From Daphnia pulex (taxonomy: Eukaryota; Arthropoda; Branchiopoda; Diplostraca; Daphniidae), in the NCBI RefSeq assembly GCF_021134715.1, contig NC_060017.1:5394001-5458000 (forward strand): DNA of 64,000 nt. The letters are read 5' to 3'. Within the stretch, counting starts at the first letter, position 1, and each line of letters begins with the position of its first letter. Made by a program: the position numbers and the translations under genes. The notes under the pieces were generated by a model, which had not been told where the DNA came from, made no database searches, and saw only the letters and a program-made list of their open reading frames with translations. Positions 1 to 64,000 of this stretch are shown here, piece by piece.

Positions 1-670
1 CTTGCACTGCTGTTTTCGTCAATGTTTTCGTACGGCACGAACTTTGACGTTTTGACGACACCCATCCGACGACACTCAGAAAAACCCAACGTAGTCGCCA
101 TTTTTGTTTTCAACAGAAAAGAAAGATGGCCGGCATGGCCCAAATCTTCACAGTTATCCATGACTGCCGCTAGACGGCGCGCATTGCTTTTCGCAGACTT
201 TTTCGCCATCTAGGGTTGGGCATTCGAGTTTAAAGTTTACAAATCGTTAACGACTTAACGGTTTAAGTTTTTCGGATTTCGGAGACGCTATTGTACCCTA
301 TACATAACCTCTAATAATTGTTTCGTACACAGTTGGAATTATGTACAATTATAGGAAAAAAATTTACTGTTTCCATTTGTTTAGTCCATTTCGTTTTTTT
401 CCTCCTCCTTCACTAAAGAAATCTTGAGGATAAAATAAGAAAACGGACGTGGACGAAGGCGAGGAGATGAATTGACTAAAAAATTATGAGATAATCACAT
501 AAAAATAAATTCACTTAATTTATATGTATTTTCATGCGAGCGCAAAGTACAAAATTTAGATCCAGCGCTTTTTCAACTGAATTTACTAAGATAAGTATCG
601 GCTATCGCCTTTAAGTTTCGTTACTACGGTAAATATTATAATTCATTTGCAATGCCAATTGCTATGTGAT
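1..670. other. Left flank, no gene called
   Basis: No reading frame here has a recognisable protein. A short frame beginning MAGMAQIFTV at 126 has a plausible start context and could be a first coding exon of a gene running out of the window, but it is too short to judge. The rest is AT-rich and lies downstream of the first minus-strand cluster gene, so it should include that gene's 3' untranslated region. Confidence 0.4.
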
Positions 671-1317
671 CTAACATTGGTTGAATCCACTTGGCTGAGA
701 ACAAACAGGTGTCGATCTGACGGTGGTGGTAAACGTTGAGGTGATAGGTCGGAAGAATAACCGTGGATCAGCAATAATCACTGGCTGACTAAGGTATGGA
801 TTATAATTGGCAGAAAGATAGAAACGATGGTCGAACGTGGACTCGGGCACTCCGTAATCAGGAGAGTCGCGCCAGTATGGCAATTGCGGATCAGCTTTGC
901 GATCCTTCCTGATGGAGGGTTCCATCTCGGCAAGCTGTGTGACCTCGATCCTGTTTAAACAGCAAATCAATCCAAATTAATTTAATTTAGAGAAAAACTC
1001 CAATAATTGAAATCCTGAACTGACTTGTTGACTGGACTAGGTTCGATGGAGTCGTCATCGCTTGTAAGAAATCGTTTGCGGCGGCCAGCGCAAATCACAG
1101 CAGTGTAAACCGTGCAAGTAGTGGTGGATGTTGATGTCCTTGCATAAAGATTCCAGAAAAGACGGCCACCAGGAATCAAGTTTGGAGACGGAATAATGTC
1201 AGTGTCAGGATAGTAGCTTGGATGTTGATACAAGCCGTCGCTGTAGTACCGCAGATATTGGGCATTTCCCTGAACTATTAAAGCGGAAACGGACAATAGG
1301 AAAACGAAAAAATGCAT
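671..1317 (-). CDS. Cluster gene A: small secreted Thr-rich precursor protein, unknown function
   Basis: Two exons, 1317-1025 and 950-671, give 190 aa. The intron has GT-AG ends and phase 2, joining ..PVNK to IEVTQ. Residues 1-19 form a signal peptide ending before QYLRYY. The Thr/Ser run is short in this copy and is followed by the Cys pair CTVYTAVIC and a basic site RRKR. The acidic spacer SDDDSIEPS leads to RKDR-KADPQ, where the second half begins. That half repeats the order of the first: NYNPY, ADPRLFF, a Thr/Ser stretch, then CSQPSGFNQC at the C terminus. It is the leftmost member of a five-gene minus-strand set. I do not recognise the family; secretion is well supported, function is not. 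Confidence 0.82.
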
Positions 1318-1369
1318 AATTTCGTACAGATTATGTTCTCAGCTATAATATTCAGAATCTCGTCTCCAA

Positions 1370-1412
1370 CAATTACTGGAGATTTAGCTGAGATGCAAGG
1401 CCTATATATACC
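1370..1412 (-). promoter_or_regulatory. Core promoter of cluster gene A
   Basis: TATATATAGG on the minus strand (1410-1401) lies about 85 bases upstream of the start codon. Unlike genes B-D, I cannot pick out a clear initiator at the usual spacing, so the transcription start is only estimated near 1375-1380. Confidence 0.45.
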
Positions 1413-1603
1413 TATGAACTTTATTTACATAGATGATCGACGTGATAATGCAAAATCACTTAGACCGAAAATCACTAGAAATTAACTGTCATCTTTGTTT
1501 GGCCGCTTATTCACGTGTACTTTGTACTCAGATATTGAGTTTACATAACACAGAACTTGGTTTCTTAAGCTAAAAGACGTTAATAAAATATTTCGAGTTC
1601 TTG

Positions 1604-1700
1604 TCAGCAGTCAAGAGTGTTGGGCAATTGCGGATGTGCTTTGTGCTGAAAAACGCAGAACTCCAATGTCCTTGAAAGTAAGCTGATTATCGCACCTCTC
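1604..1700 (-). pseudogene. Possible scrap of a cluster-gene second exon
   Basis: On the minus strand around 1642-1622 the bases coding HKAHPQLP closely match the KADPQLP segment of gene A's second exon (about 20 of 23 bases). Nothing around it reads like the rest of the family. It may be the last recognisable piece of a lost copy between genes A and B, but so short a match could be chance. Confidence 0.25.
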
Positions 1701-1770
1701 ACAGAAGAAGGAGAATCAAAGTTTGAAAAAAATTCGGACCTAACGACCGAAATGCAAGAAGGTGATATGT

Positions 1771-1797
1771 ATAATAATAATAATAATAATAATAATA
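1771..1797. repeat. (TAA)n microsatellite
   Basis: Nine uninterrupted ATA/TAA trinucleotide units between genes A and B. Apart from this and the possible exon scrap, the stretch 1413-2051 holds nothing I can identify. Confidence 0.9.
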
Positions 1798-2051
1798 GAA
1801 ACGACAGAGGAAAGAATATGAGTATTAATTTTCTCACGGTATCTCGCCAGAGATTATATCAATGAATTTCACACGAGCATGTGTGCAGTTTAACAACATT
1901 GGTTTGTGTATTTACTACCATTCTGCAGTCTCTGAGTACAGAACAATTTCAATTATTAATTTTTACTGGGTAAGTGCTGATTATGTGTCGGTTAGGATGT
2001 GCCTTATGCAGTAAGTTTCAAGTAAATAATAAAAATGTGGATCAGATCCAT

Positions 2052-2726
2052 TTAGCATTGGTTGAACCCACTTCCTTGAGAACAGATCGGAGTTGATCTG
2101 GAAGTTACTGTCGTTGTAGAAGTTGAAGTGGTTGTGAAGGCGTAATAATTCAGCAAAAAGCGTGTGTCAGCTATAACCACGGGTTGGCGCATGTATGGAT
2201 TGTAGTATACGGGGAAAGGCGTTTGCTGGCCAAATGTGGATCGGAGCTCGTACGAAGGACCAACACCTCCGCGCCATAATGCGAATTGAGGATCAGCTTT
2301 ACGTTCGTTCCTTATAGAATCAATTTCAGCCATCTGCGTAACCTCCACTCTGTTGAAATAAGAAATCATTCGAAATTTTAACAACTTCAATTTTTTAAGC
2401 ATTTAATTGGGTATCTCATTAGTTACTTACTCGTTTACTGGAGATGGTTTGATTGCTTCTTCATCGTCTTCCAAGAATCTTCTGCGGCGACCACCAACGC
2501 AAGCCACGTTAGTTGATACCGTGCAAGTAGTGGTAGTAGTAGTTGTACTTGTCGTAGTTGTCGTACGTAAAAAAAGACGATTGTCGTAACCTAAATTCGG
2601 GGAACGTCCATCAGCAAATGGGATGATTGGATAGTTGTACGCACTGTCGTCGTAGTATGGCTGATACTGGGCATTTGCGTAAAAAATCACAACGCAAATG
2701 GAAAAAAGAAAAACGGAAAAATTCAT
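2052..2726 (-). CDS. Cluster gene B: small secreted Thr-rich precursor protein, unknown function
   Basis: Exons 2726-2431 and 2349-2052 (197 aa), GT-AG intron in phase 2 between ..SPVN-E and VEVTQ. The signal peptide ends at about residue 19 (..FYANA before QYQPYY). Exon 1 carries RLFLRTTTTT, a longer Thr run than gene A, the pair CTVSTNVAC and a tetrabasic GGRRRRFL. The acidic part LEDDEEAIKPSP bridges the intron to RNER-KADPQ. Exon 2 has YYNPYMRQP, ADTRFLL, a Thr/Ser block and a terminal CSQGSGFNQC. It is very close to genes C and D in both halves, so these three look like recent duplicates of each other. Confidence 0.85.
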
Positions 2727-2793
2727 TTTGATTTTTCTTCAAAAGATAACGATCGCTTGCCAAGGGACTCTGTTTTGCCGAAATCCAAAGGAG

Positions 2794-2832
2794 CGACTGT
2801 GAATTTTGCAATGATACGAAGGGGTTTATATA
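2794..2832 (-). promoter_or_regulatory. Core promoter of cluster gene B
   Basis: TATATAAAC (2832-2824, minus) is followed about 33 bases on by ACAGTCG (2800-2794) in the context TTCACAGTCGCT, an arthropod-type initiator. The same pair at similar spacing precedes genes C and D. Confidence 0.6.
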
Positions 2833-3555
2833 CTGCAGCCTGCTGAAAAAAATAATGGCAAAATTTTATATGCGGTTAAATTGGATCCTTAGGCTACAAT
2901 TGGCCCTTCCACATCCCGTCGCCAATCCGTTCCCTGGCATTGTATATTGTCATGAAGTGCTAACGAGAGTAAGGCTTAATTATTACGCCATGGGGAAAAC
3001 TAAGGTTAGAATTCGTTTAATGCGTGTGCAGTTTCTGGAGTCTTCTATTTCTTATTTGGTTAAACAACTGCTGTTCTCTTTGTCCTATATACGATGTCAT
3101 TACCACAGGAAAAATCAGCAGGGAAGTTTTGCAATGCCCTTGAAACTATGCTTCTACTGTAAACGTACCAAGTCAAATATGCATGTTTTCACGTTATGTT
3201 AGGTGTCCGTGGATTTATTCCCGTCTGTACCACACTAAAAGCAACGTAGTACTCCGAGCGAATTGGGTTGAAGGAAAGAGCGGAGAGCATAATAACAAAT
3301 TCGTATTTTCTAGATAAATAATTCGAAACGTTTTCTTTTTAAAAAAGAGATTGATTATTTTGGTACGTGTATTTCCAAACAATCTCAAAGAACAGCAAAC
3401 CGTTATCCATTTCCTCCTCATGAAAAAGTTAATATTATTAATACCATCACTTTATCTCCTCAAATGTAACATTGCCAATAATATAAAGGAAATACACGTT
3501 CAGAGAAAAATATTTTCACGTTCAACATGACCGTCATCCAGCCGCACTTTATCGA
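2833..3555. other. Spacer between cluster genes B and C
   Basis: It contains the upstream region of gene B and the downstream region of gene C. The open stretch on the plus strand at 2855-3202 has no signal peptide, domain or family match I can see, and I treat it as chance. Confidence 0.5.
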
Positions 3556-4262
3556 TTAACACGGCTGGAATCCACTTGTTGCTGAACAGATTGGTGTTGA
3601 TCTGAAAGTGGTAGTCGCCGTAGAAGTCGTTGTTGTCGTGAAGGCATAATAATTAAGCAGAAAGCGAGTATCGGCGACAATAATCGGTTGGCGTAAGTAA
3701 GGATTATAATTCGTAGGGTAATTCAAACTTTGGCCGAATGTTGACCGGATTTCGTACGGAGATGGAGGATGTTCGAAACCTCCACGCCAAAATGCATATT
3801 GCGGTTCCGCTTTACGCGTTATCTTGGGAGCCGACTCCATTTCGACAAGCGGCGTAATTTCAACCCTGATGATTTCGAATCAACAAGAGATTTCAAAAAT
3901 TTGCGTACAAACGAATCAGTAATCCGTAATAAAAGCTCATTGTGAACTTAAGCAATATATACCATACCCACTTACTTGTCAACTGGAGAAGGTTCGATGG
4001 AATCATCTTCTTCCAAAAATCTTCTGCGGCGACCACCAACACAAGCAACGCCAGTCGAAACCGTGCAAGTAGTGGTCGTGGTGGTTGTGGCTGTAGTAGT
4101 TGACGTACGTAAATAAAGACGATGGTCAAAACCTAAGTTTGGGGTCCGGCCATCAGAAATCGGATAGTTTGCATATTGATACAAACTGTCTTCATAGTAT
4201 GGCTGATATTGGGCTTCAACTGCAGCAAAAGAAACAGACAAAAACAGAACGAAGAATTTCAT
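3556..4262 (-). CDS. Cluster gene C: small secreted Thr-rich precursor protein, unknown function
   Basis: Exons 4262-3976 and 3865-3556, 198 aa, phase-2 intron between ..SPVD-K and VEITP. Signal peptide MKFFVLFLSVSFAAVEA before QYQPYY. Exon 1 shows GRTPNLG, RLYLRTSTTT, a Thr run, CTVSTGVAC and GGRRRRFLEEDDS. The second processing site is weaker than in its neighbours: KITR-KAEPQ has Lys rather than Arg at the fourth position back. Exon 2 contains NYNPYLRQP, VADTRFLLNYYAF and ends CSATSGFQPC. The exon-2 segment TRFLLNYYAFTTT is the same as in gene B, which supports recent duplication or gene conversion between the two. Confidence 0.85.
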
Positions 4263-4313
4263 TTTGTCTAATCTCTAAAAATTGCAGTCTGGTTTGCTGA
4301 AATGTGCAGTAAA

Positions 4314-4351
4314 GACTGGTGAATTTACTTGAAATTTGTGAAGTTTATATA
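4314..4351 (-). promoter_or_regulatory. Core promoter of cluster gene C
   Basis: TATATAAAC (4351-4343, minus) and, about 33 bases downstream, ACCAGTC (4320-4314) within TTCACCAGTCTTTAC. The layout matches genes B and D. Confidence 0.6.
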
Positions 4352-5002
4352 CCGGTACAGCTGATTACTTGAAGAAAAGCAGGCGTGGTATACGTTTTCA
4401 ATGCTTATTCGGTTGGTTAATTCACATCCTGTATTTGTTTTTCGTACTTTATAGTTTAAGTCGGCGATTAAAAACTTTTACGCTAAAGGCTATACTCTGA
4501 TGACGGAACTCTTGCAATACTGTATTCTTCTGCAATTGTTGAAGCAATTAAACTTAGATTTTATACAGTTCATTGATCGTCCGACGTATTTACTGGGATA
4601 TAATCGGTAGAAAATTCCCAGTGGCGCTTTAGCTGCGGTGTCATTGTTTGCTTGTAAGTCCATAGGCATTAAGGAATATTACGAAAAATTACCTAGCTAG
4701 GACTACTCCTTCGCACCCCTTCGAAAGTGCGGCTAATACACAACTTTACTAGAGGGACAAATGTAAAAATTACGAAAAAAAAAAATGAGCAACGAATTGT
4801 TTCCAGCAAAAGTATACTGAATAATTATCAGGTGGTGTATTTCCATGCAATCTCATAACAATCCTTTCCTTTTAAACAAATAATTAAGTTTATTATTACG
4901 ATTATCGCCTTAATTTTCTTCTCCAATAAATAATGGAAATAAGGATTAGTAGCTAAAAAATAATCTATTAATTAGCTAAAAGCTAAAAATGAATAGTCAG
5001 TT
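4352..5002. other. Spacer between cluster genes C and D
   Basis: AT-rich, with homopolymer A runs near 4770. I see no reading frame, RNA gene or repeat with clear structure. Confidence 0.5.
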
Positions 5003-5694
5003 TTAACACTGGCTAAAGCTGCTTCCTGAAGAACAAATTGGTGTCGATCTTGAAGTAACAGTAGAAGTGGATGTCGATGTTGAGGTGACGCGAATCAAGA
5101 ATCGTGGATCCGCATTAATCACTGGTCGGCGAACATACGGATTGTAATGCACGGGGAAAGGTTGTTGGCGGAATGTGGACTGGATTTCGTACAAAGGATG
5201 TTCATAACCTCCACGAAAAAATGGGAATTGAGGATCAGCTTTACGTTCCATCCTGGCTGAAGGCTCCATCTCTGCAATCTGAGTAACCTCGACTCTATTG
5301 AAAAAAAAAAAAATAATAATTTAAAAATCGGTTGGGCACGTATTGGAAGGAAAACTTCGCTTGACTATACTGACTTGTTTACTGGAGAAGGCTCAATGAG
5401 GTCGTCATCATTGACGCCAAGAAATCTTCTACGACGACCACCAACGCAAGCCACATTAGTTGATACCGTGCAAGTAGTGGTAGTAGTAGTTGTAGTTGTA
5501 GTCGTCGTTGTGAAAAGGTTAGTTGCCAGTTGGAATAAGAAACGGTTTTCGTCCACGTAGTTTAAGGGAGGCTGAATGTCAGCTGGCGGATAAATTGGAT
5601 ACGGATACGCATCATCGTAGTATGGCTGGTATTGGGCATTTCCTTGAACTAAGAAAAAAGCAGTAACTGACAATAAGGAAACAAGGAATTTCAT
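5003..5694 (-). CDS. Cluster gene D: small secreted Thr-rich precursor protein, unknown function
   Basis: Exons 5694-5375 and 5294-5003, 203 aa, phase-2 intron between ..SPVN-K and VEVTQ. The signal peptide is about 20 residues (MKFLVSLLSVTAFFLVQGNA). This copy has the longest Thr run of the minus set, about 13 in a row, coded by mixed ACN codons. Then come CTVSTNVAC, GGRRRRFL and the acidic NDDDLIEPSP. The second site is RMER-KADPQ. Exon 2 holds HYNPYVRRP, ADPRFLIR, alternating Thr/Ser and a C-terminal CSSGSSFSQC. The long Thr run suggests dense O-glycosylation if the protein passes through the Golgi. Confidence 0.85.
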
Positions 5695-5762
5695 TTCAGC
5701 TTCAGAAAATAGAATTTTCGTCGAATATTGAGAGAATGCTGCTTGCTGAAAATTCCAGTAGC

Positions 5763-5800
5763 GACTGCGAAATTTCGAATGATTCTATGATGTTTATATA
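5763..5800 (-). promoter_or_regulatory. Core promoter of cluster gene D
   Basis: TATATAAAC (5800-5792, minus) followed at about 33 bases by CGCAGTC (5769-5763) in TTTCGCAGTCGCTAC, nearly the same initiator as gene B. Confidence 0.6.
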
Positions 5801-6604
5801 GGACGGTATTGCATAGATGACATCATCATGGTACACAACCTCAGCACTGCAACATGATGCGGTTGGACGTCATCTCTATTTAGCCTATTTACAGCATTGC
5901 AGTTATTACGTAGCAAATTCTGTGAAGTTTCGTAATTTTGCTGCAGGCATTTTTACGATTCATGTGACATGAATTATTATCCGCCGGTGTTAAGGAGGGC
6001 ATTCAGCACCTTTGAAAGTTGAAACTCATGCTTATGAAGGAAAAAACACGAATTTCGAGGAAGTGTTAAAAAACTGACAATTATTATTTTATAAAGATTT
6101 TAATAAGATTAGTCAATTTAAATATAATTCTTGAAATAAGATTTAGTCAATTCTGTAAGTTTAAAAAGGAATCAATTATTACGGTACGGATATCACCAAG
6201 CGGTGAACGACCAGTTGATTGGCGCTTTTGAAGAGAGTATTCGTTCCGGAGTAAAAAGGATACGTTCTGTACCAATTAGATTTGCCCAGAAGCATTTTAA
6301 CCACACATACACATATACGAACGATTGTTGTTTACTACTTTTCTTTAACTGAGAAAATTCACAGGAGGGCGTAGTGTGACCCAGCGTGTGAGCTCTTTGA
6401 TCTAACAGCGCAAATTGTTGCTCGGTAAAAGATTTTATCTCCGTTTGCTCCAGGGATCAATACATTTTATTCTTTCAATCACATTTTATCAATATTGTTA
6501 TCGGTTCTCATTTTTGCTGCCACACCTTAACTACATTAAAATTTAACTGTTTAAATAGTGGGGGAAAGTTTCGGATGTTTTAGATGGGACAAAGTTGCTG
6601 CCTT
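5801..6604. other. Spacer between cluster genes D and E
   Basis: No gene found. It contains the distal upstream region of gene D and the downstream part of gene E. Confidence 0.5.
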
Positions 6605-7302
6605 TTAACACTGATTGAAGTTGCTGGCCGAAGAACAAGCCGGAGTTGACCTGAAAGTGGACGTGCTGGTGGAGGTCCGAGTTACGACGTTGACAATGAA
6701 GAAACGAGGATCGGCGGCGACGACCGGTGGCCTCATGTACGGATTCACAGGATAAGCGGGTTGGCCAAAAGTCGATTGAATATCGTACAACGGATAACCC
6801 GGATAGACCGGGTCGACACGCCAAAATGGATATTGCGGATCAGCTTTGCGTTCATTCCTGACCAAAGTTTCCATTTCGGCAAGTGGCGTGATCTCAACCC
6901 TGACAAATCAGCCAATCATTTTCAAAATTTTATTCAATGGCTTTCCACAAATAGGTGTGGAAAAAATAAAAGCCTAAGTACTCACTTGTTTACGGCGGAA
7001 GGTTCAATATTATCGGCTTCTAGATCGCCAACCAGCAGAAACCTTTTACGGGGGCATTTTAAATTCGTCGAAACCGTGCAAGTGGTTGTCGAGGTGGACG
7101 TTGTAGTTGTTGTCGTTGTAAAAATAGATGTGATTGCGTTGAAAATTTGGTTGAAGAAAATTCGGTTTTCATGCCCGCCATCGTCAGGGTAGTTGAGATA
7201 AGGATTGATGACATCATCGCGGTAGTACGGATAATAGTATTGGGCGTTAATACAGTGAACCACTACAACGGAGACGCACAACAAGGTAACAAAGCAACGC
7301 AT
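6605..7302 (-). CDS. Cluster gene E: small secreted Thr-rich precursor protein, unknown function
   Basis: Exons 7302-6986 and 6899-6605, 203 aa, phase-2 intron between ..SAVN-K and VEITP. Signal peptide MRCFVTLLCVSVVVVHCINA. It is the most divergent minus-strand copy: the first basic site is PRKRFL instead of GGRRRRFL, and the spacer LEADNIEPSAV is longer. The Thr/Ser run and the pair CTVSTNLKC are kept. The second site is RNER-KADPQ, as in gene B. Exon 2 has VNPYMRPP, ADPRFFIV, a Thr/Ser block and CSSASNFNQC. It stands head to head with gene F on the other strand, 2.4 kb away. Confidence 0.84.
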
Positions 7303-7387
7303 TTTTCCTGCTGCTGGTTAAGTCAATTTTCGTTGATAGAAATTCAGAGACTTGCGCAGCTTCTTCTCGATATCCACTGATTCAGAG

Positions 7388-7428
7388 TGACTGAATTCAC
7401 ATCTCTGCGAACTGAAGGCATTTTATAG
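7388..7428 (-). promoter_or_regulatory. Core promoter of cluster gene E
   Basis: CTATAAAATGCC (minus, from 7428) is followed about 35 bases on by TTCAGTCAC, a good initiator match (TCAGT). The TATA form differs from TATATAAAC in genes B-D. Confidence 0.5.
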
Positions 7429-9571
7429 TCGGAAGATGAAATTGAAAAAAATTGTTCTCGTGACGGATTGCATATTTAATCGTGATGAGAATTCACACCC
7501 CAGTATTTTACCCGTTGTTAAAGTTCGCTTTGATGTACTAAAATAGCTACTGTTGCGCTGAAGGGTAAACTTAAAACCCCATCAGTGTTGCAATGGTCCT
7601 TTATACAGAACCGCGTATACGTGTCCAATGAGACAATAATAGCAGCTCGAAGAGACTTTGCTGCCAAGTGATAGTTTTCTGATGATGAGAACGAATAATA
7701 CTTCTCCGCAGGGAGGATCGTGATTGTCAGGTCACTTCCGATACTGGATAGTCTCAGCCGGGAATTCCCGCGAATAATTCAAAACCCTCGTGACGATCAA
7801 AAATGTTCCCATCAGCGTATACAGCCAATATCCAATAATAAGTAGGTAAAGTGAATAGAATGAACGAATGACCGTGCTGCCGGCGTACCCGGATGAATTC
7901 GTACCCAATGTCAATGCCGTGGGTTTCTTGGCGACGTTGTCCTATAATGCAAACAAAGAACTTGCCCAGCAGCCATCCTCCCAGCAGTCACCATCATTAG
8001 CGCACTTACTAATACTATACAGGAACTTTCACTTTAAAAAATTGACTCAATATACGAGCTAGGCTAAGCGCCAGGCAACAACAGAGAGGCGAAGGCAGCA
8101 ACGAGTGCTTTGACCTACAAACGCATAGCAACATTTTTTTATTACTCTTTCACGCTCTCGAAAATCGTTATGGGTTTTTATATTCCTACACACACGGGAA
8201 CGGCCGAAATTGTCTATCCATTTCCTTATATCCAACTCTTTCAAGGCCTTGGAAAAGACTCGAAAAGTCTCCCGTGTCGGATAGAGGAGATAGGGGGTCG
8301 TTCACTTCTTTATCGCTCTTTGTACCAAGAAAAAAAAGAAAGAAAAAGAAAAACAGCGTGAAAGAAAACTCTTCGAGTCTTTGAGCAACTCACGGTCTGG
8401 AGGTGAACGCCGAGACGGTGAAGGTCGACGAGGTCTTTGTCGCTATCCGCGCGATGCGTGAGCCGCTAACCGTTCGTCGACCCCCATCGGTAGAGTCCCA
8501 GCACCATAAGATTGCATAGCATATGAATTGAATTCATTAGGCAGGTCGGAACTGGGAGAGTCACAAGAGTTTCTATTATACACACGCCGTAGCCTAGCAG
8601 CAGCAGAAATGTTCGTTTGATTAAAAGTTAATTGCTCGAAATGGCGGCCGAAATATAGCTGTACAGTCATTTGAACTTTGCCGAATTTAGGCTAAAGCGA
8701 ATAAAGGTGAAATAACGCCATCGCCTTTTTCTTTGTCCTCTATGACGATGTTGTATTTGAGAACATTTCAACAGGTTAATTTCGTCATAAATTTGTTCCG
8801 TCTTTGTTGGGTCTATCAGCCAGAGAATCAAAGTCACGAAATTCTGGCGCGCAGTTATTTTACTATATTCTATCAGTTTAAGTGGTTTCACCGTATATTG
8901 GGACTGCTGGCGATAAATGGCTCGGTTATAGTCCCTATATGGTTTCAGGGATGGGCGATAAATGCTATTCACCAGAGCTTCATCGGCGCGAGCGTCGTTA
9001 AGGACTCGAAGGCCAAGGCAAAGTAATAAACTATGTACAAGGCCAAGAATAGAAAGCGCTTCCTCGAGACTGAATTATATGTCTGTGTCAAAGCATCTTC
9101 GGTTATAACAGGGGATAAAAGCGTACGGATATACACGAGAGCCGCTGTATATATTATTGCCATCACCAAAGTTCAACTTGAGGTTTATTTTATTTTCTAT
9201 TTTATTTCTTTGTTTTTTTTTTTTTTTTTAACTTTCTGACAACAGAGAAGATGCTTGTGCGTGCCGCTTCCATGTTGTTTATTGAGTTGCACAACGGCTG
9301 GTGCAGTTTTCATTTGCGTTCAATCTCAAATATTTGGAATGGAGAAGACAAATTCTTTCGTGTCTGAAGTTTAAGGACAAGCGAAGGCGTTGAACTTTCG
9401 GAAGTGCAAACCAGTCGACTTGCAATGCTCTTATAATGTGACTAATTGAAAAATAAAAATAAAAGAGGATCAAAATCCTGTTGTCAGGTTATCAAAGAAA
9501 ATGTGTATCACGACATTTCTTCTCAAATAAAAATACCACAATGAAATTAAAACGTGTACGTATGCACCTAA
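7429..9571. other. Head-to-head centre of the cluster
   Basis: The 2.1 kb between the divergent promoters of genes E and F. A possible membrane-protein exon (7941-7732) is listed separately. A second hydrophobic frame on the minus strand, 9169-8969, ends at a possible donor (AAGCTCTG/GTGAAT) but cannot be joined to the first with confidence. Poly-T at about 9210-9230. Nothing else is identified. Confidence 0.45.
7732..7941 (-). CDS. Possible last exon of an unidentified membrane protein
   Basis: The minus strand has a good acceptor (TTTGCATTATAG/GAC) at 7942, then 69 codons to a stop at 7732. The translation begins DNVAKKPTALTLGTNSS and contains one strong hydrophobic stretch (SLYLLIIGYWLYTLMGTF), then ends polar (..AETIQYRK). 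A possible upstream exon on the same strand begins MLLCVCRSK near 8130 and could join in phase 0. I recognise no family. It could be a real small gene between the two cluster arms, a decayed gene, or chance. Confidence 0.25.
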   Translation of the reverse strand, partial: DNVAKKPTALTLGTNSSGYAGSTVIRSFYSLYLLIIGYWLYTLMGTFLIVTRVLNYSREFPAETIQYRK

Positions 9572-9600
9572 GTAAACGAGGGAAATGAAAACTCGTTTAC
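9572..9600. promoter_or_regulatory. Palindromic element upstream of gene F (GTAAACGAG..CTCGTTTAC)
   Basis: GTAAACGAG at 9572-9580 and CTCGTTTAC at 9592-9600 form a perfect 9-base inverted repeat with an 11-base gap. The right half (AACTCGTTT) recurs upstream of genes G (11776-11784) and H (14110-14118), each time about 25-45 bases before the TATA-like box. This looks like a transcription-factor site shared by the F-G-H subgroup. Confidence 0.45.
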
Positions 9601-9615
9601 CATTTAACAGACGTA

Positions 9616-9664
9616 CATCGCCACGTATAAAAACGGTCATCTAATGCCGTTGGCTCATCAGTGC
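9616..9664 (+). promoter_or_regulatory. Core promoter of cluster gene F
   Basis: TATAAAAACGG at 9616 and the initiator-like CATCAGTGC at 9656. The sequence TGGCTCATCAGTG has a close counterpart, TGGCTCAACAGTC, in gene G. Confidence 0.6.
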
Positions 9665-9694
9665 TCTGTAATAGATCACTCATTCAGCTTGGAA

Positions 9695-10577
9695 ATGCGT
9701 CTAGCAGCACTATTATCTGTGCTTGGTTTTTGCCTGGCTTACGTCGCAGCAGCCAATTCGTTCGAAGATCATCATGCACCGTATGGCTTCTATCATCCGT
9801 ATTACTTTCATCCGTACTATTCTCCGAATCGTGTACGTATCGATGCACTGCGCACTTTAGCGCTAGGAATGGGAGGTGGGTTCACGGCGGCTCTTCCCAG
9901 GCCGTCGGTAACGATGATTAGGATTGTGACGACGACAGTCACTTGCTCATTGTCAGTCACCAACAAGTGCGCCGCTCGTCAAGCATCAGAGATGCCGTCA
10001 GAAATACTCGAAGAACCCGCAAGACCCGGGCGACCGGCAGTCGCTTCTACTAGTGACAGGTTATTTTTTACAGTCTAATTGCGTAAAAATGTAACAGTTC
10101 TAACATTAAATAAAATTTTGGGCTCATTTTGAATAGATATGAAGAAGTAGACGATACCACTGAACAGTTTCCTATTGCTCCGTCTACCGTTCAAGAGTAA
10201 GTTTTTTACAATTTGATTTTAAACTAAAACTATTGCGATAATTCACAAATTTTCTGTCGTGTTCTTTCAGAGTTGAGGCTACGCAACTACCAGCCCGAGA
10301 GGCTCGAGCTGCTGACCCGCAGTGGTTGATTCCTCCAAAATTCGACTATCGAGCCCATGAGATCGAGCCTGCTTTCCACAGCGATCCGTACAATCTTCCT
10401 GTTGTTGTGCCGTTCAACAGACGATATTACGTGCCTGCTCAACAACGTCAGTTTGGATTCATAACAAACCTCTTCACTATAACGAAGATGGGGACTTCCT
10501 TTACTGTCAAGACTTCCACTTTGGTCCCGTCCTGCTCTGCGGCTGGAAAACTTCCCCAATGTCCAAATGGCCAATAA
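9695..10577 (+). CDS. Cluster gene F: secreted precursor, three-exon form
   Basis: Exons 9695-10059, 10137-10196 and 10271-10577, 243 aa; both introns are phase 2. The start at 9695 is preferred over an in-frame ATG at 9644 because it opens a clean signal peptide (MRLAALLSVLGFCLAYVAAA) as in its neighbours. The first half has repeated Tyr-Pro (YGFYHPYY), IVTTTVTCSLSVTNKC and no tetrabasic site, only RPGR later. A 60-base middle exon codes the acidic spacer YEEVDDTTEQFPIAPSTVQ, which most copies carry at the end of exon 1. Exon 3 has REAR-AADPQ, a YNLPVVVPF segment, a Thr-rich region and CSAAGKLPQCPNGQ. Role unknown. Confidence 0.82.
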
Positions 10578-11770
10578 CGCGACCCGCAAATTGAAATAAG
10601 CGGAAAAAATTTTACTTTATCGATTTAATAGCAATTATTAATATATGTATTTGGTACTTTGATTGCAACTGATGATATAAACTTTTTAAAATCTACCATT
10701 CAATTTCTTTTAATTTTTTTTTTTTTTTTTTAAATCTGCGTCAAAAATAAATTAGAAATTTTCTCAGTTGGTTTTTTACTGCCAAATGCAAAGAATTATG
10801 TATCTCTTACCACTACAAGTTATTATTAAAAATTCGGTAGTTTAATATGCCTGATATTTAAAAAAAAATATATGTGGTCGTCCTCTATAACCTCTGTCAT
10901 CAAACAGAAATGAAAACTTTTTAGACTTATGTCTTTTGATTAAAAAAAAAACTTGTTTATTTCATCACAGGAAAATGTTATTTCCGCTTAATTAATTCTC
11001 AATGCACGATTTGTTGCGCAAACCTTGAATTAATGCGGCGGAGAATTTAGAAAAAAATATTACGGTATCATTTTCAAATGCCTTCCCAAGTTTTATTATG
11101 TTGGAGATATTTAGTTATTCAATTCAATTGAATGTCAATTGAATGTCTATCATCTAAAAAAATGTGTCGAAAGCAATTTTTTTAAATAATTAGTATACCG
11201 TATAAACCCGAGCAACTCTCTTATTTTTCTTGATTCAACTCTTAAGCCTTCTATTATAATGTAATTCAATTTTCGCAACAGAATATTTTCATTCTTGGCT
11301 GTTACTGTGAACCTTTGCACGTCGGTCCAATGTCGGTTGTTGCTCTGAGATATGTAGGATTAATTAGACTGTTGTCGCAAATCCCAACTATTCCTTCGTT
11401 TCATCTATACATAGCATCTCGTCTATCAATTTTCTGTCGCTACTGGAGGAAGAAGAATTGCGAATGTCGAGATTTCCATCGGCTTCGTGACGGCATGTTA
11501 TTCACGTATTTGTTATAAAGTCAAAAAGATTGAAAGCAGTCCAATTTTCGGATCATGCTGGGGTTCACGTGCATGATTCTACCTTTCATTGGAGCATACA
11601 AGAAAACATTGAACTTCCGAACTAGCAATGAAAGTCACGGATTTTAATATAGCGAGTCAGTGAATCCAGTTTACGAAAGGTGGAATCTCAATCGAGATAT
11701 GTCGAAGCAATGTAAAATTACTAGAAAACAGGTAATTCTGAGGGAAGTTAGGACTTAGGAGTAAGAAAAA
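10578..11770. other. Spacer between cluster genes F and G
   Basis: Very AT-rich, with poly-T near 10710-10731 and A runs near 10860. The open stretch at 11315-11518 has no family signature and is not called. Confidence 0.5.
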
Positions 11771-11806
11771 AAGAGAACTCGTTTATAAAAGAAAGGACTA
11801 TGTCTG

Positions 11807-11845
11807 TATAAAAGCGAATGCGTAATGCTGATGGCTCAACAGTCT
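11807..11845 (+). promoter_or_regulatory. Core promoter of cluster gene G
   Basis: TATAAAAG at 11807 with CAACAGTCT at 11837, 30 bases downstream. An AACTCGTTT element lies at 11776-11784. A second TATA-like TTTATAAAAG at 11782 is less likely because of its distance from the initiator. Confidence 0.6.
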
Positions 11846-11903
11846 CCAATAAAAAGGCCCACAGTCCAAATACAGCTGAGCTTTTTATTTTATAGTTCAA
11901 AAA

Positions 11904-12736
11904 ATGCGTTTTGCACTTTCTGCACTGTTGGTTTTTGTGACTTGTGTAGCCGTGGCCTCTTCGAGAAATCCGGCTGGAGTGTACGGTTACCATCCATATC
12001 AGTACGCTCCATCCTATGAGCTGAACGCAGAGGCTATATACCCCCGACAGCTTATGTGGTCGATAAGCGACGTCATAACTGTGGGTTTCCCAAGACCGAC
12101 TGTGCGTGTAACAGACACAATAATATCGACTATGACTTGCACCAAGTCGGTGGCAAGAAATTGTCGCCTCTATCAAAGGCCGTTCAAACAAAGATCACCG
12201 CCCGCTAACTCTGCTGCTAAAGAAACGTAATTTTTCAATTTCCCTTATACTAGACTTGTGTCTTTTTTAAACTAACGTTTCATTTGTTCGTTCTATTTTC
12301 GCAGATTTGAAGAAGAATATGATGAAGATGAACAATTTCCTATTTCTCCTTCTGTCGTTCAAGGGTAAGAATTCTTTTGTCAGTTTTCTTTAATTTGATC
12401 ATCATCGGATTAATTCATTTATTTGATAGTGTTGAGGCTACGCAAGTACCAGGCCGAGTAGTCCGTGCAGCTGAGCCACAATATTTTGTGAATTCTCCGG
12501 CATACAAAAATTATCCGTACGGCATCGAATCCGCTTTCAACAGCGGCCCTTACAACCCTGTGGTGATGCCTTTTTACGGTTCATACCCGGTACCAGCTGC
12601 TGTTCAACGCCAACTTTTCTCCGGGATATTAACTGTAACGACAACGGTGTCGACTGTCTTGAAAATGGCCACCATCACTAAAGTGCCACGGTGCTCCAGG
12701 GCAGGTCCAATTGTGCAATGCCCGATAAATCCTTAG
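11904..12736 (+). CDS. Cluster gene G: secreted precursor, three-exon form
   Basis: Exons 11904-12226, 12305-12364 and 12430-12736, 229 aa. Middle and last exons have exactly the lengths of gene F (60 and 307), and both introns are phase 2, so F and G are a duplicated pair. Signal peptide MRFALSALLVFVTCVAVASS. Exon 1: YGYHPYQYAPSYE, IISTMTCTKSVARNC, then a basic tract (RPFKQR) instead of RRRR. The middle exon gives FEEEYDEDEQFPISPSVVQ. Exon 3 has RVVR-AAEPQ, GPYNPVVMPFYG, Thr/Val-rich sequence and CSRAGPIVQCPINP. Only two Thr-type residues precede the first Cys, so the mucin-like run is almost absent here. Confidence 0.82.
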
Positions 12737-14108
12737 CACTCTTAACCAATTTCATGTTAACAACATAACCCATATTACGCCACTATTTACTTCAACTGGT
12801 TATATTAATGTATTCGGACTCCAAATTATTCTGAAATGGTTGGATAGCGGTTGCGAGTGAATCATTTCCAAATATATTAAGTCAATTTTACATTTTGTTT
12901 TTGTTTTTCACACAAAGTAGGACGAGTGTTGAAAAGCAAAGAATGAAAAGGAAAAAATGTGCAGATTCATTCAAACTGATCAGTTTCGAGAATTCCCATA
13001 AATAGAGGTTTGATTTAATATTGAAATGCAGAACGATTCGAGTTCCCATGGGAAAACACGGCTCTATCATATCCTGATTATTTCTGCGAAGTCGTAATAT
13101 CAAAAGAATGCTAACGATATACTATGATATAACATTAGGCTGGTTTGAGAAAAGAAATCAACTCGAAAAAGGCACAATTTTTATGCGCATAATTTCTGTA
13201 ACAGAAACATAAAAAACCGACCACACTTGTTTCCATGTTGGAGAAATGCTCGAAGGCAAAAAGGGTCAAATCGTTTAACTCCTTCTCGATGAAACAGAAG
13301 ACACGCAACAAAAACCCGGAAGGCTTTTGCACATTCCGTTAACTTTATTTCCTATATAGTTATTTTCCCGCTATCGCCTTCGCGCTGGTGTGATCTGGTG
13401 TGATCTCATTTTTTTTTTTTTTTTCAAATTTGACCCGTTCCAACAAGAGGATTCGACAACAAATGACAGATGTATTTTTGGTGTGCGGCATATATTCTTT
13501 GATAAAAATGAGAGAAGCTACAGTCGATCGATCCATGTTAGACAGTCCAATTTGAATATTTACTACATGGGTCACCTGCTAAGAATAAACCTGGCCAAGC
13601 AGAACGTGGTAGGAGCACGCCAGTTGTTTTTCTTTCCTCGGCAGACACCTTACACGATAAATCTGGCATTCTATATTCCTATATTAGGTCACCGCGCAGG
13701 GTCGTTTGTTATTGGTATCACGTTCAATTTTTTCAGGTTGGCCAATAAAAGAACAGTCGACGATTTCATTACAAAAAAACTATTGGTGTGCCCTTCTGGG
13801 AAGCTAATTTACAACGCTTGAAGAATAATAGATTTCGGTGGGTTGTGGGAAATTGAGTACATGAAGCTATTTGATCGTTCATCTTAATTTGCTTTGGTAT
13901 TTGTCTCCCGATTAAGGGCAGAGGAAAGATGAAGGCGATGAACTCGCAGACGAAAACAAGTTTGATCGCCCTCCAGATCAAAACTCGAAAGAGGAAATGA
14001 GATACCTTTAGGGTTGACGTAGCTCGAGCCAAATTAAAAAAGATAACGGCCATTCACTTCATGGAGTTAAGATTTCAGTAAAAAAATATGCTGATGAATA
14101 ATAAGCTG
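12737..14108. other. Spacer between cluster genes G and H
   Basis: No supported gene. The 143-codon open stretch on the plus strand at 13390-13821 starts inside a poly-T tract, has no signal peptide or motif, and overlaps an antisense open stretch, so I do not call it. Confidence 0.5.
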
Positions 14109-14195
14109 AAAACTCGTTTGTGTTGGTATCATCGGATTGCCAGATGAAGTGCATAAAACCAACCCCAAACTCAAAGATGCTCAGTCGTCTCCGAT
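14109..14195 (+). promoter_or_regulatory. Core promoter of cluster gene H
   Basis: AAACTCGTTTG at 14109 precedes a weak TATA-like CATAAAACC at 14152. CTCAGTCGTC near 14180 is a possible initiator. This is the least typical promoter of the plus-strand set. Confidence 0.4.
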
Positions 14196-14251
14196 AAGCG
14201 CTAAACAGTTCACATCTTCTCAAGCGAAATTTAAACATCCCATTTCAAAAA

Positions 14252-15175
14252 ATGCGTTTGCAACTTCCCTTGCTCCTCGTCTTTTTGGCTTGTGCAGCTT
14301 CTCAGGCGTTCAACCCTTACGTCGGCGAGCAATATCCGTATTACTACAATAGCCCGTCGTATTATAGAGCCGACGATGCAGAAAATTTACGGCAAATGAT
14401 GTTTTCGTTGGCCTTGCCTGCGAGACAAACGACGGTGACAGTCACGACCACTGTTCGACCGACGTTCTCATTCCCAACGCTGTCGATGCCATCCCTACCG
14501 CCACTGCGGCAAACGATAACGAGCCGACTGACGACATATTCCACGATTACCTGCACCAAGTCAACCGATGTCCCTTGTCCGGCTGTTGTCAAAAAAACCA
14601 GCACGGCTGATCTTATGGCAGCAACAAGTGGGAGCCAGAAAAATACAACAGCAGTCGCTGACGTCGAGGTAGAAGAAGAGGATGACGCTGTACAGCAATT
14701 CGCCGCCGTCACTCCGACCGTCGTCCAAAAGTAAAAATTTGTTTTTAAAAATTTGATTACGTATTCATTTTCTAATTTGATTTTTTTTTTTTAATTATAT
14801 CGAAGAGTTGAGACTACAAAAGTGCCGACCCAAAAAGTTCCCAACAAGAAAGTGCCAAACCGAAAGGGCCGTGATATCGAATCGGAATTGTTGTCCTTGT
14901 TGTCTCCGGATTTCTACGACGACTATTTCGAAAATCAGCCCCATGACATCGAGTCCGCTTTTCACACCGGCCCGTACAATCCCGTTCCTCTGCCTTTTTT
15001 CAGAACGTATCAGCCATCACCTAATATTGCCCAGCTGCGCCAATCGTCGTTTTTTGCTTTACTAGGAAGTCTATTCACCGGCCGGAGCACGATAACAGTC
15101 TTTGGAATCAAAACGTCTACCTTGACACCTACTTGTTCGGTGGCCGGGCCCATTCCTCAATGTCCAAATAATTAA
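14252..15175 (+). CDS. Cluster gene H: secreted precursor, largest member
   Basis: Two exons, 14252-14730 and 14806-15175, 282 aa, phase-2 intron between ..TVVQ-K and VETTK. Signal peptide MRLQLPLLLVFLACAASQA. Exon 1 is longer than in other copies: after YPYYYNSPSYY it carries two Thr-rich tracts separated by a Pro/Leu segment (PTLSMPSLPPLRQT), then ITCTKSTDVPC. No tetrabasic site; only VVKK. The acidic spacer EVEEEDDAVQQF is in exon 1, so the separate middle exon of F and G is missing. Exon 2 begins with a duplicated heptad-like tract (KVPTQKVPNKKVPNRKGR), then ESAFHTGPYNPVPLPFF, Thr/Ser sequence and CSVAGPIPQCPNN. Confidence 0.82.
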
Positions 15176-17327
15176 TTGTTTTTTAAATTGAGACCTGGTT
15201 TAACCTGCAGGAAATTATTTATTTGAAATAGAGTAGCAGACTGGTCCGAGAGAATGACTTCCAACTGTTCAGCCAGCCATAAGAATTTTTTGTGAAACTC
15301 TCCTCTCCATTTAAAATAAACATTACACATATTTAAAAATGCCGGTGTGGCGGCAGGTCAAAAAATTGTCTTGTTGCACTTTGATACAAGGGTTTAAAAG
15401 TTCAAATATTTCCAAAAAAGTGAAGGTTTACTCACAGAAAAATTTGTGAGGTAAAAAACAAAACAAGCCTGATCTACAGTCGTTCGACAAATGAGATTTT
15501 TAGTGAAACTTGACTGAGGAAAAAACAAAACGGAGAGGGAAAACAGTGGCAGTCAACCACCTAGCTCGGGATTAAACGTACTTCGTGACTACGCAACGAT
15601 TTCTTATCAACGCCCCCAAATAGTCAAAAAGGAAGAATCAATTTGGTCCTACCTTTATGCCTGGGAAATACAGCCAGGCATCTCCAGTCGCTCCATCCAT
15701 CCGCTGAAGAGTTAAATGACACCAGCAGACGGGATAGGGTAAAAGGGTGTCCTCGTGAATACACCCACATTCACATGGGCGTACACGAGGACATTTAAAG
15801 ACAAGGGGAAAAAGAGAGATCTGTAACTCGATTTACATCAGTAGTTTTTCAAAGCAATGGGATGTTGTGTATCTAAATGAAACAAAAAATAGGTTACGAA
15901 AAATATTCAAGACAGAAACAACAAGTCAGGAAAAGTTGAAAATGAGACACTGGGTAAATCCTAAGTGTTAATAAATGGGATAATTAAAGGTTTACATGTA
16001 ATTCTCTGCATTGATGCAGGTAATAAAATTGATGCAGCATTAAAACATCTAGCATGTAACAGGTTAATGGAAGTGAAGGAAATCGTTACCCAAGCGATGA
16101 TCCTGAGATTGTTGCTGGTACAGGTTAACACCTGCACAAGTGAAACTTGCATATCTTGTGGTTAGAATGGTGGCTCTAGCCTCAAATCTGCAAAAATGAA
16201 AAAAAAGGTTACATAGTACAAACAAACTGGCATGCATTGACAGGGGGCTTGCATTGCATGTGCTAGTCAAGAACTAACATTTCACACATTTGAAACAGGT
16301 TTAACTCTTCTATTAGCTCCCTCAGTAATTGTATTTGTATAATTAGTTTTATTTACCCGCTAAACAGCATGGAGTATGACGGTTATAAAAACAAATAAAT
16401 CTATAACAAAATAAATATTGAACATTGTACAACTTCGAAATTTTAAACTTGACCAAAGCAGACGACACTTGTCCAATTTTCTTTTAATCATGCCTATCAT
16501 GGTTACGATTTTAAAAATGATTAATACGATATCGATAGAAATAAAAAATAATTAAATAAGTAAATAAAATATAAAAAAAAATAAGTTTTAGTTGAATAAA
16601 TACCATTTCTGTATATAATTCATTGATTCCCAGGTAAAACCCTTCCCCCTCGAATCGACCATTTCCCGTAAAGTGAATTTACTTGAAACAGAAAGCATCA
16701 AAATTTGATCAGCAACGAACTAAAATTGTAACACATTTAGCTCATTTTGACTTTTTTTCTATAAACGGACAGGCCCAAGGCTATTAGTCTTTGTCTCAGA
16801 TCTCAGTATAGGGTCTTATTGTGTCGGGAATCGGGATAAAAACGATACGTGAAAACCCTTTCAGTGAAAGTCTCGACTCGGAATAGACAATCCAGTTCCG
16901 CTTTCTCCCAAAGGTTGACCTTCAAAATAGTGTTTTACCATGTAACTTTAACTTGTAAGGGTTTCCACACGAAACTGGCGCTCTATCCTATTCGTTCGTT
17001 CAGGTCAACATCCTCGGGCTTCAGCCGTATCCACTAAAAATTTATAGCCTCACAACATGCAGCCACAAAGAAAAAAAAATAATTTTTTTCTTTCTAACCC
17101 TTTTCAACCATATAAGGTAATAGGTAAAAGACTAAAAGAACGCCTAGCCTTTTTTCTCGTCCTTATTTCCAATAGAAAGAATATTGCCCTTTTTTCGGAC
17201 GGCTTTTTGACAGCCAAAATTATGGAGGAAGAGGACGACCGAAACGAACCCCTTTTTTCTTTCCGCCTATTACTTTATGTTGCATTTCATAATTGCACCT
17301 CACACACAGCTTTGTGCCCCAGAACCG
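15176..17327. other. Spacer between cluster genes H and I
   Basis: No gene found in 2.1 kb. An imperfect hairpin lies at about 15748-15794. Around 16120 there is a small palindrome CAGGTTAACACCTG. The short overlapping open stretches on both strands have no family features. Confidence 0.5.
15748..15794. repeat. Imperfect hairpin, stem about 18 pairs
   Basis: TGTCCTCGTG and CACGAGGACA are perfect inverted copies; inside them TACACCCA pairs with TGGGCGTA with one mismatch, leaving a short loop (CATTCACA). It may be a small structured RNA, a remnant of a foldback element, or chance. Confidence 0.45.
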
Positions 17328-17366
17328 TATAAAAATGGCTGTGTAGAGCTCACTTTTCAACAGTGT
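17328..17366 (+). promoter_or_regulatory. Core promoter of cluster gene I
   Basis: GTATAAAAATGGCTGTGTAG (TATA from 17328) and CAACAGTGT at 17358. Nearly the same sequence stands upstream of J and K. Confidence 0.68.
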
Positions 17367-17429
17367 CTTATTCGTCGCTGCACGTTTAAAACTCATCTTA
17401 AGTCGAGCTTACTTTTGCTTCAATTCAAA

Positions 17430-18092
17430 ATGCGTCTTGCACTGTCCGTCCTTGCTGCTTTGTTGGCTTATGTCGCCGCTCAGGATCATCAGCAGCCCCA
17501 GTACATTGTCTACCGCAATCCTTACTACGGAGATGCCGTAATCAACCCAGATGAGCAACGACTTTTCTTGCCGACGACTACCACCACGACGACGTCGACT
17601 TCTACCGTGACTTGCACCAAGTCAGCCGCAGCTGCTTGTGGTGGCCGCAGACGTCGCGAACTTTTGTTTGCCGGAGAAGAGGAAGAGCAATTCCCCATTG
17701 TTCCCACAGCCGTCGAAGGGTAAAATCATATTTTCTATATCAAACATTTTTCCTATTTAAATTCATTTTTGGTTATACATTTCTGCAGAGTTGAACCCAC
17801 TCAATTATCCAGCCGAGATGCTCGCGCTGCCGATCCTCAGCAGGTGTATGTTGTGCCACCTCAGTTCGCCTACCAGCCCCAGTCTGGATTCCACAGCGGC
17901 TCTTACAACTACCGCCCTGTTGTTGTGCCTTTCTACGGCTCACAGTACCAACCTGCTCAGCGCCTTTTCTTTACTCAGATTCAATCCGCTTTGACGGTGA
18001 CCAAGACGGCAACTGCCTTCGCCATCTTTACTTCCACCTCGACTCCAGCTTGCTCAGCCGCCGGCACAATCCCCCAATGTCCAAATGCTTAA
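17430..18092 (+). CDS. Cluster gene I: small secreted Thr-rich precursor protein
   Basis: Exons 17430-17719 and 17789-18092, 197 aa, phase-2 intron of 69 bases. The start is the ATG opening the signal peptide MRLALSVLAALLAYVAAQ; an upstream in-frame start is ignored because it lies before the promoter. First half: YIVYRNPYYGD, DEQRLFLPTTTTTTT, CTKSAAAAC, then GGRRRRELLFAGEEEEQF, a tetrabasic site joined to an acidic tract. Second half: RDAR-AADPQ, SGSYNYRPVVVPFYG, QRLFFTQIQSAL, a Thr/Ser stretch and CSAAGTIPQCPNA. Exon 1 and the 3' part of exon 2 are almost base-identical to gene K, more so than to the gene J that lies between them. Confidence 0.88.
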
Positions 18093-18649
18093 TTTATTTT
18101 TAAACATTATTTAAATATGTTTGACGACCAAAGTAATGCATCTACGCAGAAACATGTTACTTGTTTATTAGTTAAATATACACACATCATAGAATAATAC
18201 GGCTTATACTTGTTCTCCATTTGATTAAAAAAAAATAATTGTTATCCCATCGGAAGCAATACATACAATTAAGCGGCAAATTTATTTTACTTTAATCTTA
18301 TTTGATATAGCAAGGTCTGCACTTGGGTCTGCAGTTCGTTGATTCCATTTCAAAATTTGATTGCTGATAGTCAACAGATTAGCCGAAATATTTGTTGAAA
18401 TATAGTTTAACAGATAAACAGATTAAACGTACGAAAATGATGTTGCCAGTCAACTTGAATGTTATTCAAATAAATGATCATTCTACTATTATTCGGCCTG
18501 ATTTTATTATTGAAATGATAAGGTAGAATAAAAAAATTACCAGATATATATATTTTCTTCATGCCGAATTTGTTATTCCATTCGAGCACTTTAAAACCAA
18601 AAAGGATTCCCTTCCATGCGCTCATGGCCATACCGGCACACCAAACCCG
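18093..18649. other. Spacer between cluster genes I and J
   Basis: AT-rich and without a gene. It contains the 3' untranslated region of I and the upstream region of J. Confidence 0.5.
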
Positions 18650-18687
18650 TATAAAAATGGCTGTCTAGGGTTTCATTTCGACAGTGT
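18650..18687 (+). promoter_or_regulatory. Core promoter of cluster gene J
   Basis: CGTATAAAAATGGCTGTCTA (TATA from 18650), then TAGGGTTTCATTTCGACAG leading into the initiator CGACAGTGT at 18679. K shares the GTCTAGGGTT and CATTTC parts. Confidence 0.68.
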
Positions 18688-18761
18688 CTTGCAGCTCACC
18701 ACCGGTTCAAGACTTCTCTTTCAGTTCCTGCCGAGCTTATACTACATTATAGAAATTTAAA

Positions 18762-19454
18762 ATGCGTCTTGCACTATCCGTCCTTGTTGCTTTGTTGGCT
18801 TACGTCGCCGCTCAAGAACAGCAGCAGCCTCAGTACGTCCCTTATGGCAGTCCTTACCAAGCTCCATTTTATGGAGACAACGCAGAACCAGCCATCATTA
18901 GCCCTGATGACCCACGACTTTTCCGCCCGACGACTACCACAACAACAACGTTGACCTCCACCGTTACCTGCACATCTTCCATCGGAACTGCTTGTGCGGC
19001 TGGCCGCAGACGACGCGGAATTTTGTTTGACGGAGAAGAAGAGCAGCAATTCCCTTTCATTGCCCCATCAGAAGTTGAAGGGTAAGAGCTCAATCGTAAT
19101 TTACTGTGGCCATTTTTACATTTGTTTCATTGTTGCAGAGTTGAACCCACCCAAGTATCCAGCCGAGAGGCTCGCGCTGCCGATCCTCAGTTGATCCTGG
19201 TTTCACCCCAGTTCGCCTACCAGCCTCAGTCTGGATTCTACAGCGATTCTTACCAATATCGCCCCGTTGCGCTGCCTTTCTACGCCCCTCGAAACCAGCA
19301 ACCAGCAGTCATTGATGATCAACGCTTTTTACTAAATAGCCTCCAATCCGCTATTACAGTCACCGTGACCTCGACTGCCTTTGCCATCACAACTTCCACC
19401 TTAAATCCAACTTGCTCTGTCGCCGGCACGATTGCCCAATGTCCAAATGCTTAA
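18762..19454 (+). CDS. Cluster gene J: small secreted Thr-rich precursor protein
   Basis: Exons 18762-19081 and 19139-19454, 211 aa, phase-2 intron of only 57 bases. Signal peptide MRLALSVLVALLAYVAAQ. Exon 1: YVPYGSPYQAPFYGD, DDPRLFRPTTTTTT, CTSSIGTAC, then AGRRRRGILFDGEEEQQF. Exon 2: REAR-AADPQ, YQYRPVALPFYAP, DDQRFLLNSLQSAI, a Thr/Ser/Val region and CSVAGTIAQCPNA. It has extra residues before the second RxFL motif compared with I and K, and its C-terminal third differs from theirs. Confidence 0.88.
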
Positions 19455-20203
19455 ATTTGGTGCAGTTCGTTTTATTGTTATTTGCTTTCATTATGAACGC
19501 GATAGAGCGGAACAAGTTATTTGTTTCCTAATTTAATACACATCTTTCAGCATCTCTCGTGTCTCTGTCTCCATCATAAAAAGTTCGTCGTACAGCAAGG
19601 AATACTGTACGGATATCAAGATGCATATTTATTTTATAAATTATAAATATTTTCAAATCGGGCGAACTTTCGTGAGCTTTAAAACGGTCAATGTTTTCCT
19701 TTCCTTAATTTTGCGCATGACCTTTTCTAACAAAATAAGGTAAGGCTTTATAAGGAGATATGCTGAGGTTAGTGCACTCGCTGAAAGGAAACGAAAAACG
19801 CCATTGGTGTATTTTTTGTTATATAACAGATTACCTATTCGCCAGCTTCCAACAACAAGCTATATCCACTGAAGCGCCTCATCTTGAATTGAAATAAATA
19901 TACTTTAACCGACTGTATTACTTCGTGTACTTACACATTCATTCACACACATATAAATAACAACAACGACAATTCCATTTCCAAGCTATGCGACATAAGC
20001 GTGGATATTCTTAGCAACATCTGTTTTTATTCCTATACATATTATCTTGTTTTAAAAAGAGTATCTTTCTTTCGAACGTAGAAAAATCTAGAGAGGAAGA
20101 GAGGATAGTTAAATTACCATACATATGCGCTCTCTTCCAACAAAGTTGTAGTTACGCCTATATATAGAAATCACGCCCTTTTTTTAAGCGGAGCCCCAAA
20201 CTG
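19455..20203. other. Spacer between cluster genes J and K
   Basis: Low-complexity AT-rich DNA with an ACACAC patch near 19945. No gene seen. Confidence 0.5.
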
Positions 20204-20242
20204 TATAAAAATGGACGTCTAGGGTTGGCATTTCAACAGTGT
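20204..20242 (+). promoter_or_regulatory. Core promoter of cluster gene K
   Basis: GTATAAAAATGGACGTCTAG (TATA from 20204) and CAACAGTGT at 20234, matching I and J in order and spacing. Confidence 0.68.
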
Positions 20243-20312
20243 TCTACAGGTCGCTGTCTGTTCGAAAACTTATTCAGACCCAGTCCAGCTTAGCACATTT
20301 CGTAAAATCAAA

Positions 20313-20999
20313 ATGCGTCTTGCACTGTCCGTCCTCGTTGTTATGTTGGCTTATGTATCCGCTCAGGAACAGCCCCAGTATGTTGTCTACCGCAGTCCTT
20401 ATCAGGCTCCTTACTACGGAGATAGCGTACAACGAGAAGTGGCGATTCCAGATGATCCACGACTTTTCCTCCCGACGACTACCACGACGACGACATCGAC
20501 TTCCACCGTGACTTGCACCAAGTCCACTGCTGCTTGTGGTGGCCGCCGCAGACGTCGCGAACTTATGTTTGCCGGAGAAGAGGAAGAGCAATTTCCCATT
20601 GTTCCCACAGCCGTCGAAGGGTATAAAACTTATCTCTTCTATCAACCAATTTTCTCTTCATTTATTATTTTGTTTGTCATACATTGCTGCAGAGTTGAGC
20701 CCACCCCAGTATCCAGCCGTGATGCTCGCGCTGCCGATCCTCAGTTGTTTGTTGTGTCACCCCAGTTGGCCTACCAACCGCAATCCACTTTCCGAAGTGG
20801 CACATTTAACTACCGCCCCGTTGCTGTGCCCTACTATGGCACACACGGCCAACCTGTCGCTGACGAGCGCCTTTTCTTCACTCAAATTCAATCTGCTTTG
20901 ACGGTGACCAAGACCGCAACTGCCTTCGCCATTTTTACTTCCACCTCGACTCCAGCTTGCTCAGCCGCTGGCACAATCGCTCAGTGTCCAAATGCTTAA
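20313..20999 (+). CDS. Cluster gene K: small secreted Thr-rich precursor protein
   Basis: Exons 20313-20620 and 20693-20999, 204 aa. The 72-base intron has GT-AG ends in the family position and phase. It is a multiple of three and contains no stop in frame, so an unspliced message would code a 228-aa protein with a hydrophobic insert (residues such as FSSFIILFVIHCC). Signal peptide MRLALSVLVVMLAYVSAQ. Exon 1: YQAPYYGD, DDPRLFLPTTTTTTT, CTKSTAAC, GGRRRRRELMFAGEEEEQF (five Arg). Exon 2: RDAR-AADPQ, FNYRPVAVPYYG, ERLFFTQIQSAL, Thr/Ser and CSAAGTIAQCPNA. Confidence 0.88.
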   Translation: MRLALSVLVVMLAYVSAQEQPQYVVYRSPYQAPYYGDSVQREVAIPDDPRLFLPTTTTTTTSTSTVTCTKSTAACGGRRRRRELMFAGEEEEQFPIVPTAVEGYKTYLFYQPIFSSFIILFVIHCCRVEPTPVSSRDARAADPQLFVVSPQLAYQPQSTFRSGTFNYRPVAVPYYGTHGQPVADERLFFTQIQSALTVTKTATAFAIFTSTSTPACSAAGTIAQCPNA

Positions 21000-21979
21000 A
21001 TTTACCAAAGTATTTAAACACTTAATTTTTCTCTGTTACACCCTATGAGCCATTTGGAACATGTTACTGTATTCATAATTTAATACACTCTAAAGCATCA
21101 GTTGTTATCATTGAATTTGAATGCCACAGAATAATAAGACAATGAATATCTTTACGAAATAAGTATTCTTTTAAATTTTCGCCAATTGATGCTTCCTAAA
21201 AATACTCCAATGGTGCAATCGTATTTTAAAGTTTCGTGCAGTTACATTTACTTCCACGAAGAAGCTTAAAATTCAAATGTATGTTTCATGGCAACATAGT
21301 AGTTTTAGCACTATGAACTTGTGCCACTACGAACGAACTTTGGGTTGATGAACCTTCAACAGATTGACCCAGCAGCAAAATTATGCCGAGGCTATGAGTC
21401 GTTCGAAATATTAGGGTGCTATAAAAATAGGGATACCAGCTACCAGCTACATTTGAGTGGAAAGATACAAGAATTATCGCTTCTATCGCTTCTATTTTTC
21501 ATTAGAAACATTTTACAGATCGGTAACTGTTCGAAAAATATTAGTCTTTGCTGGAAAATATCAAAATGCGTTTTACATTTATTATTTCCTTATTCGCTTA
21601 TTCGCGTATGTATGTAGCTGTCCAATTCCAGTCTCAGTACGTAACGCAGTCCATCCAAAGCTTCTAAGGCAAATTAATATATAGAGATTTTTAGTGAAAT
21701 GTTGTTGGCTAGGTTCAATTTATTGTAGAATTTGTAGAATAGTTGTAGAAATACTTTGATTGTGCTTTAAAAAAAGGACGTAATTTGGCTTTTTTAACTA
21801 ACTTTTGAAGATGGCGCCACGGTGGCAATCAGCTGATAGTTTCTGCAACAACAAACCTTTGTTTCCACTTTTCTACACGACGTTAATAGTATATTCGTAT
21901 GTTATCGTATTCGTCGTCGTATTCTTACGAAAAATTAACATTCTAATCATTTTATATCGTGCATCACTACTTTTTAAAA
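21000..21979. other. Spacer between the cluster and RB1CC1
   Basis: Apart from the decayed copy L, nothing is seen. The last 170 bases, including ATGGCGCCACGG at 21810 and CAGCTGATAG at 21829, probably hold the RB1CC1 promoter and leader; no TATA box is evident there. Confidence 0.45.
21420..21667 (+). pseudogene. Decayed cluster gene L (promoter, leader and start of exon 1 only)
   Basis: TATAAAAATAG at 21420, then a leader whose TTTTACAGATCG..CTGTTCGAAAA matches gene K's TTCTACAGGTCG..CTGTTCGAAAA, then ATG at 21566 opening MRFTFIISLF and later VQFQSQYV, recalling the signal peptide and AQEQPQYV of neighbours. The frame stops after 33 codons and no Thr block, Cys pair or second exon follows. 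It is a truncated duplicate at the right edge of the array. Confidence 0.6.
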
Positions 21980-24900
21980 ATGCTATACGTATTCCTAGTT
22001 GACACTGGAACTACTCTGACGTTTGATATGAATTTGGCTTTGGATACGGTAGCTAATCTCAAAGAAGTCGTTTACAAAGCCTCCAAAATTGCTCCAGATA
22101 AACAAATTCTTCTCATCAGCGGAGGACAAGGCTTAGATCCATCACATCGTGTATGCAGTTATTCTGCAGGCACTGATACAAATCCTATATTTCTCTTCTG
22201 CAAGTCAACTATTGAAAGTGCTGTCCCACCTTCACCTAGTATAGATTTTGGCTCCGGTAAATTACAGCATATTTCCTTTCCAACAAAGAGTTCTAATTTA
22301 TTTTGTTTAAATCTGTAGCTCACGACTTACGGCATAAGGCAGAAGTTTGTCTGAATGACAAGGAAACTACATATCAAACTGTGGTAGCCCGTGTTCAGTT
22401 AGCCCAGCAATTTTATGAAACTGGAAGAGAAATCACACGAGTATGTGAGCAACTAGTCCATGATCAACATATGCAGCAGCAAGGATGGTCTGCTGTTGTT
22501 GCCAATCTTGAAGATGTTATGACTGATTTCAAAGGAAGGACCCAGCTTTTTGAACAGTATGAAATACAGGGTTCTTTTTTTTCCTTATCCTCTGATGTAT
22601 TTATAAATATATTCTCTTTTAGGACATACCAACATTACCTTAGTAGTCGTGAAGAGTACCTGGATATTCTTAGGTTTACTCAGCACATATTTATCCAATA
22701 TGTTATCCTATTAATAACTTTTCTGCTTCTTTATTAGTCATTTCTGGGATGACCTCAATGCTTTGGCCAATATTCCAGTTTTGTCATGTTTGCTCAATAA
22801 GGCTGAGGAAATGCCACTCCTTGACTGGGTTCATTCAACTGATGATGAAGACACAAACCTCAATGTAGTTGCTGATTCTTGCACGAAAGCCCTTGAACAA
22901 ATGGATCACCAATTGTTGCAAGCTCTGGAAAGGAACATAAAGTCCGCTCTTTCTTCTGCTGAACGGCCAGAGATGAAAGAAATCAGAGGACTGGAGGAGC
23001 GACTTTTCGGTCTCGAGCAGTTGTTGGTTGAAGCTAGAAAACAAGTCCAGGAGCAGTGTGATATAGCTCAAGCGCTTCTTCAGAACCAACAGAGAGCCCG
23101 AAATTTCAATGACGCTTCTATTCTACCTGAATTGTGTACATCACATCGTCATCAGATTAAGGTTCGATTGGAGGAATCGTAGTTTCGCGTTCTTACATAT
23201 TTTACTAACCTATTAAAATTATAGGTTATGTTGAAGAATGATGACAGACTTCGCGATATCCGAAGTCGTTGTAGCCGAGCTAAGGAAGAGTTGGGCAAAA
23301 ATCTACACGCCCGTCTTCGCTGGATGATGTTTGTTCAACGCCAACTGAATGAAGTTCACGAACGATTGAATCTGCAAAATGAAAATTTACGTCGACTCCG
23401 CCGTCACTTTGATTTACTTCGGCAACTGCATCAAGCGCCAAGTATTTATCTTCGTTCCATGGTCGAAATCGTTAGACGAAAACACTTTGCCGCCAAATTT
23501 ATTGAATGGGCTGCGACTCTTTCTGGTAAAATTCTATTGTCAGTCTTTTTCTAGCAAAGATTGTGTATTCAGTCTTCTTTATTACAATCGCAGGTTATTC
23601 TGCGACGGTGCATCAAGATGAAGCGTCGTTGCGCAAGAGCTTTATTGAATCTTGCGAAGGGCACTTTCTGACCCAATTGTTTCCTGGTATTCTCGAACAG
23701 TTTACTCCATCTTTTGCTACGTCACCTCCTTCACCATTTGATGTTAATATACCATCGGTTTCGATTGATGATTTGGAACGCTTGAAAAACGCACTGCCTA
23801 CATTATGGGACAAATTGAAATTACCCAACAATATCAAGGCAATTATTATAATTTTGTGCTCGTTTTTTTTTTATGAACGTAAATCTATTTCTTGTGATCA
23901 TCAGGACGTGCTGCGAGATCCACCTATTCTAGAACGTCTGTATTCATCAGCACAGAAGTTAACTCCAATAGAACTCCAAGTTGAAACTAGCGTACTTCCG
24001 AGTCTTTCAGCCGCATTACTTTCGCCTCCGGTTCGACCAAGTCGATCCAAGGTTAAGCGTTCCCAATCCGACTTCCATTCTGATTATCACATCGACGATG
24101 CTTCCGATTCCATTGTAAACTAAAACAACATTTAATTTTCAATATTCCGTTGACTAATTTCACTTGGCTCATAGATTCGCTGTCGAGATGATGCTGGACT
24201 AGAACTTCAACAGCAATTGGAGGAGACTGTCAAAGGCCAGCGTTGTCGATTGCTGGCACTTCAATCCCACTTGCAGTGCGCTTTAGAAGCTGGTCAAACT
24301 GCACTCCCAGTTTTTCGAACAGAGTTGAACTCCATTCGAAAATTAACGATTGAATGGAGTCAAGTAGCCAACGAACAATTAGCTCGTTTGCGATTCGAAT
24401 TAATTCAACATATTAGAGAGATGTTTGCCGCTACAGAAAAAACTTCGGAAGTCATATTGGAGGAAGTCAAGAGTCAAAACAAAAAATTGGATGAAGAAAA
24501 AGTTAAATTGGAAGACGAATTAAAGTCTGTTCGAGTTGAACTTGAAGATTGGAAGAAACAATGCAGCCGATGGCAGGAAGAAAAGAAAGAGCTTGTCAGT
24601 AGCGCTCAATTTTGTCTACGGCAGCGGGAAGAAGAGCTGGAGAAACAGAGAATTGAACAGTTGCGCCAACAAAAAATGAAATACAAGCAGGAAATTAACG
24701 CCTTAAAAGAAACGGTGAAAAATACCGAAGAAAAGTGTAAAGCAATTGTCAGCGAATGGCAAGCCGTTTCCGAACAAGTAAGTATTGATTGTCGTTATAA
24801 TTATTATGTGACATAAGTAAATATGTTATTAACACAACATATTTTAATTGGATACGTAGGAGAATCCAGATGCATTAAGGACATGGAAACAGGAGCTGAT

Positions 24901-26261
24901 GCTTGGTCACGAAGTAGAACTCGAACAGTTAAAGTTGGAAAAAGATTCGGAATTAAGTGGCCTTCTGGAACTTCAAACGCAAATGACGCTTCCAGACACT
25001 AACGATTGGAAATTAAAGTATGAACACTTGCTTAAAGAAAATGAAACACAAAAACTTCAACTTCAGGAGGAATTGCAACGTAAACATCGCTTAGAGATTG
25101 AAGGACTTAGATCACGGTTAGTAGAGAGATGATTGTTTTCCTGGAATCTTTTATATGCTTTAATACGTAATATGGAAATTATTGTAGATTTCGCATGATG
25201 GCAAGCCAGTCCCCGTCGACGGATTGTAGATCAAGATCCGATTCTTTGGACAAATTTGAAATGCGGACAACCCCACCTGCCAGCCCGTGCAATCTAGTGA
25301 GAACCAAGCGAGTATCGGTAATGAAATGCAAACGTTTTGTGCCAAAGTTAAGCTTGTAACCTTTCTTTCCATTTTAATATCATTGAAGGAGAGTCAATCG
25401 GACGAACTGTTGCTACCCTTAGTAGAGAAGTTGAAGCAAGAGAAGGACAAGTTATCTACGCTTGTCGAAAGCTATACAACCCACTACAAGACGAGCAACA
25501 CCAAGCCTACTAAATGGGAAGCAACGCTTTCTGAAGCGTTAAAAGAATCGAATCAGATGATGCAGAGCGTTGGTTCAAAAGTCGATCAACTTCGCCAAGA
25601 AAGTGTTAATCTCTCAAGCAAACCTCCTCTTCCATTTACCACATCCATATCCCAGATTAGGTACAGTATATTCCTCGATTACATGTGTACTGACGATTGA
25701 AAATGGTTCTTTTGTTTAGTTCGGTGAACATGGCAGCTAGTGTGGCAGTTTTGCAGTCGGATGATAAATCGCCACCGAGCCCATTACTTCCTCCAAAATC
25801 TTCTTTAAAAAAGAAACCAATGGTATTCTGCATTTTTATTTTAATGCAGGGCGCAAATTAACGTTGTAGTTTTCTCCTATTTAGAGTAAAATGACTAGGT
25901 CGCTTGTCAGACAAGGTTCGGCTAATGTTTACGGTTGCGAAGTGGGAGATGCAGTAGTTGTACAATGGGATGAACGATATTCAACCCATATTTTGTACAA
26001 TAAAGGACCGTATCTCCATTTTCTGCATGCCGATTCAATATCCTCGCTCGGATTACAGAACGTGACGATGGAGCCGTTTTTGGCTCGTGTTATTCAAAGG
26101 GAGTTCTGCCTGGTCCGGAAGGTATTCCTTCGTGAGTTTACTAAAAGTTTGAATAAACTACAAATATCTTTCTTATACTATAGGAAGAAAATCGTTACAA
26201 TCTTCCAAAAGGAACAAACTTTTATCGTGTGAAAGTGGACCGAATAAATAGTACCTCTTAA
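21980..26261 (+). CDS. RB1CC1: RB1-inducible coiled-coil protein 1 (FIP200, Atg11/Atg17-type autophagy scaffold)
   Basis: FIP200 is the scaffold of the ULK1/Atg1 kinase complex that starts autophagosome formation. Fourteen exons: 21980-22256, 22319-22556, 22623-22673, 22738-23161, 23225-23525, 23594-23838, 23905-24114, 24175-24777, 24860-25116, 25188-25317, 25389-25660, 25720-25822, 25885-26121, 26184-26261 (1141 aa, shorter than the vertebrate protein of about 1600). Recognised by the N-terminal ubiquitin-like start (FLVDTGTTLTFDM, QILLISGGQGLD), the middle segment ESCEGHFLTQLFPGILEQF with PPSPFD, long coiled coils (about residues 580-870 and 915-1000), and the C-terminal Claw domain (about 1050-1138: GDAVVVQWDERYS, YLHFLHADS, NLPKGTNFYRVKV), which binds autophagy receptors in other animals. 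Intron 6 (23839-23904) begins with GC rather than GT. Exon ends were read by eye; the small exon 3 and intron 6 are the least certain. Confidence 0.93.
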
Positions 26262-26683
26262 GTCTGGACTGGTTGGACTTCGACAATCAAGTTTTTCAAA
26301 AACAATTACAAAGTCAACGAAATATTTTGTGCGTGTTTGTGTTTCTTTTTAGGTTGGGCATTAAATTGAAAACACAATTAATAATACACATTTACAGTAA
26401 ACCCAATGCCAACTTTGCCGCCACACTTGCATATACTTGCAAAATCATCGCGTCTCGCCTTCTAGATGCTGAGATGATTTCGGCTACTATTTTCAGATAT
26501 ATGAATATATTAGTCTAATGAAATATTTAAACATACCATACAACCTTACGTTATTTATTGTCTGTATATGAAAAAGAAGTTTCTGTAAACTTTGTACATG
26601 AAGTTTGCCGGATAAAATGAAATGGGTTTTTTGCCACCTTAAAGAAAAGGAATTTTCTATATTCTAGAGGCTTGTAAATGCAA
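26262..26683. other. RB1CC1 3' region
   Basis: Untranslated and intergenic DNA between the RB1CC1 stop and the first tRNA. No other gene seen. Confidence 0.5.
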
Positions 26684-26757
26684 GCTTCCGTAGTGTAGTT
26701 GGTTATCACGTCTGCTTTACACGCAGAAGGTCCTCAGTTCGAACCTGGGCGGGAGCA
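26684..26757 (+). tRNA. tRNA-Val(UAC): tRNA-Val (anticodon UAC)
   Basis: A full cloverleaf can be drawn. Acceptor GCTTCCG pairs with CGGGAGC (one G-T) with discriminator A; anticodon stem TCTGC/GCAGA with loop TTTACAC gives anticodon TAC at 26718-26720; T arm CTCAG/CTGGG with loop TTCGAAC. The internal A box (TAGTGTAGTTGG) and B box (GTTCGAACC) are standard. A TTTT terminator follows four bases after the gene. Confidence 0.95.
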
Positions 26758-27126
26758 TTCGTTTTAAAAAAATTCTATTACTTTATTGGATGAAATATGT
26801 TTTAATTATTTATTTATTGTGGAATACTAAATATTCTATGTCTGTCTGAAAACTGAAGACTTGTAATCTGATTTAATTTGTAATCGAACTTCTAAAAGAG
26901 AAAAAATCTATATTGTGGTAAGTAAAAAAACCAGTCGGTCGTCGGCATTGATTGACACAGAATCTAAAAAAATTTACATAAATCATAAATACATACTTCT
27001 TATCGAAAGTTCAAAAGGTTTTCTTCCACTGGATCCAGGATTTGAGGATTGAATCAGAGAATGTAGTTTCGTACAGACCCATCCAAACCCTAAGCAACTA
27101 TAGCTCTTATTCTTACTTTCACATAC
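26758..27126. other. Spacer between the two tRNA genes
   Basis: AT-rich spacer of 369 bases with no gene visible. Confidence 0.5.
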
Positions 27127-27200
27127 GCTTCCGTAGTGTAGTTGGTTATCACGTCTGCTTTACACGCAGAAGGTCCTCAGTTCAAACCTGAGCGGAAGCA
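27127..27200 (+). tRNA. tRNA-Val(UAC): tRNA-Val (anticodon UAC), second copy
   Basis: The same 74-base gene as the first copy apart from a few changes: acceptor 3' strand GCGGAAGC and T stem CTCAG/CTGAG, both pairing perfectly, and T loop TTCAAAC in place of TTCGAAC. Anticodon TAC at 27161-27163. A run of nine Ts follows directly as a pol III terminator. The G-to-A change lies in the B box, so transcription strength may differ. Confidence 0.92.
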
Positions 27201-28996
<1,796 letters not shown>

Positions 28997-30306
28997 GCCA
29001 ACGGCAACTGCTAGCCCACTCGAGCATCAGTAATGCGAATGTCTATTTTAGTTAACATGTCCTTTAAGCAAGACTTCGATAAAAGCCCACTAGTTGCTCA
29101 CCGTCTCTGCCATCAGTTGACAGGTATTGACTGCATACATGCACCTCCATGTATACGAATGGACATGGTGTGGTGCATATTGTTATTATATTTGGGTAGT
29201 GAACCGTGAATTCCACGTTATTAGAGGTCGTTAAAAACCTAGGGGGAAAATGGTGGCAATAATACACATCGTTCCATTTAATTTTATAGCACTATGAGAG
29301 ACATACTGCTATGGTGTAACAATTTTTTTAAATTGTTGATAGTCAATCCAATTATTTATTCCACATTTACTTCACTCGCAAGTCGCAACATCATGATTAC
29401 AAAAATGGTGTTGAAGTTAATTTTATTTGCATCCCTTTCTGAACAGCTTTTAAAGTTAAAAGAATATAGCTATACCGTGTTCCATTCGACCCGCATCCAT
29501 TCCAAAATTGGGAGAGGACGTTGTGACCTGCCATAAACACCCCTAGAGCTATGTATTTCTTTCCAGCAGTTTACCTGCGTCATGCCCATACAATGTTTTC
29601 GAGTTCTGTTTCATTGTAGGCTAACAAGTAGATTCTTGAGATAGTGCTCTCTTCAACCATAGCTCAAGGGTATAACGTGAAATCTGTTGTTTTCCTTCCA
29701 AACCGCCTTGGATTGGTTCACAAACTAGACATATCTGGTTGTGTTCGGATATTTCTGCTTTATCCGGTTTCTCTTTTCTCATTTTCTTTGGCCATCAGCC
29801 ATGTTCCAAAGCCTGCTGCTTGTCGATGCGTGATGTTCACGTGAGCGCCCTTTTCCAGTTATGCACGCAACTTTAATTATTAATACCAGCAAATTAGAAG
29901 TATATATAGAGTGTAATTCCCAGAGTATCAACGATATTAATCCCCGAGTTGATAAAACTATCCAATATCTATAATAAGATTCCAGCTTTTCTGGAAGGCA
30001 GGAGAAGAGCAGCGTGCTGGATGAAGCGATCCAACTTTCAATTGCTGTAATAAGTGGCGGCTAAATAGGTCGCCAGGCAGAGCGAAACTTGTATTCGATC
30101 TTCCCGATAGTCGACTTGTTTCCCCAACTTTCCTGATTGCCACTCCATTCAAAGTTGTCAACATGCGATATAGAAACGATGCAGTATATTTGAGTCTTAT
30201 CTTATATAGGCAACTCCGGAATACAACATATAAGAAAAGTAAAAAGCGTTAGCACTATGACATTTCAAACTTGATCCTCGCGTGGGATGGACAACTGTGT
30301 AGATAA
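28997..30306. other. Convergent intergenic region between CAPSL and PHGDH
   Basis: It must contain the 3' untranslated regions of both convergent genes. No reading frame has recognisable content, and no structured repeat was noticed. Confidence 0.5.
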
Positions 30307-32503
30307 CTAAAAAACTAATTGAGCGATAAAAGTTGCGTCGGGTCCGTTGAATTGTTGCGGATTCTGGAACGTTTCCCCCGTACGCAGGGCCAACCAGCAA
30401 GAAGTTCCGGGGCGTGTGCACATCAAAGCCGAGACGCCGACCGACGAAGTTGCCAGCGCGCCGACCAGCGCAGTCAAAGTGGTGTCCGGCTGTTTTCCGT
30501 TGAAAAGCAACACGTTACCGGAGAGCGTCGCACCAAACGGGAACCAGCAATCGTTGATTGCATACAAGACGGGATTGCCTCCCTGGACGCTACCTTTAAA
30601 ATTTTTAAATCGGAACATTTTTGACGTCTCAATGTCCAGAAATCACAGCGGAATAGAAGAAAAGGTCATGTATACCGATCAGATGAATACTGTACGAATC
30701 GCGAGTAACAGTCAACTGAAGAAGTTTGTCCAGGTCTTCCCGTAACGACAAATCCTTGGGCGAACTGATATGCCTAGCGCTAGTAACCAATCCGGCGTCA
30801 CGGGCCAGGATCGCTGCATTAATGATGTTGATTCCGTTGGCTTTCATGCCGTTCAAATGACCGACGAGGGCAGAGCTGGCTAGTAGGTTGACATCTTCAG
30901 TCCCTTCGCCTGATATGTTTGAAAAGGTAAAAATAGCCTGATGCCATTTCAATCGGAAAAGCTGATTCAAAATTTAGTACCGCAGCAGATCAATTCCACG
31001 TTCGTTTCGGCTTCAGCTGGGCGACGATGTAAACTCCCCTCGGCCAGGGAGTTGGCCAAATAGCCCAGCGCTTGAGCTAGTTGCATCCAGGGTTTATTAC
31101 GTTCGACCATTGAACGGGCCAGGTTTGGCGCATTGGCAATGCCAACAGCTTGACGACCCTCTGCCAGGTCGATAAGTTGTTCGGCGATTTCCCGAGCCAC
31201 TCGCTCCTGAGCTTCGACAGTTGAAGCGCCCAGATGCGGTGTGCAGACAACGCGCGGATGCTGGATCAATTGCCAGGTGGTCGTCCCCTCTTTCGGTGGC
31301 TCCTGGACAAAGACATCCAGGGCAGCACCTTTGCAACGATCGGAGATCAGAGCGTCGAGCAGGGCGGCCTCGTCGACGATCCCTCCGCGGGCAATGTTGA
31401 TAATGCGCACCGTAGACTTGCAACGCTTCAGCGCTTCGGCATTGATGAGATCTGCGCTTATTTAAAGAATGATTAGAATTGAACTTGGAATTGGTGAACG
31501 GATGTCTCTTACGGTGCGTTTGAGGCATGTAAGGCGTGTGAACGGAGATGTAGTCGGCCAGCGGCCAGATTTCCTCCAATTCCATTTTGTCGACTTTAAA
31601 TTCAGCAGCTGATTCTTTGCTAATTACAGGATCGTAGCCGATAGTCTAAATAACAAGTGATTAATCATTCAAGTTTCCGGTGCGAAGAATCGTTTTAAAT
31701 ATTTACCTTCATGCCGAATGCTTGCATTCTGATGGCGACTTCACGGCCAATTCGTCCCAGCCCGAGGATCGCCAAAGTTTTCCCATGCAGCTCATTGCCC
31801 ATGTAAGTTTTCCGGTCCCAAACTCCATTCTTAAGGGCGGCACAAGCCTGCGGTATGTGCCTGTCATCAAACAGTACATTACATCATCTGCATTTTTAAA
31901 TCCCTGGACATCAGTGTACAATATATATTTAATTCTCTCTTACCGACTAAGAGCTGCGATCATGGCACACGTATGCTCGGCTGCGCTCATCGTATTTCCC
32001 CCGGGTGTGCTGAATAATTTGAAAGAAAAAACAAGAAACCCTCGTCATAGACTGACGCGGAAACGGCCTGCTCACTCTTGCCAACAACAATCTCAGTCCA
32101 TTCTACTGTTGATTTTAAATTGAATTATTTGTGCACTTACTTCATGACGAGGACGCCCCGACGCGTAGCGGCTGAAATGTCGACATTGTCCAGTCCCGTT
32201 CCAGCTCGACCCACCAAACGCAATTTGGTGGCGGCAGCAAGGACTTCGTCCGTCACTTTGGTCTCGGAGCGTACAATCAATACTTCGTAATTCTGTAATC
32301 ACATATAAGGTAAAAATTCGTTTCAAAATTGAAAGGATTGCAGATCATATTTTAAAAGGGATCGGTACCTGAATTTCCTGTAGCAGACGCTCTTTAGTCC
32401 ACTGTCGAGCATAGGTGACGCTTATGCCATGGTTTTGGAGAATCTGCGAACAAATCGGATCGACTGGATCGCTAATTAAAACTTGCTGAATATCCAGCGT
32501 CAT
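30307..32503 (-). CDS. PHGDH: D-3-phosphoglycerate dehydrogenase
   Basis: Oxidises 3-phosphoglycerate to 3-phosphohydroxypyruvate with NAD+, the first step of serine synthesis in the cytosol. Eight exons: 32503-32369, 32292-32141, 32009-31944, 31860-31707, 31645-31513, 31451-30981, 30909-30676, 30593-30307; 543 aa, close to the usual 533. Visible parts: substrate-binding start ([15 protein letters not shown]), [12 protein letters not shown], the NAD-binding GLGRIG at 151-156, and catalytic Arg235 ([10 protein letters not shown]), Glu264 (DVFVQEPP) and His286 (TPHLGAS). The C-terminal regulatory region typical of animal enzymes is present ([13 protein letters not shown]). The start at 32503 gives [11 protein letters not shown]; no earlier in-frame ATG was seen. 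Introns are 61-82 bases except 131 for the third. Confidence 0.95.
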
Positions 32504-32632
32504 GTTGCTGCCCAGATGTTGACTGTTTAAGTCAAGTAAAATTGAAATAAACTACGTCGAAAAAAAAACAAACAAAAATAAGACGTTAGTTTTAATAAGA
32601 CGAAAGGCTTTTAAAAGTACTAACGGATGTTG

Positions 32633-32719
32633 CACACTGGAGAGAAGCTAAGCTAACCTCGAAAAGTGGTCTTCTTGAAAACTGAGAACCTCTCCAGTGT
32701 GCCAGTGGTTGCTTTTATA
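32633..32719 (-). promoter_or_regulatory. PHGDH core promoter and possible leader hairpin
   Basis: TATAAAAG on the minus strand (32719-32712) lies about 210 bases before the start codon, with CTCAGT near 32686-32681 as a possible initiator. CACACTGGAGAG (32633-32644) and CTCTCCAGTGTG (32690-32701) form a perfect 12-base inverted repeat that spans the estimated transcription start, so only part of it would be in the RNA. Confidence 0.45.
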
Positions 32720-34468
32720 CTTTTCGAAAATACCAACCCATACCCTCTTTCGACCATAGTTTTTGTTGTCAAACAAAACGTCCACACTCGCGCCACCCAA
32801 CGAAGTAACGCCACTTTGACTTATATGTAGTGGCTCCGGAGTAATTCCGTCGAAGTGTTTTCTTCTGTTCGAAAGGAGAAACGTTGGAAATCATTTCGCG
32901 ACCTTTTAGGTGACGACAATGCGATCAGGACGAAGACATTGCGCCCAACTGATGGATAAAAGTTTCGTGCCATTTTTATTGCAGGACTTTTACGCGTCCC
33001 CAAGGAACCGTTTCCTGTAGCCCAAACGTTGATTGAAATAAAAGCAACATCACCGAAAAAAAACCAACATTAATTAAGGTCACAGTGTGTGAATGTTGCA
33101 CGGAGGTTGGAAAGTTGGTGCGGCTGATGAAACTTTGCCCTCCAGGGTCCAAGGGGGGCGGGATAGAGGCAACTTTCCTGTGGGTAGTTTTCGGTGTACA
33201 CATTCAATAGATTGACTGGACCGCGAGTCCCAGAAAAGACGGACGACCTGGCCAATCTTATCTCTTTTTCCGGAAATCGGAATATGTATAAGATAAACAG
33301 AAACAGAAGAGAAGTTTTTTCCAGGCCCAAAACTCATTTATAATAAGACGCAGAGAGATTTCGAAAGAAAACGCGTATTAATCCGAAATCAATCCGACCA
33401 TTCTGCCGTCTTCGTCCATTCACAAAAGGTCGAATCAAAAGAATTCTCGACGAATCCCATCTATTCGTACAATGCACAATAAAGTCCTGGATCGCGATTC
33501 GTTATTGTGATAATAGTATTCGCCGCTTGTATTCCATTGATCTTCAAATTCATCACAAGTTTGAGATACATACCCTTTTTTTAACAACGCTTATAATAAT
33601 AATAATAAAAGAAAGAAAAAAAGAATAAACTAATAAAAATAACGAAGCTGATGATACTCGGTGTGAATTGAGTCATTTCTGCGTTGAGAGTTGATGATGG
33701 TTTTAATGGGAAAATTTGTCGAAACAAAATGATAATCTCGTGAGATGACATTATAGTATAGCATCTTATGATAGGATGATACATATAATGGTGGAAAAGA
33801 TGCGCATAATATGTGAATCGATTATAGGCTGACGATACACGATAGTTTTTTGTAGTTTTGAATTATAAATGTGAGAACAGGACCATCCTACTAGGCTGAG
33901 GAGCGCTGGAAACTGCAGCAGTGTCACGACGCCATTGAAAAAAACAAAGTGGCTCAATATGAATGCGGAGTGGCGTAGATCAATATTAAATTTTAACAAA
34001 AACGAACAATTCAATATAAGAAAACAGCTTGGAGGCCTGGGTAAACATTTCAAAATAAACGAGAAAGAATAAGATTAGATTGTAGGGGAGGATAAAATAT
34101 TTGGGTCAGCAACCCACCCAGCAGTATAGAAAATGAAAAGAAAAAAGGTCATGGATGAAGGGTCATGGATCGAGCCAAAAGACTCGATGGAAAAAATGAT
34201 TCAAAGGAATTCAGGTCATACAAATTTTCTCTATACATTATACAGTTACAGTTGGACCAAAGTTGATGACTTGACTGTCCTATAGGCGGTTTCAAAAAAA
34301 AAATAACAGTTCTTCATCCTTCCGCCCTCTACATCAGATAGAGGAAAGTTTTTTAAGAGTCAAACGGGCGCGAGTTTTGAACGAAAGAAAAACTCAAAAA
34401 ACTTTTTATTTTTTTTATTTTTTCCTTTTTGAAATAAATCGCTTTCTCTCCTTTCGCGTCTATATAAA
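32720..34468. other. Intergenic region between PHGDH and the FN3 membrane protein
   Basis: Contains the PHGDH upstream region and the 3' untranslated region of the next minus-strand gene; AATAAA-type signals lie in the A/T tract near 34400-34430. ATAATAATAATAA near 33593-33606. No gene seen. Confidence 0.5.
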
Positions 34469-36438
34469 CTAGAGGGAACACTCTGCGGTTATTGAATCCT
34501 GCTGCTGGACGAAATTCGTCGGCCGTTGCGGCTTGATGGAGAAGGGCGAATTCAGGCGTTCGGGCAACTCTGGCGTGCTGTTGGATCTCACGCTGTTGGT
34601 CGGACTTTCACAAGAAGTGACGGTGAGCGTGATGACCTCGGCGCTGTGCGCCTTGCGCGGCTCGCTGAGCGGCTCCTCGCAACTGCAGCCGGAACCGCTG
34701 GCGAATTTCGGATGGTGAATCCCGCGCTTGTGATGGTGGCGGAGATGATTGGGGTCGTTCAGCTTCCGACAGTAGCCGATGGGACGCTCGCAACAGTCGC
34801 AAGTGTCGGCCGCGATCGTGTTGGCTCGTCGGTTGGCGTATCCCTTCTGCCGGACGGCGGGCAACGGACTCCTCCCGACGATGATGCAATTCTGGTCCAG
34901 CCTACTCATCGATGTCGGCCAGTTGCGTCGCTCCTGAATCGTACAGCGTCGACACATCCAACAATCAAAGAATCAAAATTTTAGGAAATTGAAGAAATTC
35001 TCATTTGTAAAAGAAGGCCATGAATATCATTCCAGACAAATCTACAAAGTGCTTGGTGTACTATAATTTGATGGGGGGTATAAATTTGCAGATATTGGAA
35101 AAATGAAAAGCGTGAATGGGAAATGGGAAGAGTGCCTAATATGTATGCCACACACAAATACGGCTCTAATAAGACGGTGTAGTATGCGCTGTAGTAAATG
35201 TGCATATTGAATGTATATACATATTGTAACGGTGCTCAATTTCCATAAGAAGAAAAACATCGTTGATTACCGTGTAAGCTTGCATTCTGGCCAATCTGGA
35301 ATGGAGCTGGAACCAATGAAAACACAATGATTCAACGTGTATCGCCAAGAAGTTCACAACCAAAATATTGGTTACACATTTGACACATTAATAACGGCGC
35401 CCGTCTAAAGGCTCAGCACAGCACAGTACACACACACAAACACACATAGCAAAAAAACCCGCGCAAATATCACAAGCACTAAAATGAATATATCGAGGAA
35501 CGATTAGAGTTCTAGTCTACTGCATTCAATGTTAGAGATACGACGAGGGAGATGTTATTTGAGATTGAGCCCCATGTAGCGTGAACAATTCGCCGAGAAG
35601 CAATAGAAAATATATATATATAAGGATGCCTACTAGCGTGCTATGCCTTTATGCCCAGTGCATATAAAGGCTGGCAAGGCTCTGATTCCTGGTATATGTA
35701 TGGGAAAAGGTCGATCATCACGATGCAGAATCGAGTGTAAACGTCTTCCTAGCTCTTGTAGAGACACTCAGCCGCTCACTGGAGCGTTTGAATATAATAT
35801 CACGGCTAGAAGCAATGATTACCAATGCTATGGAATACATTTTCCATTCGATTCTCTCTCTCTCTAGCTTAATCCATTTCGTTTGAGTACTTGTGCGCTC
35901 GCTATGCGCATCGCATTCATTTTGAGTGGGTTTTTGAATTTCCCGGCTTTTCTTTTCTACACACAATAGCCAATAAACAACCGTATCTACGTTCTAGGAC
36001 ATTGAACATGGCCAAACTCTTTTTCTTCACCCATGAAATAGTGTGTGGGTGGGATTGAACCTTCGAGACTTGTTTGTAATGTTACACAGCTGGATATATC
36101 GAAACAATCTACCAAGACAGATCGCTCAAGTTCAAGTTCACTGGAGCTGAGCGCACGAAATCAATTATTGCTAAAATGTGGCGTTCGGGATGAGCGATAG
36201 CCCCTCCTTCCTCGCATATAAAAGTGGACATAAATGAAAGCGATTCGATGATATAGCGTCGGTCTTCATCAAGTTGCAGGCTATACTCTATATAGGATCT
36301 CGATCCTGAATTCTGGTATATATGGTATTAGTCGATAAATCAAGATGACATTCACATATCGTTCTTCGCTCTTGTGCCCTCCCCTCTTATCAACTGCTTA
36401 GAGCTCGATCCACATTTCCTCGACATCCCTTACATTTC

Positions 36439-36473
<35 letters not shown>

Positions 36474-39400
36474 TCGTTGATTTCCACCCGACTCGGGTGG
36501 ATATATTGAAAAGAAGGGGCGTGAGTAGCGACTTCCGAGAAATCGGACTCGACCCGGTCACATCCGCATACAAGCGCTCTCACGCACAAACATGTATACA
36601 CTCCTATTTACAGTCTCTCTATCTCGAAATTCACCCTCCCTCCCATCCGAGTTCCGACACGCAGCTATTTTATAGTCCCGAAGCATAACGGAACGCGGGA
36701 CACACATCTAGGAACTGGTAGTATACCCGCTCTCATCGTATATGTATCGTTGGGGAATTCCACTCAATTGACTTGGCATCTACAGAGCCACAGAGTGGTA
36801 AGAAAAACCCAGCCAGGAAGTGACAGGAAGTTAGCGGAATAAAGGCAAAAGGAGAAGAGAGAGACTTGGTCAGAAAGGATAGAAAAGTCGCGCTAGTTTT
36901 GCCATCAACAACCCGTAAAAAATTCCCATTCAAATGCTGACAAGAGTTCGTTCGTTTCAGAGTGAAGTAGCTGCTGGTAGATTTTCAACGTCGTCGCTTC
37001 GCTCCTTGTTTTCCCCCGATGTTCTCGCAACGTATGGACTTTAAGTTGCTGTGACTTGGTTTTCCCATTGACTGTGAGGCAACGACGAGTCTATCAGGCT
37101 GCGGAAGTTGCGCCAAAGGGGCCCACAGCACACGACGTACTTCCAAAAGTCTTAATAGAGAGACTGTGGCGCAACGAAAACTTTCGAAGGGGGAATCAAA
37201 TAATATCAAAGGGCTCGTTCTGGGCAACTGGGAAGAGATGGGCCAGTTCCAATGAAGGGCGAAGCTTTGCTCACAGCTGACCCTCGTTCGGATACAGAAA
37301 ACTCGCCTTTCATTGATCGATCAATCAACGTCTGAATGTTATCCCGATGTTATACTGTGTCTAATAGCTTCTAAAAGGAAAAGAGGAAGAGAGAAACAAG
37401 GGGGGAGAATGAAGGAGGAGGATCGTCTTTGTTCTCCTACGTTGAAGATAATCTGATCGGAACCATGAAATGGAGTTTGGCGTCTTTATTCTTTTCTCAA
37501 CTTTTTTCTTTCTTCCCACTTGGCGATCCTTCCTGGAGATCTCTCAATTGCAGAGTGGATGGATCGTGCCGGAGGAGTAAGCGCTGCTAATTAATCATAG
37601 CAATGTTCTGAAAAATGTCAAATAGGTCGCGGGAGAAGAACTGGATCATCTCCCTTGTTCTCCACCATTCGTTATACACATTTAATTCGATTGCCAGTTC
37701 AATATTGAACTCCCGTGAAATATATATGTACGAGCAATTGCGCTGTACGTAATGCGACTGTAGGCGACGACCCATTTCAACTGCGGATTGATTCCTCGGG
37801 GCTATATATGCGCGCACACAAAAGTCCAAGGGCTTATGCATCAAGATGTATGGAGCGTTTGATCAACTCACCATGAACTGATTGCGGCGGATGGCGGCCG
37901 GATCGAGTGAGACGAACTTGTTGGCGCTGACGTGAACGGCCGACGGCGGAACGGGCGGCTGAGATTGCGACAGGCTCGACGACGGTAAAAGTTGCGACGG
38001 CTGCGAGAGCTGCAGCGGAGTCGGCGACGGCGAACAGCCGACAATGACCGGCTCCTCTTCCTTGAACACGGGCTGATAGGGCAGCAGCATCCGTATCTTG
38101 CCCCAGCGATGGAAAAATAGCGCAACGGCAGCCACCCAAACTGCAATGAAATTCCCAACGGAAATCAGCCAATAAAAAGCCGTGCACACAAAAAAAGAAA
38201 AGAAATAAATACATAAGACGACAGGGTATAGTAGGTAGAGATCTAGAAATCCATTCGAATTTCACTGCCGCTCTTGTGTTCCAGTCGGACAATGTCACGT
38301 CAAAGGAAAGAAGAGCGAATGGAAATCGTACCGGGAGAGAAAAGCCGGAAATACCAAAGACCGAGATTGACATGCTATTGAAGCCAAAGAATGAAAAAGA
38401 AACGATCGATATAGAGTGCAACCAGCAGACGGTTTCCTCTTTTCTCTAGATTTTCTTGTTGTTGAAAACTGGTAGAAGATAATAGAAATAAATTGTTTTC
38501 TTTTTCCCCTACTACCGTGAGTGGTTACGTCATTATACGGGAGATTCTATAGAGCTGATGCTGCTAGCTCATCATTACAAGTAGTTAATAAACCTTGCAC
38601 AGTTGAAGAGAGATGGATCCAGAACCCGAAAGATTCTCTCGAGTTGAGAGGATCTATTTAGCTGAACGGATATATCTATATTTCCATCTATCTGTTCCTC
38701 ATTTCAGCTATGATCCCTATAATTCTCTAGAAACAAAGATGGGCCGGCCATCGCTGCTGCTATATATACGAGCTAGGACTTTTGTCGATGCACAATAGAT
38801 ATAGCTTAGATGGCCGCGGAACACTATACAGCGTCGAATATCGCCAGCCTCCGACCTATTATATAGAGAACCAATCTAAAGAAAAATCTGACCATCTCTT
38901 ACTCCGTCCAGATGGGACGCCATACAAAACAAAAAAATAAAAAAACAAATATCAAATCAAAACGCGGGGAATCTCTTTTTGGGCGGCAGTGATGCGCTGC
39001 TGCACTTATATAGAGAAAAGTAAATAGCAGCGGAGAGCGGGCTGCTGGAGATCAAATGACCACTTTTAGAAACTGCGTCAAAGGTCGGTCGCAGTTGCTC
39101 TATATTAGACAACTTGATTACCTTCCTCTGCCGCGCCCGCCGTCGCTCTCGATCTCCTAGCTCTTCCGGCAGCATATATAGCAAAGTAACCTTTTCGTGT
39201 GTGTAGGTCGCGACACACAATATTTGAGATTGCGGAAAGCACTCACACACACACACACAGACACGAGGCTACAACAAAAAGGCAAGACGTTGTCTACGAT
39301 GACGTTTGAAATTTCACTATACACATATAAAGTCTCGTCCTACCGTTGACGCTCGGCAAACTTGAGAGCAAGCAACGACACACACACTATAACGCTATCA

Positions 39401-42400
39401 ACGTATATTTAATACGGAGTGGAAAAGGGAGCCGGAATATATATATATAGGATTGGATATAGCGCCTACTGCACACACACACAGTTGGGATACAATTATT
39501 CCCCTATCGATCGCGCTGTGGGTAGGGAAATCATGCGGAGCTTATAAGACAATAGAGAACCAAAGAAAATGATAAACGAAAAATGAAATAGACAAAAATT
39601 GAGGGAGGAAACTTATAGAGAAAATCGACATGGCCACTCGGGCTTAATTGAATATGAGGTGCGGTTGCCTCCTTGTATTATTATTATTATTATATATTTC
39701 CTGGCGTGGATGGATGGATGGTATTCCGTATCGCTCAATCCGTTTTCGGAAAAAAATAAGACAATACGCGATAAGACGAGCCAGCAGCAGCACGACGTCC
39801 TATTTTCTACCTGGACTCTTTGATGTCGTGTCGTGTGGACGTGGTGCGTGACACCGACGAGTGACGAGCTGCCAAGGTGATAAATCATGCGAAATGTTCT
39901 TGTCGACATAATGAGATGTCAAAAATAAGAGGTCGACATTTTTTATCAGCAGCATTATTGGACGGGTTTCGGGCTAATTGTCATTCACTAATTAAGACAG
40001 TGGTTTTGTCGGCCCCCAATATAAACTTTTCTTTTCTTCGCATTCATTTGGGCCATACTTTTTATTCGAATAATAAATGAGATTAATTATTTGTACCAAG
40101 GCGCAGCAGCATGTAGCAGCACTATATGTCGTTTGAATATTAATTGCGCTAAACAAGACGGACGGACAGCAGACAGACGGGGTAACATGTGACTTACCGA
40201 TGAGGACTAGGATGACGATGCCGACTTCTTCTCCGCGGACGTACACCACCCCGGCGCTGTTGGCTGTCGGCGGGAATCGGTAATCAGCCAACCCGACGAC
40301 GGACGTGTAATTGCCGGTGAGGCGGTTGTTACGATACGGGCCGGAAGAAGGTGAGCGCGGCGGAGGTGCGATGAAAGTAGGCATCATCGGGTACGTACTG
40401 GGGTCGCCCACGGTCCCACCGTAAGGAGGATATGATGGTGGAGACAGGTAGGCGTCGTCTCTGCTGGAGTCGGGCGACGGGCCGGCCGAAACAACTTGCG
40501 ACAAGGAAAAACGGACGGGCTGACTCCTGACGCGATGGCCTTTCGTCACACTCGTCACTCTGATCATGTAATCGCTGCCAGGCCTTTCCAATTTGAGGCG
40601 TCCCCAAAAAAATTGGATTGAGACAGGTTAGTTCATAATTAATAAAGGCATTTGAAATCATTATTATTACACAAGTTCCTCACATTATGACGTAATGACC
40701 TTTGGCAAACGTTTCCACTCGTTTGTCACACAGACAAAGTGTACAATAGGTGCGAGGTTGAAAAGGATTTCACGCTAGAGTAATCTGCGACTTGTGTATA
40801 ACTGTGGACTTATTTTCTTGAGTTGGAAGATAATTGAACACACTTTTGACGAACGAAAGACAAACCTTGTTGACATGCGCCAATGTGCGTGTTTCAATTA
40901 GCTGACGAGAAAGAATATAACGATCGGCATTGAAAAAACAAAGGGAGGGAACAAAAAAAAATCTATTCAACTCTGACATTTGATGGTATAACGCCGGCTC
41001 AACTCTGCACATCAGCGCAGCAACTCTCTCGTGACAATATGCAACTTTCCATTCTCTGCGCTGTCTGTGCCGGAATCGTCCTACACTTATTGTTGGTTGT
41101 TTGAACTTTTCCCCCACTTTAATCTTGGCTATAGCCTTATATATGCTACTATAGAGCCTACTATGCTGCACACGGAGAGCATATAGATGTTTACGCGCTG
41201 GCAGAAAGATCAACAAACAAAAACGGTAATGTCGGCTGCACCGTTCACTGCTCTACACATTAGCTGTGTAATAGTAAAAGAGGTGAAACTTTGGTTTCAA
41301 CGAATCCGAAATGAGCATTTGAAGAACTATAGCAGAGCGTATAACGACTTTTCATCACGTATTCACCTTTGTAAAATTTGTATAACACATAATTGCGTCG
41401 CTCGTCGCGCTTCCAAGAACACACACCGAGCTGTTCGGGTGCATAAAGGAGGATGGTGCCGAGCCAATGGAGATTATACGCGACACACGACACTTGCGAA
41501 ACTTGGCCAAATTGGAGAAGTGTTTTCCCTCGAAGGAAACTCTCGTGTCTGCTCCAAGAATTACAATAGTAGACGGCAGCGGGTATGATGCAATTATAAT
41601 TCTAACACAATTTCTTTGTTTGTCGATGTGTGTTGTCGACCGCCGCCCCGTTCCCATTCATTGAGCATATACATACGTAATAGTAAAATGTACTTTTTTG
41701 TGTTTCAATTTCATACCCATAAAACATGGGCCATTCAAACTTGGCTTCCCGACAGATAATCCATATCTATACAATGGTACAACATATTTTGCAACCATAG
41801 CGTCACGACTCTATACGTTCAAACACGACAACTGCTGACGCAGTAGACTGGAATTGTTCCTTGACCTACAACAGTTTGGTTTGTTATTTTTTACCTTAAG
41901 TCGCTCAGAATGTATGACGTCACGTCTGACGGCACGGCGATGATCATCCTCTTCCTACAAACCAAAATAGAACGCACGCGAGACATGTCATTTATACACT
42001 GTAAACCATCGATTCGCGGGAATGATTTGAATTATAGCGCCCAGAAAAATAAATAGTAACCTTTGGCGATAAGGCCGATAGGTGATCTCAAGCCGGAACG
42101 GCATCATCGGGTTCTCTGTCGTTTGATTCGTCGAATCCATCTGGTCGTCCTCTTGGTCGGCAAAGAGCGACCAGGTGACTAAGGCGGACGATTCGCTCAG
42201 CTCCCGGACGGTGACGTTGAACGGAGTCACCCGGTGCGATCCGACTGATGGAACATAACAAGAACATGACACTGTAAAAAATATTGGGGGGCCATCAGTG
42301 CACGTTGGCGGCCAGAGTTGATATATGATAAACCATCATATTATGATGCCTTTATTATTATATACCAACAAGGAGCAGGTGGTGCGCTGTTATCCAGAAT

Positions 42401-42450
42401 CCGAGAGCGACGGCGACGGCACTTCTTGCACAGGAGACCGGTGGCGGCAT
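34469..42450 (-). CDS. Single-pass membrane protein with one fibronectin III domain, FNDC5/FNDC4 (irisin)-like
   Basis: Six coding exons: 42450-42366, 42271-42061, 41954-41895, 40583-40198, 38140-37872, 34933-34469; 491 aa. The start gives a signal-like MPPPVSCARSAVAVALGFW; an in-frame ATG at 42597 would put 49 residues before it and is less likely. Exon 2 may instead start at 42244, also in frame. The FN3 domain (about residues 40-150) begins FNVTVRELSESSALVTWSL and ends with YILSDLRPGSDYMIRVTSV. A Pro/Ser-rich linker leads to a membrane segment (EEVGIVILVLIVWVAAVALF, about 236-255) followed by basic HRWGKIR. FNDC5 has the same order, with NVTVRHLK..SAVVSW and GEVLIIVVVLFMW at the matching places. 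The tail, about 230 residues, is far longer than in FNDC5 and carries Ser/Pro/Gln-rich and Cys/His-rich parts (CDCCERPIGYC, HLRHHHKRGIHH). Ligand and function are unknown; a cleaved irisin-like product is conjecture. Confidence 0.8.
34934..37871. other. Intron 5 of the FN3 membrane protein gene
   Basis: A 2.9 kb intron with simple repeats, including (CT)14 at 36442-36470 and TATATATA near 35611. No embedded gene recognised. Confidence 0.55.
36442..36470. repeat. (CT)n microsatellite
   Basis: About 14 uninterrupted CT units inside intron 5. It explains the RERERE-type antisense open stretch at this place. Confidence 0.9.
38141..40197. other. Intron 4 of the FN3 membrane protein gene
   Basis: 2.1 kb, splitting the membrane-segment codons. 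It holds ACACAC tracts at 39243-39258 and 39473-39482, TATATATA at about 39439 and (TTA)n at 39675-39692. No gene recognised. Confidence 0.55.
40584..41894. other. Intron 3 of the FN3 membrane protein gene
   Basis: 1.3 kb intron inside the FN3 domain coding region. The long antisense open stretches at 40770-41216 and 41187-41588 overlap and have no protein features. Confidence 0.55.
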
Positions 42451-45400
42451 GATTTGATGATGCTGTGGTTGGATTGATGAGGGGGAGACAGGAAAAGCGA
42501 CGTGGTAAGGCGTCGGGTCTTCTGTCGTCTCACTGGCAATCAGCTCATTGTGAAGCGACGACAGCAGCAGCGACCATCCGCAGCAATGGGAGAGCACAGC
42601 AGGTTGACGTCGATGGTGGTTTCCTTATCTAGTATTAGGCGATCGATTGTGCGCGTGTATGGAGTATTTTTTGGAGGTAATCTATAATATGTAGTCCGCC
42701 CCCGGGTCGGGTTGTTTGCACTGCGAAACAACAGATGTCGAATATCGTAATGGCAGTTGTATATGTATGGAAAATCTTTACTGTGTGAATTGCAACGACT
42801 GTGCATTATTATTATACATGCGACACGATGGGCGGCAGTTACACACACATTTTCGCTTCAGCATAGTGACTTGACGTCTCTTTTTCTTTTCTTTCTTGAT
42901 CGATATCCGATATGTACGAAACTTTAGATGGGCGCGCACACGTGCCGGGAATCTATAACTTTTAACGCGGGAATAACCGAGCATCTCTCTATATAAAATG
43001 TTTTGATTTGATTCGATTCCCCGCTATGCGTTTTCAGACCCCATTTGACACATAGCCGTCCCGCTCATATTAGATTAAATGAAAACAAAGGTAATTCGAC
43101 GTGGGGAAACCCCACCATAGAAGCAGAACACATCGAACAACAAAAAAAAAGGACGAACATATAACGTGAAACGGTAGACACACACGTAAGTATATAATAC
43201 ATTTCCCCTCACGGTTAATCTAGCTTGCCAACGACTGTGACAAACCTCGACGTGCGGCGCCTTTGGACCGTTGCGTGAAATGGAGACCGATGTGGCACCA
43301 TTCAAAGTGCCGCCCGGCGACGTTGATAAATTGAGAAATTAATTGGAAATGGCGCCAAATCTCTATATCTCCAATGCCCTATAACGGCGGGCGGCGACGT
43401 TATAGCCAGTCAAAGTCGCGGGGGCATTTGTCAGTCGGCCCGTGTGTTGAGTGTAAGTGACACGAATTTCGCAAGGAGAGCGGAAGGACGTCGTGTACAA
43501 TTCATCACTTTGCTTGCAAGGGTGGAAAATATGCAGACTCGTTGAAGCATACACAGATGGACGTGCCGCATATAGGTACGTTGGACCCTTGCGGGATAAA
43601 GTACACGCTGCCTGTTTAACATGCAGACGAAGCGCAGCAGCTGTGCTGTGCCCATCATCAAAACTCTCAAGGCGGAAGAAACCTTACACGTGATGAGCGC
43701 GAATCGGAAAAAAATCAAGCGACATGCGACGTAGAACTCTATATGTATTCAAAATAGATGAAAACCATCAGTCGAACCCCCCAAGACTTTCAATTAGATT
43801 ATCAGATTTTGACAGCAAATAAATTCAAACTCCCGCCCTGTCGACGGTATTTTAGACAAAAAATATAATTAAAAAAGGCGCATAGCAGGGGTACGGAAAT
43901 GCATCGTCAAAAGATGTACTATACTCTGACATTTCAAGATTATCAAAGCAATTAGTTGCGACGTGTACCATATTATGCGTATTAGGTATAGTATCTAGCG
44001 GTCTCCTATTGATTGCTAGTCTGGTAGTTTCCTCCCAGCCTTTCATAGCGTGTATATGCGCTCCTTTTATTCCGTGTTTTCTATAGGGGAGAACGCGCAT
44101 CATCACTTTGATGCGGCTGCTGATGGCGCCCATATGTATTTTTCTTCCTTTTGCTTTTGCTTTTTTTCTATTTTAGGTTGATCAAGTGAGTGCCGAGAAA
44201 GGTGGCAAACGTACCCCGGGCTCCTGCGTTATACACCACAAGGCGAATAAAAAGCGAACGTGACTGGATGACTGCTGCTCTAGGGGCCTAGAGAAGAAGG
44301 AAATGCTTCTGCGTAAGTATTGCGGCTATACACAGGGGCCAAGCTTATATCGGCACGTACCAGATATAAAAACTCTCTCCGGTTTTTCTTATCATGGCAT
44401 TAACGCGTATAGATGTGTTATACACACACACACACACACACATGCTTTGCAAATTAACGGCTGCTGTGACTGCATTGGGTTTTGACGAAAATAGAATAAC
44501 AACGTCCCTGCGGTCGTGCATGCTTTATCGCTGATGACGGAATCGACCATTTCTCTTCATCAAGAGTTCCTCATAAGCGGAAGTAATAAGTGAATATTAA
44601 AAGAACACACACAGCATCACAGAATAGAGGTAGCCTATAGTATAGTTTAATAGGTTGGACTTACGGTGATGTGTCGTGTAAGCGCTCGATGATTGGAGAG
44701 ATGACGAGGAAAACAAACCAGCGGATGAGAAACTTGGTAGTTGTACAGTTGTACAGAAAACCCACCCGTCGTGTCAATTGCAGCTATTGCGGGGAATAGA
44801 GAGAGAGAGAGTCAACTAATCAATCGAACGGACTTTTGCTGCTGCTGGCCTGCCAACTTTCAAAGAGTCAAAAAAAAATAAACAGCGTGTAATCCACGGT
44901 CATAACTTGGCTGTGCCAGGGTCTACTGTTCACTCTCTGAACCACCACTGCACTACATGTCGATGGCACACACCGCCCGGGTATATACTATGCTGGCAGT
45001 CCCCGATCGACGACTCCGCCCATTTAGCTCCACCTCTCTCTTATTCTGTCCCTCGTCTCGATTCCATATAATGCCCGAGACCGATAGATTGTACATCGGG
45101 AAAAAAAAAACTCGTTCACAAGGCGAGTGCGTCGCATTTGAAGATCAGCAGGGGATTACTCTTCCGCTTTTTTTTTCTTGTCTGTCCTTAATGCACCGCG
45201 CACTTTAGGCCTGCGGAAGACTCTTCTCTCTCTGTGTGTGTATATATATATAGACCTGCAATTGATCACTGAAGCTGTAACGAGGTCTATATAGCCGTCA
45301 AGTTTGTCGTCCAACAGTTCGGTTATATCTGAAAGACATTCAATTCATTCGACCGCTGTTTCCTTTCGGTTTTAATATTTCAGAACGAATGTCTTTTCGT

Positions 45401-48400
45401 GATTTATTTATGTATAGGATTGTAGAACATATCATAAGACAATGTCAATAATACCATTGGCGGAATATTGACCACATTGCCTATAGACCGTATGTTGCGT
45501 AATAACCCCTAGACTCGGTAGTCACCTGCGTCAGAACGGTATACGCCATTAAACTGGATCTACCACGTCATTATTCATTTTTTTTTGTTCAGCGATCGAT
45601 ACAAGTCGTAGTTGGTAAATGGTGAACAATCATCGAAATGGGTGCATCATCATTAAGTTAAATAGAAATTTCCATGTGAATGGACACGTGTCCTGTGGTG
45701 CTGCTCCTATAGGCCTATACATACATACAGACCATATTATTCTCTCTCGTTGCATCAGCTGATGTAAGCGCTTTGCCCATCATTTTCCCCTTCGGCCGAC
45801 GACAAAAAGTTGCGCATCAGGGTATAACCCAATCCGATGTTGTCTCCTATAGATGACCTACAGTTGCGTTACCATTAGGATTGGACTTCGGAAAAAAAAA
45901 CACCTGGGGGGGGGGGCAGATAAGAAGAGATTTCCAGTCACCGTCTCGTGTGTCATTGATTAAGGAGAGGAAGATATATAAAGGCAGACGGTGTATAGAT
46001 TTATCCAGCAGCAGGCTTCCGACCGGAGGGGGGCAGATGTTGGCGTTGTCATAGCTCCCGCTCCAGAAACAACAATATCCCCCAAACAAATCTGTGGATA
46101 GACGAAGGAAACCTCAGTCGAATGCTGGGCGACTATAGCTGTACATATCAGGATGAAGGGGACGATGAATTGTTGATTTTTAATGTCTGCTGCTTTCGCT
46201 CAATCTGGCGGGATATGTGGACGTGCACACGTATACGTACGTATATGATACCGCTCTATAGTTTGACGTATACAGAATTTCAGATGAGATGACCAGCGCG
46301 TATACTATACGGTTTTTGTACGTTTGTTGACCTTTCTGGGGCCGGGTTTTTTAAAGCTGAAAAAGCTCTGTGACGAATGTTTCTTGTATTTTGACAAGCC
46401 ATTTCAAACATTGCGCGGTTCGGTGATGTTCGTCTAGTTATTCTCTTTGTTTTCCACCGCATCACAGTTCAGAAGAAGAAAAAAAAAAGTAATCAAGTTG
46501 TCCTTGTAGTAAATTTATAGCAGCGCCCACGGTGCGCACCAATAAAAACTGATAGTTTCCCTCTTTCTTTTTCTTTTTTTCGACGAAAAGAAAATGGGTA
46601 GAACGAACTGTGCCATTTACAGACCTAGGCAGCCGCCATGAGAGAGACCGTATATGGAACCTTGAGTTTTATCATAGGTAAGATGGCACAAACGTCCTGG
46701 TGTGGATGTGTTTCCAAGAGAACGGAAGGAGCACTTCTCTGCTGCATCGTAGACATTATGTAACATCGTATAATATACTGTCTAATGGACAAGGTGACAG
46801 CCGGAAGAAGTTTTAGTGCGAAAAGCTATAATATATTACATGTACTATATATACGGACCGGGATATACACGCTCATATATACTGCAGCTTGCATCAGCGC
46901 TGTATTATATTTCAAGGCGCGGTACAGGGCGGCGCAGCATATAGTCCCGTCAGCAGCGCGTCGTATCAGATCCAAGATAAGCAAATGAATCAAGAGATGT
47001 CTTACCATTTTTGCACTCAGCTGGATATGAGGATATGCTATACTATATACCAGTCGCGGCTATATAATAATAAGTAACCGTATTATAAGTCCTCCACGTC
47101 GACCCCGAACGCAGGTGTTTCACCCATTTCGTGTAATAGAGTCTCACTGCTGTTGCCATGGCTACTGACCTTTATTGTAGTGGATATATAGCCTTCGAGT
47201 ACAGTATTGTACATATAGGCGAGACAGCTTTTGAAATAACTCGCCGACCACGTAAAAAACCACACCCACACATTGACAGTTAAAAGTTCGATCGAACGGG
47301 CCATTCGATAAGTTATGCGGGTGATAATGTCTTCAGTTTCCATTAATTTTATAGGACGATCCAGACAAACTGATAGGGTAGAATAATTATACCGCATCAA
47401 AGTATATGATGATCGTTATTAAGTTAATGAAAAATTAATTTTGATGCGGGATCTGGCAGCACACGGCTTCGTATAGCTGACGTCAAAGGTATACAAATTG
47501 ATTTCAATATTCAAGTAAGGGAACTGAAGTTACTCTGATATAACAAAGCACTCTCTCTAATATAACTCGATTCGGGGAATTGGACTGGTTAACCGGGAGT
47601 AAATTCCATTTACCCAGGTATACACTAAATAGAGCCAGCAGCTCCAAAATGACGGTCTCGGTGAGGTAATCTAGCTTTTACGGTACAAATATTTCGCCCA
47701 ATACAAATTCTTATGGTGATTGAACATTTGTATCGCCGTAGACTTGGTATCGTATTCGATGCTATGTAGGTACAATGTTACGGATCTGAAGCTCCTGCCC
47801 TGATGTGCCAACCAAGCCCACACAAGTGTGTGTTGCAACTGGAAGTGAATAATAGAGCGTAACGCATTTAGATGGCTTATTCCGCTTCGACGAAACGCTT
47901 TCATAGTCATAAAAGAACCTTGCCGTTTTCATGGTCTTCGGAATCCAGATCGATGCACTTTTTATTTAACATTCACGAGCAACAAACTGATGCGCTGCCA
48001 TATAGGATTTGCTGTAAGGTAGTTATCAAATAAGGGTATAGAGCAACAATTTAGTAGCTTTGCCTAATTTACTAGAGATTCGTAACTTTGGTAGCGCCCA
48101 TCGAGAGTGCATAAAACATTTTTGATCTCTCTCTCTCTATACGTGTTCTCATTCACTTCCCTTTCATCCTGTTACAGAAAAGCAAATAATTCGACGCAAT
48201 CAGCGAGTCCATAAAGTAGAAACGCGAGTCGGAATCAGAATCAGGAAGAGGATCGAGGAATCAAAAGACGGGATTTATAGACTAGCCTATTTCTTTGGCT
48301 GCTGCTGAGCTTCGTTGCATGATTGCAAACCCATCCAACTGTAATGGCCTATCCAAGTGCAAATAGCTTTCATCCTCATTTTGTTTCATTACAGTCTTGT

Positions 48401-51000
48401 CAAACATCACGCAATGTGACAGGTTTATTTTACAGGCCTATATACAGCCTAACAGAAGAATCCAATGAAATGGTCTATTTCGTACCTCTCTCTAGAAAGT
48501 GGAAATAGCAAACTTGATACACATAATACAAGGTATTATTTTTTCTATGTGAATGAATCCTGAATTGCCGTTGTTCTTCTCCGGTTGCAAGAAGCCACAT
48601 CAGTCGCGGAATTGTACGGAATTGTATACCGGTACAATGTTGGGCGAGAAGGTGATCGGCATAATATGGGTGGGACGAGCGGATCGAAAACATCACGACA
48701 TTGTCCTTTTTGCACTTATATAGTACTGTATTAACAAGACTGGAATATAATATGGATCGCAATAGACTTGTTACGTAACAAGTGGGTGTAAACAAATGAT
48801 GCGATTACGGCAGAGACTTTATCTCAAACTTTCTCCTGGGAAAAAGAGTAAGAGTGAGGTAAGTGATGAGTGAGTGACACGGAACTTGAATTGCATATCG
48901 GGAATGCGTCATTTCATACTCATCTACATACTTCGAGCCCTGGCTGGTATAGCAGAAAAAGGTTGAACATGCTACGACAATGATTTGACTCTGAGCTGTA
49001 AGGGCCACACCGCCACACTATACCGCCGACTGCATGTACATTTATTACATCAATGGACCACGCATCGACTGAAGGAGAAATCTCTTAGCGGCGACTTTGT
49101 GCAAACAACAACATATTATTTGCGAACGGGGACCGAAACCGCAGCTGAAGGCCAGAAATTATTCAAAAAGGGTAGACCGATCAATCGATTGAACTTTAGA
49201 TGTCGACAAACATCCAGTTTGATGTAATGACCGTCATCATATCAATAAATTATAGGTCGATGCGATAGCGTGCAGGTCGTATCTTCTAGGGCGGAATTTT
49301 TTTTTCCCTCCCTGTTGCCGAATTGATTGCCAGGCATCAGTAATGTAGACCCTCCCACTTGCAATTCAGTTGGTGGCGATGGACTCGTTCCAACAGTCGT
49401 TCCCGTCCAGTATAATGCAGCGTTGGCTATGCCACAAAAGTTTACGTCCTAATTTTGTGACGCCAAGTGATTGAGCTCGAAAAAATGATGAATTCTCTTA
49501 CGATATTCCTTGTCAATATTCCTCGCTAGAAGGAATGCTGTTCATCGATTATTCAAATTCAAATGACGTGATCGATTGTTGAAGTTCGCGATCATTATTC
49601 AACTCAGATACATTGTTTCTCCTCTGATCTTAAATTAAAAAAGAAAAAGGATCCTTGTATGGAAACACAAATGTGACTGACACAAAAATTCAATCGAGTC
49701 AAACAACTGCCATCTATTGTATTTTATGTTCATCCAAAGCACTTTCACACACAGAAATTGTCAGTTACCTGAATTAGCATGGTAACAGAAGGGCTGTTTG
49801 TGATTTTAATTCAAAAAAAAAAAAAAATTATAAAATAAGAGAGTAACCGCTCTGGAGTAACGAGCAAAAGAGCAAGTTTTACAGTCGAGCTGGTAAAAGG
49901 GCAACGCTGCTTTAAAGTTCTCACAGTTCGTCTGCAGTCTGCACAGTGCAGTGCAAGCAAAAACTGTGCTAAAGACTAAAGTCGTCATAGGCTCACAGCA
50001 CATATTTAGTTTAGCAGGGCCGCGAGGCTGCCATCAGCACATTCTGCACATATCATATAGCCATAAGCCCATAATGTTATTTCATATTGTTTATTGTAGT
50101 GATTGGAGTGACTTAGTGAGTATTTGGCAAATGATTCCGTTCAAGCAAAAGTTTTCTTTTTTTTTCTGTTACCGACTAACGTGGTTGAAACAGAGCAGTC
50201 AAACAAGGAAATTTCAAACAGCCCATGTGCTCAGATCACATTGGTGCAAGAAGTGACGCATGGAATGTTCAACTTAATAGGATTTTTCTCTCCTCATCTC
50301 CTCTAAAAAAATGAGTGCTACAAGAATGTTCTCTGTGTGTTATATCATCCACCACTTAGCTCCAATGCAACAGAAATAAGTCTAAGCTTTCAAGTACGTT
50401 GAAGTTATCTCTGCGTGTGAAGAATCCAGTGATCTAGAATGAATGAATAAAGTGAACTCAAACATTCAGTGACAGTTACACCAACTTACGTGAACTGCCA
50501 GACACAATGTTGTCCTAAAATAAGAAGAATGCCAATCTTGAGTCTACATAGGGATTGGCATGGATTACATGCCCACATCGTGCAACCAAATATCAATCTT
50601 GAAGCCAGTGAGCCGAACGCCAACCTTGGTGTAAAAAAGTGCGGAATCGACGAACGACAACCCAGTGTTTGCTTGCGTGTTTAAAACTGTTTAAGGTCCA
50701 ACGCAAAAAATAGTTGAGATTGATAACTTTTTTTTAAATCCTTTCATTCAACATCTTGTACTGCCAGTCTCAACAACACGAACAACAAGATTATTGAGTA
50801 AGTCTTTAATAACTTGTGATTCTTTGTTTATTTAAAAATAACATTTTCTGGATGGTTTAACGATTTTTTTTTTACTCATGGAATCTATAAGCCACACAAT
50901 CATCGCAAATGCTGGTTAATTGCAAAACACATCCTTGTCGTAACAACTGACATCCGGGAAGAAAATACTTTGGTGATGAGACTCTCGCCATGGAGGAAGT
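42451..51000. other. Gene-poor region upstream of the FN3 membrane protein gene
   Basis: About 8.5 kb with no supported coding gene. It is dense in short tandem repeats: (AC)11 at 44421-44442, GAGAGAGAG near 44801, TGTGTG/TATATA near 45233-45252, and an 11-G run at 45906-45916. Such repeats and many TATATA motifs fit regulatory or 5' untranslated exons of the FN3 gene, but I can point to no definite element. Confidence 0.5.
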
Positions 51001-51226
51001 AATGCGTGACACCACCTATGCCTCCATCAAATGTACTGTTCATATAGTTGTGGGACTTGTGGCCAATACGGAATTTTAAAAGCCCCTTTATGACGAGCTA
51101 TACTGAGGTAGGCGACGATACTCATTGTTGCCAAACGAGCATAAGGTGCATTAAATTATGCTGTTTTTTTTTTTGTTTTTTTTCCCATTTGAAAAGGCTA
51201 ATAATTGGTTATATTCTTATATTTAG

Positions 51227-51515
51227 GCAACAACAATCGTTATCTGAAACTAGACGAACAAGTTGCTAGTGAGGAATTTCAAACGATCATCAAAGTTGAG
51301 AAAGAAGAAGATGACGACTCCATGCAATCAAAACAAAGAAGGAAACATGTAAGTTGTGAAAGAGTATGACGTTGAAGTGGGTTGGCCTAACGATTTGATT
51401 TAACATGTTGAATCTCAACCCAAAGTAGAGCCAGAAGATCCATCTGTTACCGCACACCAACATCTAACGGAACTTATTCCACATGTCCAAATGGCGCCCA
51501 ATTAGTTAACTTCCG
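51227..51515 (+). CDS. Possible pair of coding exons, unidentified acidic/Lys-rich protein
   Basis: After a pyrimidine-poor but valid acceptor (ATATTTAG), codons read NNRYLKLDEQVAS, then KVEKEEDDDSMQSKQRRKH up to a strong donor (CAT/GTAAGT) at about 51349. A second open piece reads VESQPKVEPEDPSVTAHQ and continues to a stop at about 51503. The shared KVE-x-E-D style suggests one protein. No family is recognised. It may be a short gene, a decayed one, or chance. Confidence 0.25.
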
Positions 51516-51594
51516 ATTCATAGTTCTGTTGGAATCACTATCAAGGAAAAAAGAGGTGTGAAGCTCCTTTACCAACTGACATCATATTCAAGTT

Positions 51595-51823
51595 GGGCAT
51601 GGAAGTGCGGCACAAGACGCATGCCAACCAGTGAACGAGCAAGTCAAAGGAAAGACACCGCACCGCACAAGTTCTCTACAACGGGTTGCGGCGAGTTTGG
51701 GCAACCTTACCGCCATGCTGCACTCTCAATCCGACCCGGGTCGCTGTTTCCTCTCGATCCTGGTTGCTGGCATCAACCCAGTTGTTTTCTCTACTCTTCT
51801 ACCAAACGCGCAAAGTACCAGGT
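51595..51823 (+). pseudogene. Possible isolated exon or gene remnant
   Basis: An 80-codon open stretch with non-random composition, containing SSLQRVAASLGNLTAMLHSQ and FLSILVAGINPVVFSTLL, ends at a possible donor (ACCAG/GTAATA) near 51822. It is more GC-rich than its surroundings. I do not recognise it and see no convincing acceptor or start. Confidence 0.22.
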
Positions 51824-53145
51824 AATAGAGAAACATTTTTATTAACATCAGCAAACAAAAACTTGCCGAAAGGTACGTGGTCATGGTCTTCCTGTTTTGT
51901 ATTTTCCCTGACGAGAAATCTTTTAGCGAAGTATACAAGAGACCTTGGTTTTATTCTAACGGGCTCTGAAGTCGCACTGCCTGAGTAAAAATACTATAAC
52001 TGACGGTAGGTAATGAAATATGTTACTGTTTTACAGCAAAGTGACGACGATTTGAGTCTTTGGCGTTAGTTCAGTTCTTCCACAGCCTTCGTTTCTTACC
52101 TAATTCTGTGTCGACTGTACTAAACTATTTTATTTTATGTATTTAAGGTAGATTGGCTTGAGGTTCAAATAATGCACTAAATGCAACTTACAACACTGAC
52201 GTTGCCATCTGCAATGGGAATGATCAGGCTAGGTGAGTCAACGTTTACTTACATTTCCGTGTAACTTTCGCTCTACCATCAATACGATAAGGTTTGTTCG
52301 TTATAATTTAAAACCATTTGTTATTTGCCTTCTATCATTCACTTTCTCTCTTGATCGCGTGATTGGTATTCGAATTCAAGGAAATTTTGGGTTCTTCACG
52401 ATGACATGCTCGAAACTCGTCGAAATTCGTAGTTATGCTTAAATGAGACTGACTTGTAGATGTTCAGCTCATTTAAATGGAGAGATATTTAGAATAAGAC
52501 TATTCAAGTAGAAGTAGTTTCCAGCTGCCCTTTTATTTAAAACATTACCTCATACTCATCTCATAACGTCTGACCTAATATCAACGAACATTTTCTAAAC
52601 TGAAATTAGTAACAGAACAAAACATTAATCTCGTTACTTTATTATTGATTGATTTTTTAGATCCTTTGTTCTGATGGGGAAATAATTGGACATTATCACT
52701 AAAAAGTGCACCAACAAACTTTGTGAAACGGACATGAAATAGTCAGGTTAGTGCTGCACACACCTTTTGTGCTTACTTCTATCATCGAATTTTAACGCCC
52801 CTCCTACCTGCGCTGATGTATAATGCGTTACGAAATGCGGAGTAAAGTGCTTTTTTCTCGTTTTACGAAGCACAATATGTTTTGATTATTTTCCTCTGTA
52901 TAGGGCTTGAACTTGCCCCAGTGACCATTCCGCATTCCCATGCCCCCAATTTGTCCGTAGAGAGTCCGTAGACCACGGCGGGAAGTTAGTTCCTCATTGG
53001 AATCTCTTCCTTTTGTTCGCTTTTATTATAATGTTATTAAAAAATCTCTGCAATTGTAAACCAAAGTCACTCCACGTTGTTCAGGCTCCGCTTGATTATC
53101 AGGTATCTTTAAATACTCACCAGTCATGTGATTCAAGTAAATGTA

Positions 53146-54260
53146 CAGTACCCACCAAACTATTAGGTACACCCCCCTTTTTTCAGTGCATTCTTATGGC
53201 ACTACGTGTTTTTAAAAAATGCAATAACTCTTGAACCGCTTGGGCTAGATTTTTTTCCTTTTGGCCCTGAGTAGATCTAATGATGATCTACATTTTTTAT
53301 ACACACGAAGTTGTCGTAGGATTAACCCCCACGGCGCTACGGTATCGTTCACTTTATTAGGTACACCCCGTTTTCCCCCATATACGCCGTGTTAAATACG
53401 GCGTTTTAAAAAATTTACAAAAAATACTAAAAATAAAGCTATAATCTTTTTCTTTGTGCCAAAAGATGCACAATTATTCACTCTATACGAATCTAAAGAA
53501 TTATTTACAATAAAATCAACTCAGAGAACCCTTCCCTATACCTCAAAGTTTTCCACTTCAACATTTTTACGGCAAAATCATAACTGGCGCTGTCGCCACC
53601 AGAGGCACTGCAAGCTACGGGCTGTTGCTACCAGACGCCAACTTTCACAGAATGTAATTTAGGGTAGAATCTGATATGTTACCTCACCTCCTCGGCGGGA
53701 AGAAATTGAAAGAATCAATTACACTAAATGGGAAAATTCTCTTTGTTAATGGAAGAATATCTTGCCTAAACCCCAAGGAAATGACTACAGCTTGCACTGC
53801 CTCTGGTGGCAACAGCGCCAGTTATGATTTTGCCGTAAAAATGTTGAGGGGGGTAAACTTTGGGGTATAGGGAAGGGTTCTTTTAGTTGGTTTAAATGTA
53901 AATCATTCTTTGGATTAGTATAGAGTGAAGAATTGTGCATCTTTCGGCACAAAGAAAAAGATTTTAGCTTGATTTTTAGTATTTTTTGTAAATTTTTTAA
54001 AACGCCGTATTTAACACGGCGTATATGGGGGAAAACGGGGTGTACCTAATAAAGTGAACGATACCGTAGCGCCGTGGGGGTTAATCCTACGACAACTTCG
54101 TGTGTATAAAAAATGTAGATCATCATTAGATCTACTCAGGGCCAAAAGGAAAAAAATCTAGCCCAAGCGGTTCAAGAGTTATTGCATTTTTTAAAAACAC
54201 GTAGTGCCATAAGAATGCACTGAAAAAAGGGGGGTGTACCTAATAGTTTGGTGGGTACTG
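53146..54260. mobile_element. Foldback DNA element (MITE) with long inverted repeats, Tc1/mariner-like ends
   Basis: Left arm 53146-53616 and right arm 53789-54260 are near-perfect inverted copies around a 172-base loop. The ends are CAGTACCCACCAAACTATTA and its complement, flanked on both sides by TA (53144-53145 and 54261-54262), the target duplication typical of Tc1/mariner elements. The terminal AGGTACACC motif recurs inside each arm (near 53362 and 54040). No transposase is present, so it depends on one elsewhere. The arms differ at only a few places in their outer halves, so the copy is probably young. Confidence 0.88.
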
Positions 54261-54262
54261 TA

Positions 54263-55083
54263 ATCAAACTGTCGATTGCAAGGACGCAACTTCAGACTTT
54301 AGTGAAGGTGCTTATACGGCGCCAGGTGCATCTCAATCCAAATTCCAAACCATTCGAACTATTTTCTAGTCATTAAACCGCTTGGGCGCTTACTCCCATC
54401 ATATTTGAGAACATGTTACATAAGCTGATCAAAATTTTTTCTGAATTGGACTAATGCTATTTTTTTTTTCCAGATTTTTGTAGGTCATTTGCTATTTTGA
54501 TTTTTGATTTTGTATGAAAAAAAAATCAATCAACGCCAGGTAGCTAACAATATTATCTTAAGACCAGTCTTTCAAATACTGAGTTTTGAGACGTGTTAAA
54601 CAGATGGCGTGTTGATTGTGTCAGTTATGGGCTTCTGGCGATTTGATGTCAACATTTAAGCTATCCATTATTCGAAAATTATCAATGAATTCATAGGTAA
54701 ATTCGAGTGATTTCGTCTGTAACTTGTCGGTAATGTGTTCTATTCTGTGTATATGTTGGATAACCTTAATGTTTCTCATGAACTTACAGGAAGAAACGTG
54801 AAAGCTGGAACCTACCGTCAACTATTTTGTTCAAAATCATTGTATTCTACTGAATGTGTCATCAAAATGATAAGTAGGTAACAAACGACACTAGCTTTAT
54901 TACAGTATTGCTGAAAAATATATTCTTCTCATCTTTTATTGAAATGCATCACAATTATCTGCTGTTTGTATTGGACTTGCCAGATCACCAACCCCAGCAC
55001 GGACCAATCTCTCATTCCATCTCCTATAGAACCTTGGATAACTGATCGGTGGTTTCATGTGTAAGTTCACTTGTCACTGAACT
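54263..55083. other. Spacer between repeat elements
   Basis: AT-rich; no gene or structured repeat noticed. Confidence 0.45.
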
Positions 55084-56837
55084 ATGGAAAATATTCTGTC
55101 CAGGGAATGACGCCTTAAAAGAAAGAACTGCGGCTGCGATCTTCAACAATCTTGCGTAACAATATTGCGTGAGTGTCTTTTTTTTTCTGCTTGTTATTAT
55201 TTTTGTTTCTAATTTTAGTAATTTTAGTAAGTCTCGATTAGCTAGAGCAGGGATCCTTTTCATTTTACTGTTTTGAATTTTAAACATTTCTTGTTTACAA
55301 CGCTAGATGGCTTTACGATTGCTTAGATTGTTTTCAGCGTTCAAAAAACATTAGTTTCACTGTTTCAGTAACTTTTACAGTTTACTTATTACTATACACA
55401 ATTATTTTTGTTTGCAAAACTGAAAAAAAAAACATCGATGAATTCTTCGTCAACGTCAATTCTGTTATGTCAAAAAACAGTGCAGGAAGAATTCATCCCG
55501 TTATCGCTATTTCGTGTGCCCTGACACCCAGGATACGAATTGCTTGAAATCTAAAAGTGACCGAAGAAGATGGTGGACGAGAGTAGCAACCCAGAAGCTG
55601 CTCACCTCTAGAAGGCGTTGAGCGAAGATGAAATCAAAGTAAATTGCAGTTGGTTCCGTGTCCTCCACTTCCAAATCAGTAGCCCTTCTCAGAGCCTGAT
55701 TGAAGTGATTGACGAATTTGGTAAATTGGTCCACCCATCAAATTGTGAAGTTCCCCTGGATTTAGTCGTAATAATTTTTGAAAAATTGTTATTGTTGTTG
55801 GCTGAGACACTGAAGATGACATCTGGTGGCCAGGTTTGTCTTCAGTTGTTGGGCGTAGGCTAGCCCTTTAGCCCCTACCTTCTTGGTTCTTTGTTAATAA
55901 GTTTCTGAGTTCTGGGTTTCTAGAGAAAGAGTCGCCATTTTTATTTGTTTGGGGTTTTGATGTTAGCTTAATTAGCTTGATTGTTACTTGTTAGTTCTTA
56001 GTTGTTAAGGCATTTTTTAGAATTTGTGATGGGTTTTAGTTGGTTCGGTTTGGCGGTTCGTGAGCTTGCTATTATTCTTGGTATAATTTATTCGATAAAA
56101 TTCTATTGCATGTGCAGTTAAAGTGGCCTGAAAGTGTTTAATTTCATTTTTTATTTGTAGATGAATTTTGATGCTGAAAGACTTTGAAACCATGCTGTCC
56201 AGTGTCCACCACGTCGAGAAGCTGAGTAACATTCGGCTAACATTATGTGTGTACAATGGTAACATTAACATTTAAACTGATTGAAATACATTTGGATAAT
56301 AACATTTGTAATGTTTGATTGCAGGGGCCTCTTAATAAAAGGAACTGAAGCCATCCAATCTAGGTCTTCAATCCAATCATGAAGGCTGTATGGAAGTGGC
56401 ATTTACCTTTGCTGTGAACATCATGAACACATACACTTTTTGAAGGTGACAATCTTATCCAGTTTAGATTTTACAATTAAAATGTGATTAAGCTTTGCAT
56501 TCATTGGTTAGTTTTTAACATTTTGGGTGTTAAGTCAACAGCTATTTCCTTAAGCAAGAAAGGCAGATACTGAAAGAAGTTTTGTTTATTTGTTCCACAG
56601 TAGAGTATTCTTTAAAGTTTAAATTAATTTTGTATTTAAATCTTAAATGAGTCATTTAGTTTCATGTAAATTTGAGTTTCAACGATAGGTATCAGTTAAT
56701 ATTGCCATATAATATTTGGGTTGAATATTTGAAGTAATATAATGTAGCATATTTTTTTTTAATTTCATAAAGCATATCCAATGATGCTGAAGATTAATTT
56801 TACTTTGGTTATAGGTTCATGTTTACATAGCAGTGGT

Positions 56838-56964
56838 GTTGCTGTCCAATGTGGCGTGTTGTTGCAGCCTATGACAGGGGTGAAAGATATCTGCATCAAG
56901 TTGCTGTTCCAGTCCAATGTGGTGTGTTGTTGCAGCCTATGGCGGTGAAAGATATCTGCATCCA
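56838..56964. repeat. Tandem duplication, unit about 63 bases
   Basis: Two adjacent copies share TGTTGTTGCAGCCTATG and GTGAAAGATATCTGCATC, with small insertions between them. No gene is affected. Confidence 0.8.
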
Positions 56965-57219
56965 GCATTGTGTTTAATTGCTATTTGTGTCTATGCTCTA
57001 TGCAGTTTACCTTTTATATATTGAGAAGGAACAAAAAAAAAGTAATACGGGGAGGTTCATGTCAAACAAATAAAAACATGTCCGCGATTGGGGAATGAGG
57101 AGGGAGTTGGGATGGGATATTTGATTATCATTTACTAAAAGAAGTGAGGTGTGTTTTTAATGAATACGCAATACTTAGTGATAAAATCTGTTGTTAACCT
57201 ATATAACCTTCCTCACTTA

Positions 57220-57320
57220 CACATCCATTCCTCAAACCCCATAAACACCAACATCAAATCCCACATCCACTTACATCCATTCCTCAAACCCCACAATCTC
57301 CAACATCAAACCACACAATT
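57220..57320. repeat. Short direct repeats rich in C and A
   Basis: TCCATTCCTCAAACCCCA occurs twice about 60 bases apart, each time followed by CCAACATCAAA. It is followed by ATATATATAA. Confidence 0.7.
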
Positions 57321-57462
57321 GTTGTATATCTATAACCATCTATATATATAAATAAATTAAATGTCATTGTATATAAATATTGTGTCAACTATATTTATTC
57401 TGGAACACGAACAAAATAAACAATTCATTAAACAGAGCGTCCGGTTCAAGACAGTTTTTTTT

Positions 57463-57980
57463 GTGCGAGGCTTTTTAGCAAGCAATCCGCCACCCAATTT
57501 GACAAAAAGTGGTAGTTTGTTTTCAAGGAAATTGCGTCAGACGGTTAAAAAATTTCTAGTTCAATAATCTCATGTAGAAATTTGCATCTAGTCTACTGGT
57601 GCAAATTGTGATTCTTTAAGCTTGATTAATTTAGGTGATGTGTTAAAAGCAATTGTGGGTAGCTAAAACATTGATCTAACTTTTTCTGAATATTTTGGTT
57701 TTAGATCACTTTGTTGTTTTTTAGATTTTCTTGTGATCTATCTTCAAAATATTCTGATACAGCGAATTAGTTCAATTTTTAAGCTACCCACAATTGCTTT
57801 TAACACATGACATAAATTGAGAAAGCTTAAAGAATCGCAAAGTGCACCAGTAGACTAGATGCAAATTTCTACATGAGATTGTTGAACTAGAAATTTTTAA
57901 ACCGTCTGACGCAATTTCCATGAAAACAAACTACCACTTTTTGTCAAATTGGGTGGCGGATTGCTTCCTAAAACTCGCAC
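57463..57980. mobile_element. Foldback palindromic element, arms about 200 bases
   Basis: 57463-57664 and 57782-57980 are inverted copies, beginning GTGCGAG and ending CTCGCAC, about 90 percent identical by eye, for example CAATCCGCCACCCAATTTGA against its complement. The 117-base centre is a degraded continuation of the palindrome. I see no clear target duplication and no coding capacity. It is a different family from the element at 53.1 kb. Confidence 0.75.
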
Positions 57981-58330
57981 ATGCAGTGTCGGCGTAGATC
58001 CAGGGAGATTACCTGGAAATGGAAGAGGAGAGAAGAGTGCGAGGCAAGTTTTACTGGGGAGCGATTAGTCACTACTAGGCTTCCGGGTTAGACTCATGAC
58101 CCTCTAAAAGTTTTCGTCGGATCATGCGCCTTCCAAGTCCCCGTTCGACCAGAGCCCTCCCCTCCTCCTGGTTTCACAGCGGGTGAGTGACCACCGGCGG
58201 GCGTTGGTTAGTGGTTAGTTAGGGAAACGGGGCCACAGAAAAGAAGGGAGCCCAGATATGAACTTGTAATTTATCTAACAACTAAACAATTTAACAGTCT
58301 TGAATTACAGCATTCTCTCGTCAGTTTCAC
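57981..58330. other. GC-rich block inside the repeat region
   Basis: About 300 bases clearly richer in G and C than the surroundings (for example CCCTCCCCTCCTCCTGG). No reading frame, RNA fold or family is recognised. It is probably part of an inserted repeat. Confidence 0.35.
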
Positions 58331-59015
58331 CATCCAATGGGTCAGTCTATGGAAAGGTGTAGACGGATTCACCTGAAAAGAGATTTAAGTAAGATTTTAT
58401 CAATAACGAGGCGTAGAGAAACAAGTCAACAAAAAACAATGGAGTGCACTTCAAAAATATTGAATCAAATCAGCAAATCAAGAATATGCACTAATTGTTG
58501 TCTTATGCCATATCCTATAGTTCAGGAAAAATCACGTTTTTTGCCGAATTTCCGATATTCGGCTGTTAGTTTTCTTGGGCGTCTAATGAGTACTAAATGA
58601 AGTACTGATTCCTTTAAAATCAAAAAGTAGAGAAGCAAATTACCAAAGTCTAACAAGTGAGCTTTGTGGCACGGTCAGTTATCATACAAAATTATTTAAC
58701 GTTAACTACCGATAAATGTCTTTAGAATTGCGTAAAGTAAAAGGAACTGAAACAGTGAAACTACTGTTTTTTTCTGACTGATGAAAAACGATCTAAGTTA
58801 TCGTCTAGCCTTATTGTAAACAAGAGATGTTTAAAATTTTGAACAGCAAAATGAAAAGGATCCCTGCTCTAGCTAAATCGAGACTTATACTAAAATAAGA
58901 AACAGTCTTAACAAACAAAGAAAAATAATAAACCTAATACTCATGCAATACTGCTACATTATCACAACCACAGTTCTTTCTTTTAAGGTGTTATTCTCTG
59001 GAAAGAATATTTTCC

Positions 59016-60989
59016 AAAATTCTGATCATGATCAAAAGAAGAAGTAAAAAGAATTAGTATAAACTTTACGGTAGGGCCTACAACTTACAGTAAAACTTAC
59101 ACCACAAATACGAAGAGAATTCCAGTTGGATATTTTGCATTTGTTTCAATCATAATTCTCTTTCTTTGCAATTGAAGAACAGCCTTGATCATGCTATTTT
59201 CCATTCACAAGGATCTCACTGTTTCAAAAAATCAGACATAAAAAGAATTGATAAGTGTGAGATTGCAAGTCAAGGAAATAAAAAAATACAAATGGTTAAA
59301 TCAACTAAGCAGAATACCTATAATGTTGGTTTCACACTTAATCTGCTTTACCACATTATGCTACTTAACAAACTTTTTGAAATGTTTAATAGTTCACTTT
59401 AAGTACTGCATCGAAACCAATCGAAACGTGAAAGACAGCTAACCGTGCACTAACCATAGCAGTCATTGTTGTTATTAAACTGCAGTGGCACCTGGTGGGG
59501 GATTTCAGGACTTTCCCTTGAGCAATATGAAAGGGGTGTAAAGCGTCGGTTTCGTTGAAAATAATATAATAGTTTACGATTTAGCAACCTGAAATGTTTT
59601 TTTTAACTTAAGTTCATTAAAGCTCTTCTTCTCTCGGCAATAAACTTGTTCAGTCAAAATGAAGCCTGATCGATTCGTTTTCCAAATGTATTGAATTAAT
59701 CCCAGGTTATATTATATTACACGATTACTTCATGACATAACACATAACACATATGAAAAAGGAAACAATCCACCAAATCCATTAGGGTTCCTTTTTTGTG
59801 GGCGAATTTAAAGTATGATCCCACTAATTGCTGGTTTGCAACATCAAACAGCTAGAAATATCACATGGCTGTTATGAGACCTTTGACATAAAACAAAATT
59901 ATTAAATAAAGACAGGTATACAAACAAATTAAATGAAATACAAAATGCTAAGAAAATAATATTTAGACCCAGTCCTTTTTATGTTTTCATTATCATTGTG
60001 TTTTTGAAAAAATAAAATCAATTAAATTAGACAAACACAACAAGACTCATATATTAGGATGTATGTCATTTGGGACCCTACCCTCCCGTACCATTTCGGC
60101 CCAGTCCGAAATCGACCTACCAATTATATTTTACCGCACAGGGGGAGCCTGTTGCTTTCTCATCCGCAATAATAACATATACAGCGTTATTTGTTTGGCA
60201 CAAAAAGTTTTTTTATCTAGCAGTTGTCAATTGATTCACTCCTGAGATCACGTATCGTTTCCACTAAGTTTTCCACTAAATAAGATTAGCAGCAAAAAAT
60301 TGAATTTGACGAGACGAGGGCTTCAATATCCTGGAGATTCAGTACGACTTAACTGCGAAAAATTAATTTCAAACAATGATAAAGATGTAGCAAAAAAATA
60401 AACCGAACCGTTATTTTACACCGCCGTCTTCTTAACTGCCTCTCCCCAAGCTGAAATGCCTCAGTTGTTAGTTAGTTATTGGCCAATCGAAGGTGTTTCC
60501 AGGGCACCAATATTGTTAAAAAACGAATTAGGAATGGAGAGTCTCTCCAGTCTCCATAAACCCGGCAGAACCACAGGCGACCGTTCTAGAGGCCCATAGA
60601 TAAAGATAAAGACCACGGTATTTATCTGTGTCATTCAGAGTTAAAGACTAATGCTAAATGCTAATAAATGCTACTCTTTATGTAACAAGCAGCCTAAACA
60701 CCGCTTAACACCAATAGAACTCTATAAAATATAATTCTTCATCGCCATACTCTGATGCAGTCTGCAGATCATTTTGATTATATGTATCGTAAGCAGAAGT
60801 ACCCTAGTATAAACTGCACCACTGCTGCAATATCTGTAGTAATATCATATCGGATAGCAATGTATAGGACACACGGAAATCATGTCGTCTTTCGCTGTCT
60901 GCTCGATAACGAAATCAGTATCAGACGTTACTCGAAGTGAGTCTGTCAACCAACTTGGATTTCTAATACTAAACTTACCTACCTTAACA
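59016..60989. other. Region upstream of the chitin-binding protein gene
   Basis: AT-rich DNA without a supported gene. CTATAAAATAT at 60721 could be a TATA box for the downstream gene, but it lies some 265 bases before the start codon and several ATGs fall between, so the true promoter is uncertain. Confidence 0.4.
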
Positions 60990-62490
60990 ATGGAAAATCA
61001 AAAGAAAATCCAAACGATTTTATTTTTAAACGGTAGCGTGCATTTTATAACTCAATTGTGTTCCACTTGTAAATTATTTCACGTTTAAAAATAATTTTAA
61101 ATGTAGGCTACAATTATGTGTTTTCCTAATTTTTTATTTTACCACAGTTATCTTACTTGGAGTAGTTTCGGCTTTATCTAATCAATTTGATCAAACAAAT
61201 ATCAATCCTATCTCTGCTGATAATCCTACGGATCCTAATTTCACTTGTCCGGGCAATGGATTTTTCCCTCTCAGTCCCACTGCTTGTTCGACGACTTTCT
61301 ACAACTGCGTAGGAGGGATTGCCTATATTTACGTAATGATGAGATTAATCCAATGCGTGAAATTTACAATTCATAGTAACTACGTCTGACGTTATTTTAG
61401 ACGTGTCCAGGAGAAGGCATTTTCGACCCAAGCCAAAACACATGCGTGTCTCCAGATCAAGCCGAGTGCACCCAAAGTATTCAATTTTGCATGCTCTTTT
61501 TAACTGAACTTTCGTTATTTTCGACTTGATTGTAAAGTTAGTTTGATTGTGTGAATACTTTTGTATTAGCGACGACTACAACAACAATAACAACAAATCC
61601 AGGGCCATGCACAGAGGATGGATTCTTTCCACTTAGCCCTGAAGCTTGCTGCTCGGAATACCTCAATTGTTTCGCAGGAGAAGCTTACATTACCGTAAGG
61701 CGATACGATATTCAAATGCATGAGCTATCGGCAATGAAAACAAATTAATTACAGAGACGTGATTATGTTCCTTTTCAATCCTGACATTTAGATCTGCCCT
61801 GCTGGCGGAGTGTTTGATCCCAACAAGAGAATTTGTGTACCTGCTGATGCAGCCGATTGTGGTCAGATTTATTCGCATAAATACCATAAAAATTTCACTA
61901 ACAATTTCCATATACATGTAGGCTTCGTATGTGTGACTCAAGACGGTTTCTACGATGTTCCCGACGAGTGCTCTAATCGCTATTATACTTGTCTCGAAGG
62001 CGTAGCATACGAAAGCGTAAGTAACTGTATGATTTTCCCAAAAAAAATGTAAGACCATTCCATATATGATTTTTATTTTCTTTAAAACTTCACTAGTTTT
62101 GTCCTGGAAATGCCATATTCGACCCCGATAGACTCGTCTGCGCTGCACCAGAATCAGTGGCTTGCTTTTATACGACCACAACCAGCACAACTGTAACGTG
62201 GCCTTACACAACTCAGCGTGTTACAACTACGACATTCAGTCCACCCGTTGAATTCGTTTGTCCCAGTGATAACGGACTGTACCCCAATCCCGACGATTGT
62301 AAAACATTTTACCAATGCACTGGTGGAAAACCATACATCAAAGTAAGACTCCCCATCTGACATATAATTTCCATCAATTATTCTTTCAATGATTGATTTC
62401 ATTTTTTTGCAGACTTGCCCGACTGGCTTGTACTTCAACCCGGAAACACTAGTCTGCGACTATCTCGACAACGTTCCTTCATGTCAATAG
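60990..62490 (+). CDS. Secreted protein with four peritrophin-A (CBM14) chitin-binding domains
   Basis: Peritrophin-A domains bind chitin in the gut peritrophic matrix or cuticle. Eight exons: 60990-61032, 61148-61332, 61401-61476, 61570-61694, 61792-61861, 61922-62016, 62097-62342, 62413-62490; 305 aa. Exon 1 codes MENQKKIQTILFLN and joins exon 2 (VILLGVVSALS) to give a signal peptide. Each domain keeps six cysteines: about 48-99, 115-166, 170-222 and 253-304, with the core CPxGxxFDPxxxxCxxPxxxxC. Thr-rich linkers (TTTTTITTNPGP; ACFYTTTTSTTVTW) precede domains 2 and 4. Each domain is cut by a phase-0 intron at the same point, after AYI/PYI, and domains 1-3 are set apart by phase-1 introns. 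The donor after exon 5 (G/GTCAGA) is weak. AATAAA lies at about 62538. Confidence 0.9.
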
Positions 62491-64000
62491 TTATCGAGTC
62501 AAAAGGTCTACTCATTTCAAAGTCGCCTGGAAACAAAATAAACAATTGTAAAGAATGTGCCATTTTATATGACTGAGTTTGGCAAAGGTGCTGCTCATCT
62601 TGTAGTCTGAGAAAATTCACAGCTTTGTATACGTGCTTGGCTCTCGTCCCGACTAATCTTCCTTGCTCGTGACTTTCATTTAATGACTCTATTTATCAAA
62701 GAATGTTGCCAAGTAGCAGAAAGTGCTAAGAGCGCATCGCATCGCGCCCGATGGCTGGAAAGACTAAAAACACGACAAACCCGGGAACTGTGGCTCTATG
62801 CTCACAACCATTTCAAGAGATACCCGAGCTTGGAGGAGATTTAAGCGTGAAGTGGTTCACGGCAACGTAATATAAAGACAATAAGTACGTTGGTATATAC
62901 AGTCTAAAATGTAGTCGATGCGGTTTCCAAGGCTGCAAAAGCCCCATATACATTTTCCTGGAAATACATATAGTTCTTGAAAGTAATGGACTGTATACAA
63001 ATGAGTATTTGATGATTATTTAACGTGTCATGGAAACAGGAGTCGATTCTCGGCATCGAGTTAGACGACTAATTATCTCAACTCTCATCAATTTCACACT
63101 GTGCACGGCAAGAAGGGATGCATCACGTTACTCACGTTGCGTGATCAGTCAACAGGTTTACTATTTCAAAATCTCGTTCAGGCTACAGAGATTGTAAACG
63201 GAAAGGATAGACATACGCTGTGCTATCACGATATACTAAACACAAAATGATGTAACGCATAGCCTATATACGTAAGGCGATCCAGAGTACACAATCATAA
63301 GGCCTTGGCGTTTTGAGGACAGCTTGTCAAATCAGATTTTTTCAAAAAGATTTCCCAATCCCAGTAGAGTGCTTGGCGATAATAAAGCCTCATATGGTCA
63401 CACAAATTACTTGCTCGCATAGAAACACGACTTGTCTAATAATTTCTTATCTCGCTTTATTTCTTTAAAAATGGTCAGCTTGTTGCTAACTCCCAAACCA
63501 ACAAACTTAGACGTAGGCACTTGATGAGAAATAAGAGAGAAGTGCGTAGTCTACTGGGTGGCGCGCCCATTAACCAAAAGGCTCGGAGATAATATATATA
63601 ATATTCTTCCCTTTCTGTCGTTATATTAGGTGTCTTTGAACTCTCAAAAAGAAGACCCTAGCGTCCTCTGGGCAGAGCTATTATATTTACTGCTGTTATT
63701 TAGTCATTAAAAGCTACAGATTTACATCACACAAAAGGAGAAGCTCTAGGCTCTGTTTTCACTCGGTGCCCCTGATATTATGCGCTCTCCACCTCTCTCT
63801 TTCTATCACACTGTCGCCCTCTCTCCGTTTCATAAAAGTTTTTAACAAGTTTCGAGAGGACGATCGATGGTCACAATCAAATTTGTAGTATATACTACGT
63901 CTAGCCTTGCGCTTGTCAAAGGGTGTGACGGTTAACACCCAAGTTTCGGTTTGGGCTCCCGGGAGATCCTTGTCCGATACACCAGGTGCTTCTAAGGCTC
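62491..64000. other. Right flank, no gene called
   Basis: The first 50 bases hold the 3' untranslated region and polyadenylation signal of the chitin-binding gene. The remaining 1.4 kb has no frame or RNA gene that I can support. Confidence 0.45.

Follow-up and report, generated by a model that had tools for sequence, protein, structure and literature searches.

A two-armed array of genes for small secreted, putatively two-chain precursor proteins in Daphnia pulex

Lineage-specific secreted protein families account for a large part of the difficulty of annotating arthropod genomes, and home-grown gene arrays of such families are common. Among the described systems that come closest to the locus considered here, the vitelline membrane proteins of Drosophila are small, secreted, processed and Tyr/Pro-rich products of duplicated genes; the insect proteins carry precisely spaced cysteines in the motif CX7CX8C, all three of them within one domain, and are cross-linked into the egg envelope. 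Lebocin-like antimicrobial peptides are cysteine-free, cationic and Pro-rich. Precursors of the lebocin type are composed of Pro-rich, Thr-glycosylated pieces separated by RXXR sites (PMC5282435), and the secreted, Tyr-rich YLP/GYR cuticular proteins are numerous in arthropods, D. pulex included (PMC2932725). The Cladoceran-specific (CS) family is, in the portion of PMC9894429 consulted, a large, uncharacterised family located at several genome places, seemingly specific to Cladocera and linked to Pasteuria resistance; the corresponding portion of PMC11193740 gives it more than 100 members. The same part of PMC9894429 assigns 239-365 aa and predicted O-glycosylation to the CS proteins of the F locus, singles out their Cys, Ser/Thr and charged residues in a figure legend, and describes type 1 proteins as having an intracellular YXVC/FXVC motif and, close to the C-terminus, a segment predicted to span the membrane.

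In a window of 64,000 nucleotides of D. pulex (NC_060017.1, positions 5,394,001 to 5,458,000), eleven spliceable genes and one remnant form two divergent arms (Table 1), with five genes on the minus strand (671-7302) and six on the plus strand (9695-20999), followed by the remnant (21566-21667). The arms point outward from a 2.4 kb centre, the central start codons being 2,392 bp apart. All eleven gene models translate without stops across GT-AG introns into proteins of 190-282 aa, each with a hydrophobic N-terminus (signal peptides and their boundaries were assigned by eye), and the last intron lies in phase 2 and at the same place in every gene. These models agree with the initial annotation, which had claimed eleven intact genes and at least one remnant, five and six per strand and facing away from a 2.4 kb centre, with a shared signal peptide and one conserved phase-2 intron; a second, upstream phase-2 intron in p1 and p2 was absent from that account. 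When the window was cut into 2,136 reading-frame pieces and searched with a profile of the eleven proteins, 23 pieces scored above threshold, all of them exons of these genes; a piece at 36401-36607 that looks unrelated (E 0.32) and the p7 remnant (E 2.8) fell below it.

Table 1. Members of the array and the centre between its arms (positions within the window; TATA positions as offsets).
Feature	Position	Strand	Exons	Length (aa)	Remarks
m1	671..1317	-	1317-1025, 950-671	190	TATATA at -93/-91
m2	2052..2726	-	2726-2431, 2349-2052	197	TATATAA at -106/-104, another TATAAAA at -144
m3	3556..4262	-	4262-3976, 3865-3556	198	TATATAA at -89
m4	5003..5694	-	5694-5375, 5294-5003	203	TATATAA at -106
m5	6605..7302	-	7302-6986, 6899-6605	203	TATAAAA at -125
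Centre (2.4 kb)	7303..9694	none			Family profile matches no member here
p1	9695..10577	+	9695-10059, 10137-10196, 10271-10577	243	No basic cluster directly after first Cys pair; TATAAAA at -69
p2	11904..12736	+	11904-12226, 12305-12364, 12430-12736	229	First basic site degenerate; TATAAAA at -97
p3	14252..15175	+	14252-14730, 14806-15175	282	Longest end branch in tree; no TATA[AT]A (CATAAAA by eye)
p4	17430..18092	+	17430-17719, 17789-18092	197	TATAAAA at -102
p5	18762..19454	+	18762-19081, 19139-19454	211	TATAAAA at -112
p6	20313..20999	+	20313-20620, 20693-20999	204	TATAAAA at -109
p7 (truncated remnant)	21410..21670	+			Similar to p6 across promoter and signal peptide; contains short ORF 21566-21667

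Pairwise identity among the eleven proteins is 26-82% and dN/dS is 0.07-0.40 in nine of the ten computed pairs, the tenth being saturated; the array and the family are therefore confirmed as real and not due to chance. The data also support purifying selection on the family, which is selectively maintained. Ten of the eleven upstream regions combine a TATA box and, downstream of it, a CAGT, as against 16 of 836 control stretches, a design that we read as one of strong and specific expression. That the copies should be mostly silent or decaying, without coherent function, is extremely improbable: one remnant is present and p1-p3 have drifted at the first of the basic sites described below, but eleven open reading frames retain intact splice signals, dN/dS lies below 1 and the core promoters are conserved.

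The assignment of p7 as a family remnant is supported by DNA likeness, its alignment to the p6 promoter and signal-peptide region scoring 42 against a maximum of 26.5 among 100 control stretches, and those to p4 and p5 scoring 29 each (control maxima 21.5 and 23.0, respectively). A shuffle test with stricter scoring gave a weaker result, in which p6 beat the best of 300 shuffles (29 versus 27) and p1, p4 and p5 failed to do so. The family profile found no later exon of p7 in the window.

While arrays of this kind are ordinary, the layout of the precursor is unusual. Module A proceeds from a Tyr/Pro-rich stretch through an Arg-hydrophobic motif (e.g. D-x-R-L-F) and a Thr-rich stem to a C-x6/7-C loop, and module B repeats the same plan and closes with C-x8-C; the spacings are fixed, and the mature part of all eleven proteins (signal-peptide boundary by eye) contains four cysteines, in keeping with the paired cysteines claimed earlier. 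A basic cluster (RRRR, RRKR or RKR) closes module A in 8 of 11 copies. The strict pattern [RK]x[KR]R follows the first cysteine pair within 9 residues in seven proteins, or eight with the PRKR of m5, where composition alone would lead one to expect 0.03 proteins, and [RK]xxR directly precedes the start of module B (ADPQ or equivalent) in all eleven, as RxxR in ten copies and as KITR in m3, with 0.05 expected at a given place. Since both patterns were defined after the sequences had been seen and the copies are related by descent, these counts reflect retention, not independent events. Both sites are present in eight of the eleven copies; p1, p2 and p3 have lost the first site or keep it in degenerate form, and are therefore possibly uncut there. 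The earlier description of the products as precursor proteins gains support from the two conserved sites. Between them, the linker has a net charge of -2 to -7 in ten copies once any leading basic run is dropped (p3, +2) and of 0 to -7 in ten copies when that run is kept, while the net charge ranges from -4 to +3 for module A and from -5 to +4 for module B.

Two described types of processed precursor have to be weighed against this anatomy. A multi-peptide antimicrobial precursor comparable to the lebocins, from which Pro-rich, Thr-glycosylated peptides would be released at RXXR sites, shares with the array sites of this type, that before module B occurring in every copy as [RK]xxR, and Pro/Thr-rich chains; nevertheless, the chains here are near-neutral (-5 to +4) instead of strongly cationic, are Tyr-rich and contain the cysteine pairs, in all of which they differ from lebocin-type precursors, and we regard this reading as very unlikely. 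Egg-coat proteins analogous to those of the insect vitelline membrane would account for the fixed cysteine spacing, the Tyr/Pro-rich chains and the processing sites, as well as for small secreted products of duplicated genes. On the other hand, the two cysteine pairs lie in different halves, that is, in two presumed chains, and not in one domain as in insects, and no VM-domain Pfam family was matched at E up to 1 by the eight full-length proteins and eleven last exons scanned. This analogy is thus judged unlikely. A literature search for CX7CX8C as a vitelline membrane motif returned no paper with that string.

The Thr/Ser region had been claimed for all members, and this does not hold: runs of at least 6 residues are found in 8 of 11 proteins (m1-m5 and p4-p6) and are absent from p1-p3. 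In those eight copies the Thr runs use all four Thr codons (30/25/22/18), the longest same-codon run being 3; the runs thus look held at the protein level, and a simple codon expansion by triplet slippage was set aside on account of this mixture. The resemblance of module A to module B, with Thr/Ser masked, is not reached by the mean of any of 300 column shuffles at any of three window sizes when all eleven proteins are used; it is weak for the minus arm alone (reached by 11, 11 and 0 of 300 shuffles) and gives no signal for p1-p3 alone (262, 208 and 37 of 300). Comparison of the modules by hhalign yielded a probability of 37%, and a test with independent shuffles, in which m2 module B was cut short, pointed in the same direction and was too lenient.

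Taken as a whole, the model that we put forward, a furin-type precursor whose two related chains would assemble into an extracellular coat, has in our judgement about an even chance of being correct. A furin-type convertase of the secretory pathway would most likely cut at both basic sites, a step suggested by the sequence itself, thereby freeing the two chains; the Thr stems probably carry O-linked glycans, disulfides between paired cysteines may close small loops or link chains, the Tyr/Pro parts may cross-link, and the chains would form an apical extracellular coat, whether cuticle, gut lining or egg envelope. The surface role and the destination of the products we infer. Against the model stand the missing or degenerate first site of p1-p3, the unevenness of the A/B signal and the lack of long Thr/Ser runs in p1-p3, together with the absence of any known matrix domain by Pfam (eight full-length proteins, eleven last exons) and of plain YLP or GYR strings. 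The array has a clear, testable anatomy, in which eleven copies share one promoter design and the products show two similar chains and two sites of presumed cleavage.

No credible match was obtained in Pfam for eight full-length proteins (m1-m3 and p1-p5) or for the eleven last exons, in NCBIfam for the last exon of the eleven copies, or among PDB sequences with profiles of both exon alignments. New_glue (PF21827), which resembles the array proteins in having a Thr run within a small secreted protein, scored 16 and 11.4 bits in two of the eight proteins, where the cut-off is 31, the alignment being essentially the Thr run; Ig_RSC4, CFAP126 and MDMPI_C each stayed below their own cut-offs in the same eight, and two single-member Pfam matches from last exons (E 0.14 and 0.2) were dropped. 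Matches of the PDB profiles to a prion Tyr/Thr stretch (E 0.034 at best, among 32 listed) and to an antibody chain (E 1.3) were judged compositional. The p4 last exon had no relative in the viral or genome contigs searched; that of m2 gave three short viral-contig matches (16-18 residues), of which the one examined, ADPQFALWR, was judged due to chance: a stop codon interrupts the frame a few residues upstream of it, and the likeness goes no further. The AlphaFold models of both exons lack an ordered fold (mean pLDDT 55 and 61), which would fit disordered matrix proteins and, equally, an alignment of only 11 rows. The YLP/GYR proteins are similarly secreted and Tyr-rich (PMC2932725, in part), but the plain strings YLP and GYR occur in none of the eleven proteins in an exact-string check. 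A literature search for six short family peptide strings found no paper, a weak negative given that papers rarely print sequences, and the parts of PMC10958850 and PMC5340410 consulted contain nothing on this family.

Within these searches the layout matched no named family. The CS family is a candidate relative, compared here by description only. On that reading, the array would belong to the family of the Pasteuria-resistance regions of Daphnia magna, and its O-glycosylated products would influence attachment of the parasite to the cuticle. The duplication habit and the composition fit: CS1 and CS2, in the part of PMC9894429 consulted, are clustered duplicates of 239-365 aa (190-282 here) with marked Ser/Thr and Cys residues and predicted O-glycosylation, and the present proteins are Thr-rich. 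Neither of the two CS1 features, however, was found here: beyond residue 30, the most hydrophobic 19-residue stretch of each of the eleven proteins has a mean hydropathy of 0.42-1.35, in a simple scan where the CS study used CCTOP (PMC9894429, in part), and YXVC/FXVC occurs after the signal peptide in none of the eleven. FxxC strings (FNQC, FQPC, FSQC) do end m1-m5, and FxxC is also present in three signal peptides. Membership of the CS family is considered unlikely. It is distinctly doubtful, too, that the array represents a new class of coat precursor in which a module was duplicated within the gene, the A and B chains are freed and the array is one further cluster of a cladoceran parasite-attachment family. 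If they do line the cuticle or gut, the coat chains proposed above would make up a defined group of surface proteins, probably glycosylated, of interest for host-parasite attachment.

As for the origin of the array, expansion of a family of small secreted precursors, possibly lineage-restricted, through tandem duplications that gave rise to the two divergent arms is part of the coat-precursor model and shares its roughly balanced odds. The window contains 60 pairs of inverted repeats, of which the 25 longest (27-45 nt, 70-80% complementarity) mostly lie in sequence coding for Thr runs or in AT-rich sequence; no long palindrome joins the arms among these 25 inspected pairs, and the arms are therefore either old or assembled copy by copy. 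In the protein tree, where six other inner branches are open, p1-p3 group together (99/98) and the minus arm is split from the plus arm (100/100).

Eleven gene models were made from splice signals and then translated. The family of secreted proteins proposed in the initial annotation is real and was well described, and the array adds one more case to a known type of locus, the presumably lineage-specific tandem array of secreted proteins. When 2,136 reading-frame pieces from across the window were searched with a family profile, 23 scored above threshold, all of them exons of the eleven array genes. As previously described, the two arms, five genes on the minus strand (m1-m5) and six on the plus strand (p1-p6), face away from a centre, here measured at 2,392 bp. 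The window is animal DNA, and its gene style and GC content would fit a branchiopod crustacean such as Daphnia. Introns in the window are short; the conserved phase-2 intron noted earlier proved to be the last intron of all eleven genes, a GT-AG intron lying just 5' of the V/I-E-x-T motif that opens the last exon, and p1 and p2 carry one extra phase-2 intron upstream of it. The suspected right-hand remnant, p7, is likewise genuine at the DNA level: it aligns with p6 at a score of 42 (maximum of 100 control stretches 26.5), with p4 at 29 (control maximum 21.5) and with p5 at 29 (23.0), and less strongly under stricter scoring with shuffles, where p6 alone exceeded the best of 300.

Coordinates of the array and of neighbouring features in the window
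Feature	Position	Strand	Remark
Minus arm	671-7302	-	five genes
Plus arm	9695-20999	+	six genes
Truncated remnant p7	21410-21670	+	DNA alignment to 5' regions of p6, p4, p5
RB1CC1/FIP200-like autophagy protein gene	about 21980-26260	+	directly right of array; limits by eye
tRNA-Val (anticodon TAC), two copies	26684-26757, 27127-27200	+	~370 bp apart, near-identical by eye
Putative EF-hand, calcyphosin-like gene	about 28040-29000	+	by eye
D-3-phosphoglycerate dehydrogenase exon	30970-31461	-	Pfam 2-Hacid_dh_C E 8.7e-24; PDB E 3.1e-27

Each protein opens with a hydrophobic, predicted signal peptide, its boundaries set by eye, and contains four mature cysteines in two pairs, the first (x7 spacing in ten proteins, x6 in p6) ending the first half, module A, and the second (x8) lying at the C-terminus or close to it. 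The first pair is immediately followed by a polybasic cluster in eight proteins, m1-m5 and p4-p6 (PRKR in m5, the strict pattern in the other seven; composition predicts 0.03 proteins), and by pattern count over the eleven proteins it is missing or degenerate in p1, p2 and p3. Directly ahead of the second half, module B, all eleven carry [RK]xxR (expected 0.05). Owing to shared descent and to patterns chosen post hoc, these counts measure retention rather than eleven independent events. The linker between the basic sites, its leading basic run excluded, bears a net charge of -2 to -7 in ten proteins and +2 in p3. Judged by sequence, the layout is the plan of a precursor whose linker would be cut out to leave two chains. 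In m1-m5 and p4-p6 a putative signal cleavage at A|Q, placed by eye, would also put Gln first on the mature protein; N-terminal Gln often becomes pyroglutamate.

In those same eight proteins both halves run, by eye in the alignments, from a Tyr/Pro-rich stretch through an Arg-hydrophobic motif (e.g. DPRLF) and a Thr-rich region to a Cys pair. With Thr/Ser masked, A-by-B comparisons over all eleven gave a mean local alignment score of 27.8. No shuffle reached it in any of three sets of 300, with the columns of B permuted within windows of 10, within windows of 20 or over their full length. The corresponding counts were 0, 1 and 0 for p4-p6 alone and 11, 11 and 0 for m1-m5, while in p1-p3 the signal was absent (262, 208 and 37). 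A previous version using independent shuffles, too lenient a test, agreed in direction; hhalign of the two module profiles gave 37% probability. Internal duplication within the gene is likely, though not proven.

On sequence grounds the family is kept as protein and its genes are probably well expressed, because of the dN/dS values, the upstream TATA and CAGT elements and the mixed Thr codons. Nine of the ten pairs computed have a dN/dS (Nei-Gojobori) of 0.07-0.40, the 0.07 of m4-m5 depending on a near-saturated dS of 4.6; in the tenth, m2 vs p4, synonymous sites are saturated. Regional values, each from few sites, vary more: the signal peptide reaches 0.93 (m3-m4) and module A 0.52 (p4-p6), and module B spans 0.13-0.38. 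TATA[AT]A followed 16-32 bases on by CAGT, a pattern defined after the upstream sequences had been read, lies within 200 bp of the ATG in ten of eleven genes, against 16 of 836 overlapping stretches from both strands of the rest of the window; TATA[AT]A alone within 150 bp occurs in 10/11 against 181/1,116 controls. The exception, p3, has CATAAAA by eye. In the Thr runs all four codons occur, and no single codon is repeated more than three times in a row. The common core promoter, TATA then CAGT ~30 bp on, 5' of ten array genes, also offers a handy anchor for transcription-start mapping.

We propose that a secretory-pathway convertase would cut both basic sites, freeing two small Tyr/Pro-rich, Thr-glycosylated chains, each with a disulfide loop at its end, and that both would become part of a surface coat. 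Of this model, the basic sites, the cysteines and the selection are observed, and the cleavage, glycosylation, disulfides and tissue are inferred. That the precursor is cut twice in the eight copies carrying both sites we regard as quite probable, and the whole model with its coat function as about an even proposition; the two-chain layout merits a mass-spectrometry test. An egg-coat role would be a special case of the coat; an antimicrobial role is a separate alternative.

Pfam gave no match above cut-off for eight full-length proteins (all but m4, m5 and p6) and, for the last exon of all eleven, two single-member matches only (E 0.14 and 0.2); NCBIfam returned nothing for the last exons. PDB sequence matches were judged compositional. 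AlphaFold models of each exon alignment had mean pLDDT of 55 and 61, with the signal helix as sole element. The nearest literature lead, compared by description, is the Cladoceran-specific (CS) family, found in Daphnia magna at the Pasteuria-resistance F locus (PMC9894429, PMC11193740). As described there, type 1 (CS1) proteins combine a YXVC/FXVC motif with a transmembrane segment near the C-terminus (PMC9894429); neither was found in the array proteins. Parasite attachment, a further rival, would again be a special case of the surface coat that we favour.

Beside the array, the product of the RB1CC1/FIP200-like gene opens with ubiquitin-like sequence (TBK1_ULD, E 1.5e-7), and a piece from its C-terminal part matches RB1CC1 structures (E 3e-7).
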